DNA of 64,000 nucleotides, from positions 27,785 to 91,784 of the forward strand of contig CALLFZ010000018.1 of assembly GCA_938010045.1 (NCBI GenBank), read 5' to 3'. The notes beneath the pieces are model-generated. The model had not been told where the DNA came from and did no database searches. It saw only the letters and a program-made list of their open reading frames with translations. Positions 1-64,000 of this stretch are shown piece after piece (position 1 is the first letter of the stretch; each line of letters starts with the position of its first letter). A program made the translations under genes and the position numbers. Source of the DNA: an uncultured bacterium (GTDB lineage Bacteria > Verrucomicrobiota > Kiritimatiellia > PWTM01).

Positions 1-482
1 ATCGCCTCGCGGTCCACACCGCCGCGCGCGGCCTCGTAGTACGCATACTCGCGCACTGCGAAGCCCGCGGCGGCGAAGATGCCCCGGTGGTTTGGCCACG
101 TCGGACGGCTGAGCCACGCCGTGCGTCCGCGGCCGGCCACCGTCGCGATCAGCTCCGCGCCCACCCGTAGCGCACCCGTTCCGCCCGGCGCGCAGATCAC
201 CCGCACGCGCGCGACACCCTCCACATCGCCCCACATCATCTCGGCCACGCGACGGCCATATTCAGGATCGCCAGCGATCGGCCAGTAGTTCTTCGTCGTC
301 TCCGCCGCGACGAGCGCGGTCTCGGCAGCCTTCACGGAGGGCAGCACGGGTGTGCGGCCGTGTTCATCTTGGAAAACCCCCACGCCCAGATTGACCTTGC
401 GCGGATTCGGATCCGCACGCCAGGCCTCGGTGAGGCCGAGGATCGGATCCGCTGGCGCGGGTTGAACTGAGGGCCAACTCAT
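1..482 (-). CDS. Aspartate/aromatic aminotransferase, N-terminal part (cut by window edge)
   Basis: Only the first 160 residues are present; the gene runs off the left edge. The translation has the family-I aminotransferase start: a segment DPILGLTEAWRADPNPRKVN, then NLGVGVFQDEHGRTPVLPSV, then the NYWPIAGDPEYGRRVAEM region and a PGGTGALRVGAE helix that would hold the cofactor phosphate. This is the AspC/TyrB branch, which moves an amino group between aspartate or aromatic amino acids and 2-oxoglutarate using pyridoxal phosphate. The catalytic lysine lies outside the window. The ATG sits five bases after the stop of the NDK-like gene, and the GGAGG in the tail of that gene serves as ribosome site, so the two are co-transcribed. 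Substrate preference cannot be read from this part. Confidence 0.8.
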   Translation of the reverse strand, partial: MSWPSVQPAPADPILGLTEAWRADPNPRKVNLGVGVFQDEHGRTPVLPSVKAAETALVAAETTKNYWPIAGDPEYGRRVAEMMWGDVEGVARVRVICAPGGTGALRVGAELIATVAGRGRTAWLSRPTWPNHRGIFAAAGFAVREYAYYEAARGGVDREA

Positions 483-487
483 TGGCG

Positions 488-1651
488 TCATCCTCCGTAG
501 TAGCGGCGGACCCACGGGGTCACGAGGTCTTCGTCAATGCGGATGATCGCCGACTCCCGGGCGGCGTTCTCCCGCGAATCCGAGGCGTGGGCCGCATTCA
601 CCATCACGTCTTGGCCCAGTTCACGGCGAACGGTGCCGGGCGCCGCTTTGCTCGGATCGGTCGGCCCCAGCAGGCCGCGGATTTTCGCGACCGCGTCGGG
701 GCCAGCATACATCAGCACAAGACATCGCTCGAGCCCCGGTTCCATCTTCGCCTCGGGCGCGCACTTTTGCGGCCAACGGCCGGTCATGAAGTGCACGATG
801 CTGAAGAACTGCTGATCGCCGTAGTAGGGGCCGACAAGCTCGCCGAGGCGCACGCGCAGCTCCTCGGGCACCTCCATGCCCAGCTCCGTTTCGATGAGGT
901 GCGCGAGCTTCTGCATCACCACGCCCTTCATTTTTTCCCGCAGCACCGGGCGCACTGGCGCGTAGAACTCCTCGGCCTCCGCTACGCTCATGCGGTGCAC
1001 CTTCGCGGCCACGATGCGCAGGCCGGAGCGCGACAAGATGTCCACGACGCTGCCGGGCCGCGCGCTCGGATAGCGGAAATTGTCGGGCTTGATGAGCACG
1101 AGCGTGCGCTCGATGCCGCCGGCATCCACATCCGCCGCATGCTCCACGATGCCGCCATCGCGCGGGCTGTGGTCGGCCCAGAGCCGCAGCGTGCGCGCGG
1201 CCGATTCGATCGTCGGGGCCACCATGACCGCGGGCTCCATGTACCGCACCTCACCGTCGGCACCGACGATGAAGTCGCCGTATGTGTCGCGCACGGTCTC
1301 ACCGCTGACGCTGTTCGCGCGCACCGGTCCGGCGGTGGCCGCGATCTTCGCAATGGCATCCTCGCCCTCGAACAGCAACAGCATGACCCGGCGGCGGCGG
1401 CCGGTGGCCGGATCGGGCCCGAATGAACGGCGAACGTAGTCGGCCAGCAGAGGGGCAGCCTGACGGCCGGGCTGAGCCTCCTCTTCGATTTGGCGCGCAT
1501 ACGACTCGACGAGCTCCGCACTGGGGGCGAACATCCGCGCGGCGACCAGATCGAGTCCCGTTCGGCTTAGAAAGCGACCGAGAATTCCCCCCGTACGCGA
1601 CTTCGCCAGTGAATACGGGGTAATCATGGCAAACGCCAGTTCTTTCGCCAT
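488..1651 (-). CDS. Tandem nucleoside diphosphate kinase-fold protein (first domain degenerate)
   Basis: A 387-residue protein, more than twice the usual NDK length of about 140-150. It holds two NDK-like halves. Residues 183-387 keep the active features: IKPDN at 187-191 with the phosphate-binding lysine 188, and NAAHASDS around His355, the phosphohistidine. This half also has an insertion of roughly 60 residues (about 240-305). Residues 1-165 follow the same fold (AFAMITPYS, then MLLLFEGEDAIAKI, then SGETVRDTYGDF) but have Thr for the lysine and no histidine where the catalytic one should be, so this half is probably inactive in phosphotransfer. The start at 1651 is preferred because residues upstream do not resemble NDK. 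It overlaps nothing essential of the divergent RsmB gene. Role in nucleotide balance is inferred from the family. Confidence 0.75.
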   Translation of the reverse strand: MAKELAFAMITPYSLAKSRTGGILGRFLSRTGLDLVAARMFAPSAELVESYARQIEEEAQPGRQAAPLLADYVRRSFGPDPATGRRRRVMLLLFEGEDAIAKIAATAGPVRANSVSGETVRDTYGDFIVGADGEVRYMEPAVMVAPTIESAARTLRLWADHSPRDGGIVEHAADVDAGGIERTLVLIKPDNFRYPSARPGSVVDILSRSGLRIVAAKVHRMSVAEAEEFYAPVRPVLREKMKGVVMQKLAHLIETELGMEVPEELRVRLGELVGPYYGDQQFFSIVHFMTGRWPQKCAPEAKMEPGLERCLVLMYAGPDAVAKIRGLLGPTDPSKAAPGTVRRELGQDVMVNAAHASDSRENAARESAIIRIDEDLVTPWVRRYYGG

Positions 1652-1727
1652 GGCCACACACCTCACCCTGCGCCGCGACGGGGTTGGATCGCCCCCACCG
1701 CGGGGGCGCGGTACTCTAGGCAACCTG

Positions 1728-3068
1728 ATGAACGAAGACAAGCGCGTTGCCGGTGATGCGGCGGACGACGCTCGCTGGCCACCTAGCCGGATCGCACGGC
1801 AGGCCGCTGTGCTCGCGGAGGCGGTGGAGACGGTCGAGACGGCCGTCGCGGCGCGCCAGCCGGCGGACGAAACCGTGAACCGCTTCTTTCGCGAGCGACG
1901 CGCGCTGGGCGCGCGCGACCGCCGCATGATCTCGGGGCTGGTGTTCGCCCTCTGGCGATGGCGCGGCTGGTGCGGCGCGCCCGGCCAGCGGCTCGGAGCG
2001 GTGCTCGGCGTCGCCCACCGGCTCGAGTGCGGCGCGGGTGACCCCCCGGCGGCTGTGAAGATCTTGCCGGGTGGAACGCCGCTCCCGCCGCCGCCGGAGG
2101 GCGAAGTCCAAGGTTTGGACGAGCGGCGGCTCTGGGTATCCAAGCATTGGAAGCCCGATGCCCAGATCGAGGACCTCGTCCCCTCGTGGGTGCTCGCCGC
2201 GCTCGCCGTCCCCCCAAACGCGGATCCCGTCGAGTGGCGTCGGCGTTGGATTGCCTCGATCCAGCAGCGCCCGCCGCTATGGTTGCGAGCCACGGATCGC
2301 AATGGTGCCGCGTTCGCGCGGCGAATGGAGGCCCTGGGCATGGCGGCCGAGACGCCGTTCGCCCGGTTACCCGCCGCCGTTCGCGTGCCGAGCCCCGTGC
2401 CGATGCCCGAACTCGAGCGCGCGCTGGGACCGGCCTTTGAAATTCAGGACGTCGCGTCGCAAGCGGTCGGCGCGTGGTGCGATCCCCAGCCGGGTGAGCA
2501 GTGGTGGGACGCGTGCGTGGGTGCAGGCGGTAAGGCGCTGGATCTGGCCGCCCGCACTGGCGGTCGCGCCGACATCTTCGGCACCGACGTGCGCCCGTCA
2601 GCGCTCAACGAGGCGCGCCGCAGAATCCGACGACTTGACGCGAAGGGCATCCGATTGGCCCTGCACGACGCGCGGCGCGCCCTGCCGGGCTCGCCCTTGT
2701 TCGATGGTGTGCTCGTGGACGCACCGTGTACGGGCACGGGCACGTGGGGACGCGCGCCGGACGCCCGCTGGCGGGCCTCGCCGGAGGATCTCGCCGAGGC
2801 GGTGGCCCTCCAACGCGCCATCCTCGCCGCGGCAGCGGCCGCGGTGAAGCCGGGTGGCCGGCTCGTTTACGCAGTGTGCTCGCTGACCCGGGCCGAGACC
2901 GACGAGGTCACCTCGGAGTTCACCCGGCAGCACCCGCAGTTCGAACCCGAGCCGGGGCTCCATCCGATGCGGGAGGATCCGGAACCGCAGCCCGCGCTGT
3001 GGGTGTGGCCGTGGATGGGACCGGGCACCGGCATGTACGCGATGCGGTGGCGTCGCCGCGGTGTATGA
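1728..3068 (+). CDS. rsmB: RsmB/NOP-type rRNA (cytosine-C5) methyltransferase
   Basis: 446 residues. The C-terminal two thirds form a SAM-dependent methyltransferase: WDACVGAGGKALDLAA is motif I, DAPCTGTGTWGRAPDARW is the motif IV with the first conserved cysteine, and YAVCSLTRAE carries the second cysteine of the TC/PC pair that forms the covalent RNA adduct. The N-terminal part (QAAVLAEAVETVETAVA, then RRALGARDRRMISGLVF) is the NusB-like RNA-binding region typical of RsmB, which methylates C967 of 16S rRNA. I chose the ATG at 1728 because upstream residues are low-complexity and overlap the divergent gene. The family contains close paralogues such as RsmF, so the exact target nucleotide is inferred. 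Transcribed alone, divergently from the NDK-like gene. Confidence 0.8.
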   Translation: MNEDKRVAGDAADDARWPPSRIARQAAVLAEAVETVETAVAARQPADETVNRFFRERRALGARDRRMISGLVFALWRWRGWCGAPGQRLGAVLGVAHRLECGAGDPPAAVKILPGGTPLPPPPEGEVQGLDERRLWVSKHWKPDAQIEDLVPSWVLAALAVPPNADPVEWRRRWIASIQQRPPLWLRATDRNGAAFARRMEALGMAAETPFARLPAAVRVPSPVPMPELERALGPAFEIQDVASQAVGAWCDPQPGEQWWDACVGAGGKALDLAARTGGRADIFGTDVRPSALNEARRRIRRLDAKGIRLALHDARRALPGSPLFDGVLVDAPCTGTGTWGRAPDARWRASPEDLAEAVALQRAILAAAAAAVKPGGRLVYAVCSLTRAETDEVTSEFTRQHPQFEPEPGLHPMREDPEPQPALWVWPWMGPGTGMYAMRWRRRGV

Positions 3069-3188
3069 GTGCCCTTCGCGGCGCCGGGCGATGAAACGCG
3101 CGACACCCCTCGTCGTTGGGGCATCGCTTGGCTCGGGCCGACACCCCGACGTGCACGCTCGCCTCCCTGAGTCCGGGAAGACGGATGA

Positions 3189-3217
3189 TTGACTTTGTGC
3201 TCGAGGGCGGCGATCCT
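3189..3217 (+). promoter_or_regulatory. Promoter of the parvulin gene, leaderless geometry
   Basis: TTGACT at 3189-3194, a 17-base spacer, and GATCCT at 3212-3217. Six bases then separate the -10 box from the ATG at 3224, which puts the expected first transcribed base on the A of the start codon. No Shine-Dalgarno sequence precedes the ATG. The -10 box matches the consensus at only three positions. Confidence 0.45.
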
Positions 3218-3223
3218 ATACCA

Positions 3224-4327
3224 ATGAAAATTTCGTGGCTCCGTTGGATTGGGCACCCGCTCATGATCGCGTGGGCGGGTGTAAGTATGATGGCCGCGGC
3301 CCGCACCAATTCGCCATCGGGCGGGTCGGCGTTGATCCCGGATGATCTGTTCGAACGTCCCGCCGTCGCCGTGGTTGCGCCCACCACGGTGGTCGCGATC
3401 GTGGAAGGCCACACGATCACTCAAGGCGACGTGGAGCGGCTCGTGGAACGGGCGATTGCGATGCATGGCCGCCAGATCCCCCCCGAGCGCCTCGAGGACG
3501 TACGGCGGCAGTTGTCGGTTCAGGCGCGCGAGGAATTGATCGTCCAGACTCTGCTCGAGGCTGAAGCCGAGAAACAGAAGGTCGAAGTTCGCGAGGCGGA
3601 CATCAAGACGATGAAGGAGTCCATTTCGCTGCCGCCAGGCCAAACGCTCGAAGCAGCGCTCGCGACACAGAACATCCCGATGGCCCAGCTGGAGGCGGAC
3701 ATTCGCCGGGAGCTTCGGCGTCGCGCCCTGCTCGAAAAGAACGTTCCGAAGCCGGAGGTCAGCCACGAGGAGGTGAAGGCGTTTTACGAAGGCCAGCCGG
3801 ACTTGTTCCGGGTTCCGGAGACGGTGACGGCGCGGCACATTTTGATCGCCGTGCCCTCCGACGCGACGCCCGAGGAGCGCGCGAAGAAACGGCAGAAGGC
3901 CGAGAAAGTGCGCGCAGAGTTGTTGGCCGGCGGAGACTTTGCGGAGTTGGCGAAGAGGTATTCCGACGATCCGGGCAGCCGCGACCGCGGCGGTGTGTAT
4001 GAGTTTGCGCGGGGCCGAATGGTGCCGCCATTCGAGGAGGCCGCGTTCACGCAGACGATCGGCGAGATCGGACCGCTCGTCGAGACCCAGTTTGGCTACC
4101 ACATCATTCAGACGACGAACCGCTCGCCGGCCCACACGATCAGCCTTGAAGAGGCGACGCCCCGGATTCGACAGCATCTGGAGCGCGCGAAGTGGGCCCA
4201 GGCGGTGGGCGAGTACATTCGGCGGCTTCAGGCGGGCGCGAACATCGTTCGACCCGGCGCCCCACCGATGCCCGCTGCCCCCACCGGCGCCGGAGCGCCC
4301 GGGGTTCAGTTGCCGTCGTCGCGTTAG
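3224..4327 (+). CDS. Secreted parvulin-type peptidyl-prolyl isomerase (SurA/PrsA-like)
   Basis: 367 residues. A signal peptide is visible at 1-27 (MKISWLRWIG, hydrophobic core LMIAWAGVSMMAAA). Next comes a SurA_N-type chaperone region, VVAIVEGHTITQGDVERLV followed by long amphipathic helices rich in Arg and Glu. The rotamase domain starts at TARHILIAVP and continues through FAELAKRYSDDPGSRDRGG, FARGRMVPPFEEAAF and ETQFGYHIIQ, the diagnostic parvulin blocks. The tail is Pro/Ala-rich. The protein should help fold exported or outer-membrane proteins in the periplasm. The start at 3224 is favoured over upstream codons by the signal peptide and by the promoter position. Gene ends four bases into the convergent GT2 gene. 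Confidence 0.85.
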   Translation: MKISWLRWIGHPLMIAWAGVSMMAAARTNSPSGGSALIPDDLFERPAVAVVAPTTVVAIVEGHTITQGDVERLVERAIAMHGRQIPPERLEDVRRQLSVQAREELIVQTLLEAEAEKQKVEVREADIKTMKESISLPPGQTLEAALATQNIPMAQLEADIRRELRRRALLEKNVPKPEVSHEEVKAFYEGQPDLFRVPETVTARHILIAVPSDATPEERAKKRQKAEKVRAELLAGGDFAELAKRYSDDPGSRDRGGVYEFARGRMVPPFEEAAFTQTIGEIGPLVETQFGYHIIQTTNRSPAHTISLEEATPRIRQHLERAKWAQAVGEYIRRLQAGANIVRPGAPPMPAAPTGAGAPGVQLPSSR

Positions 4328-5034
4328 ACCGCCCTGCGCCCGCGGCGCCAGCGGCGCAACATCCGCCAGAATCGGATGGTGTCGGCGAGGGGCCGGATCT
4401 TGCTGCGCTCAGTGCCGTAGATGGTCTGGATGCGGACAGAGTCCATGCGCAGCCCTCGCGCGGCCAGCCGCAGCAGAATTTCGGATTCGGCCGCGAAACG
4501 GTCAGACTCGGTTTCGACGAAACGCAGCAGATCCGTCCGGAACAGCCGATACCCGCACTGCGTGTCGGGCAGGTAGCGCCCCATCTCGCGGCTGAGCAGC
4601 CAGCTCATGAAACGGTTCGTGAGGCGGCGAACGAGCGGCATGCCGCGCTGGTTCCACATGCGGTTGCCAATCAGCACGGGGATGCGTGTTCGCTCGTACG
4701 CCTCAATGAACCGTGGGATCTCGGCCGGATCGTGCTGCCCATCGCCATCGAGCGTGATCACGGCTTCGCAGCCGAGCTCCTCGGCGCGATGGAAACCGGT
4801 TCGCAGCGCCTGCCCCTTGCCGCGGTTTTCGAGATGCCGGATCACCTCGGCGCCGGCGGCGCGGGCGACCTCCGCGGTGCGGTCGGGCGAGCCGTCGTCC
4901 ACGACGATCACGTGCACTCCCTGGGCGCGTGCGGCGGCGACGACGGGGCCGATACGTTCCGCCTCGGCGAAGGCGGGAATCACCGCGCAGTAGCGCGGCG
5001 GGGACGTCGTTTGCCCTGTGGGTGTTTCGTTCAC
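4324..5034 (-). CDS. Family 2 glycosyltransferase, dolichol-phosphate-sugar synthase-like
   Basis: 236 residues with a clear GT-A fold: CAVIPAFAEAERI, VDDGSPD at 45-51 for nucleotide binding, RGKGQALRTGF, and DGDGQHDP at 96-103 holding the DxD metal site. GNRMWNQRGMPLVRR and DTQCGYRLF are typical of the DPM1/polyprenyl-phosphate glycosyltransferase group. There are no membrane segments, so it is a soluble or peripheral catalytic domain. The GTG start at 5034 overlaps the TGA of the acyltransferase gene (GTGA), so the two are coupled; together they suggest work on envelope lipids or glycolipids. The sugar and acceptor are unknown. Confidence 0.8.
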   Translation of the reverse strand: MNETPTGQTTSPPRYCAVIPAFAEAERIGPVVAAARAQGVHVIVVDDGSPDRTAEVARAAGAEVIRHLENRGKGQALRTGFHRAEELGCEAVITLDGDGQHDPAEIPRFIEAYERTRIPVLIGNRMWNQRGMPLVRRLTNRFMSWLLSREMGRYLPDTQCGYRLFRTDLLRFVETESDRFAAESEILLRLAARGLRMDSVRIQTIYGTERSKIRPLADTIRFWRMLRRWRRGRRAV

Positions 5035-5924
5035 GCGGCGGACTCGGTGGCCGGTTCGACGGTGGCCCAGAAGTCGCGAAAGACAAACCACTGGGTGGGA
5101 TGGTCGCCGATGACCTCCTCAAGCACGCGGACCAAGCGGGCATGCAGGGCGGCGACGCCGGCGTAGTCCTCCGGCCAGATCGGTTCATGGAACTGCAGCA
5201 CGAAGCGGTCGTCCACCTGCCGGAGCATGAAGCCCGGGAGGATCGGCGCGCGGCAACGCGCGGAGAGGACGGCCGGGCCGATCGGCAGTTTCACGGGCGC
5301 GCCGAAGAAGTTCACCGGACGGCCGTGGCCGGTGAAGTCACGATCGGTCAGCAGGGCGACGATCTCGCCGCGGGCAAGGGCGCGGCGCAGTCCGGCGGCG
5401 GCCTCGCCGAGCGGGAGGATCCGGATCCCACGCTGAAGTCGGTGGTTGCGCCACAAGCGGTCCAAATGTGGCACGCCGGTGGGCCGGTAGACGGCGGTCA
5501 CGCGGTGACCGCGCATCGCGAGGTAGAGACCGCCCATTTCCCAACTACCGAGGTGGGCGGTGGCGATGATCACGCCGCGGCCAGCCGCGAGGGCTCGCTC
5601 GAGGCAATCCATGCGCTCGACGCCCACCTTATGTTCAATTTCCGAGCAAAAGGCGCGCGAGTAGCGGTAGAAGTCCACGATGTACTTTCCAAAGGCCTGG
5701 TAGGTCTTGCGCGCGAGGGTGCGGATCGCGCCGCGCGCTGGGTGGATTCCGCGGGCCGTTAGGATGCGCCGCAGGTTCGCGCGCACGCCGCGCCGACCGG
5801 CCGGATCGCACAGGTAGAACAGGTCGGCGACGCGCATGCCGAGCCAATAGGAGAACGGCAGGGGCAGACGTCGGCTGAGGAACGCCGCCGCACGGTTTGC
5901 CCAGTAACCCACCACGTCTCGCAC
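5031..5924 (-). CDS. LpxL/HtrB-family lysophospholipid (lipid A) acyltransferase
   Basis: 297 residues. HLGSWE at 124-129 is the HX4E catalytic motif of the family. Around it are GRGVIIATAHLGSWEMGG, VTAVYRPTGVPHLD, GEIVALLTDRDFTGHGRPV and FGAPVKLPIGPAVLS, matching the acyl-acceptor sites of LpxL/LpxM. These enzymes add secondary acyl chains to lipid A precursors at the inner membrane, which implies a Gram-negative envelope. The GTG at 5924 has GGAGG only one base upstream; GTG codons at 5915 or 5912 have better spacing and may be the true start. First gene of a two-gene operon with the GT2. Some relatives act on other lipids, so lipid A is an inference. Confidence 0.8.
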   Translation of the reverse strand: MRDVVGYWANRAAAFLSRRLPLPFSYWLGMRVADLFYLCDPAGRRGVRANLRRILTARGIHPARGAIRTLARKTYQAFGKYIVDFYRYSRAFCSEIEHKVGVERMDCLERALAAGRGVIIATAHLGSWEMGGLYLAMRGHRVTAVYRPTGVPHLDRLWRNHRLQRGIRILPLGEAAAGLRRALARGEIVALLTDRDFTGHGRPVNFFGAPVKLPIGPAVLSARCRAPILPGFMLRQVDDRFVLQFHEPIWPEDYAGVAALHARLVRVLEEVIGDHPTQWFVFRDFWATVEPATESAA

Positions 5925-5994
5925 GCCTCCGCCGTGCCGGCCACCTCAGCCTATGAACGGCACCCCCATCCCCTAACTGCGGCGATGTCGCCGT

Positions 5995-7425
5995 TCACCG
6001 CGACCGTCCAGGCGGCGGCCAACCCTGGGCCGCCTCGTCCAGCACGAGCACCCAGTCGAGCATTTCACCCGGCGTCGGCGGCGTGAAGACCGGCAACGCC
6101 GACCGGTCGAACTCGCCGATCCGGGCCGCCTCGCCGGTGCGCGGATCGTACCACCATGCGACCCATCGTCCGTTGCGGAGCGGCGCCGGATTGACGCGGA
6201 ACGGCCGCGCGCACGGCACGTAGACCATCGCCCAGCGCCCATCGCGGTCGCGTGTTGCGGCCAACCGCCGCAGGCCGGCCCCGGGCACCGCGTTGGTATT
6301 GTGCGGATGCGGTTCGATCAGGGAATCGTCCGGGATGCGCGTGAAGAACGGCCGCGACTCGAACAGCCGCCGCGCATGCCGCATCTGGTCCGCCCCGGGT
6401 TCGTGGATCGCCTCGCGCCATTCGAGGATCGGAGCGTTGATCGGCCTGCGCCCGGCCGACCACATCTGCCAGACCGAATGGTGCCCATAGGTATGCCCGA
6501 ATGCGCCGGCGCACAGGTTCCAGTACAGCGCGCGCCGCACGTCCGCCGCGAGCGACACCCCGTGCTCGTTCGCGCGGAAGCCAACGGGATGTCCCTCGTA
6601 GATTGGCTCGCCATCGAGCACCGGCTTCACCGGTCGCCGATGGTAGTCGAGCGCGGTCCGCGCATACGCCGGCCAGACCGCGTCGTGGCCATTCTGGCGC
6701 ATATTGAAATCGAGCCAGTCCGCGGTGTGGAACCACTCGGAGGAGCTGCGGCCGCCCCGCGGGTGAAATGTGATCAGATGGGCTCCGCCGTCGCCCTCGC
6801 GCAGGCCGTTCGCCATCGCGGCAATGATCGCGCGGTGCTCCGGCGTGTCGACCGTCCGATCGCCGCCGAGGATCCAGACGAGGCCGGCCTCGCGGTACCG
6901 GCGGCCAAGCCAGCGACCGTAGGCCAGCGCGTTGGTCGGGTGGAAAATCACCGGTCCCGCGCCGCCGGCCGCGCTGGTCCACTTGTCGCCCCAGGTCGGC
7001 AGAAACCCGATGTAGATGCCGCGCTCGTTCGCCGCGCGCACGATGAAGTCGACGTGATCCCAGTAATCGTTGTCGGGTCCCGGCCGCTCGGCTGGACGGG
7101 TGGGGTCGAGGCCCTCGAACGGCACATGCCCGTAGGCGTTCGGAACTCGGAGTCCATCGAGCTCGGCCAGCGCGACCGCCTGCACGACATTGAACTCTTG
7201 CCGGGCGCGGGTCTCAAGATAGTGAATGGCCTCCTCGCGGTTAAGGCGGTGGAACAGCTCCCACGCGGTGTCGCCAAGCCAGAAAAAAGGCCGCCCGTCG
7301 TCGGTTTGCAGGAATCGGCCCTCGGCATGCACCCGGAGCCGCGGCAGTGCCCCCGCGCTCGCGACGCCCACCACGCCCGCCACCCCCGTCGCCAAGACGG
7401 TGTTTGCGATCCATCGCCCCATCAT
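5995..7425 (-). CDS. Secreted GH140-type glycoside hydrolase (DUF4038, apiosidase-like)
   Basis: 476 residues with a signal peptide at 1-26 (hydrophobic [18 protein letters not shown]). The mature part begins with the [20 protein letters not shown] block typical of DUF4038 and forms a TIM barrel: [18 protein letters not shown] with Asp189, and [10 protein letters not shown] with Glu273, the likely acid/base and nucleophile by analogy to GH140. The C-terminal part ([14 protein letters not shown]) is a small beta-sandwich often attached to these enzymes. Known GH140 members release apiose from pectic side chains; the substrate here is only inferred. The start overlaps the stop of the mscS gene by four bases (ATGA), making it the last gene of a four-gene operon. 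Confidence 0.75.
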
Positions 7426-8474
7426 GCGCGTTGTCCCCCACTCGCCGTCCCTCCGGCCAGATACACCGTCTGGGTCGGAAACGCGAACTGGAGACCGGCC
7501 TGCGAAAACCGCCGCAGGATCTCAAGGTTGAGCCGGTGCTGGTAATCGAGATAGGCCCACCAGTCGCCCGGATGGTACCAGTACACGAGCTGCAGATTCA
7601 GCGAGTACGGACCGTATTCGCGGAAGTGAACGCGGGGCGGGCGCTCCGGATTCCATCCCTCGTGGTGCTCAAGCAGTTCGCGCAGGATCGCAATGGCGAG
7701 TTCCACGCGCTCGGGCGGCGTGTCGTAGGTGAGGCCGATCACCGACTGACTGCGGATGAAGCTCCGCCGGCCATAGTTGCGGATCGCGCGCGACGCCAAC
7801 TCGCCGTTCGGAATCGTCACCAGTTCCCCGTCGAGCGTCCGCAGCCGAGTGGACCGCAAGCCCATGGCTTCGACCACGCCGTCCAGATCGCCCGCCTGGA
7901 TGCGATCGCCCAGCCCGAAGGGCTTGTCGGCGAGCAACACGATGGACCCGAAAAAATGCTTCAGTGTATCCTGCGCCGCCAGCGCCACGGCGAGACCGCC
8001 GATGCCGAGGCCGGCCAGAATCGAGGTGACTGGCTTGTTGGAGAGGGTCTGGGCGATCTGCACCAACACCAGCACCGCCACGGTCGCTCGCAGACTGTGG
8101 CCGATGATCGGCACGAGCATCTCATCGAACCGGCTGCGGCTGCGGCGCGCGGCCAGCTCGAGCCAGCGCACCGCCACTGCGACCAACGCCCAGGCGAGCC
8201 AGCCGACCGCGAAAATGTCGAGCACCGATGCGACCGCCAACACGCCGGACCGCAGCGACTCCGGCCACGGCAGTTGTGGCAGGATGCGGGCCACAGCGAT
8301 GGCGCCGATCACGCCGGGGGCGCAGCGGGCGAGTGCGCGAGCCGTGCTCTCCCTCAGTGGACGACCCCGGCGGCCGGCGAGCTCTGCCCAACGCTCCAAG
8401 TAGAACTTTGCCACGCGCGCGCCCAGCAGCGCTCCCAGCGCCACCCCGCCGATCCATCCGAGACGCCAGCTCAT
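7422..8474 (-). CDS. MscS-family mechanosensitive channel
   Basis: 350 residues with several N-terminal membrane helices (about 5-25, 60-75, 85-105, 130-150). The pore helix and beta-domain junction is unmistakable: [20 protein letters not shown], then [12 protein letters not shown], then [19 protein letters not shown]. These proteins open under membrane tension and release osmolytes on hypo-osmotic shock. The C-terminal alpha/beta domain ([18 protein letters not shown]) is normal. The ATG at 8474 lies 17 bases after the PHP-like gene, and its TGA overlaps the GH140 start. A stress channel inside an operon of secreted hydrolases is unusual and may only reflect co-expression. Confidence 0.85.
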
Positions 8475-8491
8475 CGCTCGATCGGTGCCCT

Positions 8492-9394
8492 TCAGCCGGA
8501 CGCTGGCGGTCGCGCCAGAGCGCGAGCGGCCGCGTCCGGGAACAAGTGGCGGCGCCGGTCCGCCGCGCGCGCACCGGCGGGTCGCGGCACAAACAGATCG
8601 CCCGGTCCCAATCCAAGTTCGTGCGCGACGTCCAGACAGTAGTCCAGGCCGCCGATGTCTTCGTCGCGGTTGTTGGTGCCGAACGAAAACTTCGCGCCCG
8701 CCGCATGCGCCAGCCGCAGAAACGCGCGACCGGGCAAACGGGTGCGCCCGTTGATTTCGATCGCGACGCCATTCCGCACCGCCGCGTCGATCACGCGTCG
8801 CATGCGGTCCCGCGTCCACAGCTCGTCGTAGCGGTCGGCCAGCACCGCTGGCAGGTAGGTCGGGTTCGCGAAGAGATCGATCGGCTCGCGTTCGAGGATC
8901 TCAACCGTCCGCTGCACGAGCGTATCCATGAATTCCTCCGGGTGGTCCACGTGCACCTCGGCGGGAATCCACAGTCGCATTCGACGCCCATGGCGGTCGG
9001 TCCAGGTCATCGCATCAGTGAACACATAGTCGAAGCGCGCCACCGTGTCGGGCGACAGCAGCGTCATCCATTCGCGCCCCTCGGCCTGGATCGCCGCGTA
9101 CGCCGCGCCGTGGCGTCGCACCTCGTCGAGCCACGCCAGCGCGGCCGCGTCATTCGTGGTTGGAAACCCGAGACCCACGTTGACCGCGAAGCCGAACTGC
9201 ACGCCCGTGGCGCGAGAGATTTCGAGAGCGCGTTCGATCGTGAGGCCCCCTTTCAGGTGCACATGGAGATTGCGCAGCGGTGTACCGTCGGCCAACAGCT
9301 TCTCGAGTGCGGGATGGGGCGCCGGCGATTCGGCCGCGCCGGTGGCGAGTACGCCGGCGACCACCACCACCGCGGCGTATGCGCGGAACCTCAT
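8492..9394 (-). CDS. Exported PHP-like metal-dependent hydrolase
   Basis: 300 residues. A signal peptide occupies about 1-22 (FRAYAAVVVVAGVLATGAAE). The mature start LRNLHVHLKGGLT carries an HxH pair (His44, His46) as in PHP or amidohydrolase metal sites. A segment VAIEINGRTRLPGRAFLRLA followed by KFSFGTNNRDEDIG resembles the C-terminal metal-binding end of PHP-fold proteins (normally G-x-D-x-H). These enzymes use two or three metal ions to cleave phosphoesters or related bonds. The substrate is not evident. Starts in a 4-base ATGA overlap with the esterase and precedes mscS by 17 bases. Confidence 0.6.
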   Translation of the reverse strand: MRFRAYAAVVVVAGVLATGAAESPAPHPALEKLLADGTPLRNLHVHLKGGLTIERALEISRATGVQFGFAVNVGLGFPTTNDAAALAWLDEVRRHGAAYAAIQAEGREWMTLLSPDTVARFDYVFTDAMTWTDRHGRRMRLWIPAEVHVDHPEEFMDTLVQRTVEILEREPIDLFANPTYLPAVLADRYDELWTRDRMRRVIDAAVRNGVAIEINGRTRLPGRAFLRLAHAAGAKFSFGTNNRDEDIGGLDYCLDVAHELGLGPGDLFVPRPAGARAADRRRHLFPDAAARALARPPASG

Positions 9395-10173
9395 GGGCCC
9401 GAGCCCGCCGCCGGTGCGCCTCGACGGTGCCGCAGAAACCACTCATAGAGCTCAGCATTGTCGTAGGTCGCGGTCCAGGCGTCATGGCCGGTGTTCGGGT
9501 ACACCGTGAACCGCGGATCCGCCCCCGCGCGCTTCAGCGCCTCGACCATCGTTTCGGACTCGCGGAGCGGCACCACCGGATCATCGGCACCATGAAACAC
9601 CCAGACCGGAACGCGGCGCAGCACGTTCGCGCGATACCAGGGGCCGCCGCCGCAAATCGGTGCGATCGCCGCGAACAAGTCTGGGTATTCGGCGGCCAGT
9701 CGCCATGTGCCGAACCCACCCATGCTCAGGCCGGTCACATACATCCGATCTCGATCCACGCGGTGCGCCGCGATCACGTCGTCGAGCAGTGTGCGCAACG
9801 CGAGAATCTGCCGCGCGCTGTCCCACCAATCGTCGGCCGGGCACTGCGGCGCGACCACCAGAAACGGAAACACCCGCCCCGAGGCGATCAGCTTCGGTGG
9901 GCCGTGTTTCTTCACCAACTCGAGATCGTCGCCGCGCTCGCCCGCGCCATGCAGGAACAGCAGCAACGGCCATCGGGTCGGCCCCTCGCGGTCATAGCCG
10001 GGCGGACACGCCAGCCAATAGCGCAGCCGCACCCGCACGCTGGCCGTTCCCTCGAGCACCTTCGGGTCCATCGTCATTGAGTTTGTCATGGTGGAATCGG
10101 CCGCGGCGCCCTGCAGTGCCGCGAACGCCGCGATTGCCCATGCCGCCTCGCAAGCTCGCCAACGTCCGCTCAT
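9391..10173 (-). CDS. Secreted alpha/beta-hydrolase esterase (PHB depolymerase/feruloyl esterase-like)
   Basis: 260 residues with an N-terminal signal peptide (hydrophobic AAWAIAAFAALQGAAA). The fold has PLLLFLHGAGERGDD as oxyanion strand, VTGLSMGGFGTW with nucleophile Ser150, FHGADDPVVP with the acid Asp197 or Asp198, and NTGHDAW with His230, a full triad. The overall pattern matches predicted esterases that deacylate polysaccharides or split polyesters outside the cytoplasm. The ATG at 10173 is set by the end of the similarity and by the promoter six bases upstream. First gene of the operon with the PHP-like hydrolase, MscS and GH140, which supports a role in carbohydrate processing. Confidence 0.75.
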   Translation of the reverse strand: MSGRWRACEAAWAIAAFAALQGAAADSTMTNSMTMDPKVLEGTASVRVRLRYWLACPPGYDREGPTRWPLLLFLHGAGERGDDLELVKKHGPPKLIASGRVFPFLVVAPQCPADDWWDSARQILALRTLLDDVIAAHRVDRDRMYVTGLSMGGFGTWRLAAEYPDLFAAIAPICGGGPWYRANVLRRVPVWVFHGADDPVVPLRESETMVEALKRAGADPRFTVYPNTGHDAWTATYDNAELYEWFLRHRRGAPAAGSGP

Positions 10174-10179
10174 GGCGGC

Positions 10180-10208
10180 AGTGTATCGGCGGCGCGCCCG
10201 TTTGCCAA
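10180..10208 (-). promoter_or_regulatory. Promoter of the esterase-PHP-mscS-GH140 operon, leaderless geometry
   Basis: On the minus strand TTGGCA (10208-10203), 17 bases, TACACT (10185-10180), then six bases and the ATG at 10173. Both boxes match the sigma70 consensus at four positions, and there is no Shine-Dalgarno sequence. The predicted first base of the mRNA is the A of the start codon. Confidence 0.6.
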
Positions 10209-10429
10209 TGCTCGAGAGCCCGTGGGCGTCGCTCGAACAGCGCAGATCCGGCTGGTTCGAAACCGCCGGGCGCCCGGCCACCTGCGCCCAATGGCGCTCG
10301 GTATCCTGGATCCTCCCCATGGGCGCCGCGCCCGTCCGGGTGGCCGGTACGCCGAGCGAGAACGCCACCCCTTGACGAGAGGCGCCGAGTGTGGGTCACT
10401 TGGGCCGAGCCCCGGCGGAGTCCGGCTCC

Positions 10430-10945
10430 ATGGAGCAGGCGGTCACTGTGATCAAAATTCGGGACGGGTGCCGGTCAGATCTCGCCGAGATCACGCGGTT
10501 GGAGCGCGATCTCACACGCTTCGACCGCGCGTTTGATCCGACGCTCGACCCCGACTGGCCGGCGAGCCCGGCGGGTCGCGAGTTTTACGAGGCCCGGCTT
10601 TCGCGCACGGAAGGCCTAGCGCTGGTGGCGGAGGAGGATGGACGGGTCGTCGGCTACCTGCTGGGGTGCCTAGGGAAAGCGGCTGAGTACTCGACCCCTG
10701 AGCTCACCGCCGAGGTCGAATGCCTCTATGTGGATCCGACGCGACGGGGAGAAGGCATCGGTGGCCGATTGGTAGCGCGCTTCGAGGAATGGGCGCGAGC
10801 GGCCGGCGCCCGTCGGCTACGCGTCACCGTGTCCGCGGCGAACCGGCGCGCGCTGCGGTTCTATCGCCACCGGGGTTTCCGGTTGTTTGACGTCCTACTC
10901 GACAAGCCGTTGGTCAACGCCGGCGGTCCCGCGGCCGGCGACTAG
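10430..10945 (+). CDS. GNAT-family N-acetyltransferase
   Basis: 171 residues covering one GNAT domain: substrate side IRDGCRSDLAEITRLERD, central strand GRVVGYLLGCLG, then the acetyl-CoA pyrophosphate loop VDPTRRGEGIGGRLV (RRGEGIGG at 106-112), and the motif B end RRALRFYRHRGFRLFDVLLD. It should move an acetyl group from acetyl-CoA to an amine; the shape is close to RimI-like and uncharacterised members. I chose ATG 10430; the earlier in-frame ATG would add residues without similarity. It ends four bases inside the convergent M50 protease gene. Substrate unknown. Confidence 0.75.
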   Translation: MEQAVTVIKIRDGCRSDLAEITRLERDLTRFDRAFDPTLDPDWPASPAGREFYEARLSRTEGLALVAEEDGRVVGYLLGCLGKAAEYSTPELTAEVECLYVDPTRRGEGIGGRLVARFEEWARAAGARRLRVTVSAANRRALRFYRHRGFRLFDVLLDKPLVNAGGPAAGD

Positions 10946-11571
10946 AGCAGCCATCCGATCGCCGCCGTCGCCAGCCGGTCGCCACCGAGCCACACGAGCG
11001 TTCCGGCGGGCGTGAAAAAGATCACGAACAGCGTCACCCAGAACAAGGCGCCCCCCGCCCGCTCCGCGATCGTTTCCACGCTGGGCGCCAACGACTGCAG
11101 TGCGCTCCAGCCATCGAGACCCGGCAGCGGTATGAGGTTGAGCAGCGCAAGCGTGGCGTTCGCGCGCGCCGCGTAGGCCATCAGCCACGGCGCCCCCTCC
11201 ACCCGCACGTTCGGCCACAGGCGCAAGAACGCCGCGGCGCCCAGCGCGAACGCGGCCATGAGCAGAAGGTTCGCCGCCGGACCGGACAGCGCCGCCACGA
11301 GCCGCCCTTTCCGGCTCAGGCGACGCGGCATGATCGGGACGGCGCCCCACGCCAATCCGAAGAGCAAGAGCATGAGAATGGAGCGGCCGCCCATCTGGCG
11401 GACGGGATCCAGCGTGAGGTGCCCCAAATCGGCCGATGTGGAATCCCCCATCCGGACGGCCGCCCATGCGTGCGCGAATTCGTGCACGCAAATCGAGAAC
11501 ATCACGATCAGCACCCACGCGACGTAGTCCCACGGCGATTCGAACAGGCGCGTCAGAAATAGACCACTCAT
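10942..11571 (-). CDS. Site-2-protease-type zinc metalloprotease (M50 family)
   Basis: 209 residues, mostly membrane helices. HEFAH at 30-34 is the HExxH zinc motif and NLIPLPGLDGW (145-155) contains the third ligand Asp153 in the conserved N-x-P-x-x-x-LDG form. There is no PDZ domain, so it belongs to the short group of intramembrane proteases seen in many bacteria. Such proteases cleave membrane-anchored regulators or leftover signal peptides. The ATG at 11571 overlaps the rhodanese stop (ATGA). It is the third gene of an operon with a GYF-domain membrane protein and a rhodanese. The substrate is unknown. Confidence 0.85.
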   Translation of the reverse strand: MSGLFLTRLFESPWDYVAWVLIVMFSICVHEFAHAWAAVRMGDSTSADLGHLTLDPVRQMGGRSILMLLLFGLAWGAVPIMPRRLSRKGRLVAALSGPAANLLLMAAFALGAAAFLRLWPNVRVEGAPWLMAYAARANATLALLNLIPLPGLDGWSALQSLAPSVETIAERAGGALFWVTLFVIFFTPAGTLVWLGGDRLATAAIGWLL

Positions 11572-11927
11572 CCGGCAGGCCCCCGGGCCAGCGGACGTCC
11601 CTCCGCGCACCAGCGGCTCATGTGTCCGTCGAGCAGGAGGATGTCGCGACAGCCCATCTCGCGCAGGATCGCCGCGGCCGTCCGCGCACGCCCGCCGCTT
11701 GCACAGGTCACGACGATCCGTCTGTCCGCTCCGCCGATCTCGTCGAGGCCGCGCGATCGAAGCTCGGTGTGCGGAATGTTGATCGCTCCCGGAATGTGGC
11801 CACCGGCGAATTCGGCCGGCGTGCGAACATCGAGGATCCGAACTGGAACGCCACCGGTCCGTGCCGCCTCCAGCTCATCGGGACTGATCGCCGCGAAGGC
11901 GGGCGGGGAACGTCGAAACGGCCACAT
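11568..11927 (-). CDS. Single-domain rhodanese-like sulfurtransferase
   Basis: 119 residues with one rhodanese domain: ISPDELEAARTGG, VRILDVRTPAEFAGGHIPGA, NIPHTEL, and the active loop TCASGGRA with nucleophile Cys75 and Arg80. The loop has six residues, as in thiosulfate sulfurtransferases of the GlpE/PspE type. It should carry a persulfide on Cys75. AGGAG ends nine bases before the ATG at 11927. Middle gene of the operon, coupled by ATGA to the M50 protease and ten bases after the GYF-domain protein. The sulfur acceptor is not evident. Confidence 0.85.
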   Translation of the reverse strand: MWPFRRSPPAFAAISPDELEAARTGGVPVRILDVRTPAEFAGGHIPGAINIPHTELRSRGLDEIGGADRRIVVTCASGGRARTAAAILREMGCRDILLLDGHMSRWCAEGRPLARGPAG

Positions 11928-11937
11928 GTGCAGTCTC

Positions 11938-12855
11938 CTACATTTCGGGCGGCAGCGCGTCGCGGTACCAAAGGGCGGTCGCCACGCCCACGTACGGCAC
12001 AAGGAACAGGAACCCCAGCCCGCACGTCAAAATGGCGAGCAATCCCCATCCGACGAAGCGAAGTTGAAAACAAATGAACTTCCATATTCGTCCGCGCATC
12101 AGTTGAACGCTGCGGCGAATCGCCATGACCGGCCCCACCTCTGGATCGTCGGCGATGATCCAAAACGTCCAGTAATATCGCAACACGAAGAGCGCAGACA
12201 ACACGCAGATCACGAGTGCGGCGAGGGTTACCGGTAACGACGGAGTTACTCGCGCGCCCAGCACACCCACGACTGCGCCGGTGATCAAGACGATCAACGC
12301 CATCGCGGCAAGGAACAACACAACCATAACCGAGATCAGGATCTGGGCGACCACCCCCACACCCCACCGTCGAAAGCCGATGAACAACCGACTGAGGTGC
12401 GGGGATTCCCCATCGGCAACCGCCAACAGAACCCGCCCCAGTCCAATATTGAGCCACACCATCAGTAGGAACGATGCGGGGGATCCCAAGGGGGCCGCAT
12501 ATCTATCGAGGATTACACGGACACCCACGACCGCCAAGTACAAGGCGCACGCAACCAGCGTAATGCCGAGCATTTTGGCCCAATGACCTTTCAGGGCCTG
12601 ACGCGCCCGGCGCGTGATCTCACCATTCGGCGTTGTGGCCGCCGTTCCACCTCGTGCCGGTGTGGTCACTGGAAACGCGGCCGCCAAGGCCTCGACCGTC
12701 CGCGCCGGACGCCATTCGGGGCCGAAGTCGGGATGCCACACGAGCTGGCCGGGCTGAAGGTGACCCTCCCGCGCCCAGGCCAGCATGTCCTCGGCGGAGA
12801 AGGGGCCGGTGGGCTGTCCGTCCTGTTCGATGTACCATTGACCTATTGATTCCAT
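11938..12855 (-). CDS. GYF (DUF4339)-domain polytopic membrane protein
   Basis: 305 residues. Residues 5-60 form a DUF4339/GYF-like domain (GQWYIEQDGQPTGPFSAEDM, then GHLQPGQLVWHPDFGPEWRP). A Thr/Ala linker follows, then about six membrane helices arranged as in DUF975-type proteins (LGITLVACALYLAVVGV, FLLMVWLNIGLGRVLL, a long Val/Ile-rich pair, and a final FLFLVPYVGVATALWY). GYF domains bind proline-rich peptides in other systems; the bacterial version is not understood. The start codon and that of PrmA lie around a shared CATG, so the two transcripts diverge from overlapping starts if the upstream PrmA ATG is used. Function unknown; probably membrane organisation or quality control with the M50 protease. 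Confidence 0.65.
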   Translation of the reverse strand: MESIGQWYIEQDGQPTGPFSAEDMLAWAREGHLQPGQLVWHPDFGPEWRPARTVEALAAAFPVTTPARGGTAATTPNGEITRRARQALKGHWAKMLGITLVACALYLAVVGVRVILDRYAAPLGSPASFLLMVWLNIGLGRVLLAVADGESPHLSRLFIGFRRWGVGVVAQILISVMVVLFLAAMALIVLITGAVVGVLGARVTPSLPVTLAALVICVLSALFVLRYYWTFWIIADDPEVGPVMAIRRSVQLMRGRIWKFICFQLRFVGWGLLAILTCGLGFLFLVPYVGVATALWYRDALPPEM

Positions 12856-12861
12856 GTCACG

Positions 12862-12890
12862 ACTAGACCACGTTGACGACCGAAACGCAA
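12862..12890 (-). promoter_or_regulatory. Promoter of the GYF-rhodanese-M50 operon, leaderless geometry
   Basis: Minus strand TTGCGT (12890-12885), 17 bases, TCTAGT (12867-12862), then six bases to the ATG at 12855. No Shine-Dalgarno sequence is present before that ATG, in contrast to the rhodanese gene behind it. Confidence 0.5.
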
Positions 12891-12931
12891 AACTGAGGCG
12901 AGGCGAACCACCCACCACGGAGGCCAACCGG

Positions 12932-13810
12932 GTGTGGAGTGTCGTGACGCTTGCGACTTCGGCGGCGCGGGCCTCCGCCGTCGCGCGCTGGGCACGCTCT
13001 GCCAGCGGCGTCGAACCCGTCACGTTCACCCGTCCCCGTGATCCGCGGGCGTGGGTGGAACTGTACTTTCCCGAGCCGGAACCGGCGGAGGAGTTCCGCC
13101 AAGCCGCGGCGCGCCAGGCGGGCATCGCGGCCGTCGGGCTGCGCTCGGGCCGTGTGCGAGACTGGTCGCGCGCCTGGCAGGAGAGGTTTGAACCCATCCA
13201 GATCGGCCAACAATTGATGGTGATCCCTGCGCTCCAGGGCCACCGAACACGCGAACGCAGGCCGACACTGCGCATCGAACCCGGGCTGGGATTCGGTACT
13301 GGCCGGCACTTCACCACGCGATTTTGCCTCGAACGGATCGCCGCCAAATGCAGCGCACGCCCCCGCCCCCGAAGCCTGCTCGATCTTGGCACCGGCAGCG
13401 GCATCCTCGCGCTGGCCGCGGCGCGACTCGGTGTCCGCCGCGTCCTCGGCACGGATCACGATCCCGTGGCGCTGGCGGCGGCCGCGGAGAACGCGCGCCG
13501 CAACCGGCTGTCTCATCGTGTGCAGTGGATCGCGGACGACCTCGAACGAAGTTGTCTGACCGGCCGGTTCGACCTGGTTGCAGCCAATCTGTACGGTGCT
13601 GTGCTCATCCGGTGCGCGGAACGGCTGGCGCGGCTCGCAGGCCGAACGCTGATCGTCAGCGGCGTTCAGGAGGCCGAAGCCGATGCGGTGGGCAGCGCGC
13701 TCACGGCCGCAGGGCTTGAGGAGGTCCTGCGCGATGGCGACGGCGAGTGGTGCGGGATGGAGTTTGTGCCGCGACGCCGAAGGCTCAGCGCGAGGCGGCC
13801 GGACAAATGA
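12932..13810 (+). CDS. prmA: Ribosomal protein L11 methyltransferase
   Basis: 292 residues from a GTG start. The hinge block DWSRAWQERFEPIQIGQQLM and PGLGFGTGRHFTT, followed by the SAM motif SLLDLGTGSGILALAAARLG and NLYGAVLI (the NPPY-equivalent, here Asn-Leu-Tyr-Gly), identify PrmA, which trimethylates L11 on several amino groups. GGAGG at 12919-12923 is eight bases before the GTG at 12932, which decides this start over an ATG at 12854. GTGRHFTT differs from the commoner GTGTHPTT. The N-terminal recognition domain is short but present. The gene ends 26 bases inside the convergent GH16 gene. Confidence 0.8.
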   Translation: MWSVVTLATSAARASAVARWARSASGVEPVTFTRPRDPRAWVELYFPEPEPAEEFRQAAARQAGIAAVGLRSGRVRDWSRAWQERFEPIQIGQQLMVIPALQGHRTRERRPTLRIEPGLGFGTGRHFTTRFCLERIAAKCSARPRPRSLLDLGTGSGILALAAARLGVRRVLGTDHDPVALAAAAENARRNRLSHRVQWIADDLERSCLTGRFDLVAANLYGAVLIRCAERLARLAGRTLIVSGVQEAEADAVGSALTAAGLEEVLRDGDGEWCGMEFVPRRRRLSARRPDK

Positions 13811-14615
13811 CCTCGCTCGTCGGCACGGCTCGATCGGTGTAGACCCGGACAAAGTCCACCTCCATGATCGCCGAACGGAGTTGCTCATCAATGCCCTTCT
13901 GCCCGCCCCACGTCCCGCCGATCGCAATGTTCATCAGCAGATACTGCGGCGCGTCGAACGGCCACGACTCAAGACCAGCGCCGGGTTCCTTCGCATACAC
14001 GAAACGGATTTGTCCATCCACCTCGAACTCGATGCGGTCGGGCCGCACATTGACCGCGTAGTCATGGAACTCTTCCGAAGCGCGGGGCACCCGGAACTTT
14101 GCGCTGCGGTGGTTTCCCCGTCGGTGATTGTAGGCTTCGGTGTGGACGGTGGTGTGAATAATCTCGGGATCGAATCCGACCATCTCCATGATGTCAATCT
14201 CGCCGCAGCGCGGCCACGGCAGCATCGGGTCGTGCACCCCGAGTGTCCAGAGGGCGGGCCACGTGCCGCGACCGGACGGCAGCTTGGCGCGGATCAGGAT
14301 CCGCCCATGCCGCACGTGCATGCGGCCCAGCGTGGTCACGCTCGCCGAGGTCCACTCTCGGCCTTCCCACGCCTCGCGGCGCGCCTCAATCACTAACCGG
14401 CCGCCCTCGACCCGCGCGTTCTCGAGCCGGGCGCGCGTGTAGTACTGCGCCTCGCGGTTGCGGATGACGCCCACCTCATAGGTCCACCGCGACGGATCCG
14501 GCAGGCCGTCGCGATCGAACTCGTCGGCCCAGGCCAGTTGCCATTCCGCACGCGCTGCACAGGACGCCCCCACCAGGAGGGCCATCCCGATGGTCTTCAC
14601 GGTTGATCGGTTCAT
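13785..14615 (-). CDS. Secreted GH16 beta-glucanase/laminarinase-like enzyme
   Basis: 276 residues with a signal peptide at 1-23 (VKTIGMALLVGASCAARA). The GH16 jelly roll is clear: LAWADEFDRDGLPDPSRWTY, EAQYYTRARLENARVEGGRL, GRGTWPALWTLG, and the catalytic EIDIME at 139-144 with Glu139 and Glu144 and Asp141 between them. The ending NIAIGGTWGG and VDFVRVY are canonical. The methionine-containing ExDxxE form fits bacterial laminarinases and agarase/carrageenase relatives, which cut beta-1,3- or beta-1,4-linked glucans or galactans. Placed 22 bases after the DUF3187 gene, likely in one operon. The exact glycan is inferred only at the level of the family. Confidence 0.88.
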   Translation of the reverse strand: MNRSTVKTIGMALLVGASCAARAEWQLAWADEFDRDGLPDPSRWTYEVGVIRNREAQYYTRARLENARVEGGRLVIEARREAWEGREWTSASVTTLGRMHVRHGRILIRAKLPSGRGTWPALWTLGVHDPMLPWPRCGEIDIMEMVGFDPEIIHTTVHTEAYNHRRGNHRSAKFRVPRASEEFHDYAVNVRPDRIEFEVDGQIRFVYAKEPGAGLESWPFDAPQYLLMNIAIGGTWGGQKGIDEQLRSAIMEVDFVRVYTDRAVPTSEVICPAASR

Positions 14616-14637
14616 CTATTGGCCTCCGCTCTTCCCC

Positions 14638-15639
14638 TCACCACAGCCACGTCAGTGCGGCATGGATGCCGACGTCCGCGCTGTTCGTGAAGCGAACCAC
14701 GTTCTCGACCACCGCCACCTCGATGATCGCGTGTTCGCCCATCCGATGCTTTACGCCAATCTGCACCTCGTGGGTATAGTCCGAGAACGTGTAGTAGTCG
14801 CGGGCCACCGGAGAGGTCAGCAGATACTGCGCGAGCAAGGCGGTGCGCTCGGAGATCTCGAACCGGAGCCCCCCCAGGGCACCGAATTCCGCCTCCCGCA
14901 GTTCGATGCCCGCCAGCTCGCGGGTGCGCGCGTACGACACGCTGCCGCCCCCGTAGGCCACCCAGTTCGAACGGCCGATCCGTTGAAACAGCAAGAGCGA
15001 ACCGCCCCAGAGCGGCCGCCCCAACCCCGCAAGACGCTGCTCATCGCCCGTCGGCAGCGTCAGGCCGATGTTCGCGAACACCACCGGATCGGCCGCGTCC
15101 GTGGGTCGCCGGATCACCGTGGCGTACAACGGCACGTCGCCGATGCCCCACCATTCCTCGTCGTCCTGAACCACCTCACCCTCGGGGCCGACGATGCGGA
15201 TGTGGAATTGGTTTCGAGGAACGTCCTCGCGGTGGGCGTTGCCGATCCGGGTGGTTCGATGAAACCATTCAATCGCCCCATCGCCGAATCCACCGAACCG
15301 ACCGATGATCGGTAGACCTGCCGAAACTCGGAAGCTTTCCGTGACCGCGTGGGTCAGCACCAGATCCGCGACCAGCCACTCGCCATCCATCAGGTACGCC
15401 CCCTCCCGACGCAGCCAGACATTCCCGAGGGTCAGCGCGGTTCGAAAGGCCATACCGCCGGCACGGATCGGTTCCGTGTTCGCATAGCCGACATTCGGCC
15501 GCACGAGGTGCCCGGGCGAGACCGTCCGTAGCGCGAGGTGCCCCCAGCCCTCCGCCGAGCCGCGGTCCGTCGGCCCGGACCGCGCCGTCGCGGAGGCCAC
15601 GCACACCAACAGCACAAGAGGACGTAAACGCCGCTGCAT
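14638..15639 (-). CDS. DUF3187-type outer-membrane beta-barrel protein
   Basis: 333 residues with a signal peptide at 1-20 (RRLRPLVLLVCVASATA). The mature sequence alternates polar and aromatic residues in repeated short strands (HLALRTVSPGHLVRPNVGY, SFRVSAGLPIIGRFGGFGDG, LFQRIGRSNWVAYGGGSVSY) and ends in Trp, as outer-membrane barrels do. GFGDGAIEWFH and GIGDVPLYATV resemble DUF3187 proteins. Function is unknown in the family; transport or surface adhesion are possible. GAGGAG precedes the ATG. It leads a two-gene operon with the GH16 enzyme, so a role in handling its glycan products is an inference. Confidence 0.6.
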   Translation of the reverse strand: MQRRLRPLVLLVCVASATARSGPTDRGSAEGWGHLALRTVSPGHLVRPNVGYANTEPIRAGGMAFRTALTLGNVWLRREGAYLMDGEWLVADLVLTHAVTESFRVSAGLPIIGRFGGFGDGAIEWFHRTTRIGNAHREDVPRNQFHIRIVGPEGEVVQDDEEWWGIGDVPLYATVIRRPTDAADPVVFANIGLTLPTGDEQRLAGLGRPLWGGSLLLFQRIGRSNWVAYGGGSVSYARTRELAGIELREAEFGALGGLRFEISERTALLAQYLLTSPVARDYYTFSDYTHEVQIGVKHRMGEHAIIEVAVVENVVRFTNSADVGIHAALTWLW

Positions 15640-15781
15640 CCGGACTCCTCACTCTACGCGTCGAGCCCTCATCCAACCAGTCCGTCCCGCCAGCCCAAGA
15701 CCCGCCAGCGGTCCAGGCGGCGGCGCTCCACAGTGTCGTTCGAGCGACGACTCGGCGGCAGACCAGCATGGCGGATGGACA

Positions 15782-15810
15782 TGGACAAGCCCACCTCGCG
15801 CCAGTATGTT
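15782..15810 (+). promoter_or_regulatory. Promoter of the psd-pss operon
   Basis: TGGACA at 15782-15787, 17 bases, TATGTT at 15805-15810. The -35 box matches five of six consensus bases and the -10 box four of six. The start GTG at 15843 is 33 bases further on, so this transcript has a normal short leader containing AAGGTG as ribosome site. Confidence 0.5.
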
Positions 15811-15842
15811 GAACGTTTCATGAGCAACGCTCAAGGTGCCCA

Positions 15843-16508
15843 GTGAGAATCGTCCGCGAGGGCTGGTCCTTCATCGGGGTGGCAGCGGCGCCCGGCGCAA
15901 TCATCGCCTTGGTCGGCGGACTGACGGGATCGACCGCGTGGGCGGCGGCGGGTGGTGTTCTCGCGCTCGGGGGCGCCGGCGCGATGGCGTTGTTCTTCCG
16001 TGACCCCCCGCGGCAGGTCCCATCGGATCCCGACGCGCTGCTCTCGGGCGCGGATGGGCGGGTGATGGAGATCGTCGAGGACAACGAGCCAGAGTTCATT
16101 GGTGGGCCCGCCGTGCGCATCAGCGTGTTTTTGAGCATCTTTAATGTACACGTCAACCGTGCCCCGATCAGCGGCCGGGTGGTGGCGCTGCGATACGAGC
16201 CCGGACAATTCCGTTTCGCGTTCACCTCCGAGGCCTCACGCGTGAACGAGCGCAACACCATCGTGCTGGAGGGGGCCCACGGACTGTGCGTGGTGCGCCA
16301 GATCGTCGGACCAGTCGCGCGGCGGGTGGTTCACTGGCTCGAGATCGGTCAGCACGTCGGCGCCGGTCAGCGGATCGGGATGATGAAGTTCGGTTCCCGC
16401 CTCGATGTTCTGGTCCCGTTCAATACTCTTGAGATTCTCGTTCGGCCCGGTATGATGGTGCGCGCTGGCGAGAGCGTGCTGGGGCGGTATCGGAGTGTAA
16501 GCGGATGA
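15843..16508 (+). CDS. psd: Phosphatidylserine decarboxylase proenzyme (short family)
   Basis: 221 residues, the length of the short Psd group. Two hydrophobic helices lie near the N-terminus (10-50). FFRDPPRQVPSDPDALLSGA, DGRVMEIVE, and SIFNVHVNRAPISG are conserved. MKFGSRLDV near 181-189 contains the Gly184-Ser185 bond that self-cleaves to make the pyruvoyl cofactor on the alpha chain. The enzyme turns phosphatidylserine into phosphatidylethanolamine. Translation starts at GTG 15843 with AAGGTG upstream. Its TGA overlaps the pss ATG (ATGA), so both steps of the pathway are coupled. Confidence 0.9.
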   Translation: MRIVREGWSFIGVAAAPGAIIALVGGLTGSTAWAAAGGVLALGGAGAMALFFRDPPRQVPSDPDALLSGADGRVMEIVEDNEPEFIGGPAVRISVFLSIFNVHVNRAPISGRVVALRYEPGQFRFAFTSEASRVNERNTIVLEGAHGLCVVRQIVGPVARRVVHWLEIGQHVGAGQRIGMMKFGSRLDVLVPFNTLEILVRPGMMVRAGESVLGRYRSVSG

Positions 16509-17254
16509 ATTTGCGGTTTCGAAGGTTTTTGGTCAATTCCATGACCTTCGCGGTGCTGGCGGCGGGAGTGGCCGCGCTGTTGGCCGGCCTGGCGGAGAAC
16601 GTCTCGCTGGCGGCCGAACTGATCCTGCTGGCCGCCATCCTCGACGGCCTGGACGGGACCTTGGCCCGCGCGCTCCGGGCGACCTCGGACTTTGGGGAAC
16701 GTCTCGATACCTACGTGGATACGGTGACCTTCGGCGTGGTGCCGGCGGTGGTCGGCTACCAGACGCTCTGGGCGGACTTCGGCGTTTGGGGCGCTGGAGC
16801 AACCGGCATGCTGATCGCGATGGCCGTGCTCAGGTTCTCGCGCGGCTGCTCGTTTCCCTCCAGCAGCGGTCGCCACGTCTTCCGCGGCCTGCCGATCCCG
16901 GTCAGCGCCAGCTGGATTGCGATTTTGCTGTTGGTCACCGACAAGGACCTTTTTGGCGTCATGTCGTTCGCCGCTGATCGCGGCGCCGTGATCGGCGGCT
17001 ACACCGTGGTGGCGCTGGCCCTCTCGCTGCTGCAAATCTCCAACGTGCGGTATGTGAAGCCCTCCCGCCGACAGCTCCGAACCGCGATGTGGGCGGTCTT
17101 GATCCTCGGGCTTCTGACCCGCTTGCCGCTGACCTCGTTTTGTGTAGTGGCCACCGCGAGCCTCCTCGTGTACGTCGCAGATGGCCTCCGACGACACCGG
17201 CCCCGCGCGCTCCTCAGCCGCGGCGAGGAACAGGAGGCGGCCATCCGGCGCTGA
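16505..17254 (+). CDS. pssA: CDP-alcohol phosphatidyltransferase (phosphatidylserine synthase)
   Basis: 249 residues, polytopic. The CDP-alcohol motif DGx2ARx8Gx3Dx3D is exact at Asp50 to Asp72 (DGTLARALRATSDFGERLDT, then YVD). SFPSSSGRHVFRGLPIPVSA matches the type-II phosphatidylserine synthase region. It joins serine to CDP-diacylglycerol, giving phosphatidylserine for the decarboxylase encoded just upstream with an ATGA overlap. That pairing is common in bacteria and supports PssA over other CDP-alcohol transferases. The last 30 residues are charged and cytoplasmic. Confidence 0.87.
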   Translation: MNLRFRRFLVNSMTFAVLAAGVAALLAGLAENVSLAAELILLAAILDGLDGTLARALRATSDFGERLDTYVDTVTFGVVPAVVGYQTLWADFGVWGAGATGMLIAMAVLRFSRGCSFPSSSGRHVFRGLPIPVSASWIAILLLVTDKDLFGVMSFAADRGAVIGGYTVVALALSLLQISNVRYVKPSRRQLRTAMWAVLILGLLTRLPLTSFCVVATASLLVYVADGLRRHRPRALLSRGEEQEAAIRR

Positions 17255-17312
17255 TGAACCGATCCTTCGGCCGCAAGTCCCTCCGCGCACCGTTCGCGAA
17301 GCGGCAGGCCTC

Positions 17313-18554
17313 TTATCCGGCCTCCCATGCGCCGAGTCGGTCCAGCAGATGTCGCTTTTCGCGCTCGAAGACCTGCGCCTGATACTCGACGACTTCGTCC
17401 GCTTGCGCAGTGGTCAGTTCGGCCGTTTCCTCGATGAACGAAGCGATCCGGCCGTAGTAGATCGGCGTCATGATCTCGACCAGCTTGTATCGGTCGCGCG
17501 ACCACCGCAGGTAACAGTAGGCGAAGTCGTACACGATCCGCGCCCACAAGTCCGGCGTGAATCCCCCTGGAATCGCGCTCGGCTTCGCGAGCCGCGCGAG
17601 CTCTTCGAACGCCGCGGTCGACAGAATCTCGCGCCAGAGCGCCGCGAAGTGCTCGAACCCCGTGCGGAAGTTCGCCCGCAGCCGCTCCAGCGACGGCGTC
17701 ACAGGCGGCGGCTCGCCCGGCGTCGGTTCGCCAATGGCCGGGACCGGCTCGCTGCCGCGGACGGACCGCCAGATGTGCTCGTAGCGGGGCATCATACCGA
17801 ACAGCGTGCCGACGACCTGGCGAAACATCGGCCCCAGATCGGCCGCGGGGTCCTTCGGCGCGTGGATCTTCTGCCCGAGGTACGCCTCGGCAATGCGAAA
17901 TCCTTCGCAGATCGCGACGGTGGTCAGCCAAATGTCCACGCCGAATTTCGCGACATCCGAATCCCAGACGTCCGCGTGCGTGAAGAACTCGATCGCGCGG
18001 CGAGAAAATGCGAAATCGCCTCCAATCGGCTGGCGAATGCGTTTTCCGTACAGCGCGCGCGTCATCGCATAGGCAATATGGTTCGTGATGGTGCCGTCGT
18101 ACTTGTGCCGCACGTAGCAGGGGGAGATGTAGTCGTATCCCTGTTCGAGGACGGGCCGAAACAGCCGCTCAACCCAAAACGGCTCGATGCTCCGCAAGTC
18201 CGAATCAAACACCGCACAGGCCTTGACGCCCAGCCGTTCCGCGGCCTGGAAAATCGCGCGCAGCGCCGTGCCCTTGCCGGCCAGGCCGCGATAGATCGCG
18301 ACGATTTTCGGGACCTTCTCGGACTTCGTCTTCTGTGCGAGCTCGCGCGTGTAGTCGAGCGAACCGCCGTCGGAAACAAACAACACACTCCGCCGATCCG
18401 GGAAGTAGCGTTCCAAACCCGTATACACGGCCTGCATCACGCCGACGATCGTTTCCTCCGCGTTGTAGGCCGGAATCCCCACCAGCAATTCCGCGCCGCC
18501 GATCTCCGCAATCCGGTTCAGCACATATTCCCGGAGCGCCGTATCAAATTTCAT
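17313..18554 (-). CDS. GT-A glycosyltransferase, mannosylglycerate synthase-like architecture
   Basis: 413 residues. LLVGIPAYNAEETI, FVSDGGSLDYT (61-67), YRGLAGKGTALRAIFQAAE and VFDSDLRSIEP (DxD-type metal site at 117-119) mark a GT-A inverting or retaining enzyme. RQPIGGDFAFSRRAI and KFGVDIWLTTVAI, then a long helical C-terminal half with KDPAADLGPMFRQVVGTLFG, recall the layout of mannosyl- and glucosylglycerate synthases. No membrane helix is present. The gene is divergent from a glycerate kinase, 96 bases away, which is compatible with making or salvaging a glycerate-linked compatible solute. That function is inference; other GT2/GT81 roles are possible. Confidence 0.65.
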   Translation of the reverse strand: MKFDTALREYVLNRIAEIGGAELLVGIPAYNAEETIVGVMQAVYTGLERYFPDRRSVLFVSDGGSLDYTRELAQKTKSEKVPKIVAIYRGLAGKGTALRAIFQAAERLGVKACAVFDSDLRSIEPFWVERLFRPVLEQGYDYISPCYVRHKYDGTITNHIAYAMTRALYGKRIRQPIGGDFAFSRRAIEFFTHADVWDSDVAKFGVDIWLTTVAICEGFRIAEAYLGQKIHAPKDPAADLGPMFRQVVGTLFGMMPRYEHIWRSVRGSEPVPAIGEPTPGEPPPVTPSLERLRANFRTGFEHFAALWREILSTAAFEELARLAKPSAIPGGFTPDLWARIVYDFAYCYLRWSRDRYKLVEIMTPIYYGRIASFIEETAELTTAQADEVVEYQAQVFEREKRHLLDRLGAWEAG

Positions 18555-18598
18555 GATGTCACCCGCCGGTTTGCTCGCGCCCGACCGATCCGGTATCC

Positions 18599-18627
18599 CG
18601 TGTAATCTCATGCGTGCACAACGTCAA
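18599..18627 (-). promoter_or_regulatory. Possible promoter of the glycosyltransferase gene
   Basis: Minus strand TTGACG (18627-18622), 17 bases, TACACG (18604-18599). The -35 box is five of six; the -10 box is weak (three of six). It lies in the 96-base divergent gap shared with the glycerate kinase gene. The ATG at 18554 has a GGGTGA site upstream. Confidence 0.4.
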
Positions 18628-18650
18628 CCGTCGGTGAGGCTGCTGGAGTC

Positions 18651-19988
18651 GTGAACGAGACGCCCGCCCTGCGCGAGATCGCTGGCCGTGTGTGGCGCGC
18701 CGCATTGGAGGCGGTCCGCCCCGAACGGGTGGTGCCGAGATTTCTCCGGCGACAGGGGGACGCGGTCGAAATTGCCGGCCTCGAATGGTCCGCCTCCGGT
18801 CGTGGCCGACTGCGCCTGCTGGCGATCGGCAAGGCAGCCGACTCCATGGCACGCGCGGTCGTTGCGCGGGTCGGCGATCTCATCCACGAGGGGCTCATTG
18901 TCACGAAAACCGGCCACGCCCGCCGCCCGCCACCTCCCCGGTTCGAATCGCTCGAAGCCGCGCACCCGATTCCCGACGAACGCAGCCTCGCCGCGGCCGC
19001 GCGCGTCCGCGCGTTTCTCTCGGGCGGCCGGGCCGATGATCTGGTTCTGCTGCTTCTCTCCGGCGGCGCCTCCGCGCTGGTCGCGGATCCGCGACCCTCC
19101 CTCACGCTCGACGATCTCGTAGCGGTGACCGGCAGTCTGATGCGCGCGGGCGCCACGATCTATGAACTCAACACCGTCCGAAAACATCTCGAGCGGCTGA
19201 AAGGCGGCGGCCTACTGCTCGGCGCCGCGCCCGCACAAGTGGTCGCATTGCTTCTCTCCGATGTGATCGGCGATTCTCCCGCGATCATCGGCGGCGGAAT
19301 CGCTGCGCCGGATCCCACGACCTTCGATGACGCCATCCGCATCCTCAACGAACGGAGGATGTGGGACACGGCGCCCCGGGCGGTGCGCGCGCTGCTCGAG
19401 CGCGGGCGTCGAGGGATGGAACCCGAAACGTTGAAACCCGGTGATCCCCGTGCGCGTTCGGCGCTCTGCGCGATCGTGGCGTCGGGACGCGACGCGGCCG
19501 AAGCCGCCGCCGCATCGTGTACGAGTCACGGATTGACAGCGGCGATTCTGACCACAGAGCTCGCGGGCGAAGCCCGGGAGGCCGCCCGTGTGATCGCTGC
19601 GATGGCACGCGAAGTGTCCGCCCGCAACCGCCCCTGGCCACGTCCCGTGGCGATCATCGCGGCCGGCGAAACCACGGTCACCGTAGGGGGCCCCGGCCGC
19701 GGCGGACGTAACCAAGAAGCTGCCCTCGCCGCCGCGATCGAGCTGGATGGCCAGCCGGACGCGGTATGGACATCGCTGGGGACGGATGGAACCGATGGTC
19801 CCACGGACGCCGCAGGCGCCATGGTGGATGGGTCCACCGCCAACACCGCCCGGCGACTCGGCCTCAACCTCGCCGAGGCGCTTCGCGACAACGATTCCCA
19901 TACAGCGCTCGACCGGCTCGGATGCCTCATCCGAACCGGCCCCACCGGCACTCACGTGAACGATCTCTGGTTCGTTCTTCTCCGATGA
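18651..19988 (+). CDS. MOFRL-family glycerate 2-kinase
   Basis: 445 residues, normal for the GckA/TtuD family. LLAIGKAADSMARAV, LLLLSGGASALVADPRP, YELNTVRKHLERLKGGGLL and VIGDSPAIIGGG form the first domain; the C-terminal MOFRL domain shows AAGETTVTVGGPGRGGRNQE, SLGTDGTDGPTDAAGA and TGPTGTHVNDL. The enzyme phosphorylates D-glycerate to 2-phosphoglycerate with ATP, feeding lower glycolysis. It begins at GTG 18651 after a GGAG. The divergent glycosyltransferase may make or use a glycerate glycoside, so this kinase could recycle the glycerate. Kinase assignment is firm; the solute link is inference. Confidence 0.88.
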   Translation: MNETPALREIAGRVWRAALEAVRPERVVPRFLRRQGDAVEIAGLEWSASGRGRLRLLAIGKAADSMARAVVARVGDLIHEGLIVTKTGHARRPPPPRFESLEAAHPIPDERSLAAAARVRAFLSGGRADDLVLLLLSGGASALVADPRPSLTLDDLVAVTGSLMRAGATIYELNTVRKHLERLKGGGLLLGAAPAQVVALLLSDVIGDSPAIIGGGIAAPDPTTFDDAIRILNERRMWDTAPRAVRALLERGRRGMEPETLKPGDPRARSALCAIVASGRDAAEAAAASCTSHGLTAAILTTELAGEAREAARVIAAMAREVSARNRPWPRPVAIIAAGETTVTVGGPGRGGRNQEAALAAAIELDGQPDAVWTSLGTDGTDGPTDAAGAMVDGSTANTARRLGLNLAEALRDNDSHTALDRLGCLIRTGPTGTHVNDLWFVLLR

Positions 19989-20075
19989 CCGCTGAGGCGC
20001 CACGCCGTATGTTTGTTTTTGTGACAGATCGGTCTTTTTTCGCGCTTTCATGGCATATTGACCTGGAGAGCGTGT

Positions 20076-20103
20076 TTGACGAGCGGGATACATCGGCTAT
20101 ATT
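20076..20103 (+). promoter_or_regulatory. Strong promoter of the nqr operon
   Basis: TTGACG at 20076-20081, a 16-base spacer, TATATT at 20098-20103. Both boxes have five of six consensus bases, the best match in the window. The ATG of nqrA at 20119 is 15 bases downstream, so the leader would be only about eight or nine bases and no Shine-Dalgarno sequence fits in it. Confidence 0.7.
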
Positions 20104-20118
20104 GACGCATTTCATCGC

Positions 20119-21507
20119 ATGAGCGCATCGATCGGCCAGACACAAGTGGGCCGGAACTTTTCGCTCCGGTATGGGTTCGATATCCCGTTGGCGGGGCGCC
20201 CTGCTGCGGGCATTGAGGCGCTCCCCGGCGGCCCGCGCGTCGCCGTCATGCCGGCCGAGATCGCCGAGATGAAAGCACGGGTGCGAATCGCCGTTGGCGA
20301 CCGAGTAAAGCGCGGGACACCGCTGGTGGCCGACAAACGCAATCCGGCATTCCGGTTGTGCGCACCCGCGGCGGGACGTGTCATTTCGGTGGAGCTCGGC
20401 CCGCGCCGGGTGGTCGAACGAATCGTAATCGAGCGCGAGAGCGACGAGGCCGAGGACTTTGGTACAGCCGGCCGCTCCATCGAATCCCTTTCGCGCGAAG
20501 AGCTCCTGGGTGTGCTTCAGGCATCGGGTCTTCTGACATTGATCGAACAGCGGCCTTACGGGACCATTGCGAACCCGCAAGCGAAGCCCAAATCCATCTT
20601 CGTCAATGCGATGGCCACGGCGCCCTTCAGCGTGGATGCGGGAGTGGCGTTGTTCGGGCGCGTCGCGGAGTTTCACGCCGGGTTGCGGGCGCTCGGCCGC
20701 CTCACGGATGGTCCCGTACATCTGGTGGCGCCGGCCAGCGGCGTGCTGCCAGAGGCCATCGCCACGATCGGATCGCTGGCCCGTCTTCACACGGTGTTGG
20801 GCCCTCACCCCGCCGGCAACACGAGCGTTCATATTCACCACATTGATCCTATTCGCCCGGGGGATGTGGTCTGGGCGGTCAAGGCGGCGGATGTGGCGGC
20901 GATCGGCACGCTCCTTCTAAGCGGCCGTTTTCCGCCGGAGCGCGTGGTCGCCCTCGGCGGCCCGGCGGTCGCCGACGGCAAGGCACGCCACTACCGGGTA
21001 CCGTGGGGATGCTCGCTGGCGGATCTATTGACCGGGCGGATCCTGGAAGATGCGCGCGTCATCGCGGGCGACGTTCTCTCGGGTGCCGCGGTGCCGCGCG
21101 ATGGCTACCTCCCACTGCGCGCCACGTCCATTACCGTGATCCCGGAGGATCGGTCCCGGCACCTGCTCGCGTGGGCCAATCCGTTCGCGACGGGTGTCAG
21201 TGCCTCGCGCCTGTTCCTCTCCTCCTGGCGGCGGCCGAAGCCGCAGGTGCTCGGCACGAACCGCCATGGTGCAGTGCGCGCCATGATTGTGACCGGATTG
21301 TATGATCGGTTTTTGCCCATGCGTGTGCGGCTCGATTTCCTCATCCGCGCGATTCTCGCGCGCGACTGGGAAGAGGCCGTACAGCTCGGACTGCTCGAGA
21401 TTGTTCCGGAGGATGTGGCGTTGGCGGCGTATGCGTGCCCGTCGAAGATGGACCTCGTGGGTATTGTGCGCGAAGGGCTGCGGCTCGCCGCGGCGGAGGG
21501 CATTTGA
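20119..21507 (+). CDS. nqrA: Na+-translocating NADH:quinone reductase subunit A
   Basis: 462 residues, the usual NqrA length. The N-terminal biotinyl-lipoyl-like region (FDIPLAGRPAAGIEALPGGP, KARVRIAVGDRVKRGTPL, APAAGRVISVELGPRR) and the later HIHHIDPIRPGDVVWAVKA and YACPSKMDLVGIVREGL blocks are characteristic. NqrA is the cytoplasmic subunit at the quinone side of the Na+-pumping respiratory complex and has no metal cofactor. First gene of the operon, one base from nqrB. A strong promoter lies just upstream. No unusual residue noted. Confidence 0.95.
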   Translation: MSASIGQTQVGRNFSLRYGFDIPLAGRPAAGIEALPGGPRVAVMPAEIAEMKARVRIAVGDRVKRGTPLVADKRNPAFRLCAPAAGRVISVELGPRRVVERIVIERESDEAEDFGTAGRSIESLSREELLGVLQASGLLTLIEQRPYGTIANPQAKPKSIFVNAMATAPFSVDAGVALFGRVAEFHAGLRALGRLTDGPVHLVAPASGVLPEAIATIGSLARLHTVLGPHPAGNTSVHIHHIDPIRPGDVVWAVKAADVAAIGTLLLSGRFPPERVVALGGPAVADGKARHYRVPWGCSLADLLTGRILEDARVIAGDVLSGAAVPRDGYLPLRATSITVIPEDRSRHLLAWANPFATGVSASRLFLSSWRRPKPQVLGTNRHGAVRAMIVTGLYDRFLPMRVRLDFLIRAILARDWEEAVQLGLLEIVPEDVALAAYACPSKMDLVGIVREGLRLAAAEGI

Positions 21508-22713
21508 ATGCACCCGCTGCTGAACGCGTTCGATCGAGTGCGGCCGGCCTTTGAGAGGGGGCCGCTGCGACCGCTGTGGCCCGTCTACGAAGCGCTCGAA
21601 ACCTTTCTCTTCACGCCCGACCACACGACCGATGGCCCGCCGCACATCCGTGACCATCTCGACATTAAGCGCTACATGATCACGGTCCTGTACGCGCTGA
21701 TTCCCTGCATCCTGTTCGGCATGTACAACGCCGGCGTGCAAGCCTTCCGCGCGGCGGGCGCCGGCCCCCAACCGTTCGGGCCGACCTTTGCGCTCGGCGC
21801 GCGCCTTGTGCTGCCGATCATCATCACGTCGTATGCAGTCGGCGGCGTCTGGGAGGTCCTGTTCGCCGCGGTCCGCAAGCACGAGATCAACGAGGGGTTT
21901 TTGATCACCGGGATTCTCTTCCCCCTCACCCTTCCGCCGACGATCCCGCTGTGGCAGGTTGCGGCCGGCATCACCTTCGGCGTCGTGATCGCCAAAGAGA
22001 TTTTCGGCGGCGTCGGCTTCAACGTGCTGAACCCCGCTCTCGCCGCCCGCGCCTTCCTGTACTTTGCATATCCGGCCCAGATTTCGGGCGACCGCGTCTG
22101 GGCCGCGTTGCCGCCGGGCGCCGCGCTGGCCGACGGGTTCAGCAGCGCAACCTCGCTGGCGATCGCGAAGGCGACGCCGGCCGGCGCGGCGGCGGCCGCG
22201 CACCTCGCCGACGCCGGCCTCTCATGGCGCGCCATGCTGGTGGGCCTTGAAACCGGAAGCATCGGCGAAACATCCGTGATCGCGGTGCTGCTCGGTGCCT
22301 TGATCCTCCTGATCACCGGCACCGCCGCCTGGCGGATCATGGCCGGCGGTGTGCTGGGCCTGGTCGGGACGGCATGGCTACTCGGCCGATTGCCCGCCGC
22401 AGTTCTGGCCGCCCACCCTTTCCTCGGCCTGCCGGCCCATTACCACCTGCTGATGGGCAGCTCGCTCTTCGGAATCGTGTTCATGGCCACCGATCCGGTG
22501 TCCGCGGCCGCCACCAACGAGGGGAAGTGGATCTACGGCGCACTCATCGGCGCCCTCACCGTCGTCGTCCGCGCCTTCAACCCGGCCTACCCCGAAGGCG
22601 TGATGCTCGCGATTTTGTTTATGAACGTCATGGCTCCGCTCGTGGACTACCTCGTCATCCGCGTCCACATCCGCCACCGGCGACGCTATCTGGAGAGTTT
22701 CGCCCGTGCCTAG
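21508..22713 (+). CDS. nqrB: Na+-translocating NADH:quinone reductase subunit B
   Basis: 401 residues with about ten membrane helices. The flavinylation motif is DGFSSATS at 209-216, with Thr215 as the FMN-phosphate acceptor; the usual form is SGAT, so a Ser replaces Gly before the Ala-Thr. FNVLNPALAARAFLYFAYP and FMATDPVSAAATNEGKWIYG are the NqrB/RnfD signatures. NqrB also binds riboflavin and forms the Na+ channel with NqrD and NqrE. The ATG directly follows the nqrA stop. The long N-terminal arm (HIRDHLDIKRYMITV) confirms NqrB rather than RnfD. ApbE, encoded at the operon end, would attach the FMN. Confidence 0.95.
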   Translation: MHPLLNAFDRVRPAFERGPLRPLWPVYEALETFLFTPDHTTDGPPHIRDHLDIKRYMITVLYALIPCILFGMYNAGVQAFRAAGAGPQPFGPTFALGARLVLPIIITSYAVGGVWEVLFAAVRKHEINEGFLITGILFPLTLPPTIPLWQVAAGITFGVVIAKEIFGGVGFNVLNPALAARAFLYFAYPAQISGDRVWAALPPGAALADGFSSATSLAIAKATPAGAAAAAHLADAGLSWRAMLVGLETGSIGETSVIAVLLGALILLITGTAAWRIMAGGVLGLVGTAWLLGRLPAAVLAAHPFLGLPAHYHLLMGSSLFGIVFMATDPVSAAATNEGKWIYGALIGALTVVVRAFNPAYPEGVMLAILFMNVMAPLVDYLVIRVHIRHRRRYLESFARA

Positions 22714-23413
22714 GACCAGCGAACGCTACGTTCTCATCTACGCGGCGGTGGTCTGCCTGCTCGCCAGCGCGGTTCTGACGACCGCGGCCGTGGGCCTGCG
22801 TCGGCGACAGGAGCAGGCGGCGGAACTGGACCGAAAATTCAACGTACTGAAGGCCTTTCGGGCCGAGGTCCTCGGCGCCGACGGCCGGCGAATCCGTGCC
22901 GACCAGATCGAGGCGCTGTACCGCGCCCACGTCCGCGAGCTCCACATCGCAACCGGCACCGGGGCCGTTGTGACGAATGACACTGGCCGTCGCAGCGAAA
23001 CTCTGCCCCTCTACCAGTGGGTCGAAAACGGCCGCGTCGTGAAAACCGCAATTCCGGTGTCCGGCAAGGGGCTGTGGTCCACCATCTACGGTTTCCTGGC
23101 GCTCGACGCCCAGCTCGAGGAGATCATCGGCCTCACGTTCTACCGCCACGGCGAAACGCCTGGCCTCGGCGGCGAAATCGAGCAGCCCTGGTTCCAAGAG
23201 CAGTTCCGCGGCCGGCGCATCGTCCACAACGACGAGCTGCGGCCGATCGTCGTCGCGAAAGGCCCGGCCACGGCCGAGGCCAAGGCCGACCCCACCCGCG
23301 TGGTCGTCGATGGCATCAGCGGCGCCACGCTGACCGGTCAGGGCGTGACCCGCTTCCTGAACGAGTGTTTGAAGCAGTACGAGCCGTACCTGCGGGCCGC
23401 ACGAAAGGGATGA
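22706..23413 (+). CDS. nqrC: Na+-translocating NADH:quinone reductase subunit C
   Basis: 235 residues. One N-terminal membrane helix ([18 protein letters not shown]) anchors a periplasmic FMN domain. The flavinylation motif DGISGATLT puts FMN on Thr208. [19 protein letters not shown] and [19 protein letters not shown] are conserved in NqrC/RnfG. The gene starts at GTG 22706 inside the last eight bases of nqrB and ends in an ATGA overlap with nqrD. It passes electrons between the 2Fe-2S centres and NqrB. The larger size and operon position favour NqrC over RnfG. Confidence 0.95.
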
Positions 23414-24039
23414 GTGCGATGGCGGCGTCTTGGAAACACTTCCGCGATCCGTTGTCCGAGAATAATCCGATCACTGTGCAGATCCTCGGGATCTGTTCGG
23501 CGCTGGCGGTGACCGTCAAACTCGAGACCGCGCTCGTGATGGCGCTGGCGCTGACACTCGTGACGACCGGCTCGAACCTCGTCATCTCGCTGATCCGCAA
23601 CACCGTGCCGCCCCGCATCCGGATGATCGTCGAAATGGTCGTGGTGTCCTCGCTCGTGATTCTCGCCGACCAGCTTCTGCGCGCCTACGCGTATGACATC
23701 AGCCGCCAGCTCAGCGTGTTTGTCGGCCTGATCATTACAAACTGCATCGTGATGGGGCGTCTCGAGGCGTTCGCGCTCAAGAATTCGCCGCTGCCGTCCG
23801 TGCTCGACGGGCTCGGTAATGGTCTTGGCTACGGCTCGGTCCTGGTGCTGGTCGCGCTCGTGCGCGAGCTCTTCGGGTCCGGCCGGCTGCTCGGCCGTGC
23901 GGTGGTGCCGGCCTCGCTGTACGAGCGCGGGTATGTGAACAATGGTCTGATGCTGCTGGCGCCGGGGGCGTTCATCGTGCTCGGACTGCTGATCTGGGTC
24001 CAGCGAACCCTGATCCGCCGAGTGGAGCCGGAAGGGTAG
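23410..24039 (+). CDS. nqrD: Na+-translocating NADH:quinone reductase subunit D
   Basis: 209 residues, six membrane helices. [37 protein letters not shown] and [20 protein letters not shown] are the NqrD/RnfE signatures; the Cys in ITNCIVMGR coordinates the membrane 2Fe-2S centre shared with NqrE. The ATG overlaps the nqrC TGA by four bases. NqrD and NqrE are inverted-topology partners. The N-terminal [15 protein letters not shown] extension is normal for Nqr-type proteins. Ends directly before the nqrE start region. Confidence 0.95.
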
Positions 24040-24048
24040 GTGCGCGCC

Positions 24049-24663
24049 ATGGACCTGCTGAGCCTTGCCGTCAAGTCCGTCTTTATCGAGAACATCCTGC
24101 TGGCCTCGTTCCTCGGGATGTGCTCCTTCCTCGCGATCTCGAAGCGCATCGACACCGCGATGGGCCTGGGGCTGGCCGTCATCGTGGTCCAGACGATCAC
24201 GGTGCCCACGAACTGGCTGCTGCGGCGATTCTTCCTTGCGCCGGGCGCGCTCGCGTGGACCGGTATCGAGCCGCTCGCTGGCCTCGATCTATCCTTCCTG
24301 ACCTTCGTCGTGTTCATCGCGACGATCGCCTCGATGGTCCAGCTCGTCGAGATGACGCTCGACCGATTCTTCCCACGGCTCTACCAGTCGCTCGGCATCT
24401 TCCTGCCGCTCATCACAGTCAACTGCGCGATCCTCGGCGGCTCGCTGTTCATGGTGGAACGCAACTACAACGCCGCGCAGGCTCTGGTGTTCGGCGTGTC
24501 GTCGGGCGCGGGATGGGCGCTGGCGATCATCGCGATGGGGGCGGTGCGCCGGAAGCTGCGCTACTCGAATGTGCCGCCCGCCCTCCGTGGGCTCGGCATC
24601 ACGATGATCATGACGGGGCTCATGGCCATGACGTTCATGATGTTCTCGGGCATCCAGCTGTGA
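24049..24663 (+). CDS. nqrE: Na+-translocating NADH:quinone reductase subunit E
   Basis: 204 residues, six membrane helices. [20 protein letters not shown] and [20 protein letters not shown] are the NqrE/RnfA signatures, with Cys in VNCAILG as the partner iron ligand of NqrD. I took ATG 24049 because it gives the standard N-terminus [13 protein letters not shown]; a GTG nine bases earlier is possible. AAGGGTAGGT upstream serves as the ribosome site. It completes the Na+-conducting core. The C-terminus [16 protein letters not shown] is typical of NqrE. Confidence 0.95.
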
Positions 24664-24682
24664 GCCCCTCGGGACCGCGTGT

Positions 24683-25915
24683 ATGAATGACTGGATTCTG
24701 CTGCTGCTCGTCAGCGCCGCGGTGTTCACCGGGCTGATCATCGTCTTCGTCGCCGGGCTGAACGCCGCCTCGCGCCGGCTGGCACCCGCCGGCCCCGTCA
24801 CGATCGACATCAACGACGGCGAGAAGCGGCTCACCGTGGACAGCGGCTCATCGCTGCTGGCCGCACTTGCCGCGCAGAAGATCTTCCTCCCCTCCGCCTG
24901 TGGGGGCGGCGGCACCTGCGCGATGTGCAAGTGCATCGTGCTCGAGGGCGGCGGTGAGCTCCTCCCCACCGAAGCCGGCCACATCTCCCGCGCCGAGGCG
25001 AAACAGGGTTGGCGGCTGGCCTGCCAGCTCAAGGTGAAGCGCGACCTCAAAATCCGCGTGCCCGCCGAAGTGCTTGAGATCCGCAAGTTCGAGGGCACGG
25101 TGCGATCCAACCGAAACGTCGCAACGTTCATCAAAGAGCTCATCGTGGACCTCCCGCCGGGCATGACGCTCAACTTCCGCGCCGGCGGTTACATCCAACT
25201 CGACATCCCTCCCTACAAGGAGATCTCGTTCCGCTCGTTCGACATTGATGAGCGGTTCCGCGACGCCTGGGACCGCTACAACCTCTGGGACCTCGCGGCC
25301 TCCAACCCAGAGCCGATTTTCCGCGCCTATTCGATGGCCAACCATCCGGCCGAGGGCAACATGGTGATGCTGAACGTCCGCATCGCGACGCCGCCGCCCG
25401 GCATGAACGTCCCGCCCGGCATTGCCTCAACCTACATCTTTAGCTTGAAACCGGGCGATACCGTCGTCATGAGCGGCCCCTTCGGCGAGTTTTTCGCGAA
25501 GGACACCGACCGCGAGATGGTCTACATCGGCGGCGGCGCTGGCATGGCCCCGATGCGCAGCCACATCTTCGATCTGTTCAAGACCCGGCGGACTACTCGC
25601 AGGGTGAGCTTCTGGTACGGCGCCCGTTCGCGCCGCGAGATGTTTTACGATGAGGAATTTCGGGCCATCGCGGCCGAGTTCCCGAACTTTCGGTACACGG
25701 TCGCCCTCAGCGAGCCGCTGCCCGAAGACAATTGGGACGGCCCGACCGGCTTCATCCACAAGGTCGTGTACGAGATGTACCTGAAGGATCATCCCGATCC
25801 GACTGAGATCGAGTACTACCTCTGCGGCCCCCCCATGATGATCGCGGCGGTCAACCGGATGCTCGACGACCTCGGCGTCGAGAAGGAGATGATTGCCTAC
25901 GACGAGTTCGGCTGA
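24683..25915 (+). CDS. nqrF: Na+-translocating NADH:quinone reductase subunit F
   Basis: 410 residues. One N-terminal helix is followed by a plant-type 2Fe-2S domain with Cys73, Cys79, Cys82 and Cys114, the same spacing as in Vibrio NqrF. The FAD domain has FRAYSMANHP (the RxYS motif) and GDTVVMSGPFGEFF; the NADH domain has YIGGGAGMAPMRSHIFD and YYLCGPPMM with the Cys near the nicotinamide. NqrF oxidises NADH and feeds electrons through FAD and the iron-sulfur centre. Twenty bases after nqrE. The C-terminal acidic tail YDEFG is typical. Confidence 0.96.
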   Translation: MNDWILLLLVSAAVFTGLIIVFVAGLNAASRRLAPAGPVTIDINDGEKRLTVDSGSSLLAALAAQKIFLPSACGGGGTCAMCKCIVLEGGGELLPTEAGHISRAEAKQGWRLACQLKVKRDLKIRVPAEVLEIRKFEGTVRSNRNVATFIKELIVDLPPGMTLNFRAGGYIQLDIPPYKEISFRSFDIDERFRDAWDRYNLWDLAASNPEPIFRAYSMANHPAEGNMVMLNVRIATPPPGMNVPPGIASTYIFSLKPGDTVVMSGPFGEFFAKDTDREMVYIGGGAGMAPMRSHIFDLFKTRRTTRRVSFWYGARSRREMFYDEEFRAIAAEFPNFRYTVALSEPLPEDNWDGPTGFIHKVVYEMYLKDHPDPTEIEYYLCGPPMMIAAVNRMLDDLGVEKEMIAYDEFG

Positions 25916-25964
25916 GCGGCCTCCCGCGCGCTGCGTTCAACCGCGTCGCGTCTCGCCGGTGTCC

Positions 25965-27035
25965 ATGCTGGTCACCGCCGGTGTGCTGGTCGCCTTCACG
26001 CTTTGGACGAGCCGCCGCGCGCCCCCCAGCCTCCGAACCATCTCGTGGAGCGGAGAAACCCAGGGCACCCAGTACCACCTTCGGATGACCGAACCGCCCG
26101 CGAACGTGTCGCCGGAGGAGTGGCGCCGGATCGTTGCGGAAGTTCTCGATCGGATCGACCGCACATTCTCCCGCTGGCGCGCGGACAGCGAGATCAGCCG
26201 CATCAACGCCACAACGAACCCCATTGCGCACATCGAGGACGTTGCGCTCGCCAACGTGACCGCCTTCGCACTCCGGCTCGCCGAACAGTCCGGCGGCGCC
26301 TTCGATCCGACGCTCGCCCCGCTGTTGCGTCTTTGGGGATTCGGCCCCGGCCCCGTCGGCGCTGTCCCCCCCTCCGACGAGGCGCTCGCCGAGGCGCGCC
26401 GACGGGTCGGGTGGCGATGGCTCGAGCTGCGCCGCGAGGCGGATGGATGGGTGATGCGCCGTCTGAACGCCGTGGAGCTCGATCTCGACGCGCTCGCCCA
26501 GGGATTTACGGCCGATGCGATCGCGGACACACTGCGCGCGCGCGGCGCGACGAATTTCATGGTCGAGATCGGCGGCGAGGTCGTCGTCTCCGGCTACAAC
26601 GCCGAACGCCGGCCCTGGCGCATCGGCATCGACCTGCCTCTGCCCGACACGCGGCCCGGCGAACAGCTGGCCGGCGTGATGCACGTGACCGATTGCGGCA
26701 TGGCGACCTCGGGTGGGTATCGCCGTCGCCGAGCGGGCGGCGAGCCGGCGATCCATATTTTCGACGGCCGGCTAGGCCGCCCGCTCACTCGCGAGCGGAT
26801 GAGCGTGACCGTTGTCGCCCGTGACGGCCTGACGGCAGACGGCCTCGCCACCGCAGCCTTCATTCTGGGACCCGACGAGGGTCTCGCCTGGCTCGCGAAC
26901 TACTGGCCCGATGCCGACGCGCTGTTTCTCGAGGTGGGGCCCGACGGAACCGTGCGCGAAACAACCACGCCCGGTTTTGCAGCGCGGACCCGCTATGAAC
27001 GCCTGGCCGGCGCGCCCACACCGGCCACGAGGTGA
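25965..27035 (+). CDS. apbE: FAD:protein FMN transferase (flavinylates NqrB and NqrC)
   Basis: 356 residues from ATG 25965, which gives a signal anchor (LVTAGVLVAFTLWTS). WSGETQGTQYHLR, FSRWRADSEISRINA, GGAFDPTLAPLLRLWGFG, LDLDALAQGFTADAIAD, NFMVEIGGEVVVSG and DGLTADGLATAAFILG are the ApbE blocks, including the Asp/Thr Mg-FAD site near the end. ApbE transfers FMN from FAD onto threonine in NqrB and NqrC on the periplasmic side, which explains its place right behind nqrF. A TTG 72 bases earlier is possible but has poor spacing to AGGAG. There is no lipobox cysteine. The 3' end overlaps convergent argF by 43 bases. Confidence 0.88.
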   Translation: MLVTAGVLVAFTLWTSRRAPPSLRTISWSGETQGTQYHLRMTEPPANVSPEEWRRIVAEVLDRIDRTFSRWRADSEISRINATTNPIAHIEDVALANVTAFALRLAEQSGGAFDPTLAPLLRLWGFGPGPVGAVPPSDEALAEARRRVGWRWLELRREADGWVMRRLNAVELDLDALAQGFTADAIADTLRARGATNFMVEIGGEVVVSGYNAERRPWRIGIDLPLPDTRPGEQLAGVMHVTDCGMATSGGYRRRRAGGEPAIHIFDGRLGRPLTRERMSVTVVARDGLTADGLATAAFILGPDEGLAWLANYWPDADALFLEVGPDGTVRETTTPGFAARTRYERLAGAPTPATR

Positions 27036-27946
27036 AGCAACACCGCCTTGTGCACATGCAAGCGGTTTTCGGCCTCGTCCAGCACCACGGACTGCGGGCC
27101 GTCAATGACCTCGTCGGTCACCTCGTAGCCGCGCGTGGCGGGAAGGCAATGAAGGAAGATCGCGCCGGCACGCGCGCGCCGCATCAGCGCCGCCGTCACC
27201 TGATAGGGGGCAAATCGCGCACGCCGTTCCTCCAGCTGATCGGCCGGGATGTGGTAGGACATCCAAGAGTCGGTATAGACGACATCCGCCCCGCGCACCG
27301 CCGCCCGGGCGTCGGCGGTAATCGCGATCTGCGCGCCGGTGCGGCGGGCGATTTGCCGGGCGCGGGCCACGACCGCCGGATCGGGGCGGTAGGCCGGATC
27401 GTCCGGGCACCCGACGCGCATGTGCAGCCCCACACGCGCGGCGGCCAGCAGTAGCGAGTGGGTGACATTGTTCAACCCGTCGCCCAGGTACGCGAGGGTC
27501 AGCCCGCGCAGTTTGCGCTTGTGTTCCAGGATCGTCATGAGGTCCGCGAGGATCTGGGTCGGGTGCTCGTCGTTCGTCAGCCCATTGATGACCGGCACGG
27601 TCGCGTGGCGCGCGAGCGCCACAATGTCCGCGTGGCGATACAGCCGAGCCATAATCGCGTCGGCGTAGCGGCTCAGCACGCGCGCGGTGTCTTCGAGGGT
27701 CTCCTTTCCCTTCCCCAGCGGCGACGTCCCCAGCTCGTAGTAGATCGCATGGCCGCCCAACTGCGTCATCGCCGCCTCGAATGACACGCGCGTGCGCAGG
27801 CTGGGTTTCTCGAAGAGCATCACGAGCGTCCGGTCCGCGAGCGCCAAGCGATACTCCCGCGAACGGCGCTTCACATCCACCGCCAGCTCGAGCACCCGCT
27901 CGATCCGATCGGCAGTCCACTGCGAAATCGAGATCAAATCGTTCAT
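26993..27946 (-). CDS. argF: Ornithine carbamoyltransferase (variant ornithine loop)
   Basis: 317 residues, the standard size. The carbamoyl phosphate site is EKPSLRTRVSFE (SxRTR at 49-53), HPTQ at 128-131 and FLHCLPATRG (266-273) with the catalytic Cys267. The gene follows pyrB by 24 bases and shares its operon, so one precursor, carbamoyl phosphate, goes to pyrimidines and arginine. One oddity: where ornithine enzymes have D-x-x-x-SMG, this protein reads TDSWMSYHIP at 225-234, so the Met and Gly of the SMG loop are Tyr231 and His232. The enzyme may still use ornithine; N-modified ornithine substrates are another possibility. Its 3' end overlaps apbE. Confidence 0.85.
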   Translation of the reverse strand: MNDLISISQWTADRIERVLELAVDVKRRSREYRLALADRTLVMLFEKPSLRTRVSFEAAMTQLGGHAIYYELGTSPLGKGKETLEDTARVLSRYADAIMARLYRHADIVALARHATVPVINGLTNDEHPTQILADLMTILEHKRKLRGLTLAYLGDGLNNVTHSLLLAAARVGLHMRVGCPDDPAYRPDPAVVARARQIARRTGAQIAITADARAAVRGADVVYTDSWMSYHIPADQLEERRARFAPYQVTAALMRRARAGAIFLHCLPATRGYEVTDEVIDGPQSVVLDEAENRLHVHKAVLLHLVAGVGAPARRS

Positions 27947-27970
27947 GGAGTCACCCCCGCCCCGCCCGGC

Positions 27971-29050
27971 CTATCGAACCAGATCGTCGTAGTACTGGTG
28001 GACCTCCGCCTCGCGCGCGAACATGGTCAGGATCAGCGCCACGCGAATCCACATGCCATTGCGTACCTGCCGCCAGTACATCGCCCGCGGATCGCGATCC
28101 ACTTCGACCGCGATCTCCTGACGGCGCGGCAGCGGATGCATCAAGATCGCGTCGGGACGCAGGATCGAGAGATGGCGCACCCCGAACGCGAAGCGGTCGG
28201 CTTCGCCCGCGGTGCGCTCCCCCGGCGCGTCCCACTCGTCCTGGATGCGCGTCATGTACACCGCGTCCGCGGTGGCCACCGCCGCATCGAAGTCCTCCGT
28301 GAGCTCGTACGGCACTCCGGCCGCCGTCAGACACTCGAGGATGTCTTGGCCGATCTGAAGCCGCGGCGGCGCCACGAACAGGATTCGAACACCGGGATAG
28401 AGCGAAAGCACCTGGGCCAGCGACCGTACCGTGCGGCCGCGCCGCAAATCGCCGACGAAGGCCACTGTCTTGCCCTCAATTCCGCCGCGGGTCTCGAAAC
28501 TGCGCTGGAGCGTGTACACATCGAGCAGCGCCTGGGTGGGATGCTCGTCTTTTCCCGATCCGGCGTTGATCACCGGCACCGCCCGCTCGGTCGTCGAGAG
28601 CAGCCACGCGATCCGTTCCGCGAAGCCGCCTTCGGGGTGGCGCATGATGATGAGATCGAAATACGAGCTGAACGTGCGCACCGAGTCCTCCGGCGACTCC
28701 CCCTTCAGCTCGCTCGAGGTTTGGGTGTCGCGCACCTCGGCCGGATGTAGCCCGAGGATCTGGCAGGCGGCATAGAACGAGAGAAACGTACGCGTCGAAG
28801 GCTGGGCGAAGTACAACATCGCGCGCCGATCAGCGAGTAGACTTTGAAGAAACAGCCGACCGCCCTTCGTTTTCGCGATGCGTCGTGTCCGGGTCGCCAA
28901 CTCGCACAACCGGTCCAGAAACGGCCGGTCAAACTGCTGGGCGAATAGCACGTGATACGGCCGACCGTCCGTGCCGCGCAACCGCGCGGCCTTTTCAGAC
29001 GGACTCAGCGCACGATATACCTCCCAGGGGGGCAGCGTCGGGGCGTCCAT
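27971..29050 (-). CDS. pyrB: Aspartate carbamoyltransferase (long variant)
   Basis: 359 residues, about 50 longer than the usual catalytic chain. FAQPSTRTFLSFYAA (STRT at 85-88) holds carbamoyl phosphate, SSELKGESPEDSVRTFSSY supplies the lysine loop from the neighbouring subunit, NAGSGKDEHPTQALLDVYTL is canonical, and MHPLPRRQEI replaces the HPLPR aspartate loop. The Arg that normally ends STRTR is Phe89. The N-terminal 40 residues have no clear match and may mediate assembly. No pyrI regulatory chain is nearby. It catalyses the first committed step of pyrimidine synthesis. ATG 29050 is set by the similarity and by the promoter upstream. Confidence 0.85.
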   Translation of the reverse strand: MDAPTLPPWEVYRALSPSEKAARLRGTDGRPYHVLFAQQFDRPFLDRLCELATRTRRIAKTKGGRLFLQSLLADRRAMLYFAQPSTRTFLSFYAACQILGLHPAEVRDTQTSSELKGESPEDSVRTFSSYFDLIIMRHPEGGFAERIAWLLSTTERAVPVINAGSGKDEHPTQALLDVYTLQRSFETRGGIEGKTVAFVGDLRRGRTVRSLAQVLSLYPGVRILFVAPPRLQIGQDILECLTAAGVPYELTEDFDAAVATADAVYMTRIQDEWDAPGERTAGEADRFAFGVRHLSILRPDAILMHPLPRRQEIAVEVDRDPRAMYWRQVRNGMWIRVALILTMFAREAEVHQYYDDLVR

Positions 29051-29078
29051 CGTCGACCACGTCCTCGTATTCGCCGCG

Positions 29079-29107
29079 ATGCTAGTCCGCCGCCCCCACA
29101 CGGGCAA
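29079..29107 (-). promoter_or_regulatory. Promoter of the pyrB-argF operon
   Basis: Minus strand TTGCCC (29107-29102), 17 bases, TAGCAT (29084-29079). The -10 box matches four of six. The ATG at 29050 is 28 bases away, giving a leader of about 22 bases, too short for a translated attenuator. No other regulatory structure was seen. Confidence 0.5.
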
Positions 29108-29319
29108 GCCACCCCCACCGCTCCCCCGAGCTGAGTCGTGCCGTCCGGCACCCCCTCAAACCGAGTCGTGCAGCCAACATCACATCGAAGAGCATGGGGC
29201 CGGGGGCATGCGCAGGGATGGGGCGCGAGGCGAGGAGGGCCGCGTCCTGCCCAGCCCGCCCACGCACGTGCAGGCCCGGTGGTGCGGAACGCTGCCAGCC
29301 GCGACGAAACACCAGCAGG

Positions 29320-31410
29320 TCAGTCGCAGACCTTCAGGTTTCGGAACCCTGCCGAAGCCCCGAACACCAGGAAGTTCATCCGGGGTTTCGGCAGCGCCAT
29401 GATCTCATGCGCGGCGCGGAGGACGGCGCCACCAACGTACACGGTCGTCTCGGCGCCTTGAAACAGGATCCGGACCGTGTGCCACTGGCCGTTCGCCAGC
29501 TCCAGCGCCGTGCGGGCCAGCGCCTCGGTCTTGGACCGATCCTCTCCGGCAGAGGGGTTTTTCGTGATGGCGGCATAGGATCGCGCGAGTTCCACTCGGA
29601 AGCTGTGCGCCCCGCCGGCGCACTCGATTCGCAGCGAATGCCGGTTGGCGCCAGCAAAACAGATTTGGAACTCGACCGCCCCGTTCGTAATTCCGCAAGG
29701 TGCTCGCAGACAGGCACCTTGGTCGTCGGCGCGGCTCTGTGCTCCCCAAAGGCCGCCGTCGCGGGGGGTCCATGTTCCGCGCACGACCGACCAGGGCGAG
29801 CCGGGCAGTCGGGCGAATGTCTCTTCGTATCGCACCGGACGGTTGAGCGGTGGCAGCGCCGCAGCGGTCGGAGCGCTCGGGGGGGCCTCCGGCGGCAGCT
29901 CGCGGCTGTAACCGCCGTCGCGGTATCGGCGGAGGAGTGCCGCCATCTCGCGGACGATGTCCGGATGCGCGGCGGCCACATCGTTCGTTTCGGCGGGGTC
30001 GCTCGCGAGGTGGTAGAGCTGGGGCCGGTTCTGGTCGGTCCGGGCCCTCACCCCCTTGGCGCTAGCCGCCGGCACTCCTTCGATCCACTTCCACGGTCCG
30101 CGGCGGAGGGCGAAGACGCCATCGGCGTTGTGCTCGATGACATCGTCGCGGCCGGCCGCATCCGCCTGTCCGAGCAGCGCGGGCAGGAAGCTCCGGCTGT
30201 CTTCGGCAGCGACAGAGGGCGGCGGCAGCGGTTCGCCGAGCAGGGCCGCCGTCGTCGCGAGGACGTCCACGAGGCTGATCGTCGCGTGGCAGGTTGTGCC
30301 GGCCGGAATCCGGCCTGGCCAACGCGCAAGAAACGGCACCCGGAATCCGCCTTCCCAGATGTCGTGCTTGCCGCCGCGCAGGTCGCCGTTGATGCGCAGT
30401 CCTGCGCGGTATGCGGCGGTCTGAACGGAATTGGTGTTCGTCGGCCGGACGACGCCGCCATTGTCGCTGGTGAACATGACCAGAGTCGTCCGGGCGGCGC
30501 CCGTCCGATCGAGGGCGTCGAGGATGCGGCCAACGCTACGATCGAGCTCGTGGATCCAGTCGCCGTAGGGGCCGGCGGCGCTGTGGCCGGCGAGGTCGTC
30601 ACTCGGCGTGACCGGATTGTGAACGGCGACGGGGGCGAAGTAGAGGAAGAACGGTTCGTCCGCGGTCCGTTTCTCCAGCCACGCGACGGCCCGATCGGTC
30701 AGCACCTTCATCACGCGCTGGTTTCTGCGTCGGGGCGCGTCCAGACTGAGGATTGGGCCGCGGCCGCGCTCGGTGTCCTCGGGCCCGTAGGTCGGCTGGA
30801 AATCCTCGTCGTCGTCCGCCGGGCCGGGGATCCGCAGACCGGGCGGAATGCGGCCGGCGCGCAATCCGAACACGAAGCGGTTTTCGACGAAGACGCCGGT
30901 GATGTCGCCGTGGTTGGACGGCACGCCGAAATGGTAGTCGAAGCCAATGTCGAGCGGCCCGGGGGAGAGTTCGGCGGCGTAGTCCACGCGCCAGGCGGGC
31001 GAGGAACCGGCGACACCGTAGCCGAGGTGCCACTTGCCGATGGCGGCGGTCGCATAGCCGTGCCGTTTCAGCAACGAGGCCAAGGTCAGGCGGTTGGTCT
31101 CGATGTGCAGCGGCGAGAAGACGCCGAGTACCTCGCTCTTCAGCGCGGTCCGCCAGCAGTAGCGGCCGGTCAGCAGCGAGTACCGCGTCGGCGAGCAGAC
31201 CGACGAGGTCGTCAACGCGTCGGTGAAGCGGCGGCCCTCGCGGGCGAGTCGGTCGATCGCCGGCGTGCGGATCAGCCGGGGGTCGGCGCCGTAACAGCCG
31301 GCGCTGCCGTAGCCGTAGTCGTCCGCGAGAATGATGACGATGTTCGGCCGCTCGGCGGCGGCAAGGCCTGACGCCAGCGCGAGCAGGGTTGATGCGAAGC
31401 GAGCGTTCAT
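29320..31410 (-). CDS. Secreted sulfatase (S1 family) with C-terminal jelly-roll domain
   Basis: 696 residues. Signal peptide at 1-19 (RFASTLLALASGLAAA). The alkaline-phosphatase-fold core starts RPNIVIILADDYGYGSAGCY (metal Asp30, Asp31), has VCSPTRYSLLTGRY with Cys72 in CxPxR, the site turned into formylglycine, then AAIGKWHLG, FTSDNGGVV and GGKHDIWEGGFRVPFLARWP. Residues from about 540 on (EETFARLPGSPWSVVRGTW, GAVEFQICFAG, VRILFQGAETTVYVGGAV) form a separate LamG-like beta-sandwich, probably for glycan binding. It should remove sulfate esters from a polysaccharide outside the cytoplasm; it needs an anaerobic or FGE-type maturase, not seen in this window. Monocistronic. Confidence 0.88.
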   Translation of the reverse strand: MNARFASTLLALASGLAAAERPNIVIILADDYGYGSAGCYGADPRLIRTPAIDRLAREGRRFTDALTTSSVCSPTRYSLLTGRYCWRTALKSEVLGVFSPLHIETNRLTLASLLKRHGYATAAIGKWHLGYGVAGSSPAWRVDYAAELSPGPLDIGFDYHFGVPSNHGDITGVFVENRFVFGLRAGRIPPGLRIPGPADDDEDFQPTYGPEDTERGRGPILSLDAPRRRNQRVMKVLTDRAVAWLEKRTADEPFFLYFAPVAVHNPVTPSDDLAGHSAAGPYGDWIHELDRSVGRILDALDRTGAARTTLVMFTSDNGGVVRPTNTNSVQTAAYRAGLRINGDLRGGKHDIWEGGFRVPFLARWPGRIPAGTTCHATISLVDVLATTAALLGEPLPPPSVAAEDSRSFLPALLGQADAAGRDDVIEHNADGVFALRRGPWKWIEGVPAASAKGVRARTDQNRPQLYHLASDPAETNDVAAAHPDIVREMAALLRRYRDGGYSRELPPEAPPSAPTAAALPPLNRPVRYEETFARLPGSPWSVVRGTWTPRDGGLWGAQSRADDQGACLRAPCGITNGAVEFQICFAGANRHSLRIECAGGAHSFRVELARSYAAITKNPSAGEDRSKTEALARTALELANGQWHTVRILFQGAETTVYVGGAVLRAAHEIMALPKPRMNFLVFGASAGFRNLKVCD

Positions 31411-31416
31411 GCCTGC

Positions 31417-31445
31417 AGTGTTGCGCGCCGCGCCTCGCCGTTCAA
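31417..31445 (-). promoter_or_regulatory. Possible sulfatase promoter, leaderless geometry
   Basis: Minus strand TTGAAC (31445-31440), 17 bases, AACACT (31422-31417), then six bases to the ATG at 31410. The -35 box is good (five of six), the -10 box weak (three of six). Reported because the spacing equals that of five stronger cases in the window. Confidence 0.35.
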
Positions 31446-31623
31446 CTCCGACGTCGCGTCACGCCGTCTGGTTCGCTTCGCGAACCCAGGCAACCCACGC
31501 ACTGGATTGATTGGGTGCGTTGATTCGGCTTCGGAACCGCACGTGCTCGCCACCTGGTCGCGTATGCGCGAAGAGCGTGCAGGGCGCCCCTGGCGGCAGC
31601 GACATTCCCCCTCGCCGTCCGTG

Positions 31624-31652
31624 TTGCCGGCGGCCTCAACCACGTGTAGATC
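31624..31652 (+). promoter_or_regulatory. Possible promoter of the GH43-like gene, leaderless geometry
   Basis: TTGCCG at 31624-31629, 17 bases, TAGATC at 31647-31652, then six bases to the ATG at 31659. No ribosome site precedes that ATG. The -10 box is weak (three of six). This position supports 31659 as the start of the gene rather than later GTG codons. Confidence 0.4.
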
Positions 31653-31658
31653 TGGGCT

Positions 31659-32744
31659 ATGAGATCCATGCCGTTCTCCGCCTTGTGGGCAGGGCGACAC
31701 CCGCGCTCGCGAACGAGGGTGCGGGCTGCCTTACGCTGGATTCAGACGGCGGGATGCGTCTGCGCCATCGGTGGCTCGGCTGAAGTTGCGCCCCCTTCTC
31801 CCGTTCGCAACGCCCCGATGCGGTTCGCCGATGAATCGCGCCTGGGCCGTCCGTTTGCGAAGGACCCATCGGTGATTCGCTTCGGTGACCGGTATCTGAT
31901 GTATGTTTCCCTGCCGCCCTGGAGCCCCAATCGTGCTCCGCCCGGCGCCCCGACCGGCTGGGGCATCGGCATCGCGGAGAGCCACGATCTGATCCGATGG
32001 CGCACAATCGGCGAGGTGGCGCCTGTACAGGCTTGCGAACGCAACGGCATCTGTGCGCCCGGCGCACGCGTGATCGAAGGACGCGTTCACCTCGTGTATC
32101 AGACCTACGGGAACGGCCGTTTCGATGCCATTTGTCACGCGGTTTCCTCGGACGGTCTTCACTTCGAGCGACACCCAGACAACCCAGTCTTTCGGCCAAC
32201 CGGAGACTGGACCGCCGGCCGCGCGATCGACGCCGAACTGATGCCCTTTCGCGGCCGACTGTGGCTCTGGTTCGCGACCCGGGACCCAACGATGACCACC
32301 CAGATGATCGGCGTAGCGAGTGCGGATCCGGCGTCGAACCTTGGCCGCGACGCCTGGAGGCTCGAACACGACGGCCCTGTGCTCGCGCCCGAACTGCCGT
32401 GGGAGCGCCGCTGCATCGAAGCGCCGTCCGTGATCGAGCGACAGGGGCGACTCTACATGTTCTATGCCGGCGGCTACAACAACGAGCCGCAGCAGATCGG
32501 TGTGGCGGTGAGTGAGGACGGCCGTCGGTGGCGTCGCTTGTCCGACCGACCCTTCCTCTCGAATGGCGCCCCGGGCGACTGGAATGCAAGCGAAAGCGGA
32601 CATCCTGCGATGTTCATGGATTCAAACGGGCGCACTTATCTGTTCTTCCAGGGCAATTGCGATCGGGGGCGAACGTGGTGGATCTCATGGGTGGGCGTCG
32701 AGTGGACCGCAGACGGGCCGCGGATCGTACCGTTCGATCGCTGA
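31659..32744 (+). CDS. Five-bladed beta-propeller glycosidase-like protein (GH43/GH130-related)
   Basis: 361 residues. The propeller repeats are visible: KDPSVIRFGDRYLMYVS, GIGIAESHDLIRWRTIG, VHLVYQTYGNGRFDAICHAV, WLWFATRDPTMTTQMIGVAS, EAPSVIERQGRLYMFYAGGY and GHPAMFMDSNGRTYLFFQG. This pattern (D-P-S or E-A-P-S, then Y-x-M-Y/F) belongs to the GH43/62/117/130 superfamily, which hydrolyses or phosphorolyses glycosides. The N-terminal 45 residues include a hydrophobic stretch with WIQTAGCVCAIGGSAEV that may be a signal or lipoprotein signal. It faces away from the sulfatase, 248 bases apart, and may act on the same glycan. Substrate unknown; start is uncertain. Confidence 0.65.
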   Translation: MRSMPFSALWAGRHPRSRTRVRAALRWIQTAGCVCAIGGSAEVAPPSPVRNAPMRFADESRLGRPFAKDPSVIRFGDRYLMYVSLPPWSPNRAPPGAPTGWGIGIAESHDLIRWRTIGEVAPVQACERNGICAPGARVIEGRVHLVYQTYGNGRFDAICHAVSSDGLHFERHPDNPVFRPTGDWTAGRAIDAELMPFRGRLWLWFATRDPTMTTQMIGVASADPASNLGRDAWRLEHDGPVLAPELPWERRCIEAPSVIERQGRLYMFYAGGYNNEPQQIGVAVSEDGRRWRRLSDRPFLSNGAPGDWNASESGHPAMFMDSNGRTYLFFQGNCDRGRTWWISWVGVEWTADGPRIVPFDR

Positions 32745-32782
32745 CCCTCCGCTGAGGACGACAGCGGCCGATCACGGCCCGT

Positions 32783-33775
32783 TCAGCGCTGCGGCGGTGG
32801 AGCCCAAAGATCCACGCCGGGCCCCGTCATTTCCAGGATGGGCTTGGTGACGCGCGCAAGCTCGTCGCACACAGCAGGCGGCAGCACCAAATTGCCCGCG
32901 CGCGCGTTGCGACGCACCTGGATCGTGCTCGACGCGCTCACCGCCACCGCCGTCACAGAGGGTCGGGAGAGCAACCACGAGAGCGCGACATCGCCCAGCG
33001 GCTCCTCCAGTTCCGCGGCGATGCGCCGGATTTCGCGCAACGCCTCCACCACCGCGTCCCGGAGATCGCCGCGCCGCCTCCCCGGATCGCTGGCCGGCGT
33101 GGCCCGCAGATGCGGAAGGCGGGCCACATGTGGGGGGAGCTCGCCGGACAGGTCATAGCGCCCCGCGAGCAGACCCAGCAGCAGGGGGGAGGTCGCGATC
33201 AACGGCAGCCGTGCCTTTCGACAGACCGGTTCGAGCTCCCGTTCCACGCCACGGAACAGAAGGTTGTAGTCGGCAGCCACGCACATGGGCGGTGCGGACG
33301 CCCGAAGCGCCAGTCCGAGCGTTGTCGCATCGTACCGGCTCACTCCGAATGCCTTAATTTTCTGTTCGTCGCGCAGCTTCGCGAGCGTCGGCAGGATTTC
33401 CCGCGGTTCCAGATGCGGATGGCGCCGATCCAACAGCACGAGGTCGAGGTGATCCGAACTCAGCGTCCGCAGGCTCTCTTCCACTGCCCGAACGATCTCG
33501 CGGGGATGCTGGTGCTCCGGACCCAATCGCTTCGCGACCACAATTCGATCGCGGACGTCGCCGAGCGACGCCGCGATGCATTCCTCGGCCACATGCTCGA
33601 CGTCGTCCTCGCACGTCAAGAAGAAATTGATCCCGTTGTCCCACGCGGTACGGATGATCGCCTGGGCATCGGAGGTCGACAGCGCAGTGCCATCGGGACG
33701 CCCCGTGATTGCACAGGTCGCGAGCGCAATTTGCGACACTTCACAACCGGTCGCGCCCAACTGGACGGTTTTCAT
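32783..33775 (-). CDS. Aldo/keto-reductase-fold protein with altered catalytic residues
   Basis: 330 residues. The barrel is recognisable: VQLGATGCEVSQIALATCAI, AWDNGINFF, RDRIVVAKRLG, VRAVEESLRTLSSDHLDLVL, KLRDEQKIKAFGVSRYDA, and the C-terminal LSWLLSRPSVTAVAVSASS that binds NADPH phosphate. The catalytic tetrad is not standard. Aligning to FFDTAxxYG, the Asp is Leu53 and the Tyr is Asp58; the Lys82 is kept, and the His after the DLVLL strand is Asp116. Oxidoreductase activity is therefore doubtful, and a binding or non-redox role is possible. An extended -10 promoter lies upstream, and the gene is transcribed alone. Confidence 0.75.
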   Translation of the reverse strand: MKTVQLGATGCEVSQIALATCAITGRPDGTALSTSDAQAIIRTAWDNGINFFLTCEDDVEHVAEECIAASLGDVRDRIVVAKRLGPEHQHPREIVRAVEESLRTLSSDHLDLVLLDRRHPHLEPREILPTLAKLRDEQKIKAFGVSRYDATTLGLALRASAPPMCVAADYNLLFRGVERELEPVCRKARLPLIATSPLLLGLLAGRYDLSGELPPHVARLPHLRATPASDPGRRRGDLRDAVVEALREIRRIAAELEEPLGDVALSWLLSRPSVTAVAVSASSTIQVRRNARAGNLVLPPAVCDELARVTKPILEMTGPGVDLWAPPPQR

Positions 33776-33796
33776 ACGTTCACCACCCGAGTCCGC

Positions 33797-33805
33797 AGTC
33801 TATCA
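33797..33805 (-). promoter_or_regulatory. Extended -10 promoter of the aldo/keto-reductase gene
   Basis: Minus strand TGATAGACT, that is TG-n followed by TAGACT (33802-33797). No good -35 box is found 16-18 bases upstream, which is expected when an extended -10 is used. The ATG at 33775 follows a GGTGGTGA ribosome site. Confidence 0.4.
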
Positions 33806-33833
33806 CACCGGCCGGTGGCGGGCGATTGGGCGG

Positions 33834-34769
33834 CTAGCCGTCGTCGGTTCGATGATGTAACACCTGCCATAATTCGGCCGGCGGGGGAGAGACCAACCGG
33901 CGCCGTGTACCGTCATCGGGATCCTGAAATTCGGTTTCGGCGGCGTGAAGCCAATGTCGTGTGGGACGGTCCGCGCCGGTCACTCGTCCACGGCCGTACC
34001 GCACGTCCCCCACCACGGGGTAGCCCAGATGGGCGAGCTGACACCGGATCTGGTGAGTGACGCCAGTGCGAATTGTCACGCGCAAGAGTGTTCGGTCGCG
34101 TCCGCGCTCGACTGGCTCGAACTCGGTCACCGCCCACATCGCGCGTGCGCCCCCCACTGCGGGACGTTGGTCGCACACCCGCATGTACCCCGGCCGCCCT
34201 GGCGTATGCATCAGCCACGACGCGAGGCGCCCCGGCGAGGACACGATCCCATCGACCACCGCCAGATAGACCTTCTCGACGGATCCTGCCTCGAACTGTT
34301 CACGCAGCCGGCGCCAGGCTTCGTTCGTCCGTGCAATGAGCACCACCCCGGAGGTGTTGGTATCGAGCCGGTGCAGAATACCACCCATGCCAGTTTCGAT
34401 ATCTCCGATGGTCATGCAGATGGGCACGTGGGCGGCCAGGGCATTGGCGAGCGTGCCCATCTCATCGAGCCGGAGGGGATACACCGGCATACCGGCCGGC
34501 TTGCTCACGGCCAACCACGAAGCTCCCTCCGCAAGGATCTCGAGGTGCAGCGAAGGATCCGGACGCACCCAGGGTTCTCCGCGCTCGGGCAGCGCGAGAA
34601 CTTCGATGGTCTCTCCGAGGCGGACCGACCTCCCTTTTCGTCGCGCGACGGCACCGTTCACCTTGACGAACCCGGCCTCGATCGCGCGGCGCACCAACCC
34701 CTTCGAGCTTGTAGAGCCGAGGGAGAGCACGAACCGATCCAGCCGCAGTCCGGCCGTGTCACTCGTCAC
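33834..34769 (-). CDS. RluA-family pseudouridine synthase with S4 domain
   Basis: 311 residues from GTG 34769. An S4 RNA-binding domain lies at 5-60 (LRLDRFVLSLGSTSSKGLVR, FVKVNGAVARRKGRSVRLGE). The catalytic domain has WLAVSKPAGMPVYP, GGILHRLDTNTSGVVLIAR with the catalytic Asp, EKVYLAVVDGIV and VTHQIRCQLAHLGYPVVGD. RluA enzymes convert uridine to pseudouridine in rRNA or tRNA; RluC and RluD are close in layout. It is the last gene of the ABC-exporter operon, 58 bases after the DUF4340 gene. GTG 34793 is another possible start. The site modified is unknown. Confidence 0.8.
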   Translation of the reverse strand: MTSDTAGLRLDRFVLSLGSTSSKGLVRRAIEAGFVKVNGAVARRKGRSVRLGETIEVLALPERGEPWVRPDPSLHLEILAEGASWLAVSKPAGMPVYPLRLDEMGTLANALAAHVPICMTIGDIETGMGGILHRLDTNTSGVVLIARTNEAWRRLREQFEAGSVEKVYLAVVDGIVSSPGRLASWLMHTPGRPGYMRVCDQRPAVGGARAMWAVTEFEPVERGRDRTLLRVTIRTGVTHQIRCQLAHLGYPVVGDVRYGRGRVTGADRPTRHWLHAAETEFQDPDDGTRRRLVSPPPAELWQVLHHRTDDG

Positions 34770-34827
34770 CGTCCCGCGGAGGTTCCGGAGCACGATCGCG
34801 GCCGTTCCAAAGCGGCCGGTCCGCACA

Positions 34828-36165
34828 TCATCCGCCGGCGTGGGGCGGAGTGTTCGTCGGAGCCGACTCAGGAGTGGGCGTCCCGCCCTGCCCACCAGCG
34901 GGCGCCGACTCGGCGGTTGGGTTCGTGGTGTCGGTGGCCGCCGGCGAGCTCGCGGCGGCTGGCGGCGCGTTCGTCGCCTCCGTTGGGGCAGATGTGGCGG
35001 GCGGCGCCTGAAGAAGGTCCTTGCGCTCCTGCGGCAAATTCTCGAAACGCGATCCTTCGACGAGATACACCCAGCGCCCCACGCGTTCGTTCAGCTCGCG
35101 GATCTCCGTCTCGATCTTCTCGTTTTCCTCGCGGACTTTCTTCGTCTCCTCCTCATGCTTTTTCTTCTCGTCCTCCGAGGCGTTCTCCGCAGGCGCGGGT
35201 GGCAGAGGCTTCGGCGCGACAAAGGCGGCGGAGACCGTCACATACCGTTGCGCGTTCGTGCCGGCCTCTTTGCCGATCTTCACCGTGAACTCGCGGCCGT
35301 TCTTCGCGCGCACCACAAGGACGGCGGGCTGGTCCAATCCCGTATCCGACGGGGACAGAGCAGGATCCGCGACCTGCGCAAAACGGAGCCAGCTGACGAT
35401 CCCACTCAAGCGGCTGACCTTGAGCGAGTCCATCGTCTCGTTGGTTTCAAGGTTCGTCAGTTTGAGCTCGCCGGCGGTGTTCGTCAGCGTCAGCGGCGGC
35501 TTGTTGGGCGGCGTCCAGGTCAGCGTGTCAATGTCCGAGCTGAAGAGATCCACCAGTTGGGTGTTCATCCAATCTTCTGGCCGCGTTGGGAGGCTCGAGA
35601 AGGTTTCTCCCACCAGCGCCGGCTTGCCATTCGCCCGCACGAACCGGCCATCCGCGAATCCGCTCTCGCCTCCGCGCCGGCGCGTCTTGCCCAACACCAG
35701 CTTCGCCACGACGGCGCCGTTCGTATCCGCCAGGCGGACGAGGGTGCCGCTGCCCTCCCGCGGTCGGCCGTTCGTGTCGGGGGCCGGTTCGAGCAGCTCG
35801 AGCGCGGAGAGCACCTTCGTTTGATCATCCCCTTTCGCCCCGGTTGGCACCGCCTGGCCCACCCGCAGATCGGCGAGCGCGAGCAGGAACTTGCGAACCT
35901 CGTCGGCTTTGACCGGGTGGTCGTAGCGGTCTGGCGCCACCCAGCGGCCGGACACACGCGTCACCCGTACGGTCGAATCCGCGCGCACGAACTCGATCGA
36001 GGCGACCGAATTGAGCGTCTCCGGTTTTTGCAGCGCTGGCATCACGATGGCGCCGACCTCGCTCGGCGGCCGCCGACGGGCCGCGCGGCTGTATCGCACC
36101 CCCATGGCGACCGCGATCAACGCCAGCGCGATCGCTAGCAAACGCAGCAGTTTGTCCGTCTTCAT
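34828..36165 (-). CDS. DUF4340-domain protein of a Gld-like ABC cluster
   Basis: 445 residues. One N-terminal membrane helix (LLRLLAIALALIAVAMGV) precedes a periplasmic region made of DUF4340 beta-rich repeats (SIEFVRADSTVRVTRVSGRW, LVRLADTNGAVVAKLVLGKT, LTLTNTAGELKLTNLETNET). Residues about 340-385 form a strongly charged coiled coil (EDEKKKHEEETKKVREE), and the tail from about 400 is a Pro/Ala/Thr linker. DUF4340 proteins accompany GldG-type exporters in many phyla, but their role is unproven. ATG 36165 follows a GGAG. It lies 34 bases after the GldG-like gene in one operon. Confidence 0.75.
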   Translation of the reverse strand: MKTDKLLRLLAIALALIAVAMGVRYSRAARRRPPSEVGAIVMPALQKPETLNSVASIEFVRADSTVRVTRVSGRWVAPDRYDHPVKADEVRKFLLALADLRVGQAVPTGAKGDDQTKVLSALELLEPAPDTNGRPREGSGTLVRLADTNGAVVAKLVLGKTRRRGGESGFADGRFVRANGKPALVGETFSSLPTRPEDWMNTQLVDLFSSDIDTLTWTPPNKPPLTLTNTAGELKLTNLETNETMDSLKVSRLSGIVSWLRFAQVADPALSPSDTGLDQPAVLVVRAKNGREFTVKIGKEAGTNAQRYVTVSAAFVAPKPLPPAPAENASEDEKKKHEEETKKVREENEKIETEIRELNERVGRWVYLVEGSRFENLPQERKDLLQAPPATSAPTEATNAPPAAASSPAATDTTNPTAESAPAGGQGGTPTPESAPTNTPPHAGG

Positions 36166-36199
36166 CGCGATGTCTCCGCTTCCGACAACACCCACCGTC

Positions 36200-38140
36200 T
36201 CACCGCCGGTTGCGGCGCCACCACCCGAATCCGATGCCCGCCAGCCCGACGACCATCGGCATTCCCAGAATGTTCACCGCCTTGATCACGGCGCCGAGTC
36301 GCTCGATGTCGGCGCGTAGATTTTTGCGGACCTCCTTCAGTTTCCGGCTCGTGTCCAGCTCCTCGCGACGGAATCGCTCGATCTCAGCCTTCTGCTCCGG
36401 CGTCAACACCAGATCTTGGCGGTTTCCTTTTTGGGCCTGCAGCTCCTCCAGTCGCCGTTTCGTCTGTTCGAGCGACTGCTCGAGCGCGCGTTGTTCCTCC
36501 AGATGCCGCTCTTGGGCCCGACGCAACATCGCGACGACGACCTCGAACGGTCGGTCCATGCGGCCGCGCGACCGGATCTGAGCGAGCTGGGCGCCGCCGA
36601 GCAATTCTTCCAAAACGCCATAGAAGAACGTCAGGTTGTCGTTCATCGGGGTGTAGGCGGTCTGCCCGAACAACCGCACCTCGCGGAGGCAGAAGGAATC
36701 GAACAGCAGGTCGGCATCGGCGACGAGGACCACGAGGCCGGGCTCGCGGCTCTTCGTCAGATGGTCATCGCTGGTCGCCACGGCGGGTGAGCCGTTCGTT
36801 GCAGCAGAGGCGGTCGGAGCGTTGGTGTCGGCGGACGCCGTGGCCGCGGTCGCATTCGTCTCCGTTCCGGGCTCGCCCTTCGGATAGGCGCTGGGAAACG
36901 TTCCGCTCAGGCGCACCGCGAGAACTTCGCGGCGCCGGCCCGGCTGAAATTCTCGCGGCAGAGACTCGCCGAACCGCGCGGTCATGGCGTCCACGAATCC
37001 TGCGGCCTCCGAGCTGCGCAATAGCGGCCGCGCCTCGAGGCCCTCGGGCGGTTCGATCCTGAAGGCGCCGGGCGTGGGCAGGAGCAGCGTCTCGATCTTC
37101 GCGGTGAGCCGGTCCTCAGCGTCCATGTTCGCGGGCCGCAGGCTCAACCACATTGGATTGTTCACGGCTCGTCCGTCGCGGCTTCGAAGCAGCGTCGCAG
37201 CCTCGAGGTCAGCGAGTACGCGCGAACTGTCCCACGTCACGCCCCATGCGGTCAGCAATGGGCCCAGCGTGGAGCCCTCGGCGCCGAAATTCATCATGCC
37301 CATGGGTCCGCGCGATGCGTCATCGGCCAGACACAGCGGATCGAGGAACGCGAGGATTTTTCCGCCGCGCAGCAGGTACTGATCGATGGAGTACAGGAGC
37401 TTTTCGGAGAGGTTTTTCGGATGCACGATCACGAGCATCTCGATGTCGTTGTCCAACGATTCGGCCGAGTCGCCGATGTGCCGGATCGTGTAGTCCTTTT
37501 CGAGCTCGGTGAACGCAACCCACCCGCGCTGGGGCTGCGGGCCGAACGGCATACCGCCGAAGCTGCCCATCACGGGCAAGGAGCTGACCAGCCCGATCAC
37601 GGGCTTCTTTGGCTTGGAGAGCCTCGCGATCAAACGGGTCACATCGTACTCGAGGCGGTCCTGGTCCTCCGGATTCAAGAAGGGGATCACCGCTTCGGCA
37701 TCCCCCTTCGCGGCGACGAGGCCGAACATCACTTCAGGACCGAAGATCCCCACAGGCTGCGGCTCGATGCCGTAGCGCCGGGCCCAGTCTGCGGCGTCCG
37801 AATCGGGCACCGGGTCGTAGGTCTCCACCACGATGTTGCCCCGTCCGGCGACTTCGTATTCGCGCAACAGGTCGTTCACCGCGCGCGCATACACCCGCAG
37901 GTTCGGCGGCACCTGCGGATCGCTCGCGTTGAAGAACAGTTTCAGTGTCACGGGTCCGTCGAGATCGCGCAGCACCGCGCGGGTTCCCTCGGAGAGCGTA
38001 TAGATCCGATCCTCGGTCAGATCGAGCCGCCACACTACGCCGCCCAGGATGACGTTGACCGCCACGACGATCGCCGAGACGATCGCGAACGCCGCGAGGC
38101 TGCTGCCCATCAGCCGTCCGCCACGGGGTTGGTTCGTCAT
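36200..38140 (-). CDS. GldG-like ABC-transporter auxiliary protein
   Basis: 646 residues. Membrane helix near the N-terminus (LAAFAIVSAIVVAVNVILGG), then the GldG/ABC_transp_aux domain: LDLTEDRIYTLSEGTRAVLR, VTLKLFFNASDPQVPPNLR, VYARAVNDLLREYEVAGRG, KPVIGLVSSLPVMGSFGG, IDQYLLRGGKILAFLDPLC. A Thr/Ala linker near 435-470 and a coiled coil near 555-620 (LEQSLEQTKRRLEELQAQKG) follow, and the last helix is GMPMVVGLAGIGFGWW. It should work with the ATPase and permease encoded just upstream. In Bacteroidetes GldFG is linked to gliding and type IX secretion, but in PVC bacteria the cargo is unknown. A strong GGGAGGA precedes ATG 38140. Confidence 0.82.
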   Translation of the reverse strand: MTNQPRGGRLMGSSLAAFAIVSAIVVAVNVILGGVVWRLDLTEDRIYTLSEGTRAVLRDLDGPVTLKLFFNASDPQVPPNLRVYARAVNDLLREYEVAGRGNIVVETYDPVPDSDAADWARRYGIEPQPVGIFGPEVMFGLVAAKGDAEAVIPFLNPEDQDRLEYDVTRLIARLSKPKKPVIGLVSSLPVMGSFGGMPFGPQPQRGWVAFTELEKDYTIRHIGDSAESLDNDIEMLVIVHPKNLSEKLLYSIDQYLLRGGKILAFLDPLCLADDASRGPMGMMNFGAEGSTLGPLLTAWGVTWDSSRVLADLEAATLLRSRDGRAVNNPMWLSLRPANMDAEDRLTAKIETLLLPTPGAFRIEPPEGLEARPLLRSSEAAGFVDAMTARFGESLPREFQPGRRREVLAVRLSGTFPSAYPKGEPGTETNATAATASADTNAPTASAATNGSPAVATSDDHLTKSREPGLVVLVADADLLFDSFCLREVRLFGQTAYTPMNDNLTFFYGVLEELLGGAQLAQIRSRGRMDRPFEVVVAMLRRAQERHLEEQRALEQSLEQTKRRLEELQAQKGNRQDLVLTPEQKAEIERFRREELDTSRKLKEVRKNLRADIERLGAVIKAVNILGMPMVVGLAGIGFGWWRRNRR

Positions 38141-38156
38141 CGTTGCCGTCCTCCCG

Positions 38157-38903
38157 TTACGCCGACTTCCGATTCTCAATCACGAGGTAGGCGCCGAACA
38201 GCGCCAGAACCATCACGCTCGCGTAATAGACCACGTCACGCAGGTCGATCACGCCACGCTGCAGCGACTCGTAGTGGGGCATGACGCTCAGCGAGGCGAC
38301 CGCGTTCACGAGCCACGAGGGCGCCCACCGGTTCACGATGTCCGTCACGGGCGGCCAGCCCGCGAGCGCGAGGAACAGGCACACCACGAACGCGAGCACG
38401 AAGCCGATCACCTGGTTGCGCGTGGTCGTCGAGGTCAAGATGCCCACCGCGACGTACGCGCCGGCCAGCAGAATCGCGCCGAGGTAGCCGCCGACCACCG
38501 CCCCGCCGTCCGGATCACCGAGCCAGGCGGTCGTGATCACGATCGGAAATGTGAGCAGCGTGGCCAGCGACATGAACGCCCAGGCCGCGAAAAACTTGCC
38601 CGCCAGCGCCTCGGTGAGGGTCACCGGGAACGTCAGCAACAGCTCGATGGTGCCCGTCCGCCGCTCCTCGGCCCACAACCGCATCGTGGCGGCCGGAACC
38701 AGCAGCAGGTTGACCCAGGGGAACCAGAAGAAAAAGTACTTCAGGTCCGCCTGGTTGGCCTCGTAGAACCGGCTCACGAAGAACGTGAGGAACATGATCA
38801 GCATCAGGTAGAAGATCAGGAATACGTACGCGACGGGCGATTCAAAGTACGCCCGGAGTTCCCGCTTGAAGATCTCCCACGTGTTCGCCGAACAGAGCTT
38901 CAT
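38157..38903 (-). CDS. ABC-2 type permease (GldF-like)
   Basis: 248 residues, six membrane helices. It begins IFKRELRAYFESPVAYVFLI, the classic start of GldF/NosY-type permeases, with LWAEERRTGTIELLLTFPVT after the second helix and VGILTSTTTRNQVIGFVLAF later. Ends with the helix VMVLALFGAYLVIENRK. It pairs with the ATPase encoded 16 bases upstream and the GldG-like protein 16 bases downstream. The cargo is not evident; the aux proteins suggest envelope assembly or polymer export rather than nutrient uptake. Confidence 0.87.
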   Translation of the reverse strand: MKLCSANTWEIFKRELRAYFESPVAYVFLIFYLMLIMFLTFFVSRFYEANQADLKYFFFWFPWVNLLLVPAATMRLWAEERRTGTIELLLTFPVTLTEALAGKFFAAWAFMSLATLLTFPIVITTAWLGDPDGGAVVGGYLGAILLAGAYVAVGILTSTTTRNQVIGFVLAFVVCLFLALAGWPPVTDIVNRWAPSWLVNAVASLSVMPHYESLQRGVIDLRDVVYYASVMVLALFGAYLVIENRKSA

Positions 38904-38919
38904 CGCGTGCCTCCCGTCC

Positions 38920-39660
38920 TCATCGGTGTGCGGTCACCTGCTCCGCCGTGCCCTGGGTGAGCATACGGAAGACCTCGTCCAGCCGCCCGGAGGGATGGCG
39001 GGCTTTCAGATCGGCCGGCGTGCCCTCGGCGACGATGTGTCCGGCGTCGATGATGATCGCGCGCGTGCACACCGCCTCGACCTCCTCAAGGATGTGGGTC
39101 GAGATCAGGATCGCCTTCTCCGCCGCCATCGAGCGGATCATCTCGCGCACGACAAACTTTTGGTTCGGATCCAGGCCGTCCGTCGGCTCGTCCATCACCA
39201 GCAACAAGGGATCGTGCAGCACCGCCTGCGCGAAGCACACCCGCTGGCGGTACCCTTTCGACAACGTCTCGATCGGCTGATGCCGTACCGTCTCGAGGCG
39301 GCACCGCTCGATCGCGGACTCGATCCGGCGTCGTCGTTCCGCGCCCCGATAACCGCGGATTCCCGCCACAAAGTCGAGAAATCCGAACACGGTCATTTCC
39401 GCATACAGTGGCGCGTTTTCGGGCAAATAGCCGATCTGTCGCTTCGCCTCGATCGGCTGCTCTACGATGTCAAAGTCCGCGATCACCGCCGTGCCCTCGG
39501 TGGGAGGCAGAAAGCCAGTGATCATCCGCATCGTCGTGGACTTGCCGGCCCCGTTCGGTCCCAGCACGCCCAGAATCTCACCCTTTTGAGCGGTGAAGGA
39601 GATCCCCCGCACCGCCTCGATCGCGCCATACCGCTTGCGCAGGTTTTTGACCTCGAGCAT
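38920..39660 (-). CDS. ABC transporter ATP-binding protein (GldA-like)
   Basis: 246 residues. Walker A GPNGAGKSTT near 34-43, Q-loop YLPENAPLY, signature LSKGYRQRV, Walker B LLLVMDEPTDGLDPNQ, and the switch His in LISTHILEE. The PENAPLYAEMTVFGFLDFVA sequence after the Q-loop is typical of ATPases paired with GldFG-like membrane proteins. First gene of the five-gene operon (ATPase, permease, GldG-like, DUF4340, RluA). Hydrolyses ATP to drive export by the encoded permease. Preceded by GGAAGGA. No accessory domain. Confidence 0.9.
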   Translation of the reverse strand: MLEVKNLRKRYGAIEAVRGISFTAQKGEILGVLGPNGAGKSTTMRMITGFLPPTEGTAVIADFDIVEQPIEAKRQIGYLPENAPLYAEMTVFGFLDFVAGIRGYRGAERRRRIESAIERCRLETVRHQPIETLSKGYRQRVCFAQAVLHDPLLLVMDEPTDGLDPNQKFVVREMIRSMAAEKAILISTHILEEVEAVCTRAIIIDAGHIVAEGTPADLKARHPSGRLDEVFRMLTQGTAEQVTAHR

Positions 39661-39785
39661 GCCCCGTTCCTTCCCTGTTCACGACCACGCCGGCGGAGCC
39701 GGCACCCGATCGAACGACTTAGACTCCGCCGGACCGTGGAACGTTCAACTCGTTTCGGCCGACGCCCACGCGCACGGGCGGCCGC

Positions 39786-40742
39786 TCACGCCCGCGGCTT
39801 CACGACCGCGCGAACCGCGTCGAGCTGGCCGGCGCTCCCGAGCACCTCGTTCTTGTGCGCGATGAACGCCGCATATTCCTTCATGAAGACCTTCCCCGGC
39901 GGCCGCAGATCAAAGTTCTCCGGATGATCGCGGAAGTACTCGCGGTGCACGCGGCACCACACCAGCCGCCCGTCGGTGTCGATGTTCACCTTCGTGACGC
40001 CCAGCTGCGCCGCGCGCTTGAACTGCGACTCGTCCACGCCCTTCGCGCCCTTGATCTGGCCACCCGCCGCGTTGATCCGATCCACCTCCTCCTTCGGCAC
40101 CGAGCTGGAGCCATGCATCACCAGCGGGAAGCCGGGCAGCCGCTTCTGGATCGCCTCGAGCACCTCGAAGTGCAGCGACTGCGTGCCAGAGAACTTGTAC
40201 GCGCCGTGGCTGGTGCCGATCGCGCACGCGAGGCTATCGCAGCCGGTCCGTTTCACGAACTCCTCGGCCTGCGCCGGGTCAGTGAGTTTCGCATCGGCCT
40301 CAGCCACCGACACGTGTTCCTCCACGCCACCCAACATGCCGAGCTCGGCCTCGACGACGACACCCTTCGCATGCGCGGCCTCGACCACGCGCTTCGTGAT
40401 CTCCACGTTCGTCTCGAACGGCTCGGAGCTCGCGTCGATCATCACTGAGCTGTAGAAGCCACTGTCGATGCAATCGTAACAGGTCGCCTCGTCCCCGTGG
40501 TCCAGGTGGACCGCAAAAATCGCGTCCGGGAAGATCTCATTCGCGGTGCGGATCAGCGCCTCGAGCATCTTCTTGTGCGTATAGGAGCGCGCGCCTTTCG
40601 AGATCTGCACGATGAACGGCGCTCGGCTTTGGACATTGCCCTGAAATAGCCCCATGCACTGCTCGAGGTTGTTGATGTTGTACGCGCCGATCGCGTACCG
40701 GCCGTACGCGTGCGCGAACAGTTCCTTGGTTGTCACGATCAT
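39786..40742 (-). CDS. fba: Class II fructose-bisphosphate aldolase
   Basis: 318 residues. AIGAYNINNLEQCMGLFQG, VHLDHGDEATCYDCID (Asp81 and zinc ligand His82), SSVMIDASSEPFETNVEIT, EAELGMLGGVEEHV (Glu131/133), AIGTSHGAYKF with His179 and LVMHGSSSVPKEEV with His210 form the class II active site. It splits fructose 1,6-bisphosphate to triose phosphates or runs the reverse step in gluconeogenesis. ATG 40742 follows AAAGGAT; the residues before it are not conserved. GKVFMKEYAAFIAHKNEVLG near the end matches the long bacterial type IIB group. Transcribed alone from a good promoter. Confidence 0.92.
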   Translation of the reverse strand: MIVTTKELFAHAYGRYAIGAYNINNLEQCMGLFQGNVQSRAPFIVQISKGARSYTHKKMLEALIRTANEIFPDAIFAVHLDHGDEATCYDCIDSGFYSSVMIDASSEPFETNVEITKRVVEAAHAKGVVVEAELGMLGGVEEHVSVAEADAKLTDPAQAEEFVKRTGCDSLACAIGTSHGAYKFSGTQSLHFEVLEAIQKRLPGFPLVMHGSSSVPKEEVDRINAAGGQIKGAKGVDESQFKRAAQLGVTKVNIDTDGRLVWCRVHREYFRDHPENFDLRPPGKVFMKEYAAFIAHKNEVLGSAGQLDAVRAVVKPRA

Positions 40743-40808
40743 GAGTGTCGATCCTTTCGTTTCTTTGACGACGCAGCCCATGTACACGGGCCGCGAAGCA
40801 GAGCGGAG

Positions 40809-40838
40809 AGTCTAGCCACTGGTCCGCCGGCACGTCAA
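40809..40838 (-). promoter_or_regulatory. Promoter of the aldolase gene
   Basis: Minus strand TTGACG (40838-40833), 18 bases, TAGACT (40814-40809). Five and four consensus matches. The leader would be about 60 bases and carries an AAAGGAT ribosome site, so this is a conventional, leadered transcript, unlike the divergent CDF gene 186 bases away. Confidence 0.55.
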
Positions 40839-40893
40839 CCCCGACCCGGATCGCCGCCAACCCAAGTCGCCGAACCGGCCCCAGGGCCGTCGG

Positions 40894-40922
40894 TTCGCCG
40901 ACACACCGCCGACTGCTATCAT
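40894..40922 (+). promoter_or_regulatory. Promoter of the CDF-xer operon, leaderless geometry
   Basis: TTCGCC at 40894-40899, 17 bases, TATCAT at 40917-40922, then six bases to the ATG at 40929. The -10 box matches five of six. No Shine-Dalgarno sequence is present, so the mRNA should begin at the start codon. Confidence 0.55.
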
Positions 40923-40928
40923 ATCGTC

Positions 40929-42194
40929 ATGGCCGGCGAACCCTCGCCATCCCGAACCGCACGACGCCCCGGTCTCCGCGGCTGGACCGGATGGCTGATC
41001 CGGCGCGTGATCGGCGAGGGGCAAGATCCGACGGCAACAGCATCCCGCCAGCGCCTCGGCGAATTCGAAGGATTTCTCAGCGCGGCGGTCAGCGTTGTTC
41101 TCTCGCTCGGAAAAGCCGTGCTTGGACTGTGGTCCGGCAGTCTCTCGTTGATCGCCGACGCCGTGAACAACGCGGCCGACATCGCGAGCAGTCTCGTGAT
41201 CGCGCTGAGCTGCCGGTGGGCGCGGCGTCCCGGCGACCGCCGCCACCCGTTCGGCCACGGCCGGCTCGAGACCGTCGCGACGCTGATCCTCTCATTCTTT
41301 CTGCTCGCGGTGGCGCTGCAAGTGGGCGCCGCGGGGGTGCGGCGGCTCTGGAAGCCGGAACCGGCGGACGCCCCAGCCTGGCTGCTGGCCACGATCGGTC
41401 TCACCATCATGCTGAAGTCAGCGATGAGCCGCTTTGCGCGGGTCGCCGCGCAGGTCTCGCGCTCCACGGTGATCGAGGCGGATTCGTGGAATCACCGCTT
41501 CGACATTGCCGCGACCTCGCTCGTGTTCGTCGCACTGCTCGGCAGCCGGTTCGGCCACCCGCGGCTCGACGGCTGGGCCGCCATCGGCGTGGCGGGGTTC
41601 ATTGCGTGGACGGGCGCCCGCTTCGCCCGTTCGGCCCTCAGCGTGTTGATCGGCGAGAGCGCGGACGATGCTCAGCTGGCTCGCATTCGATCCCTCGCGG
41701 CATCGGTACACGGCGTGCGCGGCGTCCACGACGTGCTCGTGCACTCCTACGGCGACGCGCGCCTGATCTCGCTTCACATCGAGGTCGATGCCGCGCTCTC
41801 GCTGCTCGCTGCCCACGAAATGGCCGAGGAAGTCGAGCGTCGCATTGCGCGAGAAACGGGCGCCAAGGTCGTGGTCCACGCCGACCCGGTCGACCGGGAG
41901 CACCCCGAGTACGAGGCCGCGCGCCGTTCGCTCGACCGGTACACCCGCGATCACGCCGATGTCGCCGGGTTTCATGACCTGCGACTGAGCGGCCCCGCGG
42001 GTGCCGCGAACCTTTCGGTGGATATCGTGCTGCACGCCGAAGACCGCCGCACCGGCGAGCACACCAGGGAAGCGCTGAGCCAACGCCTCTGTGAACGGCT
42101 GCGACACGACGTGCCCGGCCTGCGGCGCATCGATCTCGGCTTTGAAACGGACAGCGGCGCAAGGCACGAGGAACGCCAGAGCTATTCGCCGTGA
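40929..42194 (+). CDS. Cation diffusion facilitator (Zn/Fe/Mn efflux)
   Basis: 421 residues. After a 45-residue basic N-terminus come six membrane helices with DAVNNAAD (Asp77, Asp84; the TM2 metal site), RRHPFGHGRLETVATLILS and DSWNHRFDIAATSLVF (HxxxD of TM5). The C-terminal cytoplasmic domain VRGVHDVLVHSYGDARLISL, HIEVDA and a further ferredoxin-like segment is longer than in typical FieF. CDF proteins exchange metal ions for protons and protect the cytosol from excess metal. Which metal is exported cannot be told. The TGA overlaps the GTG of the recombinase gene. Confidence 0.87.
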   Translation: MAGEPSPSRTARRPGLRGWTGWLIRRVIGEGQDPTATASRQRLGEFEGFLSAAVSVVLSLGKAVLGLWSGSLSLIADAVNNAADIASSLVIALSCRWARRPGDRRHPFGHGRLETVATLILSFFLLAVALQVGAAGVRRLWKPEPADAPAWLLATIGLTIMLKSAMSRFARVAAQVSRSTVIEADSWNHRFDIAATSLVFVALLGSRFGHPRLDGWAAIGVAGFIAWTGARFARSALSVLIGESADDAQLARIRSLAASVHGVRGVHDVLVHSYGDARLISLHIEVDAALSLLAAHEMAEEVERRIARETGAKVVVHADPVDREHPEYEAARRSLDRYTRDHADVAGFHDLRLSGPAGAANLSVDIVLHAEDRRTGEHTREALSQRLCERLRHDVPGLRRIDLGFETDSGARHEERQSYSP

Positions 42195-43186
42195 CCCGCA
42201 CCTCTCTGTCCACGCTGGATGACCCCAGGGTGATCGGCGACCCGGCGGTCCGCCGTTTCCTCGACCACCTACGGGGCGAGCGAGATGCGTCGCCCCACAC
42301 GGTCGCGGCGTACCTGGGCGACCTCCGCCAATTCGTGGACGCCACGTGGGGCGCGGCCGCCCACCCGCCCCTCCCTTGGTCCACCTGCGACCGCTACGCG
42401 GCACGCCGGTTCCTGGTCGGCCTGCACCGCGCCGGCGCCTCACCCTCCACCGTCGCGCGCAAGGCCTCTTCCCTACGCACGTTGTTCCGTTTCCTGTTGC
42501 GGGAAATGATTGTGACGTCGAACCCGTTCCGCGGTGTTCACCTCCCCCGCCGCGAACGCCGGCTGCCGTCGGTGTTGTCCGTCGCAGACGTCGGCCGGCT
42601 ACTCGACGCGCCCGCGCGACTGGCCGAACCGCGCCTTGCCACCACGACCGACCCCGCCCGACGCCGCTGGATCGAATACGCCGCGGCGCGCGACCGGGCG
42701 ATCCTTGAACTTCTCTACAGCACGGGGCTTCGGATCGGAGAATGCGTCGGGCTTCGCGCATCGCAGGTGGACGACCTCTCGGGCATCGTGCGGGTCATCG
42801 GAAAGGGGCGGAAGGAGCGAATCTGTCCCCTGGGACGGCCCGCGCTCCGCGCGCTGCGCGAGGCGCTCGCCCTGCGCGATGCGATGTTCCCAACCTTGCA
42901 AGGCCCCGCCGCACCGCTGTTTGTCAACCGTCATGGCGGTCGCCTCACCGCGCGATCGATCCAACGCATCCTGAAGCCCTGTCTGGCGGCCGCCCACCTG
43001 CCGGCGCACGTTACGCCGCACACGCTCCGGCACAGTTTCGCGACGCACCTGCTCGACGCCGGCGCCGATTTGCGCAGCGTCCAGGAATTGTTGGGGCACG
43101 CGAGCCTCTCGACCACCCAGCTGTACACCCACGTCTCGATCGAACGGCTGCGCGAAGTCTATGAGCGCGCTCACCCCCGCCCCTGA
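42191..43186 (+). CDS. xerC: XerC/XerD-type tyrosine recombinase
   Basis: 331 residues from a GTG that overlaps the CDF stop (GTGA). The N-terminal SAM-like domain (FLDHLRGERDASPHTVAAYL) binds DNA. Catalytic residues are Arg181 (TGLRIGE), Lys205 (GKGRKER), His277 and Arg280 (HTLRHSF), His303 (LGHASLSTT) and Tyr312 (QLYTHV). The spacing and DAGADLRSVQELLGHASLST match XerC/XerD, which resolve chromosome dimers at dif, rather than a phage integrase. It contains an insert near 141-160 (RLAEPRLATTTDPARRRW). No dif-like site or second Xer gene was seen here. XerC versus XerD is not resolved. Confidence 0.85.
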   Translation: MTRTSLSTLDDPRVIGDPAVRRFLDHLRGERDASPHTVAAYLGDLRQFVDATWGAAAHPPLPWSTCDRYAARRFLVGLHRAGASPSTVARKASSLRTLFRFLLREMIVTSNPFRGVHLPRRERRLPSVLSVADVGRLLDAPARLAEPRLATTTDPARRRWIEYAAARDRAILELLYSTGLRIGECVGLRASQVDDLSGIVRVIGKGRKERICPLGRPALRALREALALRDAMFPTLQGPAAPLFVNRHGGRLTARSIQRILKPCLAAAHLPAHVTPHTLRHSFATHLLDAGADLRSVQELLGHASLSTTQLYTHVSIERLREVYERAHPRP

Positions 43187-43211
43187 GCAAGTGCCGCCCA
43201 GCCCCGGCGCC

Positions 43212-44057
43212 TCACTCGACACGAACGCGGTAGAACCGCATCGGCGCGTGATTCGTATCCGTATAGGTGATGACCGGATTCGTGGACATCCCCGACCAGA
43301 TCGGCGACCACGGCCCGGCCGGCGAAGCGGCCACCTCGAGGTGGTTGGTCAGTCCCATCGCCGTCGGCCAACTCAGCACCCGTGCACCGGGCACATTGGA
43401 GATGGCCACCCGCAGGAGGCGAACCTCACAATAAATCAGATTCGCGAACGTCGGCGGATCGTTCCCCGCATAATTGACCGGCAGCTCTTCGAACGGAGAT
43501 CCCACATTGACGATACCGACTCCGTGCGACAGCGTGTTCCAGAAGTCCAACACGCCCTGGGGGTCCGAAATCACGCGCCCGAACACCGTGAATCCACCGT
43601 TCTGGCTGTCGAGATTGTCCGAATTGTCGGCGAGATTGATGAAGAATTGACTCGTCGCCGAGTCGGGATCGCCGGGCAGCTTGGCCATCGCGAGGGTGCC
43701 ACGGACATTGGAACGGAGCGGACCGGTGCCAAACTCATTCGTGATCGAACCGAGATGCGGCACGTTGTCCACCATCGTATAGGTTTCATCCGCACGGTAT
43801 CCGCCGCCCTGGATCACGAAGCCCGGCACCAGCCGATGAAAGAACATCCGCGAATAGGCCCCCGCCTCCACCAACCGAACGAAATTCGCGACCGTCAACG
43901 GCTTCTCATGATCGAACAACTCGACCTCCAAGGAAACGGTCGAGGAATATCCCGTGATCCGGAGCTGGGCGAGCGTATTGGCGCCCGCGGACACCGGCCG
44001 ACCCACGGCGCTCCATGAGATCAGCACAACCTGAAGGAACCTCCGCATCGCATTCAT
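43212..44057 (-). CDS. Exported cyclophilin-type peptidyl-prolyl isomerase with C-terminal module
   Basis: 281 residues from ATG 44057, which gives a signal peptide (RRFLQVVLISWSAVGRPVSA). The cyclophilin core has VANFVRLVEAGAYSRMFFHR, VPGFVIQGGGYRAD, NVRGTLAMAKLPGDPDSATS and QFFINLADN, with the catalytic Arg in FFHR. After about residue 200 a short beta-rich module (VLSWPTAMGLTNHLEVAASP) ends in FYRVRVE, an ending I associate with secreted proteins of PVC bacteria. The core accelerates proline cis-trans turns in exported proteins. A TTG nine bases upstream is also in frame. Divergent from the rRNA methyltransferase. Confidence 0.82.
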   Translation of the reverse strand: MNAMRRFLQVVLISWSAVGRPVSAGANTLAQLRITGYSSTVSLEVELFDHEKPLTVANFVRLVEAGAYSRMFFHRLVPGFVIQGGGYRADETYTMVDNVPHLGSITNEFGTGPLRSNVRGTLAMAKLPGDPDSATSQFFINLADNSDNLDSQNGGFTVFGRVISDPQGVLDFWNTLSHGVGIVNVGSPFEELPVNYAGNDPPTFANLIYCEVRLLRVAISNVPGARVLSWPTAMGLTNHLEVAASPAGPWSPIWSGMSTNPVITYTDTNHAPMRFYRVRVE

Positions 44058-44064
44058 CGGGGCC

Positions 44065-44093
44065 AAGATCTCCGCCGGCGATCAGTACGTCAA
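44065..44093 (-). promoter_or_regulatory. Promoter of the cyclophilin gene, near-leaderless
   Basis: Minus strand TTGACG (44093-44088), 17 bases, GATCTT (44070-44065), then seven bases to ATG 44057. The -35 box is five of six, the -10 three of six. The mRNA would start at or one base before the ATG, although a GGAG overlaps the -10 region. Confidence 0.4.
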
Positions 44094-44165
44094 GCCCGCG
44101 CGGGTTCGCGGCGAAACGTCGCCCGCCGCCGAGAGAGGCGCTCCGAGACCAGAGGCCGCCCGCAG

Positions 44166-44194
44166 TTTTCCCCCGCCGGGCCGCACGCTATCCT
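44166..44194 (+). promoter_or_regulatory. Promoter of the methyltransferase-PAP2 operon
   Basis: TTTTCC at 44166-44171, 17 bases, TATCCT at 44189-44194, then nine bases to ATG 44204. The -10 box is four of six; the -35 box is weak. A leader of about three bases is predicted, with GAGCGG the only purine-rich stretch before the ATG. Confidence 0.4.
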
Positions 44195-44203
44195 GAGCGG
44201 ACC

Positions 44204-45079
44204 ATGCCCGCATGTGACTACGAGCTGCTCGATTCGGGCGATGGGCGCAAACTCGAACGGTTTGGTCCACTCGTGCTCTCGCGGCCCGCGGCCCAAGCCG
44301 TGTGGCGTCCCTCGCGGCCGCCCGACGTTTGGGCCGCGGCGGACGCCACCTTCGACCGCGAACAGGGTATGGCTTGGAAAATCCGGACTCGCTTACCGGA
44401 CCTGTGGACCATCACGGTGGAGGGACTGCGATTCCGACTGAGCGCAACCGATTTCGGCCATGTGGGCCTATTCCCCGAGCAGCGCGAGATGTGGCGATGG
44501 ATTCGCCAGCGCATGGGCACGGCCCGGCGCGGACCCGACGAGCCGACGCGATCGCTGTTGAATCTGTTTGCCTATTCCGGCGGCGCCACACTCGCGGCGC
44601 TCTCCGCGGGCGCTGAGGTCTGCCACGTGGACGCCTCACGCGGCATGGTGCAATGGGCTCGTGAGAACGCCGCACTCAACGACCTGGCCGGAGCGCCGGC
44701 ACGGTGGATCGTCGAGGACGTGCACAAGTATCTGCACCGCGAACATCGGCGGGGGCGGCGCTACCACGCGATCGTGCTCGACCCTCCCACGTTCGGCCGC
44801 GGCGCCTCAGGCGAGGTGTACAAGATCGAACGCGACCTCATGGTCACGCTGGACCTCTGCCGCGCCGTGCTGGCGGATGACCCGCTATTCGTGCTGCTCT
44901 CCGCTCATACGCCCGGCCTGACCCCCGTGGGCCTTGCCAACGCTGTGCGCCAGACATTTCGAGATCTCGGTGGAGCGATCGAGTGCGGCGAACTTCTGTT
45001 GACCGGCACGCGTGATGTGATGCCACTGCCCAGTGGAGCATGGGCCCGCTGGACCCCAGAAGAATCCCCCGCCGAATGA
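44204..45079 (+). CDS. RlmI/RlmK-type SAM-dependent methyltransferase
   Basis: 291 residues. The SAM motif SLLNLFAYSGGATLAALSAG, the acidic VCHVDASRGMVQWARENAAL and the catalytic DPPTFGRG with VYKIERDLMVTL place it in the RlmI/RlmL/RlmK family of 23S rRNA base methyltransferases. It lacks the PUA domain of RlmI and the THUMP domain of RlmL, so target choice must rely on the N-terminal part (YELLDSGDGRKLERFGPLVL). Whether it acts on C5 of cytidine or N7 of guanosine is unknown. It ends in an ATGA overlap with the PAP2 gene. Confidence 0.72.
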   Translation: MPACDYELLDSGDGRKLERFGPLVLSRPAAQAVWRPSRPPDVWAAADATFDREQGMAWKIRTRLPDLWTITVEGLRFRLSATDFGHVGLFPEQREMWRWIRQRMGTARRGPDEPTRSLLNLFAYSGGATLAALSAGAEVCHVDASRGMVQWARENAALNDLAGAPARWIVEDVHKYLHREHRRGRRYHAIVLDPPTFGRGASGEVYKIERDLMVTLDLCRAVLADDPLFVLLSAHTPGLTPVGLANAVRQTFRDLGGAIECGELLLTGTRDVMPLPSGAWARWTPEESPAE

Positions 45080-45759
45080 TCTCCCGATGGGCTCCAATCT
45101 GGCGCAACATCCGCGCGCTGCTGTTGGGTGTTCTCGATCTTGCGCAACGGTGGCGCCGATGGCTGCTGGCAGGCCTCGCGGCGATCGCCATTCTCGGCGC
45201 GCTCGCGTGGCGGTGGGACGCCACACTCGCCCGGAACGCGCACGAACGCCTGAGTCCTGAGGTGCGTCGTTGGGCCGGTCACATACGAACCTGGGGAGCC
45301 TTCAACGACACGCTGGCGTTCGTCACGGTGACATGGCTGATCGGCCGCATCCGCGGCGCGCCCCGCTGGCGGCACGCCGCGCTGGCCGCGCTGCTCGCGG
45401 CGGCGGCCGCGGGCCTCGGCGTCAATGCGTTGCGCGTGACGCTGGGCCGCCCCCGTCCTCGCGCCGGACTTCCGGATCGCTTCACCGGCCCCTCCCTGCA
45501 GTGGAACCGGCAGAGCTTCCCGTCGGGCCATAGCGGCGCATCGTTTGCCTCCGCCACCGCACTCGCCGTCGCCGCGCCGCCGGTGGGATGCTTCGCGCTG
45601 GTCAGCGCCTCGGCGGTGGCCGCCGCGAGCGTGGCCAACCGCAGCCATTTCCTCAGCGACGTACTGGTCGGCAGCGGCCTGGGTGTGCTGCTGGGCACCC
45701 TGTTCGGCGCCGCTGCCCGCCGGGGTGTCGTTCCTGCCTCCAGCTCCGGCTCACAATAA
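45076..45759 (+). CDS. PAP2-family membrane phosphatase
   Basis: 227 residues, six membrane helices. The three phosphatase motifs are present in order: LRVTLGRPRPR (KxxxxxxRP with Arg for Lys), SFPSGHSGASF (PSGH) and VANRSHFLSDV (SRxxxxxHxxxD, with Asn-Arg at the start). Such enzymes remove phosphate from undecaprenyl pyrophosphate, phosphatidate or phosphatidylglycerol phosphate at the membrane. Coupled by ATGA to the methyltransferase. The substrate is not determined; undecaprenyl pyrophosphate recycling is a reasonable guess only. Confidence 0.85.
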   Translation: MISRWAPIWRNIRALLLGVLDLAQRWRRWLLAGLAAIAILGALAWRWDATLARNAHERLSPEVRRWAGHIRTWGAFNDTLAFVTVTWLIGRIRGAPRWRHAALAALLAAAAAGLGVNALRVTLGRPRPRAGLPDRFTGPSLQWNRQSFPSGHSGASFASATALAVAAPPVGCFALVSASAVAAASVANRSHFLSDVLVGSGLGVLLGTLFGAAARRGVVPASSSGSQ

Positions 45760-45857
45760 ACCCACTCGCCGGCTCGTTGTGCACACAGAGGCCCATGGCA
45801 GACCGGGTGGTTCCGGAGACCACCATGGGCACGGTGGTGAACCGAAAGGATATCGCG

Positions 45858-46499
45858 ATGAACAAGACCTCATACCTCGTGATCACCGGCCTGGTGATCG
45901 GTGCACTGATCGGATCGGCGGCGGCCGGGGAACGGAAAGGCGGCCGCCGTATACGTCGAAACCGCCTTGGGGCCGAACGAGGAGAACCGCCGGCCGCCGT
46001 CTCCGAGCGGCCCTCGGCCGCCACGGCGGAGCGCCCGGCCCGCGAGACTTCGCCAGCGGCGCGTCCAGACTCGGTCGCTTCCCGCTGGGCGGAGGTTCTC
46101 CAACGGTTCGACAAGGACGGCGACGGCCGACTAAACGAGGAAGAACGCGCCGCCGCGCGCGCCGCCTGGCAGGCGCAGGGTGCTGAGCGCCCCGAGATGC
46201 TGCACGGCCAGCTCGTCCGCCGCTTCGACAAGGACGGCGACGGCAAGCTGAATGACGAGGAGCGCAAAGCCGCGTGGGAGGAATTCCAAAAACGTGAAGG
46301 CCCCCGGGCCGACGAGTTTCGCGCCCGCATCCTCCAGCGCTTCGACAAGGACGGCGACGGCAAGCTGAACGAGGAGGAACGCGCCGCCGCGGAAGCGGCC
46401 ATGCGGGAGATGCGCGAGCACCGGGGTCGTCACGGCGAGGGCCGAAACGCTTCGGACACCGCCCCCGCGGACGCACCCAAGGTCGGCCCGACGATCTAA
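45858..46499 (+). CDS. Exported EF-hand protein with three 39-residue repeats
   Basis: 213 residues. Signal peptide at 1-23 (SYLVITGLVIGALIGSAAAG), then a basic and Ala/Pro-rich linker. Three calcium-binding loops follow at 85-96, 124-135 and 163-174, each DKDGDG(R/K)LN(E/D)EE, spaced exactly 39 residues (117 bases) apart and nearly identical in DNA. Each loop has Asp at positions 1, 3 and 5 and Glu at 12, so calcium binding is expected. The third and partner hands are not split into classic pairs. AAAGGAT precedes ATG 45858, and a strong terminator follows the gene. Function beyond calcium binding is unknown. Confidence 0.8.
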   Translation: MNKTSYLVITGLVIGALIGSAAAGERKGGRRIRRNRLGAERGEPPAAVSERPSAATAERPARETSPAARPDSVASRWAEVLQRFDKDGDGRLNEEERAAARAAWQAQGAERPEMLHGQLVRRFDKDGDGKLNDEERKAAWEEFQKREGPRADEFRARILQRFDKDGDGKLNEEERAAAEAAMREMREHRGRHGEGRNASDTAPADAPKVGPTI

Positions 46500-46512
46500 G
46501 TGTCGACGTAGT

Positions 46513-46569
46513 GCGGCGCCGCCGCCCCAGCGGCATCTCCCTCTACTCCGGGCGGTGGCGCCGCTTTTT
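46513..46569 (+). terminator. Rho-independent terminator after the EF-hand gene
   Basis: A 15-base-pair stem of 46513-46527 with 46550-46564, starting GCGGCGCC and ending GGCGCCGC, contains one G-T wobble. The 22-base loop is followed at once by TTTTT (46565-46569). It lies 14 bases after the EF-hand stop. This is the only convincing intrinsic terminator I found in the window. Confidence 0.8.
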
Positions 46570-46615
46570 CAGATCACGCCGGCGAGGCTGGAACCGGCGG
46601 TCAAAGCCCAGGCCG

Positions 46616-47842
46616 TTAACCCGTGCGGGCCGCCTTCAGAACCACAGCGACTTCGTGGAGCATCAGCCCCAGCCCGATGCCCATCCAGTTCATCATCGCG
46701 CCGTGGGCGCCGGGCCCACGCGTCACTGTCAGACACTGAATCACCTCGGCCGCCACGCCATATATAAGCAGACCGGCCAGGGTCCGAAGAAGTTCCCCTC
46801 GGTCCGTCGCAGGAGCAATGAGCCGCATCTTGAAGCATCGAGCGGTCACGACGGCCAGCACCGCGAACAACACGACATGGGCGATTCCGTGCAGGTCCGC
46901 GTTCGCAATGGCGGAACGCCATCGCGACGGCCGAACCGGCGGCGGTGGTGGAACCGGTCGGGTCGGCGGGGCGGTGGGGCGCGTTGATTCACCCGTTTGG
47001 GGAGAGCCCGGAACCGATGGGGCGCTCTGGCCGATGGCCGGACGGCCTCCGATCAGCAACTCGATCGGTTGAAACCAAGATTCCGGCATGGTCACGGCCA
47101 CCAGGATCAAGCCGGCCGCGGCGAAAACCGCGCGGCCTCGCGGCCGCCGAACCAAATCCAGCCGCAGCGCCGCCACCGCCGCCCCCACCAGCCACGCAAA
47201 CCCCCACAGGGCGATCACCCAAGGGGCATCTGCCCGCCGCCGCTGCGGTACCGCCGTACATTCCGCCACCTCGACCACACCGCTGACCCCGCCGTGAGCG
47301 ACGGCCAGCCGCGCGGTCGTCACCCACTCCGGCAAAACCAAACGCCGACCCGCCTCGTGCCAACCTTTCGTGCCATACAGATTGGCCGCGACATGCGGTA
47401 CGTCGAACCGCCAATGTCCGTCCGGATCGGTGACGCAGAGCGTGAGCCGTGCGGTTTGATAGCGGTACTCGCCGGGCACGATGTTCTCGCCCCGCCAGCG
47501 AGCGCGCACCTCCACAGTGCGGTGCGCGGGCAGGTCCGTGGTGGTCCAGGACACTCCCGGCCGCACGCCGGGGCTTGCGGTGAGCCGTACCCATGTGCCG
47601 CTCGCGCCATCGCTCACAAAGGCGACGCCCGGTTGGCCGAATCCGACCCACCGCCGAACTGCGGGATCATCCACCCCTCGCGGCCACGGCGGGGACCAGT
47701 CGGCCCCGGCGGGCTCGTACGGCGAATACACCGCAAAAAACAGTACCATGGCGCCGACACCGGCCGCGGCCGCGATGAGGCCGACCGGCCGCCCCGAGGA
47801 TGCCGGCGCGCCGTCGCCAGCCGCGCGGGACCACAACGCCAT
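46616..47842 (-). CDS. VanZ-family membrane protein with large periplasmic domain
   Basis: 408 residues. A first helix (LIAAAAGVGAMVLFFAVYSP) leads to a periplasmic beta-rich domain at about 45-200 (VEVRARWRGENIVPGEYRYQ, RLTLCVTDPDGHWRFDVPHV). Then come two or more helices, a proline linker (PTRPVPPPPPVRPSRW), and the C-terminal VanZ-like helices HGIAHVVLFAVLAVVTARCF, GLLIYGVAAEVIQCLTV and MNWMGIGLGLMLHEVAV. The AEVIQ motif is the VanZ/teicoplanin-resistance signature, but many VanZ proteins have no link to antibiotics. Follows gcvPA by 14 bases in one operon. Function unknown. Confidence 0.65.
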   Translation of the reverse strand: MALWSRAAGDGAPASSGRPVGLIAAAAGVGAMVLFFAVYSPYEPAGADWSPPWPRGVDDPAVRRWVGFGQPGVAFVSDGASGTWVRLTASPGVRPGVSWTTTDLPAHRTVEVRARWRGENIVPGEYRYQTARLTLCVTDPDGHWRFDVPHVAANLYGTKGWHEAGRRLVLPEWVTTARLAVAHGGVSGVVEVAECTAVPQRRRADAPWVIALWGFAWLVGAAVAALRLDLVRRPRGRAVFAAAGLILVAVTMPESWFQPIELLIGGRPAIGQSAPSVPGSPQTGESTRPTAPPTRPVPPPPPVRPSRWRSAIANADLHGIAHVVLFAVLAVVTARCFKMRLIAPATDRGELLRTLAGLLIYGVAAEVIQCLTVTRGPGAHGAMMNWMGIGLGLMLHEVAVVLKAARTG

Positions 47843-47856
47843 CCCCCCGCTCCGCC

Positions 47857-49200
47857 CTATGCGACCGCTGCGTGCAGGCGCGCGGCGAGCACATCAATCT
47901 CCTCCCGCGTCCGACGCTCCGTGAAGGCAGTGAGCAACACCCGCTCCATCCCGGCGTAATACCGCCCCACCGGAAACCCGGGGGCAATGCCTTGGTCAAT
48001 CAGCCGGCCCACAACCTCGGCCGCGTCCCGCGGCAGCTCGAGCGCCAGCTCGTTGAAGAACGGCCGGCTCACGAGTAACCGGACGCCCGGGATCGCCGTG
48101 AGACGAGCTCTCGCGTATTCCGCGTTGGCCGCGCACACTCGGCCGAGTTCAACGAAGCCTTCACGCCCGAGCAGCGATAGGTGGATCAGCGCTCGCAGCG
48201 CGCACAGCGCCTCATTGGTGCAGATGTTGGAGGTTGCTTTTTCGCGACGGATGTGCTGTTCGCGGGCCTGCAGCGTCAGCACGTAGCCACGGCGACCCTG
48301 CGCGTCCTCCGTCGCGCCGACGACGCGGCCCGGCATGCGGCGCACCAACGAGCGGCGAGTCGCCATGAAACCCAGGTACGGCCCACCAAACGCGAGCGGA
48401 AGCCCGAGGCTCTGTCCTTCGCCCACCGCAATGTCCGCGCCCATCTCGCCCGGCGTCTTGATCAGCGAGAGCGCTACGGGATACGAGGACATCACGAGCA
48501 TCGCGCCGACCTGGTGCGCGGCCTCGGCCAGCGGCGTGTAGTCCTCCACCGCCCCGAAGAAGTTCGGGTTCTGCACAAGCAGCGCCGCGACGCGGTCGGA
48601 TAGTTGCGCCGCCATCGCCGCCATGTCCGCGGCGCCACGCACGGTCGGAATCTCGCGCAACTCGATCTGTAGGTTACGCGTGTACGACCGAAGCATCGTA
48701 CGATAGATCGGGTTGACGCCCTCATCCACCAGCACGAGGGGCCGCTCGGTCGTGCGCAGCGCCATCATCATCGCCTCGAACAGCGCCGTGCCGCCGTCGT
48801 ACAGCGAGGCGTTCGCGACCTCCATGCCGGTGAGCCGCACGATCGCGGTCTGGAACTCGTAGATCGCCTGAAGCGTCCCCTGCGAGGCCTCCGGCTGATA
48901 CGGCGTATAAGCGGTGAAAAACTCGCCGCGTGAGGCCAGTGTGTCCACCGCCGCGGGGATGTGATGGTCGTAAAAGCCGGCACCGCAGAAGTTGATGAGG
49001 TCCGTCGAGTTGCGCGCAGCCAGCGAGCGAAGCTCCCGCAGCATCTCCATCTCGCAGAGACTATCCGGCAGATTGAATCGGTCGGTCTGCAGCTCAGCCG
49101 GAATCACGGCGAACAGTTCCTCCACACTGCGCGCGCCCATCGCATCGAGCATGGCTCGCTGCTGGGCCTCAGTGGCCGGCACGAAGTTCGTCGGATTCAT
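47857..49200 (-). CDS. gcvPA: Glycine dehydrogenase (decarboxylating) subunit 1
   Basis: 447 residues, the half-size P-protein. FVPATEAQQRAMLDAMGA, DLINFCGAGFYDHHIPAAVD, FFTAYTPYQPEASQGTLQAI, ANASLYDGGTALFEAMMMAL, GEGQSLGLPLAFGGPYLGFM and EKATSNICTNEALCALRA are the GcvPA signatures. The partner GcvPB, which carries the lysine that binds pyridoxal phosphate, is not next to it; in many genomes it follows directly. The gene is instead followed by a VanZ protein. It cannot act alone, so gcvPB, gcvT and gcvH should be elsewhere in the genome. Strong AGGAG before ATG 49200. Confidence 0.92.
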   Translation of the reverse strand: MNPTNFVPATEAQQRAMLDAMGARSVEELFAVIPAELQTDRFNLPDSLCEMEMLRELRSLAARNSTDLINFCGAGFYDHHIPAAVDTLASRGEFFTAYTPYQPEASQGTLQAIYEFQTAIVRLTGMEVANASLYDGGTALFEAMMMALRTTERPLVLVDEGVNPIYRTMLRSYTRNLQIELREIPTVRGAADMAAMAAQLSDRVAALLVQNPNFFGAVEDYTPLAEAAHQVGAMLVMSSYPVALSLIKTPGEMGADIAVGEGQSLGLPLAFGGPYLGFMATRRSLVRRMPGRVVGATEDAQGRRGYVLTLQAREQHIRREKATSNICTNEALCALRALIHLSLLGREGFVELGRVCAANAEYARARLTAIPGVRLLVSRPFFNELALELPRDAAEVVGRLIDQGIAPGFPVGRYYAGMERVLLTAFTERRTREEIDVLAARLHAAVA

Positions 49201-49244
49201 ATCGAGTCTCCTACCCGTGATGCGACGCGGCGCAGTATTGTGCG

Positions 49245-50594
49245 TCAGCCCGCGGACTTGCGCAAACGGCCACCGTGCGTACTGCGGTCCATGGACGCGA
49301 TGGGCTCGCCGCGCAAACCATCGGCATCGGCGGCCGTCACGCGCACGCGCACGACGCCAGCCTCGTCTGGGCGGGCCGGCAGGATCGTCTCAACCGCGCA
49401 GTATCGCGCGCAGTGGCCCGCCGCGCGGCCGGTCGCGGGGGACCATCGTTCCACCAGCAGCTCCACCTCGCGCCCGACCCACCGGCGGTGCCAGGCCAGG
49501 GCCAACTCTCGCCCCAGCGTGCGCAATTCCGCGGCCCTGCGCCGGATCTCAGGCGCAGCCAGCCGCCCCGGCAGTGCCGCCGCTGCAGTGCCCGGCCGCG
49601 CCGAAAACGCAAATACATGCATCCGGCTGAATCCGACCGCGCGGCACAGCTGAACCGTTGCGTCGAAATCCGCCGGGGTCTCGCCCGGGAAGCCGGCCAT
49701 GACATCGGTCGTGATCGCTGGCTCCTCGAGCGCGGCGCGAGCGCGGGCCACCGCCTCGACGAAATCGGCGACGGTATAGCGGCGTCGCATGCGGCGAAGC
49801 ACGGCATCGGAACCGGACTGGAGCGGTAAGTGCAGGTGGGGGGCCACGTTCGGATGCGAGCGCATCGTGTCGAGCAGACGGTCGGTGAGCTCCAGCGGGT
49901 GCAGGCTCGAAAGCCGCAGCCTCCGCAAACCCCGCACCCGCGCCACCGCCGCCACGACGTCCGCCAGTTCCTCATCGCGATCGCGCCCCCACAGCCCGAT
50001 GCTCACTCCGCTGAGCACCACCTCCGCGTGCCCCACCCGCACATATCGTTGAACCTCGGCCACGATGCTCTCGAGCGGACGGTCGCGCGGCGGTCCCCGC
50101 AGCCGGGGCACGATGCAGTAGGCACAACCGAGATCGCAGCCGTCCTGGACCTTCACGAACGCGCGCGCATGGCCCGTGAACCGACGGGGTCGCTCGGCCG
50201 CCTCGGGATGCGTGGGCGCACCCAGCAGACCATCAAGCGCGGCGCGCAGCGACGCCGACCAACCCGGCCCCGCGGGCACGGTGGCGTCACAGCGCACATG
50301 CTCCGGCAGCAACCCCGCCCCACAGCCGCTCGCGACCACGAGCGTGCCCGGGCGGTCAAGCTGCGCAAGCCGCCGGCGCGACTCCGCCAGCGCCGTCGAG
50401 GTCACCGCGCAGGTATGCACCACCGCGACGTCGGCCCGCTCGCCCTCGCCCGCCCCCCGCAGGCCCCGCCGTTCCAGCTCGCGCTCAATTTCGCGGGCTT
50501 CGCACTGGTTCACCTTGCAGCCGAAGACGTCCACGATGTAGGTCAACGGCCTCCGTGACGGGGAGGGGGTAGCCAAGTCAGTCGGCGAAAACAT
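49245..50594 (-). CDS. mtaB: MtaB-type tRNA methylthiotransferase
   Basis: 449 residues. The N-terminal UPF0004 domain has Cys26 (FGCKVNQCE), Cys62 (HTCAVTS) and Cys91 (SGCGAG) for one iron-sulfur cluster; the radical SAM domain has CDLGCAYC with Cys153, Cys157 and Cys160. HLHLPLQSGSDAVLRRMRRR and VMAGFPGETPADFD follow, and a TRAM-like end. The CKVNQ sequence is the MtaB mark, which places a methylthio group on t6A37 of tRNA. Overlaps the YdjY-like gene by 17 bases and precedes gcvPA by 44. TRAM is somewhat diverged. Confidence 0.9.
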   Translation of the reverse strand: MFSPTDLATPSPSRRPLTYIVDVFGCKVNQCEAREIERELERRGLRGAGEGERADVAVVHTCAVTSTALAESRRRLAQLDRPGTLVVASGCGAGLLPEHVRCDATVPAGPGWSASLRAALDGLLGAPTHPEAAERPRRFTGHARAFVKVQDGCDLGCAYCIVPRLRGPPRDRPLESIVAEVQRYVRVGHAEVVLSGVSIGLWGRDRDEELADVVAAVARVRGLRRLRLSSLHPLELTDRLLDTMRSHPNVAPHLHLPLQSGSDAVLRRMRRRYTVADFVEAVARARAALEEPAITTDVMAGFPGETPADFDATVQLCRAVGFSRMHVFAFSARPGTAAAALPGRLAAPEIRRRAAELRTLGRELALAWHRRWVGREVELLVERWSPATGRAAGHCARYCAVETILPARPDEAGVVRVRVTAADADGLRGEPIASMDRSTHGGRLRKSAG

Positions 50595-51882
50595 GGATCA
50601 CGGGATGGGTGCTCATCAGCGGTGCGACGAATCGCATGAGCTCACCGTAGCTCATCGCGCCGGGCGCGAACACGACGATCACCGGCAGACCCGGCCCGTG
50701 CTCCGTGAGCTGGGCGCGCAGCTCTTCCGGCGTCGAGGCGCGGTACTCCGTTGTCCACCACTTGGGCTCGTCGGTCAGGATGTCACGGCCATGCTGCACG
50801 CTCATCAGCACCGCGCTCCATCCTCCCCCGTCGGCCGCGCTCAGGTGCAGTTCCCAGGGCTGCGATGGCCGCTCGTCCCGCCGCCGCAGCGATGGCTCCG
50901 GATTGAGCGCGCGGTAGTACAGTTGCCCCGGCGCCGGCGGCTCGATCCGCACAGCGGACAGCTCCGCAAGGCGCGCGACCGTCTCGCCGAGCGAACGGAG
51001 GTGCCGGACCGGCGTGCTCGGCTCAATGCGAACGTCCAGGTGCGCATCGAACCCTGCGGAACCGAACTCACGCAATCGGCGTTCGACCTCGGCGAGGCCA
51101 GCCACCGGAGCCTCCGCTCCGCCTCTCGCCTCTAATCGAATGGCCGGCCGATCCTCCTCAACGCCCAGGGTCAGTCCCAACTCCGAGACGCGTGGCCGAC
51201 CGTCCGGCCTGGGTTCCGGCCGCAGCACCACGGTGAGCGGCTGCCCCTTCGCCCACACGTAGTTCGAGTTCGCGATCTGGTAATCGTAGAGCGCGCTCTG
51301 GCTGCCACGCCGCGGAATGTCGAGCACGGTCGTCTCGAGATTGAACGCGCTCGCGATCGAGTTCGGCTCCACCTCGTCGGCCGCGTAGACGGTACCGGTG
51401 CCGTTCTCGGCCGGCACCCGAGTGGAGCCGACGAAGACTAGGCCGTCTCTGGGCAGTGATTCGCCGGTGCGCGTATCCACGAGCGTGTCCTCGAATCGCA
51501 CGCGTCGCGGAGGATGGTCGGGGGCAGAGGGATCGCGCCACTCGAACTCCGCGATCACGCGCTCGCCGCGCGGCCAAAACCGAAGAGCCTTCGGGTCCAC
51601 CGGACGACCCGCCGGAACGCCGATGAACTCGAGCGCACGGTGAACATCGCTGGGCCGCGCAAGCGAGACCGCGATCGCTTCATAGTCGTGGCCGCTGTTC
51701 GTGGCGATCAGAAAAAACTCGCAGAGCGTGCCGCCCGCGATGCCCGTGGCGCGGGCCTCCACCCGCACCTCGCGCAACCGTCGGTCGGCGGTCACGAACG
51801 GCGCGTGCCAGATGGCCGGCGGGCCCTCCGCGGGGAGCACCGCCAGCGCGCACATCCCAGCCAGACCTAACGCCCACATCAT
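50578..51882 (-). CDS. Exported YdjY-like protein, function unknown
   Basis: 434 residues. MMWALGLAGMCALAVLPAEG is a signal peptide. The region after it (VRVEARATGIAGGTLCEFFL, ATNSGHDYEAIAVSLARPSD) matches YdjY-like domains that occur in planctomycetes and verrucomicrobia. The middle contains RVRFEDTLVDTRTGESL and VFVGSTRVPAENGTG. Residues about 265-434 form a second domain with ExSTP-type beta strands and end in a conserved-looking LMRFVAPLMSTHPVIHVF. I do not recognise an active site. First gene of the operon with mtaB, gcvPA and VanZ. ATG 51882 follows GGAG and the upstream promoter. Confidence 0.6.
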   Translation of the reverse strand: MMWALGLAGMCALAVLPAEGPPAIWHAPFVTADRRLREVRVEARATGIAGGTLCEFFLIATNSGHDYEAIAVSLARPSDVHRALEFIGVPAGRPVDPKALRFWPRGERVIAEFEWRDPSAPDHPPRRVRFEDTLVDTRTGESLPRDGLVFVGSTRVPAENGTGTVYAADEVEPNSIASAFNLETTVLDIPRRGSQSALYDYQIANSNYVWAKGQPLTVVLRPEPRPDGRPRVSELGLTLGVEEDRPAIRLEARGGAEAPVAGLAEVERRLREFGSAGFDAHLDVRIEPSTPVRHLRSLGETVARLAELSAVRIEPPAPGQLYYRALNPEPSLRRRDERPSQPWELHLSAADGGGWSAVLMSVQHGRDILTDEPKWWTTEYRASTPEELRAQLTEHGPGLPVIVVFAPGAMSYGELMRFVAPLMSTHPVIHVFAD

Positions 51883-51919
51883 CGTCGCGATCTCCGTGTT
51901 TCGCGCATCGACGCCGGGT

Positions 51920-51948
51920 ATCGTATCGTGCCGTTGCACGTTCACCAA
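51920..51948 (-). promoter_or_regulatory. Promoter of the YdjY-mtaB-gcvPA-VanZ operon
   Basis: Minus strand TTGGTG (51948-51943), 17 bases, TACGAT (51925-51920). Three and four consensus matches. The leader to ATG 51882 is about 30 bases and contains a GGAG. The divergent queG ATG (51965) has TATGAG at 51953-51958, exactly six bases upstream of it, but no clear -35 box. Confidence 0.45.
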
Positions 51949-51964
51949 TCGGTATGAGGACGGC

Positions 51965-53059
51965 ATGACTGGCCGGCCATCCGCGAACGACCTCGTGGAG
52001 GCCGCGCTCGAGCACTTCGACGCGGCGGCGGTCGCGCTCGCCGACGGCCCGTGGCGCGAAGCCGCATGGAGCGCGTGGTTCAGCGCCGGTTGCCACGCCG
52101 ACATGGGCTGGCTGGAACGGACGGCGTCGCTGCGCGCGCGCCCGGACACCGCCGCCTCAGGCGCGTTCGCCTGGCTCATCGTGGCCCGCGCGCTGCGCAC
52201 CGAACCGCCCCCCCTCGCGCTCTGGCAAGATCCGCGTCGCGGCCGCGTCGCGCGGTATGCCTGGGGGCTGGATTACCACCTCGCGATGCGCGAGCCCCTG
52301 GCCCGGCTCGCCGAGGCCATCCGGCGCGCGGCGGGCCTGACCGCACCTCCCCGCGGGTTCGTGGACACGGCGCCAGTGCCGGAAAAGGAACTCGCCGCAC
52401 GCGCCGGCCTCGGCTTCGTGGGACGCAACACGCTCGTGATCACGGACCTCGATGGCTCGTGGTTCAGCCTCGGCGGTCTGGCGCTGCCATGGCGGCCGGC
52501 CGGCGCAGCGCCGTATGACCCGGCCACCGCTGCCCATGCGGCAGACCGCGGATGCGGCACCTGCCGGCGATGCCGTTCGGCGTGCCCCACGGGCGCGCTC
52601 GTGGAGGACCGCATGCTCGACGCGCGCCGCTGCATTGCCTGGGCGACGATCGAGTGCCGCGGAGAGATCCCCGAAACGTTGCGCGGCCGGCTCCACCGCT
52701 GGCTCGCCGGCTGCGACCTGTGCCAGGAGTGCTGCCCATGGAATGGCCGCCGGCCGGACACGCGAACGCCTCGGACGGCATTCGACCCCGAACAGCACGC
52801 GCCCCTGCTCGTGGCGGCGCTCGCGCTCTCGCCCGACAGTTTCCGCAAACGCTACGGCAGCTCGGCCGTCGCCCGGCTCGGCTGGACGCGCTGGATCCGG
52901 AACGCGCTCTGCGCCGCGGCAACGGCTCCCGCCGATGCGGATGTGCGCGCGGCGGTCCGGCGACATCTCGATTCCTCGGATGCAGTGGTTCGCGCGACGG
53001 CCCTCTGGGCCCTGCGCCGCCTCGATGCCGGCAGCGATGAGGAGTCGGACAGCCCCTAG
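51965..53059 (+). CDS. queG: Epoxyqueuosine reductase
   Basis: 364 residues. GFVDTAPVPEKELAARAGLG contains the catalytic Asp134 and FVGRNTLVI the cobalamin side. Two 4Fe-4S sites follow: CGTCRRCRSACPTGA (Cys197, 200, 203, 207) and CDLCQECCPW (Cys250, 253, 257). A HEAT-like tail (AAVRRHLDSSDAVVRATALW) is present as in longer QueG proteins. The enzyme makes queuosine from epoxyqueuosine at position 34 of certain tRNAs using vitamin B12. The start ATG 51965 is preferred because upstream residues are antiparallel to the YdjY promoter region. No other queuosine genes are nearby. Confidence 0.9.
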   Translation: MTGRPSANDLVEAALEHFDAAAVALADGPWREAAWSAWFSAGCHADMGWLERTASLRARPDTAASGAFAWLIVARALRTEPPPLALWQDPRRGRVARYAWGLDYHLAMREPLARLAEAIRRAAGLTAPPRGFVDTAPVPEKELAARAGLGFVGRNTLVITDLDGSWFSLGGLALPWRPAGAAPYDPATAAHAADRGCGTCRRCRSACPTGALVEDRMLDARRCIAWATIECRGEIPETLRGRLHRWLAGCDLCQECCPWNGRRPDTRTPRTAFDPEQHAPLLVAALALSPDSFRKRYGSSAVARLGWTRWIRNALCAAATAPADADVRAAVRRHLDSSDAVVRATALWALRRLDAGSDEESDSP

Positions 53060-53068
53060 GGCAGCCGC

Positions 53069-53251
53069 TCAGCGGCGGCGATGCGGCGTATCGCGGGGCG
53101 GCTCAAACTCGCCATGCTCGAGATGCCGGATGTCCTCCTCCGGATTCTGCCAGTGACGCCGCGACGTCAGCACGCGATAGAAGCACCAGCTCGTCCCGAA
53201 GAGGATCGCCGCCCAACTGGCGATCATAAAGACCCAGCCGGTGGTCGTCAT
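53069..53251 (-). CDS. Small membrane partner of the NSS transporter (MetS-like)
   Basis: 60 residues with one membrane helix (TTGWVFMIASWAAILFGTSW) followed by a charged cytoplasmic tail ending HRRR. Its ATG overlaps the TGA of the NSS transporter by four bases (ATGA), which fixes the start. In Corynebacterium the small protein MetS is needed for the NSS-family methionine transporter MetP and has the same build. The sequence match itself is weak; the call rests on length, topology and coupling. A GGAGG lies just ahead of the ATG inside the transporter gene. Confidence 0.65.
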   Translation of the reverse strand: MTTTGWVFMIASWAAILFGTSWCFYRVLTSRRHWQNPEEDIRHLEHGEFEPPRDTPHRRR

Positions 53252-54801
53252 GACGTCGCCTCCGGGACCGCCGCACCGGGCCGCCGCACGGCCCGTCGAA
53301 TCAAGGCCACGGTGATGGCCAACATCCCTAGCAGCATCACGCGAGCTACCCAACGCCAGACACGCTGCTCCGCAGGCACGCCCCGCATCGTCAGGTAGGC
53401 CCATCCATCCTGCCAGAGCCACGCCGCGAGGATCACAGCCAACAGCGTCGGCGTTACGTATTTGAGCACATACAACAGCGCGCGCGGCAGACGCACCTCC
53501 GCACCGACGTGGATCTCCGCCCAGGCGCGCTCCGCGCCGAACACCCATAGAAACACCACCGCCTCGATCAGCGCAAAGAGGGCCAACCCGATCGTCCCGG
53601 CCCAGAAATCCACCTCGTCGAGCGCACCGGCCGAAAACCCAAGGATCGGGACATGCCCGAGCACCAGCAACGCAACCCACACCGCGCGCACCGCCCGGCG
53701 GTGCGTCCAGCCAAGCTCGTCTTCGAGAAAGGCCACCGCCGGCTGCGCGAGCGCCACCGACGAGGTCACGCCCGCGATGAACAACAGGAAAAACCACATC
53801 AGGCCGAACAGCGCGCCGACGGGCATTTGCTGGAAAATCGCCGGCATCGCGACAAAGCCCAGATTGAAGGCGCCGCTGCGCGCGATGTCGACCGTACCGG
53901 CGCGGCCGAAAAACACCACCGCCGCCGGGATCGCGATGCTCGCGCCGAGGATCACCTCGACAAACTCATTCATCATCGAGGCCGAGAGACCAGTGACGAT
54001 GATATCGTCGCGCCGACGCATGTAGCTGGCGTAGCACTGGATCGCGCCAAACCCGACACTGAGCGTGAAAAACACTTGACCGGCCGCCGCCAGCCACACC
54101 TTGCCGCTGCGCAGCATCCCAAGATCCGGGTTCCAGACAAACCCGAGCCCCTCGCGAACTGTCTGGTCCGGCCCCGCGCCCGCCGGCGGCGAGAGCGTGA
54201 ACACGCGCACCGTCAACACAAAGGCCAGCACAAAGAGCAGCGGCATGCCGACGCGCGCGAGCCGCTCGATGCCACGCGCGATCCCGCCCGTCATCACCCA
54301 GTAGTTGATGCCGATCGTGATCAGGAAAAAGACCCACGCAATCAGCGACACACCAATCCTCGTGCCGCCGCCCTGGTAAGCCGTCAGAAAGGCGCGCAGG
54401 CTGTCCATCGAACGCACGCCGAACAGGTCCCACATCATCGCGAACATCGAGTAGGCCAGCGACCATGACTCGACGTAGAGGTAGTAGGTCAACACGCCCA
54501 ACGGCAGGCAGACCCCCAGCGCGCCGAGGTACTTCGCCATCGGGTGCTTCCACAGCAGCGCGAAGACGCCCGGTGCGCTGCCATGTCGATAGGCACCGCC
54601 CATGCGGCCCATCGCCCATTCACACCAGGCCAGCGGTATGCCAAATAACACGAGCGCGACAAAGTACGGGATCATAAACGCGCCGCCGCCGTTCTGCGCG
54701 GCCTGGACGGGAAATCGCAGAAAGTTGCCCAGCCCGACGGCGTTGCCCGCCATCGCAAGGATCACACCGATTCTCGACGCCCAACGTTCCCGGTCTGCCA
54801 T
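53248..54801 (-). CDS. Sodium-dependent NSS-family transporter
   Basis: 517 residues, about 12 membrane helices. GNAVGLGNFLRFP in TM1 holds the sodium sites and substrate loop, SRIGVILAMA and GGGAFMIPYFVALVLFGIPL are conserved, and SVGFGAIQCYASYMRRRDDI is the TM6 region. Related to LeuT and the MetP group, it should import an amino acid or related solute with Na+, fitting a cell that also runs a Na+ pump (nqr). The substrate is unknown. Coupled with the 60-residue protein downstream. A TTGACC-17-CAACAT promoter lies at 54853-54825. Confidence 0.88.
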   Translation of the reverse strand: MADRERWASRIGVILAMAGNAVGLGNFLRFPVQAAQNGGGAFMIPYFVALVLFGIPLAWCEWAMGRMGGAYRHGSAPGVFALLWKHPMAKYLGALGVCLPLGVLTYYLYVESWSLAYSMFAMMWDLFGVRSMDSLRAFLTAYQGGGTRIGVSLIAWVFFLITIGINYWVMTGGIARGIERLARVGMPLLFVLAFVLTVRVFTLSPPAGAGPDQTVREGLGFVWNPDLGMLRSGKVWLAAAGQVFFTLSVGFGAIQCYASYMRRRDDIIVTGLSASMMNEFVEVILGASIAIPAAVVFFGRAGTVDIARSGAFNLGFVAMPAIFQQMPVGALFGLMWFFLLFIAGVTSSVALAQPAVAFLEDELGWTHRRAVRAVWVALLVLGHVPILGFSAGALDEVDFWAGTIGLALFALIEAVVFLWVFGAERAWAEIHVGAEVRLPRALLYVLKYVTPTLLAVILAAWLWQDGWAYLTMRGVPAEQRVWRWVARVMLLGMLAITVALIRRAVRRPGAAVPEATS

Positions 54802-54824
54802 GCTCGCCGCCCTTCGGTGGGGCG

Positions 54825-54853
54825 ATGTTGCCGGTTGGCGGAGGGAGGGTCAA
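54825..54853 (-). promoter_or_regulatory. Possible promoter of the NSS transporter operon
   Basis: Minus strand TTGACC (54853-54848), 17 bases, CAACAT (54830-54825). Five matches at -35 and three at -10. The ATG at 54801 is 23 bases on and has AAGGG eight bases upstream. Confidence 0.4.
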
Positions 54854-54966
54854 GCCGCCGGCCCACCGCCTCGTGCCCTTCCCCTCCTCCGTGATTTTCA
54901 TGTTCGTCCCTGGCGGAACGTCCATAGCGGTGTACGGTGTCCTGAACTCAGACGAAAGGAAACACC

Positions 54967-55950
54967 ATGACCACGCCCGCCCCATTATCCATGGTCAACG
55001 CGCTCGCCATCATGCTCATCGCCGGCTCGGCCCTCGCCCAGATCGGAATTCCAGCGCGGACTCCCGACGACCGAGGTTCCAAGCCGGCGCCGGAATCGTA
55101 CAAAGGCCTGAAGCACGCGATCGGCTGCAAGGACTTCCATAACGAGTCCGGCTGGCGCGGCCATTGGGAGCTGGGCCATAACCTCACCGCGATGCTCGAG
55201 TCGGCACTGCGTGATACGGGACGGTTCGTGCTCGTCGAGCGCGAACAACTGACGGATGTCCTGATCGAGCAGAACCTCGCCGCGAGTGGCCGGGCCGCCG
55301 CCTCGCAGGTCGCGCAGATGGGTCGGATCCGCCCGGCCCGGTACATCGCCACCGGTTCCATCACTGAAGTCTCTGAGGGACAATCCGGCATCGGCGGCGG
55401 CGTGAGCGTCGGCGGAATCCGCCTGGGCGGAACCCGTACCCAGGCGCAGTTGGCGGTGACCGTGAAGCTGGTCGACACGACCACCGGAGAGATCGTCGCC
55501 CAGCAGCGCGTGCTGGGGAAGGCCGGACGAACCGGCGTGAATGTCGGCCTCAGCGTGGGCCGCGTCTCGACGGACCTCGGAGGATTCATCAAAACCCCGC
55601 TCGGCGAGGCCGCGCAGGACTGCGTCAATCAGGCCGCCATGTTCATCGCCCGGAAGCTGGAGGAGTACCCCGTCGAAGGTAGCGTCGTGAAAACCGACGA
55701 CGACGGCCGCGTGATCATCAACCGCGGTGCGGAATATGGCGTCACGGCGGGACAGGAGTTGACGATGGTGCGGCCGGGCAACCTGCTGATCGATCCCGAC
55801 ACCGGCGCCGTTCTCGAGCGGGCTCCCGGCAAGGTCATCGGCCGACTCACAGTGACCCGGGTCACCGAGAAAGTTGCCTATTGCGAAGTCATCGCAGGCG
55901 AGCCCAAACCCGAGCCCGGTACGGCTGTACAACTGAAGCCCGCGAAATGA
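54967..55950 (+). CDS. CsgG-like secreted protein
   Basis: 327 residues. A signal peptide spans about 1-24 (SMVNALAIMLIAGSALA). The CsgG/HfaB-like core includes GHNLTAMLESALRDTGRFVL, VEREQLTDVLIEQNLAASGR, IRPARYIATGSITEVSEGQS and LAVTVKLVDTTTGEIVAQQR. A C-terminal extension (INRGAEYGVTAGQELTMVRP, VIGRLTVTRVTEKVAYCEV) looks like a separate FlgT-type module. There is no lipobox Cys, and no curli genes are nearby, so a curli pore is unlikely; similar proteins act in other envelope complexes. AAAGGAAA precedes ATG 54967. Transcribed alone. Confidence 0.75.
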   Translation: MTTPAPLSMVNALAIMLIAGSALAQIGIPARTPDDRGSKPAPESYKGLKHAIGCKDFHNESGWRGHWELGHNLTAMLESALRDTGRFVLVEREQLTDVLIEQNLAASGRAAASQVAQMGRIRPARYIATGSITEVSEGQSGIGGGVSVGGIRLGGTRTQAQLAVTVKLVDTTTGEIVAQQRVLGKAGRTGVNVGLSVGRVSTDLGGFIKTPLGEAAQDCVNQAAMFIARKLEEYPVEGSVVKTDDDGRVIINRGAEYGVTAGQELTMVRPGNLLIDPDTGAVLERAPGKVIGRLTVTRVTEKVAYCEVIAGEPKPEPGTAVQLKPAK

Positions 55951-56009
55951 GAGACACCCACCCTGCCGCCACCCACGAGCATCAGGCGGAGGAACTGCAT
56001 GGTGGTTGA

Positions 56010-57100
56010 ACAGGTGACTCGGTGAATCGTTCGCCGCCGTCGGCGTCCGTTGCTATCCAAGAATTGGGACGCAACCACGCCGATGTTGCCCCGGGGGCGG
56101 TGCTCACGGAAGGCGGCCTCGCATGTCTCCGAAGGACATACCCGAGCAGGTCCTCCGCACAAGTGGGGTTGCAAGCTCTGACGATCGGCCCACACCGTCC
56201 AGCCGCTTCTACTCGATGGAAACCGCCCGCGTCCTCGCCCCTCGTGCCAGCCACTGCGAGCATGTGCCCGGCACGAACGCTGACGTCCGGGATCGGCCTC
56301 TCGAGCGTCCGACCTTCGCGGTCGCGCGCCCGCGTCCGCGGCGTCCGCCCGCCGCGACGATGAGATGGCCACACGCCCCCGCCAGATCAACCCGAGCTCG
56401 TCCGCAAGCGCGAAGTTGGGCCGTTCAAGTTCGTCGGCGCCCTGCTGCAGCGATTCGCCGAGGGCGACCACCGTGCGGCCGTTCCTTAACACAGCGGCGC
56501 CGGCGGTCGAGCTCGGTCTCCATTCACCCACCGCGCTCCGCCGCCAGCACGGCCCGGCGGCGATCGAGGCCATGCGTCGGCTCATCAAGGTCCAGCGCGT
56601 TGAGAGCGGTCCACGGCGCCGACCGTTGCACCGCCCCCCCCGACGAGCGGCGCCACGACCTCGAGCCAGGGTTCATGGGGACGTTCGGATACCGACGACG
56701 GAACCGGTTCTGGTAGAGACTCACGGCTTCAGCAAGCGGCACGGTATCCTCAAACAGAGCCGGACGGCTAGCGCTCTCTCTGTAGAGCCGCCCAAGAGGT
56801 TGCCGGTGCCATGCCACGATCGTGTCGTCCGGCGGTCGCGTCCGGTGCTGGGTGTGTGGGTGGCCGCAGTACGAATTACGGCGGGCGCCGAACGCGAGTA
56901 TCGTGAGCCCGAAGCGGCGGTCCGGTGGCGGCAGCGGTCTGGTCGGCGTGCGGCTTGATCCGGTCTTGATCACCATGGGGCCCGCAGATGCCGGCCCGCC
57001 GCAGCAACCGCGCCACATCGCCATTCTCGTTGTTGGCCATGTCGAGCAGCCGGCCCAGATCCAGGATGGAGAACACACGGGCTAAAAGAACCGAGACCGC
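56010..57100 (-). pseudogene. Decayed glycosidase gene with beta-galactosidase trimerisation-like remnant
   Basis: Fragments in different frames suggest an old gene broken by frameshifts. About 57000-56650 contains RPPDDTIVAWH, RPALFEDTVPLAEAVSLYQN and RRRYPNVPMNPG. About 56492-56376 reads RTVVALGESLQQ then PNFALADELGLIWRG, which resembles the GGxVVATGETSLYDE...FALADLFGV stretch of beta-galactosidase trimerisation domains in planctomycete-type glycosidases. About 56167-56015 reads EDLLGYVLRRHARPP and APGATSAWLRPNSW, like the end of such proteins. No frame is open throughout. The assignment is from memory of family patterns and needs a search. Confidence 0.4.
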
Positions 57101-57390
57101 AATGACGGAGACACGGCACATCACAATGTCGGCGAAGAGAAGCGAACATCGTTTACCCTAACGACCCCGCGCCATTCGCCCGTTTGTTCTGGCCGCTCCC
57201 AGAAAAACGAATTTTTCGACCCTTCAGTCCTCGGCGCAGGTCTAGGTTGCGGGAAATGAGCCGTTCGCAGGCCTTGGAGGGTCGGGTTCCCCCCCCCTGA
57301 CCCTACGGCCGATGCGTATGCGCGGCAATCGCGGACGGCGCAGGTTCCCCATCCTCTCTCCCCAGGCTCCGCTACCAGCCTCCCGCGTCG

Positions 57391-57560
57391 GCCTGTCCCC
57401 ATCAGTCCCCCGCCTTGCAGCTGGCGCGGCGCTCTGCTGTAGCTCCGGCGCTCTGTCGCCGGAGCCTTCCCGCCCAAAATCTTCCGCCGGAGGACCGGCG
57501 GAACTACAGCGTTCCGGCGGCTCGGCGATCGCAGGCCACGCGAGCTCTCACCCGGTATAG
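57391..57560 (-). repeat. Cloverleaf repeat, copy A
   Basis: Minus-strand copy of the repeat family. The core is 57436-57510, closed by GCTGTAG and CTACAGC, with two inner hairpins rich in CCGCCGG and CTCCGGC. Flanking parts match the other copies: GAGAGCTCGCG on one side, and a GGGGACAGGC-type tail at the other end (57391-57400). See copy B for the structure. Confidence 0.8.
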
Positions 57561-57765
57561 CGCAGGCCGGAACTCGAGGAACAACGATCTGAGGAGGAAA
57601 GAGGGCGATCTCGAAGTGGCTCTCCGAAGGCGGAAGCGACGGTTGAGGACACGGAAGCCGAGGTTGTTCGGTTCGATCACGAAGATCTTCGCCCGTCGCG
57701 CAGTCCGCCTTCTTGTCTTACCCATCAAAACCATCCCCAGCGCAATCGGCTCAACCCAACGCTGC

Positions 57766-57794
57766 TTGTACAACGGAGGGCTGAGCAGTAGTCT
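57766..57794 (+). promoter_or_regulatory. Promoter of the SPFH gene pair
   Basis: TTGTAC at 57766-57771, 17 bases, TAGTCT at 57789-57794. Four matches in each box. The ATG at 57833 is 38 bases downstream, with a GAGGAG in the leader. Confidence 0.5.
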
Positions 57795-57832
57795 GACACC
57801 GGATTCGCAGCGAGGAGTCAGAAAAACCTGCC

Positions 57833-59497
57833 ATGGAAAACGAATCGTTTCCGAAACCGCCGCCGTTGCCACCTCCGCCGCCGCGAATGCCGCCATCCGG
57901 CCGTTTTCGTTCCGCGCCGTCCTCGCGCCCGATCGCGAGGCTGCCGTGGACGTCGGTGCTCCTCATGGGCGTGATCGTGTGGCTGCCGTTGTGGATTTGG
58001 TATGGTTGGCGCATCGAACCGCGCTCCGGCCAAGTCGCGGTGCTGATCCGCAAAACGGGTGAGCCGCTTCCCTCCGGCGAAATTCTCGCGATGTCGCCCC
58101 GGCACAAGGGGATCCAGCCCGAGGTGTTGCCAGAGGGCCGGTACTTCCGCAATCCCTGGACCTGGAGCTGGGAGTTTCATCCCGTCGTCACCATTCCCGC
58201 CGGTCGCCTCGGCGTGCAGGTGCGCCTGCACGGACGCGAGCCGCCGAACGGCCGCATTCTCGCCGGCGAGGGAGAGAAGGGCATCCGTCCGGAGATCCTG
58301 TCGCCCGGCACCTATCGCATCAATCCCTACGCGATCCAGGTGCAACAGTTCGACGCGATCTCGATTCGTCCCGGACGCGTCGGCGTCGTGGTGTCGCTCG
58401 TTGGCGAGGATCCGTTGGACATGCCCCTCACCAACGCGAACACGTTCCTCGTCGAACGGGGGCGCAAGGGGGTGCTCGCGGATGTCCTCGACCCCGGCAC
58501 GCACTATCTGAACCCTTACATGTACAACGTGGTCGAGGTGAACCTGCAGAGCCAGCGGTTCGAAATGAGCGGGGAGGACGCGATTTCGTTCCTCACCGCC
58601 GACGGGTTTATTGTCGAGGTCGAGGGCACGCTAGAGTTTTCCATCCAGCGCGAGAAGGCTGCCCTGCTCACGCACCAGGTCGGCGACATGGATGACATTG
58701 TGAAAAAACTGATCCTGCCGCGCGCGCGCGGCTTCAGCCGCATCGAGGGCAGCAAACAGCCCGCGACGAGCTTCATCATGGGCGAAACGCGCCAGCAGTT
58801 TCAGAACACACTCGAAAACCACCTGCGCGAGCGCTGCCGCGAGTGGGGCGTCGCGATCAAATCGGTCCTCGTGCGCAATATCAAGGTGCCCGACGAAATT
58901 GCGAGCATTATCCGTGAGCGCGAGATCGCTGTGCAGGAGGCGCGCAAGTTCGAGCAACAAATCGAGCAGGCGCGCTCAAAAGCCGAGCTGACGCGACAGG
59001 AAATGCTCGCGGAACAGAACAAGGCGCGCGTGGACGCCGACACCCAGCGGCTGAAGGCGGTGATCGAAGCGCGGCAGGTGCAGTCCGTAAACGTGACGAA
59101 TGCGCTGCGCGGGCTCGAGGTCGCGACGATCGAGCTCGACGCGGCCCGCTATCGTGCGGCAGCCGTCCTCGCGGAGGCAATCGGCCGGGCCGAAGTGGTG
59201 CGGCTCGACAACGAAGCGCGGGCGGAGGTCTTCCGCCGCCAGGTCGAGGCCTTCGGCGACGGCATGGCTTTTGCGCGGTACACCTTCTATGAACAGATCG
59301 CGCCGCGGATCGAGACGCTCCTGACGACCGACCACGCCGAGGGATTTGGCGGTCTCCTGCGCACGCTGCTATCGCCCGCGCTCCCCGCCGCGGCGTCGCG
59401 CCCACGACCCGCCGTCCGACCGCCCGGTCCCACCGCCCCGGCGGCCCCTGCGTCCGGTGCGCCGGCTGCCACCAGCCCGACGACGGAGGACCGCTGA
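57833..59497 (+). CDS. SPFH/Band 7 membrane protein with three N-terminal repeats
   Basis: 554 residues. A proline-rich start and one membrane helix (WTSVLLMGVIVWLPLWIWYG) lead to three tandem repeats of about 57 residues at 64-123, 124-180 and 181-244. Each has the pattern G(x)VGV-x-G..P.G..L....KGI..EVL.PG.Y..NP. Then comes a Band 7/SPFH domain with ISFLTADGFIVEVEGTLEFS and a long coiled coil (about 365-425) leading to VFRRQVEAFGDGMAFARYTF. The tail is Pro/Ala-rich. SPFH proteins assemble into large rings on membranes. It is coupled (TGATG) to a second protein of the same build. Confidence 0.78.
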   Translation: MENESFPKPPPLPPPPPRMPPSGRFRSAPSSRPIARLPWTSVLLMGVIVWLPLWIWYGWRIEPRSGQVAVLIRKTGEPLPSGEILAMSPRHKGIQPEVLPEGRYFRNPWTWSWEFHPVVTIPAGRLGVQVRLHGREPPNGRILAGEGEKGIRPEILSPGTYRINPYAIQVQQFDAISIRPGRVGVVVSLVGEDPLDMPLTNANTFLVERGRKGVLADVLDPGTHYLNPYMYNVVEVNLQSQRFEMSGEDAISFLTADGFIVEVEGTLEFSIQREKAALLTHQVGDMDDIVKKLILPRARGFSRIEGSKQPATSFIMGETRQQFQNTLENHLRERCREWGVAIKSVLVRNIKVPDEIASIIREREIAVQEARKFEQQIEQARSKAELTRQEMLAEQNKARVDADTQRLKAVIEARQVQSVNVTNALRGLEVATIELDAARYRAAAVLAEAIGRAEVVRLDNEARAEVFRRQVEAFGDGMAFARYTFYEQIAPRIETLLTTDHAEGFGGLLRTLLSPALPAAASRPRPAVRPPGPTAPAAPASGAPAATSPTTEDR

Positions 59498-61275
59498 TGA
59501 ACGCGATGCTGAAGGCTGTCGCCGGAGTGCTCCTTCTGGTGGCCGTCGCTTACGGCGCGTATCTTTGGTTCTTCTGTCGGTTTTACGTCGGACCCGACGA
59601 AATGGCCGTGATCACCGCCAAAACCGGCGCGCCGCTGCCGCCCGGGCAGATTCTCGCGAAGAAGGGTCAACGCGGCATTCTCGAAGATGTGCTCGGGGAG
59701 GGACGGTACTTCTACGACCCGATCCTCTACGATCGCAAGATCATGCCCGCGCTCTTCATTCCGCCCGGCAAGGTGGGGATCGTTACCGCGAAAGTCGGCG
59801 AGAATTTGCCGCAGGGCGAATTCCTCGCTGATCCGGGCCAAAAAGGCGTTTGGCGCCGCGTGTTGGGGCCAGGCAAGTACCGGCTCAACCCCTACGGCTA
59901 CACGGTGGAAGTCGTGGATGCCGTGAGCATCCCGATCGGCTATGTCGGCGTGATCACGTCGCTCTCCGGCACACCGGCGTTGCCAGGCGAGTTCGCCGGC
60001 CCCGGCCAAAAGGGCGTCCGACGCGAGGTCCTGCAGCCGGGCCTCTACTACGTCAACCCGAAGCAGTACAAAGTGGATGTGCTCGAGGTGGGGGTGAACC
60101 AGGTCTCGCTGCTCGGGCGCCAGGGTGGCGAAGTGCTCACCAAGCGCTTCAATGTAGATGAAAAGCAGGCTGCGGCGGCGGACCAACTTGCGCAAAACCT
60201 CCTCGCGGAGCAGCAGGAAAAGCGGCGCGGCTATCTGGCCGAATCGTCATTGCTCGGGCTGCGGTCACGCCCTGCGTCCGCGGCTGACCGCCGGGCTGCC
60301 GGTCCCGCCGCGGCCGGGCGGACGCCGCCGGTGGCTCAGGCTGAAGAGGCGGTGTTCGTGCTCAACCAGTTTGTAAGCTTCCCCTCGCGCGATGGCTTTG
60401 AGGTGAGCCTCGATATGACTGTGGAGTTTGAGCTGCCGCCGGACAGGGTCGCGGGTATCTTCCGCACCTACGGAGATCTGCCGGCCGTGGTCGAGAAAGC
60501 GATCATGCCGCAGATCCTCTCTGTTTCGCGGCTTAAAGGCTCGGCCTATAAGGTCACCGACTTCATCGCGGGCGACGGCCGCGAGAAGTTCCAGCTGGAC
60601 CTGACGGAGGCGCTGTCGAAGGTGCTCGGCGAGCGCGAGATCATTGTCCACAATGCGCTGATCCGTCACGTGAACGTGCCCGAAAACATTCTGAAGCCGA
60701 TCCGCGAGGCGAGCATCGCAAAGGAACAGGACGAGACAAACAAGGAGAAACAGAACACGGCGCGGAAACAGGCGGAATTGAACACTGAGACAGCGCTCAT
60801 CGCCCAAAAGGGAGAGCAGGTACGCCAGGAAACGCAAAAACTGGTCGCGGAGATCCGCGCCGCGCAGGAGCTCGAGGTCGGCCGTATCGCGGCGGACACG
60901 CAGCGGGCCGTCGCGGAAATCGAAAGCCGGACTGCCGACTTGAAGGCGAAGCAAGCGATCGTGGTCGGTGAAGCGCAGGCCGAGGCCGTACGGCGGGTCG
61001 AGGGCGAGCAGGCGCGGGGATACCAGCTTCGCGTCGCGGCGTTCGGCGATCCACAAGCGTTCTCGCTGTGGACCTTTGCGACGCAGCTTTCGTCCAACCT
61101 GCGGCTCCATGTGATCCACGCGGGCGAAGGGACGCTCTGGACCGATCTGCGCGGCGCGACGCTCGGCGACCTCGGCGGAGCCCGGTGGCTGGCCACCCCG
61201 CCGCCCGCCTCCACTCGCGCGCCGAGCCCTGAGTCCACGGCTCCGGCAGCGAAGGCGCCAGTGGGTTCGCCGTAG
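59497..61275 (+). CDS. Second SPFH/Band 7 protein with three N-terminal repeats
   Basis: 592 residues. One helix at 6-27, then three repeats at 32-90, 91-147 and 148-205 homologous to those of the upstream gene (for example KGVWRRVLGPGKYRLNPYGY and KGVRREVLQPGLYYVNPKQY). A Gln/Glu/Ala-rich linker is followed by the SPFH domain (SFPSRDGFEVSLDMTVEFEL, LSVSRLKGSAYKVTDFIAG) and a long coiled coil at about 400-500. The start ATG shares one base with the preceding TGA. The two probably form hetero-oligomers. No protease such as NfeD or FtsH is encoded next to them. Function beyond membrane organisation is unknown. Confidence 0.78.
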   Translation: MNAMLKAVAGVLLLVAVAYGAYLWFFCRFYVGPDEMAVITAKTGAPLPPGQILAKKGQRGILEDVLGEGRYFYDPILYDRKIMPALFIPPGKVGIVTAKVGENLPQGEFLADPGQKGVWRRVLGPGKYRLNPYGYTVEVVDAVSIPIGYVGVITSLSGTPALPGEFAGPGQKGVRREVLQPGLYYVNPKQYKVDVLEVGVNQVSLLGRQGGEVLTKRFNVDEKQAAAADQLAQNLLAEQQEKRRGYLAESSLLGLRSRPASAADRRAAGPAAAGRTPPVAQAEEAVFVLNQFVSFPSRDGFEVSLDMTVEFELPPDRVAGIFRTYGDLPAVVEKAIMPQILSVSRLKGSAYKVTDFIAGDGREKFQLDLTEALSKVLGEREIIVHNALIRHVNVPENILKPIREASIAKEQDETNKEKQNTARKQAELNTETALIAQKGEQVRQETQKLVAEIRAAQELEVGRIAADTQRAVAEIESRTADLKAKQAIVVGEAQAEAVRRVEGEQARGYQLRVAAFGDPQAFSLWTFATQLSSNLRLHVIHAGEGTLWTDLRGATLGDLGGARWLATPPPASTRAPSPESTAPAAKAPVGSP

Positions 61276-61969
61276 TTCGGCCGAAGGGCATGAAGGGGCG
61301 CTGGCGCCAGCGCGATCGCTTCAACGGGCCATCTGTCGCGAGGGAACGGGGGCCGTTGGGGACAGGCACCTCTCAGGGCGCGGTGGGTACAGGGAACTGT
61401 GGGCGAATGTTCCTCCTCGGGCACATGCCCCAGCACCCATAAACTTCGCCACCACCGCGCACGCCCCACCCCACGCCGTCAGTTGCTTGTGCGAGAAGGT
61501 GATCTGCACATGTCCCACCTGATCCGCTCGCGTATCCTCCTGAGAGCTCGCGCGACCTGCGAGCGTCAAGCCGCCGGAACGCTGTAGTTCCGCCGGTCCC
61601 CCGGCGGAAGATTTGGGGCGGGAAGGGCGGGAAGGCTCCGGCGGCAGAGCGCCGGAGCTACAGCACAGCGCCGCGCCAGCTGCAACGCGGTTGGACTGAT
61701 GGGGACAGGCACCTCTCAGGGCGCGGTGGGCATAGGGAACTGGAGGGGGTTGCCAAGGGTTGCCAGCTGCCTATCCCCAGCTGCCTGTCCCCATTTGGAC
61801 CCGCGGGGGCGGATTTCGCAGCGTACAGTGGCCGGAGGGTGATCTCGGTTCCCTGCGAATGACATCGCGCACCCGGTCCGCAGGGACCAAGGGCGGGATT
61901 GGCTCGAGCAGCCAACCGGAGTATGGTTTGCGCAGGGGCAAGCAGCGGGGCCGCCCAAGGAGACATCGA
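61276..61969. other. Intergenic repeat region, 0.7 kb
   Basis: Contains no gene. It carries copy B of the cloverleaf repeat (61511-61710) and two copies of a stretch starting GGGGACAGGCACCTCTCAGG (from about 61357 and from 61701), the second continuing past copy B. The final 100 bases lead to the AAGGAG of the next gene. Confidence 0.7.
61511..61710 (+). repeat. Cloverleaf repeat, copy B
   Basis: The core 61581-61664 is closed by GCTGTAG (61581-61587) pairing with CTACAGC (61658-61664). Inside are hairpin 1 (61588-61596 with 61601-61609) and hairpin 2 (61635-61642 with 61651-61658), giving a three-way or cloverleaf fold. This copy has a duplicated GGGCGGGAA between the hairpins, so it is nine bases longer than A and C. 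The left flank TGTCCCACCTGATCCGCTCG is shared with copy D. Confidence 0.85.
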
Positions 61970-63205
61970 ATGAGCAAGGTTCATAAGCATGTCGAGAATT
62001 CGACCCACCATATTGCCCGGCGTTCGTTCCTAGCGGGTCTCGGAGTTACGGCAGCGGCTCAGGCACTGGCGCAGAATACCCCGCCTCCGGCCGATGCGCC
62101 GAAGATCAAGCTGGCGTTGTTCGGTTGCGGCAACCGCGGTGTGTGGATCGCCAAGCTCTTTCTCGAAAACGGCGGATACGAGATCGTTAGTGTCGCTGAC
62201 TACTTTGAGGACCCCGCGCGCGAGGCAGGCTCGCAGCTCGGCGTCCCATCCGAGCGCTGTTACACTGGACTCAAGGGGTATTTGCGCGCGCTGGAGCTCA
62301 AGCCCGACGCGGTCGCGATCGAGTCGCCTGCGTATTTCCATCCGGAACAGACGCGCGCCGCGATCGAGGCGGGCGTCCACGTGTTTCTTGCGAAGCCCGT
62401 CGCCGTGGACGTGCCCGGTTGTTATCACATTGCCGAGTCTGGGCGGATGGCCCAGGAGAAGAAGCTTTGTTTCCTCGTAGATTTCCAGACGCGGGCGGAT
62501 CCGTTCTACATCGAGGCGATGAAGCGGGTCCACGAGGGGGCGATCGGCCGCATCGCGTTCGCCGAAACCTACTACCACTGCGACCGGCTGAGGCTGCGCG
62601 GCCCGCCCGAGACCACTCCTGAGGGGCGGTTGCGCAACTGGCTGTTCGACATCGCCCTCTCCGGCGACATCATCACCGAGCAGAACATCCACACGCTGGA
62701 CGTGCTGAGCTGGGTCATGCGCGGCCAGCCGCCGATCCATGCGTTCGGCACGTGCGGCCGCAAGGTCCGGGTTGACGTGGGCGACACCCACGATTACTAC
62801 ACGCTGCACTTCCTCTATCCCGATCACGTCGGGGCGACGTTCAGCTCGCGCCAGTTCGAGGGACACGGCTCGAAGCCGGACGGGATCGTCGTGAGAGTAT
62901 TTGGCGATCAGGGCGTGCTCGAAACGGCCTACGGCGGTAATGTTTTGATCCGCGGCAAGAATTTCTGGCGCGGCGGCGCGTCGCCCGGCATCTACAAGGA
63001 GGGCGCAGTCGCGAACATCGCTGAATTCCGCCGGTGCATTCTCCACCGCGACACGAGCAATCCAACTGTCGAGCCGAGCGTGCACAGCAACCTGCTCACG
63101 ATTCTCGGCCGCGAGGCCGCGTGGACCGGAGAAGTGGTGACATGGGAGGCCTTGCTTAAAAACCAGCGCCGGCTCGAGTTTGACCTGCGGAGTTTGAAGG
63201 CCTGA
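61970..63205 (+). CDS. Tat-exported Gfo/Idh/MocA-family oxidoreductase
   Basis: 411 residues. A twin-arginine signal is at 17-35 (RRSFLAGLGVTAAAQALA). The Rossmann domain has KIKLALFGCGNRGVWIAKLF, and the usual EKP catalytic motif reads VFLAKPVAVD, with Ala for Glu before Lys-Pro. The C-terminal domain has DIALSGDIITEQNIHTLDVL and DTHDYYTLHFLYPDHVGATF. Secreted members of this family are abundant in PVC and Bacteroidetes genomes and work on sugar derivatives with tightly bound NAD(P). The ATG follows a CAAGGAGA site. The substrate is not known. Confidence 0.87.
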   Translation: MSKVHKHVENSTHHIARRSFLAGLGVTAAAQALAQNTPPPADAPKIKLALFGCGNRGVWIAKLFLENGGYEIVSVADYFEDPAREAGSQLGVPSERCYTGLKGYLRALELKPDAVAIESPAYFHPEQTRAAIEAGVHVFLAKPVAVDVPGCYHIAESGRMAQEKKLCFLVDFQTRADPFYIEAMKRVHEGAIGRIAFAETYYHCDRLRLRGPPETTPEGRLRNWLFDIALSGDIITEQNIHTLDVLSWVMRGQPPIHAFGTCGRKVRVDVGDTHDYYTLHFLYPDHVGATFSSRQFEGHGSKPDGIVVRVFGDQGVLETAYGGNVLIRGKNFWRGGASPGIYKEGAVANIAEFRRCILHRDTSNPTVEPSVHSNLLTILGREAAWTGEVVTWEALLKNQRRLEFDLRSLKA

Positions 63206-63712
63206 TGTTCCCCTGCGCGACCTGACGCGTTGCGAATCGCTCTGGCGCGCCGCGTCGATGTCCGCGCTGGCGCCGCCCGCGGCTGCCGTTGCGCGGGGTG
63301 CCGTGCACGTTTCGCGAGCGGAGGGGCTACGACCTTCCCCGGACCGATCCGAACGGGAGTGGGCGGACAACCCGGACGGCGCAACCATCGAGCGCGCGGT
63401 ACGGCAATGGACGGCCGTCTGCCCTTCCGTTGGGCCCGCGGTCCAGATCTGGCAGAACTACTTCAACCCACATTTTGCATTTAGGCAGATCGATGGGGGG
63501 TGCCAGCTCCCTATCCCCCGCTGCCTGTCCCCCGCCTTTGATTGGGGACAGGCAGAAGCGCCGACGACGGAACAATCAGGTATTGAATCTACTGCGACTT
63601 CGTGACGGGAGCCCCGTGGGGACGGGCACGTCGGCCCGGGAGCCGGTGGTGGGCCGGTGGGGACAGGCACGTGGGGCCGGTGGGGGCCGTTGGGGACAGG
63701 CACATACTGTCG

Positions 63713-63860
63713 CCTGAGAGCTCGCGTGACCTGCGAGCGTCGAGCCGCCGGAACGCTGTAGTTCCGCCGGTCCTCCGGCGGAAGATTTTGGGCGGGAAGG
63801 CTCCGGCGACAGAGCGCCGGAGCTACAGCAGAGCGCCGGAGACTGATGGGGACAGGCACA
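63713..63860 (+). repeat. Cloverleaf repeat, copy C
   Basis: Core 63755-63829, 75 bases like copy A, with the same closing GCTGTAG and CTACAGC. It is followed by GGAGACTGATGGGGACAGGC. Copy D starts a few bases further on, so C and D form a direct tandem. Confidence 0.85.
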
Positions 63861-63867
63861 TACTGTC

Positions 63868-64000
63868 TGTCCCACCTGATCCGCTCGCGTATCCTCCTGA
63901 GAGCTCGCGTGACCTGCGAACGTCAAGCCTCCGGAACGCTGTAGTTCCGCCGGTCCTCCGGCGGAAGATTTTGGGCGGGAAGGCTCCGGCGACAGAGCGC
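63868..64000 (+). repeat. Cloverleaf repeat, copy D (cut by window edge)
   Basis: Begins TGTCCCACCTGATCCGCTCG as copy B, then CCTGAGAGCTCGCGTGACCT, and its core starts at 63938 with GCTGTAG. Hairpin 1 is complete; hairpin 2 is interrupted by the end of the window. Confidence 0.8.

Follow-up and report, generated by a model that had tools for sequence, protein, structure and literature searches.

The window analysed here is a 64,000-nucleotide stretch of DNA from an uncultured member of the Kiritimatiellia (Verrucomicrobiota). A first-pass annotation had described six main genes in it as leaderless, each with a -35-like hexamer, a spacer of exactly 17 bases and a -10-like hexamer ending exactly six bases before the ATG. 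We scored these sites with a promoter matrix whose training set excluded the window, using a threshold of 6; the number of bases between the -10 box and the start codon is denoted d. Five of the six genes scored above the threshold and are predicted to be leaderless, the GH43-like gene being the weakest of them (Table 1). The parvulin gene was rejected as a member: its supposed -10 box is GATCCT, no TANNNT is present, and the score at d = 6 becomes lower still at d = 7-11. Just two of the six claimed boxes, TACACT of the esterase-like gene and TATCAT of the CDF gene, match TANNNT strictly, and those of the GYF-domain (TCTAGT), sulfatase (AACACT) and GH43-like (TAGATC) genes are weak. Three near cases had also been named. 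The RlmI/RlmK-like gene held up, with a high-scoring box at d = 9, and all NCBIfam matches of its frame (from 44015) fall below their own cut-offs; the cyclophilin gene at 44057 is a weak candidate (4.8 at d = 7); queG, whose TATGAG lacks the final T, was dropped with a score of 1.2.

Table 1. Predicted leaderless and near-leaderless genes of the window, their promoter boxes, and one rejected candidate. Positions are those of the window.
Feature	Coordinates	Strand	Basis
Parvulin, not supported as class member	3224..4327	+	Pfam Rotamase; score -1.2
Alpha/beta-hydrolase (esterase/PHB-depolymerase-like), predicted leaderless, ATG 10173	9391..10173	-	Pfam Peptidase_S9/Abhydrolase; score 15.1, d = 6
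Esterase -10 box TACACT, six bases before ATG	10180..10185	-	Sequence
Esterase -35 box TTGGCA, spacer 17	10203..10208	-	Sequence; strict whole-genome pattern match C18:37955-37992
GYF domain + DUF975 protein, predicted leaderless, ATG 12855	11938..12855	-	Pfam GYF_2, DUF975; score 6.9
GYF/DUF975 -10-like TCTAGT (TCTATT in relative G001)	12862..12867	-	Sequence
GYF/DUF975 -35-like TTGCGT, spacer 17	12885..12890	-	Sequence
Sulfatase, predicted leaderless, divergent from GH43 gene, ATG 31410	29320..31410	-	Pfam Sulfatase; score 9.0
Sulfatase -10-like AACACT	31417..31422	-	Sequence
Sulfatase -35 TTGAAC, spacer 17	31440..31445	-	Sequence
GH43-like gene, predicted leaderless, ATG 31659	31659..32744	+	Pfam Glyco_hydro_43; score 6.4
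GH43 -10-like TAGATC	31647..31652	+	Sequence
GH43 -35 TTGCCG, spacer 17	31624..31629	+	Sequence
CDF cation-efflux gene, predicted leaderless, ATG 40929	40929..42194	+	NCBIfam TIGR01297 above cut-off; score 9.7
CDF -10 box TATCAT	40917..40922	+	Sequence
CDF -35-like TTCGCC, spacer 17	40894..40899	+	Sequence
RlmI/RlmK-like methyltransferase, near-leaderless, predicted 3-base leader	44204..45079	+	Score 7.2 at d = 9
RlmI-like -10 box TATCCT, nine bases before ATG	44189..44194	+	Sequence
RlmI-like -35-like TTTTCC	44166..44171	+	Sequence

The distance between box and start codon was examined in 1.21 Mb of the genome from which the window derives, with gene starts taken from a home-made gene finder, which called the esterase and GH43 starts downstream of those in Table 1. 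TANNNT occurs at exactly d = 6 in 24 of 536 first or mid genes (those not tightly inside operons), compared with a mean of 2.7 and a maximum of 7 at d = 15-69 (Poisson P 2e-15), and in none of the 312 operon-internal genes. With the window left out, 23 of 498 first or mid genes carry the box at this distance. The sharp six-base peak over controls that the first-pass annotation had proposed as a check is therefore present. Among the 431 first genes, TANNNT was counted only 1-2 times per position at d = 0-5, at or under the mean of 2.45 for d = 15-69, then 19 times at d = 6 and 6-7 times per position at d = 7-10, which form a shoulder in excess beside the peak. Six bases is thus the preferred distance but not an exact one. 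A strict whole-genome pattern blurs it in the same way, giving 3, 21 and 14 matches at d = 3, 6 and 9, respectively; these shifted positions are a fairer control than the reversed pattern (1 match), which overstated the sharpness at d = 6. A mixture estimate assigns 6.6% of first genes to d = 6 and about 8% to d = 6-10, so that an estimated one in 13 genes that open a transcription unit has promoter boxes 6-10 bases ahead of its start codon. A second, smaller rise at d = 33-35 (6 each, compared with 2.45) indicates that many first genes are probably transcribed with ordinary leaders.

The remainder of the described geometry was recovered by the matrix trained outside the window. In an analysis of an 827-kb subset, TTG is visible at -35 to -33 in 24 sites chosen by their -10 box alone (T in 14, T in 16 and G in 15). 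An exact TTG lies at a spacer of 16, 17 and 18 bases in 4, 7 and 2 of 24 d = 6 sites, making 17 the commonest spacer but no rule. Scores above 6 were obtained for 23 of 431 first genes, compared with 0.4 in dinucleotide shuffles. Because 20 of these 23 sites were also used in training, held-out genome halves provide the fair test, and there the matrix found 11.7 matches per half (268 genes), compared with 1.3 at shifted positions and 0.05 per 156 internal genes. When the window-free matrix was applied to the ATG and GTG codons of either window strand, apart from the outermost 45 bases, six sites scored above 6: those of the five genes predicted to be leaderless, and one within the 3' end of 50578-51855. 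Two further sites were taken as chance, that of internal gene 22706, which scores 6.1 both here and in the related genome G001, and that of 16541 (8.4 at d = 10), which is not found in G001.

None of 24 class genes has GGAG or GAGG at -18 to -4. This is not independent evidence for a distinct mode of translation, because the -10 box occupies the place of the Shine-Dalgarno core and itself excludes it there; when positions -12 to -7 of 512 other genes were overwritten with TAGGAT, a core survived in only 23. Within operons, 151 of 312 internal genes in this genome carry the core, so both modes would coexist. The genome's own 16S rRNA, with its anti-Shine-Dalgarno end, was searched for in the assembly and not found.

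Conservation of the boxes differs between loci. Six relatives from the same family have the CDF gene, and in five of them a box lies 6-9 bases before the start; four of these score above the threshold, and the fifth has TATGGT at d = 6 with a score of 4.8. The esterase box is found at d = 7 in G001 and G003 and is absent from the four other relatives. The GYF box occurs at d = 6 in G001 (6.9) and G004 (8.5, four residues on) and is absent from four others. No box was found in the G001 orthologue of the GH43-like gene, and the G001 DNA examined contains only a 33% identical paralogue of the sulfatase. Summed over seven genomes of the family, the strict pattern gave 21, 139 and 74 matches at d = 3, 6 and 9, with 13 for the reversed control at d = 6.

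The window genes very probably belong to a genome-wide class of predicted leaderless genes with promoter boxes 6-10 bases before the start codon. The transcription start, sigma factor and translation mode are what we infer for these genes from the DNA. A housekeeping-type promoter, with TTG at -35, a spacer near 17 and TANNNT ending 6-10 bases before the start codon, would likely lead RNA polymerase to initiate at the A of the start codon or no more than four bases from it. The leaderless mRNA would then be read by a ribosome recognising the start codon at the 5' end rather than a Shine-Dalgarno sequence.

The promoters might instead be real and the ATG at +1 miscalled, the true start lying downstream behind an ordinary leader that carries a Shine-Dalgarno sequence. 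Start calling is uncertain in GC-rich genomes, and the GH43-like gene would suit this account, with a coding-based start at 31818, 159 bases downstream of its ATG, and an orthologue that lacks the box. However, in-frame and out-of-frame ATGs should then be equally frequent behind the box, whereas at d = 6 near first-gene starts in the 827-kb subset it precedes 14 of 515 ATGs that are in frame and 0 of 327 that are not, a comparison independent of any one called start. The corresponding figures for GTG are 7 of 596 and 2 of 554. A domain was detected at E 1e-5 in 22 of the 24 class proteins scanned (24 of 25 class genes outside the window), and in some the Pfam domain begins very close to the N-terminus (GCV_T at residue 5, Pantoate_transf at 9, and Pyr_redox_2 at 3 in a gene with the poor box TGGAGT), which leaves little room for a later start. 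Furthermore, the GYF start of G001 coincides to the residue with the one here, and in the five box-bearing relatives the CDF start lies within seven residues of ours. We regard general miscalling as improbable.

Two other readings fare worse still. The TA-rich stretch covering -12 to -7 could be a translation signal on leadered mRNAs, such as an A/U-rich binding site of ribosomal protein S1: upstream A/U-rich biases are discussed as possible S1 sites (PMC5397173, in excerpt), and an open frame with six matches to S1 domains is present in the genome. Such a signal would bring no TTG at a 16-18 base spacer, would not be missing from internal genes, and would need no fixed TANNNT frame with an abrupt rise at d = 6; we hold it very unlikely. 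That the first-pass annotation merely picked a few AT-rich hexamers near the start codons of a GC-rich genome is scarcely credible. Its hexamers were indeed loose, and parvulin and queG fail, but the distance peak and the held-out matrix refute chance for the class, the shuffles agree, and five of the six window matches of a matrix that never saw the window are genes it had named. Single weak sites may still be chance matches. The predicted leaderless class stands as the preferred reading.

Akkermansia and the genome studied here are both Verrucomicrobiota in the wider GTDB sense. The NCBI taxonomy keeps Akkermansia in Verrucomicrobiota and gives Lentisphaerae a phylum of their own, Lentisphaerota. 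The first-pass remark that such a class is not commonly described for organisms of this kind was only partly right: in Akkermansia muciniphila, Cappable-seq of 5' ends placed 10% of 886 high-confidence transcription start positions at start codons, with -35 and -10 elements upstream, although leaderless starts were measured there and are predicted here (PMC4782308, in excerpt). In Deinococcus-Thermus, TANNNT likewise lies a few bases before the open reading frame, in about 30% of ORFs on average and in all species analysed, compared with about 5-8% of first genes here, where the peak is at d = 6 with a shoulder to d = 10; that motif was tested as a working promoter, and adding a -35 element, which unlike there is part of the consensus in our genome, raised expression (PMC12340547, in excerpt). 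Actinobacteria share high GC content and the same geometry, as in Streptomyces phoRP with TAACCT six bases before the ATG, but are another phylum, with such TA-led genes exceeding 20% of genes (Zheng 2011, PMC3160421, in excerpt). Verrucomicrobia and Lentisphaerae are not among the groups with leaderless genes in the available text of that study, where neither word occurs. Its background section mentions, not as a definition, that leaderless genes of Sulfolobus are single or first in operons rather than internal (PMC3160421, in excerpt), a pattern matched here by the first or mid and operon-internal genes. No leaderless study of Lentisphaerae or Kiritimatiellae was found by title among the matches listed in literature searches. 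This kind of expression is therefore already known, being common in Actinobacteria and Deinococcus and seen in Akkermansia; what is new is the lineage.

The strict pattern was also compared across eight groups that we picked from the phylum; it was more frequent at d = 6 than at d = 3 in all eight (weakly in the family f48) and clearly more frequent than at d = 9 in six. We tentatively suggest, as an idea that may well prove wrong, that Verrucomicrobiota/Lentisphaerota have, across the phylum, an old second mode of expression without leaders, which was kept at single loci such as CDF for the age of the family, turned leadered elsewhere, as for the esterase in relative G002, and mostly disappeared from at least one large family, f48. 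Since some groups have a strong signal and f48 has little or none, a comparison of relatives could be used to study how leaderless expression is gained and lost. The class would extend a known but under-recognised mode of expression to an uncultured lineage close to Lentisphaerae. A simple rule, with the box at -12 and the start at 0, would correct gene starts such as that of the esterase, for which the coding-based start is 102 bases farther downstream.

Genes were called in 1,214,476 bases of the genome by a self-trained gene finder blind to promoters, and 848 of the resulting 877 genes could be classed by operon position as first (431), mid (105) or internal (312). We then recorded, for each gene, the number of bases (d) between the end of a -10 box (TANNNT) and the start codon. 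In this sample the box stood at d = 6 ahead of 24 of the 536 first and mid genes, against a mean of 2.7 and a maximum of 7 at d = 15–69, and ahead of none of the 312 internal genes. Among first genes alone the counts were 1, 2, 1, 2, 2 and 1 at d = 0–5, 19 at d = 6, and 7, 6, 7 and 6 at d = 7–10, and lay mostly near the mean of 2.45 beyond. Such a sharp onset, with nothing above background at shorter distances, is expected of a -10 box if transcription begins about 7 bases on and the RNA must include the start codon. A second, small rise at d = 33–35 (6 each, against 2.45) would correspond to promoters with ordinary leaders of about 27–29 bases.

The peak is tied to the reading frame. When all candidate starts near first-gene starts were considered in an 827-kb subset, 14 of 515 in-frame ATG codons carried a box at d = 6, compared with 0 of 327 out-of-frame ones; for GTG the figures were 7/596 and 2/554. 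Positions -35, -34 and -33 were T, T and G in 14, 16 and 15 of the 24 frame-test sites, although selection had used the -10 box only. Of the 24 d = 6 sites of the larger, 1.21-Mb sample, an exact TTG was found with a spacer of 16 in four, 17 in seven and 18 in two. In ten two-fold splits of the genome, the held-out halves gave 11.7 promoter-matrix matches per 268 genes, compared with 1.3 at control positions 12–47 bases further upstream and 0.05 per 156 internal genes.

A mixture fit at d = 6 assigned 6.6% of first, 5.0% of mid and 0% of internal genes to the class with a box beside the start codon. With d = 6–10 and a matrix score above 6, 43 of 431 first genes qualified; seven control windows further upstream averaged 10.1 (6 to 22), leaving an excess of ~8%. 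Pfam scans covered 24 of the 25 class genes that lie outside the window (the remaining one spans stretches), and 22 of these 24 had a domain at E 1e-5, including MutL, glycine cleavage T protein, ketopantoate hydroxymethyltransferase, MsrA, quinolinate phosphoribosyltransferase, polyprenyl synthetase, pyridine nucleotide-disulphide oxidoreductase, SpoU methylase, glycosyltransferases and sulfatase. Domain onset at residue 3, 5 or 9 supports the start codons of three class genes, the residue-3 case having a poor box (TGGAGT).

The first-pass annotation had proposed six leaderless genes in the window. Their upstream sequences bear out the spacings of 17 and 6 bases, but four of the six boxes depart from strict TANNNT. 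We trained a promoter matrix on 25 sites elsewhere in the genome and ran it over the window's ATG and GTG codons, on either strand, excluding the outermost 45 bases; five of the six matches scoring above 6 were these proposed genes, the sixth lying within another gene, 19 codons ahead of its stop.

Window features, upstream arrangement (-35, spacer, -10, d, start codon) and window-scan score
Feature	Position	Arrangement	Score
Esterase	10173	TTGGCA-17-TACACT-6-ATG	15.1
CDF	40929	TTCGCC-17-TATCAT-6-ATG	9.7
Sulfatase	31410	TTGAAC-17-AACACT-6-ATG	9.0
Match within another gene	50637		8.7
GYF	12855	TTGCGT-17-TCTAGT-6-ATG	6.9
GH43	31659	TTGCCG-17-TAGATC-6-ATG	6.4
Parvulin		TTGACT-17-GATCCT-6-ATG	
Divergent sulfatase/GH43 pair	31410-31659		
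GYF-DUF975 fusion	11938-12855		
DUF3187 gene	14638-15639 (-)		
Gene run headed by NqrA-like gene	20119-27035		
EF-hand protein	45588-46496		

Both members of the divergent sulfatase/GH43 pair carry leaderless-type boxes, as do both genes of a second divergent pair, on contig C4 of this genome (L010:5866-5956), which share a gap of just 89 bases. Elsewhere in the window, the same-strand run headed by the NqrA-like gene, the sole member checked, is perhaps an Nqr operon, and both NCBIfam names drawn for the EF-hand protein were rejected, scoring far below the cut-offs.

Among internal genes, 151 of 312 have a Shine-Dalgarno core (GGAG or GAGG at -18 to -4); the figure is 156 of 512 for the other first and mid genes, 48 of 109 for first and mid genes with TANNNT at d = 20–59, and 0 of 24 for the class genes, where the box itself excludes it. 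When TAGGAT was placed at -12 to -7 of the 512 other genes, 23 kept the core; the zero in the class thus arises because the box occupies the site. The DUF3187 gene, with TAGAGT 11 bases ahead of its ATG (15639) plus GAGGAG, is possibly a border case between leaderless and leadered modes; its orthologue in the family relative G001 has a strong box (13.9, d = 7).

Eight family relatives (G001–G008) and further genomes were compared locus by locus, taking the best score over candidate starts and d = 6–10. CDF matches were found in six of the eight: G001 (15.4, d = 9), G002 (11.3, d = 6, GTG start), G004 (9.5, d = 7), G007 (10.2, d = 6), G005 (4.8, d = 6, TATGGT) and G006, where no box lies close to the start over this range. 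Outside the family, G013 scored 10.3 (d = 8), G014 6.5 (d = 10), G029 2.2, G030 1.7 and G012 -4.0, so that 6 of 11 CDF loci exceeded 6. Over the same range, the esterase box recurs in G001 (10.7) and G003 (9.8), both at d = 7, and is absent in G002, G005, G006 and G008. The G002 orthologue (L213) has a -10-like TAGGAT 24 bases ahead of its ATG with GGAG in between; from that hexamer it looks as if the esterase were leadered there and leaderless in our genome, G001 and G003. The GYF box recurs at d = 6 in G001 (6.9) and G004 (8.5), reaches 5.8 in G006 without TANNNT, and is absent in G002, G003 and G008 over this range; several family relatives match the GYF-DUF975 fusion over both parts. No box precedes the GH43 orthologue in G001. 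In a control across 34 orthologue pairs of window genes in G001 or G002 DNA, the orthologue exceeded 6 in 4 of 5 pairs in which our gene did and in 2 of 29 otherwise (Fisher p 0.0015). One of those four (22706, an internal gene) is likely to be chance.

Whole genomes were searched with the strict pattern TTG-N20-TANNNT-Nd-ATG, giving 3, 21 and 14 matches at d = 3, 6 and 9 in our genome and 21, 139 and 74 in seven family genomes of a phylum sample (13 for the reversed pattern at d = 6). The sample comprised 387 genomes at d = 6 and d = 9, and d = 3 was counted in 71 genomes of eight groups that we picked after those scans, taking up to 10 per group in listing order; among these 71, d = 6 gave more matches than d = 3 in 67 genomes and more than d = 9 in 56.

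Strict-pattern sums in families and genera of the phylum sample
Group	d = 6	d = 9	d = 3
f25	218	129	65
f9	95	77	22
f24	183	126	32
f18	343	136	74
f46, genus g77	419	278	102
f44, genus g83	390	174	174
f48	29	33	13

The excess of d = 6 over d = 9 was clear in six of the eight groups (p 0.0014 or less); f9 (p 0.19) and f48 (p 0.70) were the exceptions. Even over d = 3, the excess of d = 6 in f48 was only weak (p 0.02), and the reversed control in the same ten genomes also gave 29. Within this family of otherwise little or no signal, G143 (genus g100) has 14 matches at d = 6, a single one at d = 9 and none with the reversed pattern, as if the mode had been kept or regained. The d = 9 counts indicate that very short leaders belong to the picture.

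The source is a 3.2-Mb draft genome (49 contigs, 98% complete) with 65–69% GC across the window; we take its phylum to be Verrucomicrobiota in the wider GTDB sense, Lentisphaerota being separate in NCBI taxonomy. Among the matches listed, the closest relatives of the parvulin in named genomes, at 57% and 52% identity, came from an uncultured single-cell genome and a Lentisphaerae MAG, respectively, followed by Lentisphaerae, Verrucomicrobia and Kiritimatiellia MAGs at 35–40%, one labelled delta proteobacterium among them.

In the literature searched, with most subscription journals outside its scope, we found no report of a leaderless class for this lineage. The kind itself is already known and seen in the wider phylum, as the available text of three papers indicates: leaderless genes occur in 207 of 953 bacterial genomes, with groups named (Zheng 2011, PMC3160421; the available text has no word beginning with Verrucomicrobi-, Lentisphaer- or Planctomycet-), Akkermansia muciniphila had 10% leaderless starts among 886 positions by Cappable-seq of mouse cecum (PMC4782308), and TANNNT adjoining ORFs was put to the test in Deinococcus (PMC12340547). 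A. muciniphila is also listed among Shine-Dalgarno-scarce organisms retaining CCUCC (PMC10783764, available text).

We propose that the boxes would be read by a housekeeping-type sigma factor, with the RNA starting at the A of the ATG or up to 4 bases ahead. The ribosome would then bind the 5'-terminal start codon; such binding, with 70S particles, is described for leaderless mRNAs elsewhere in bacteria (PMC9031893). Operon-internal genes would use Shine-Dalgarno pairing.
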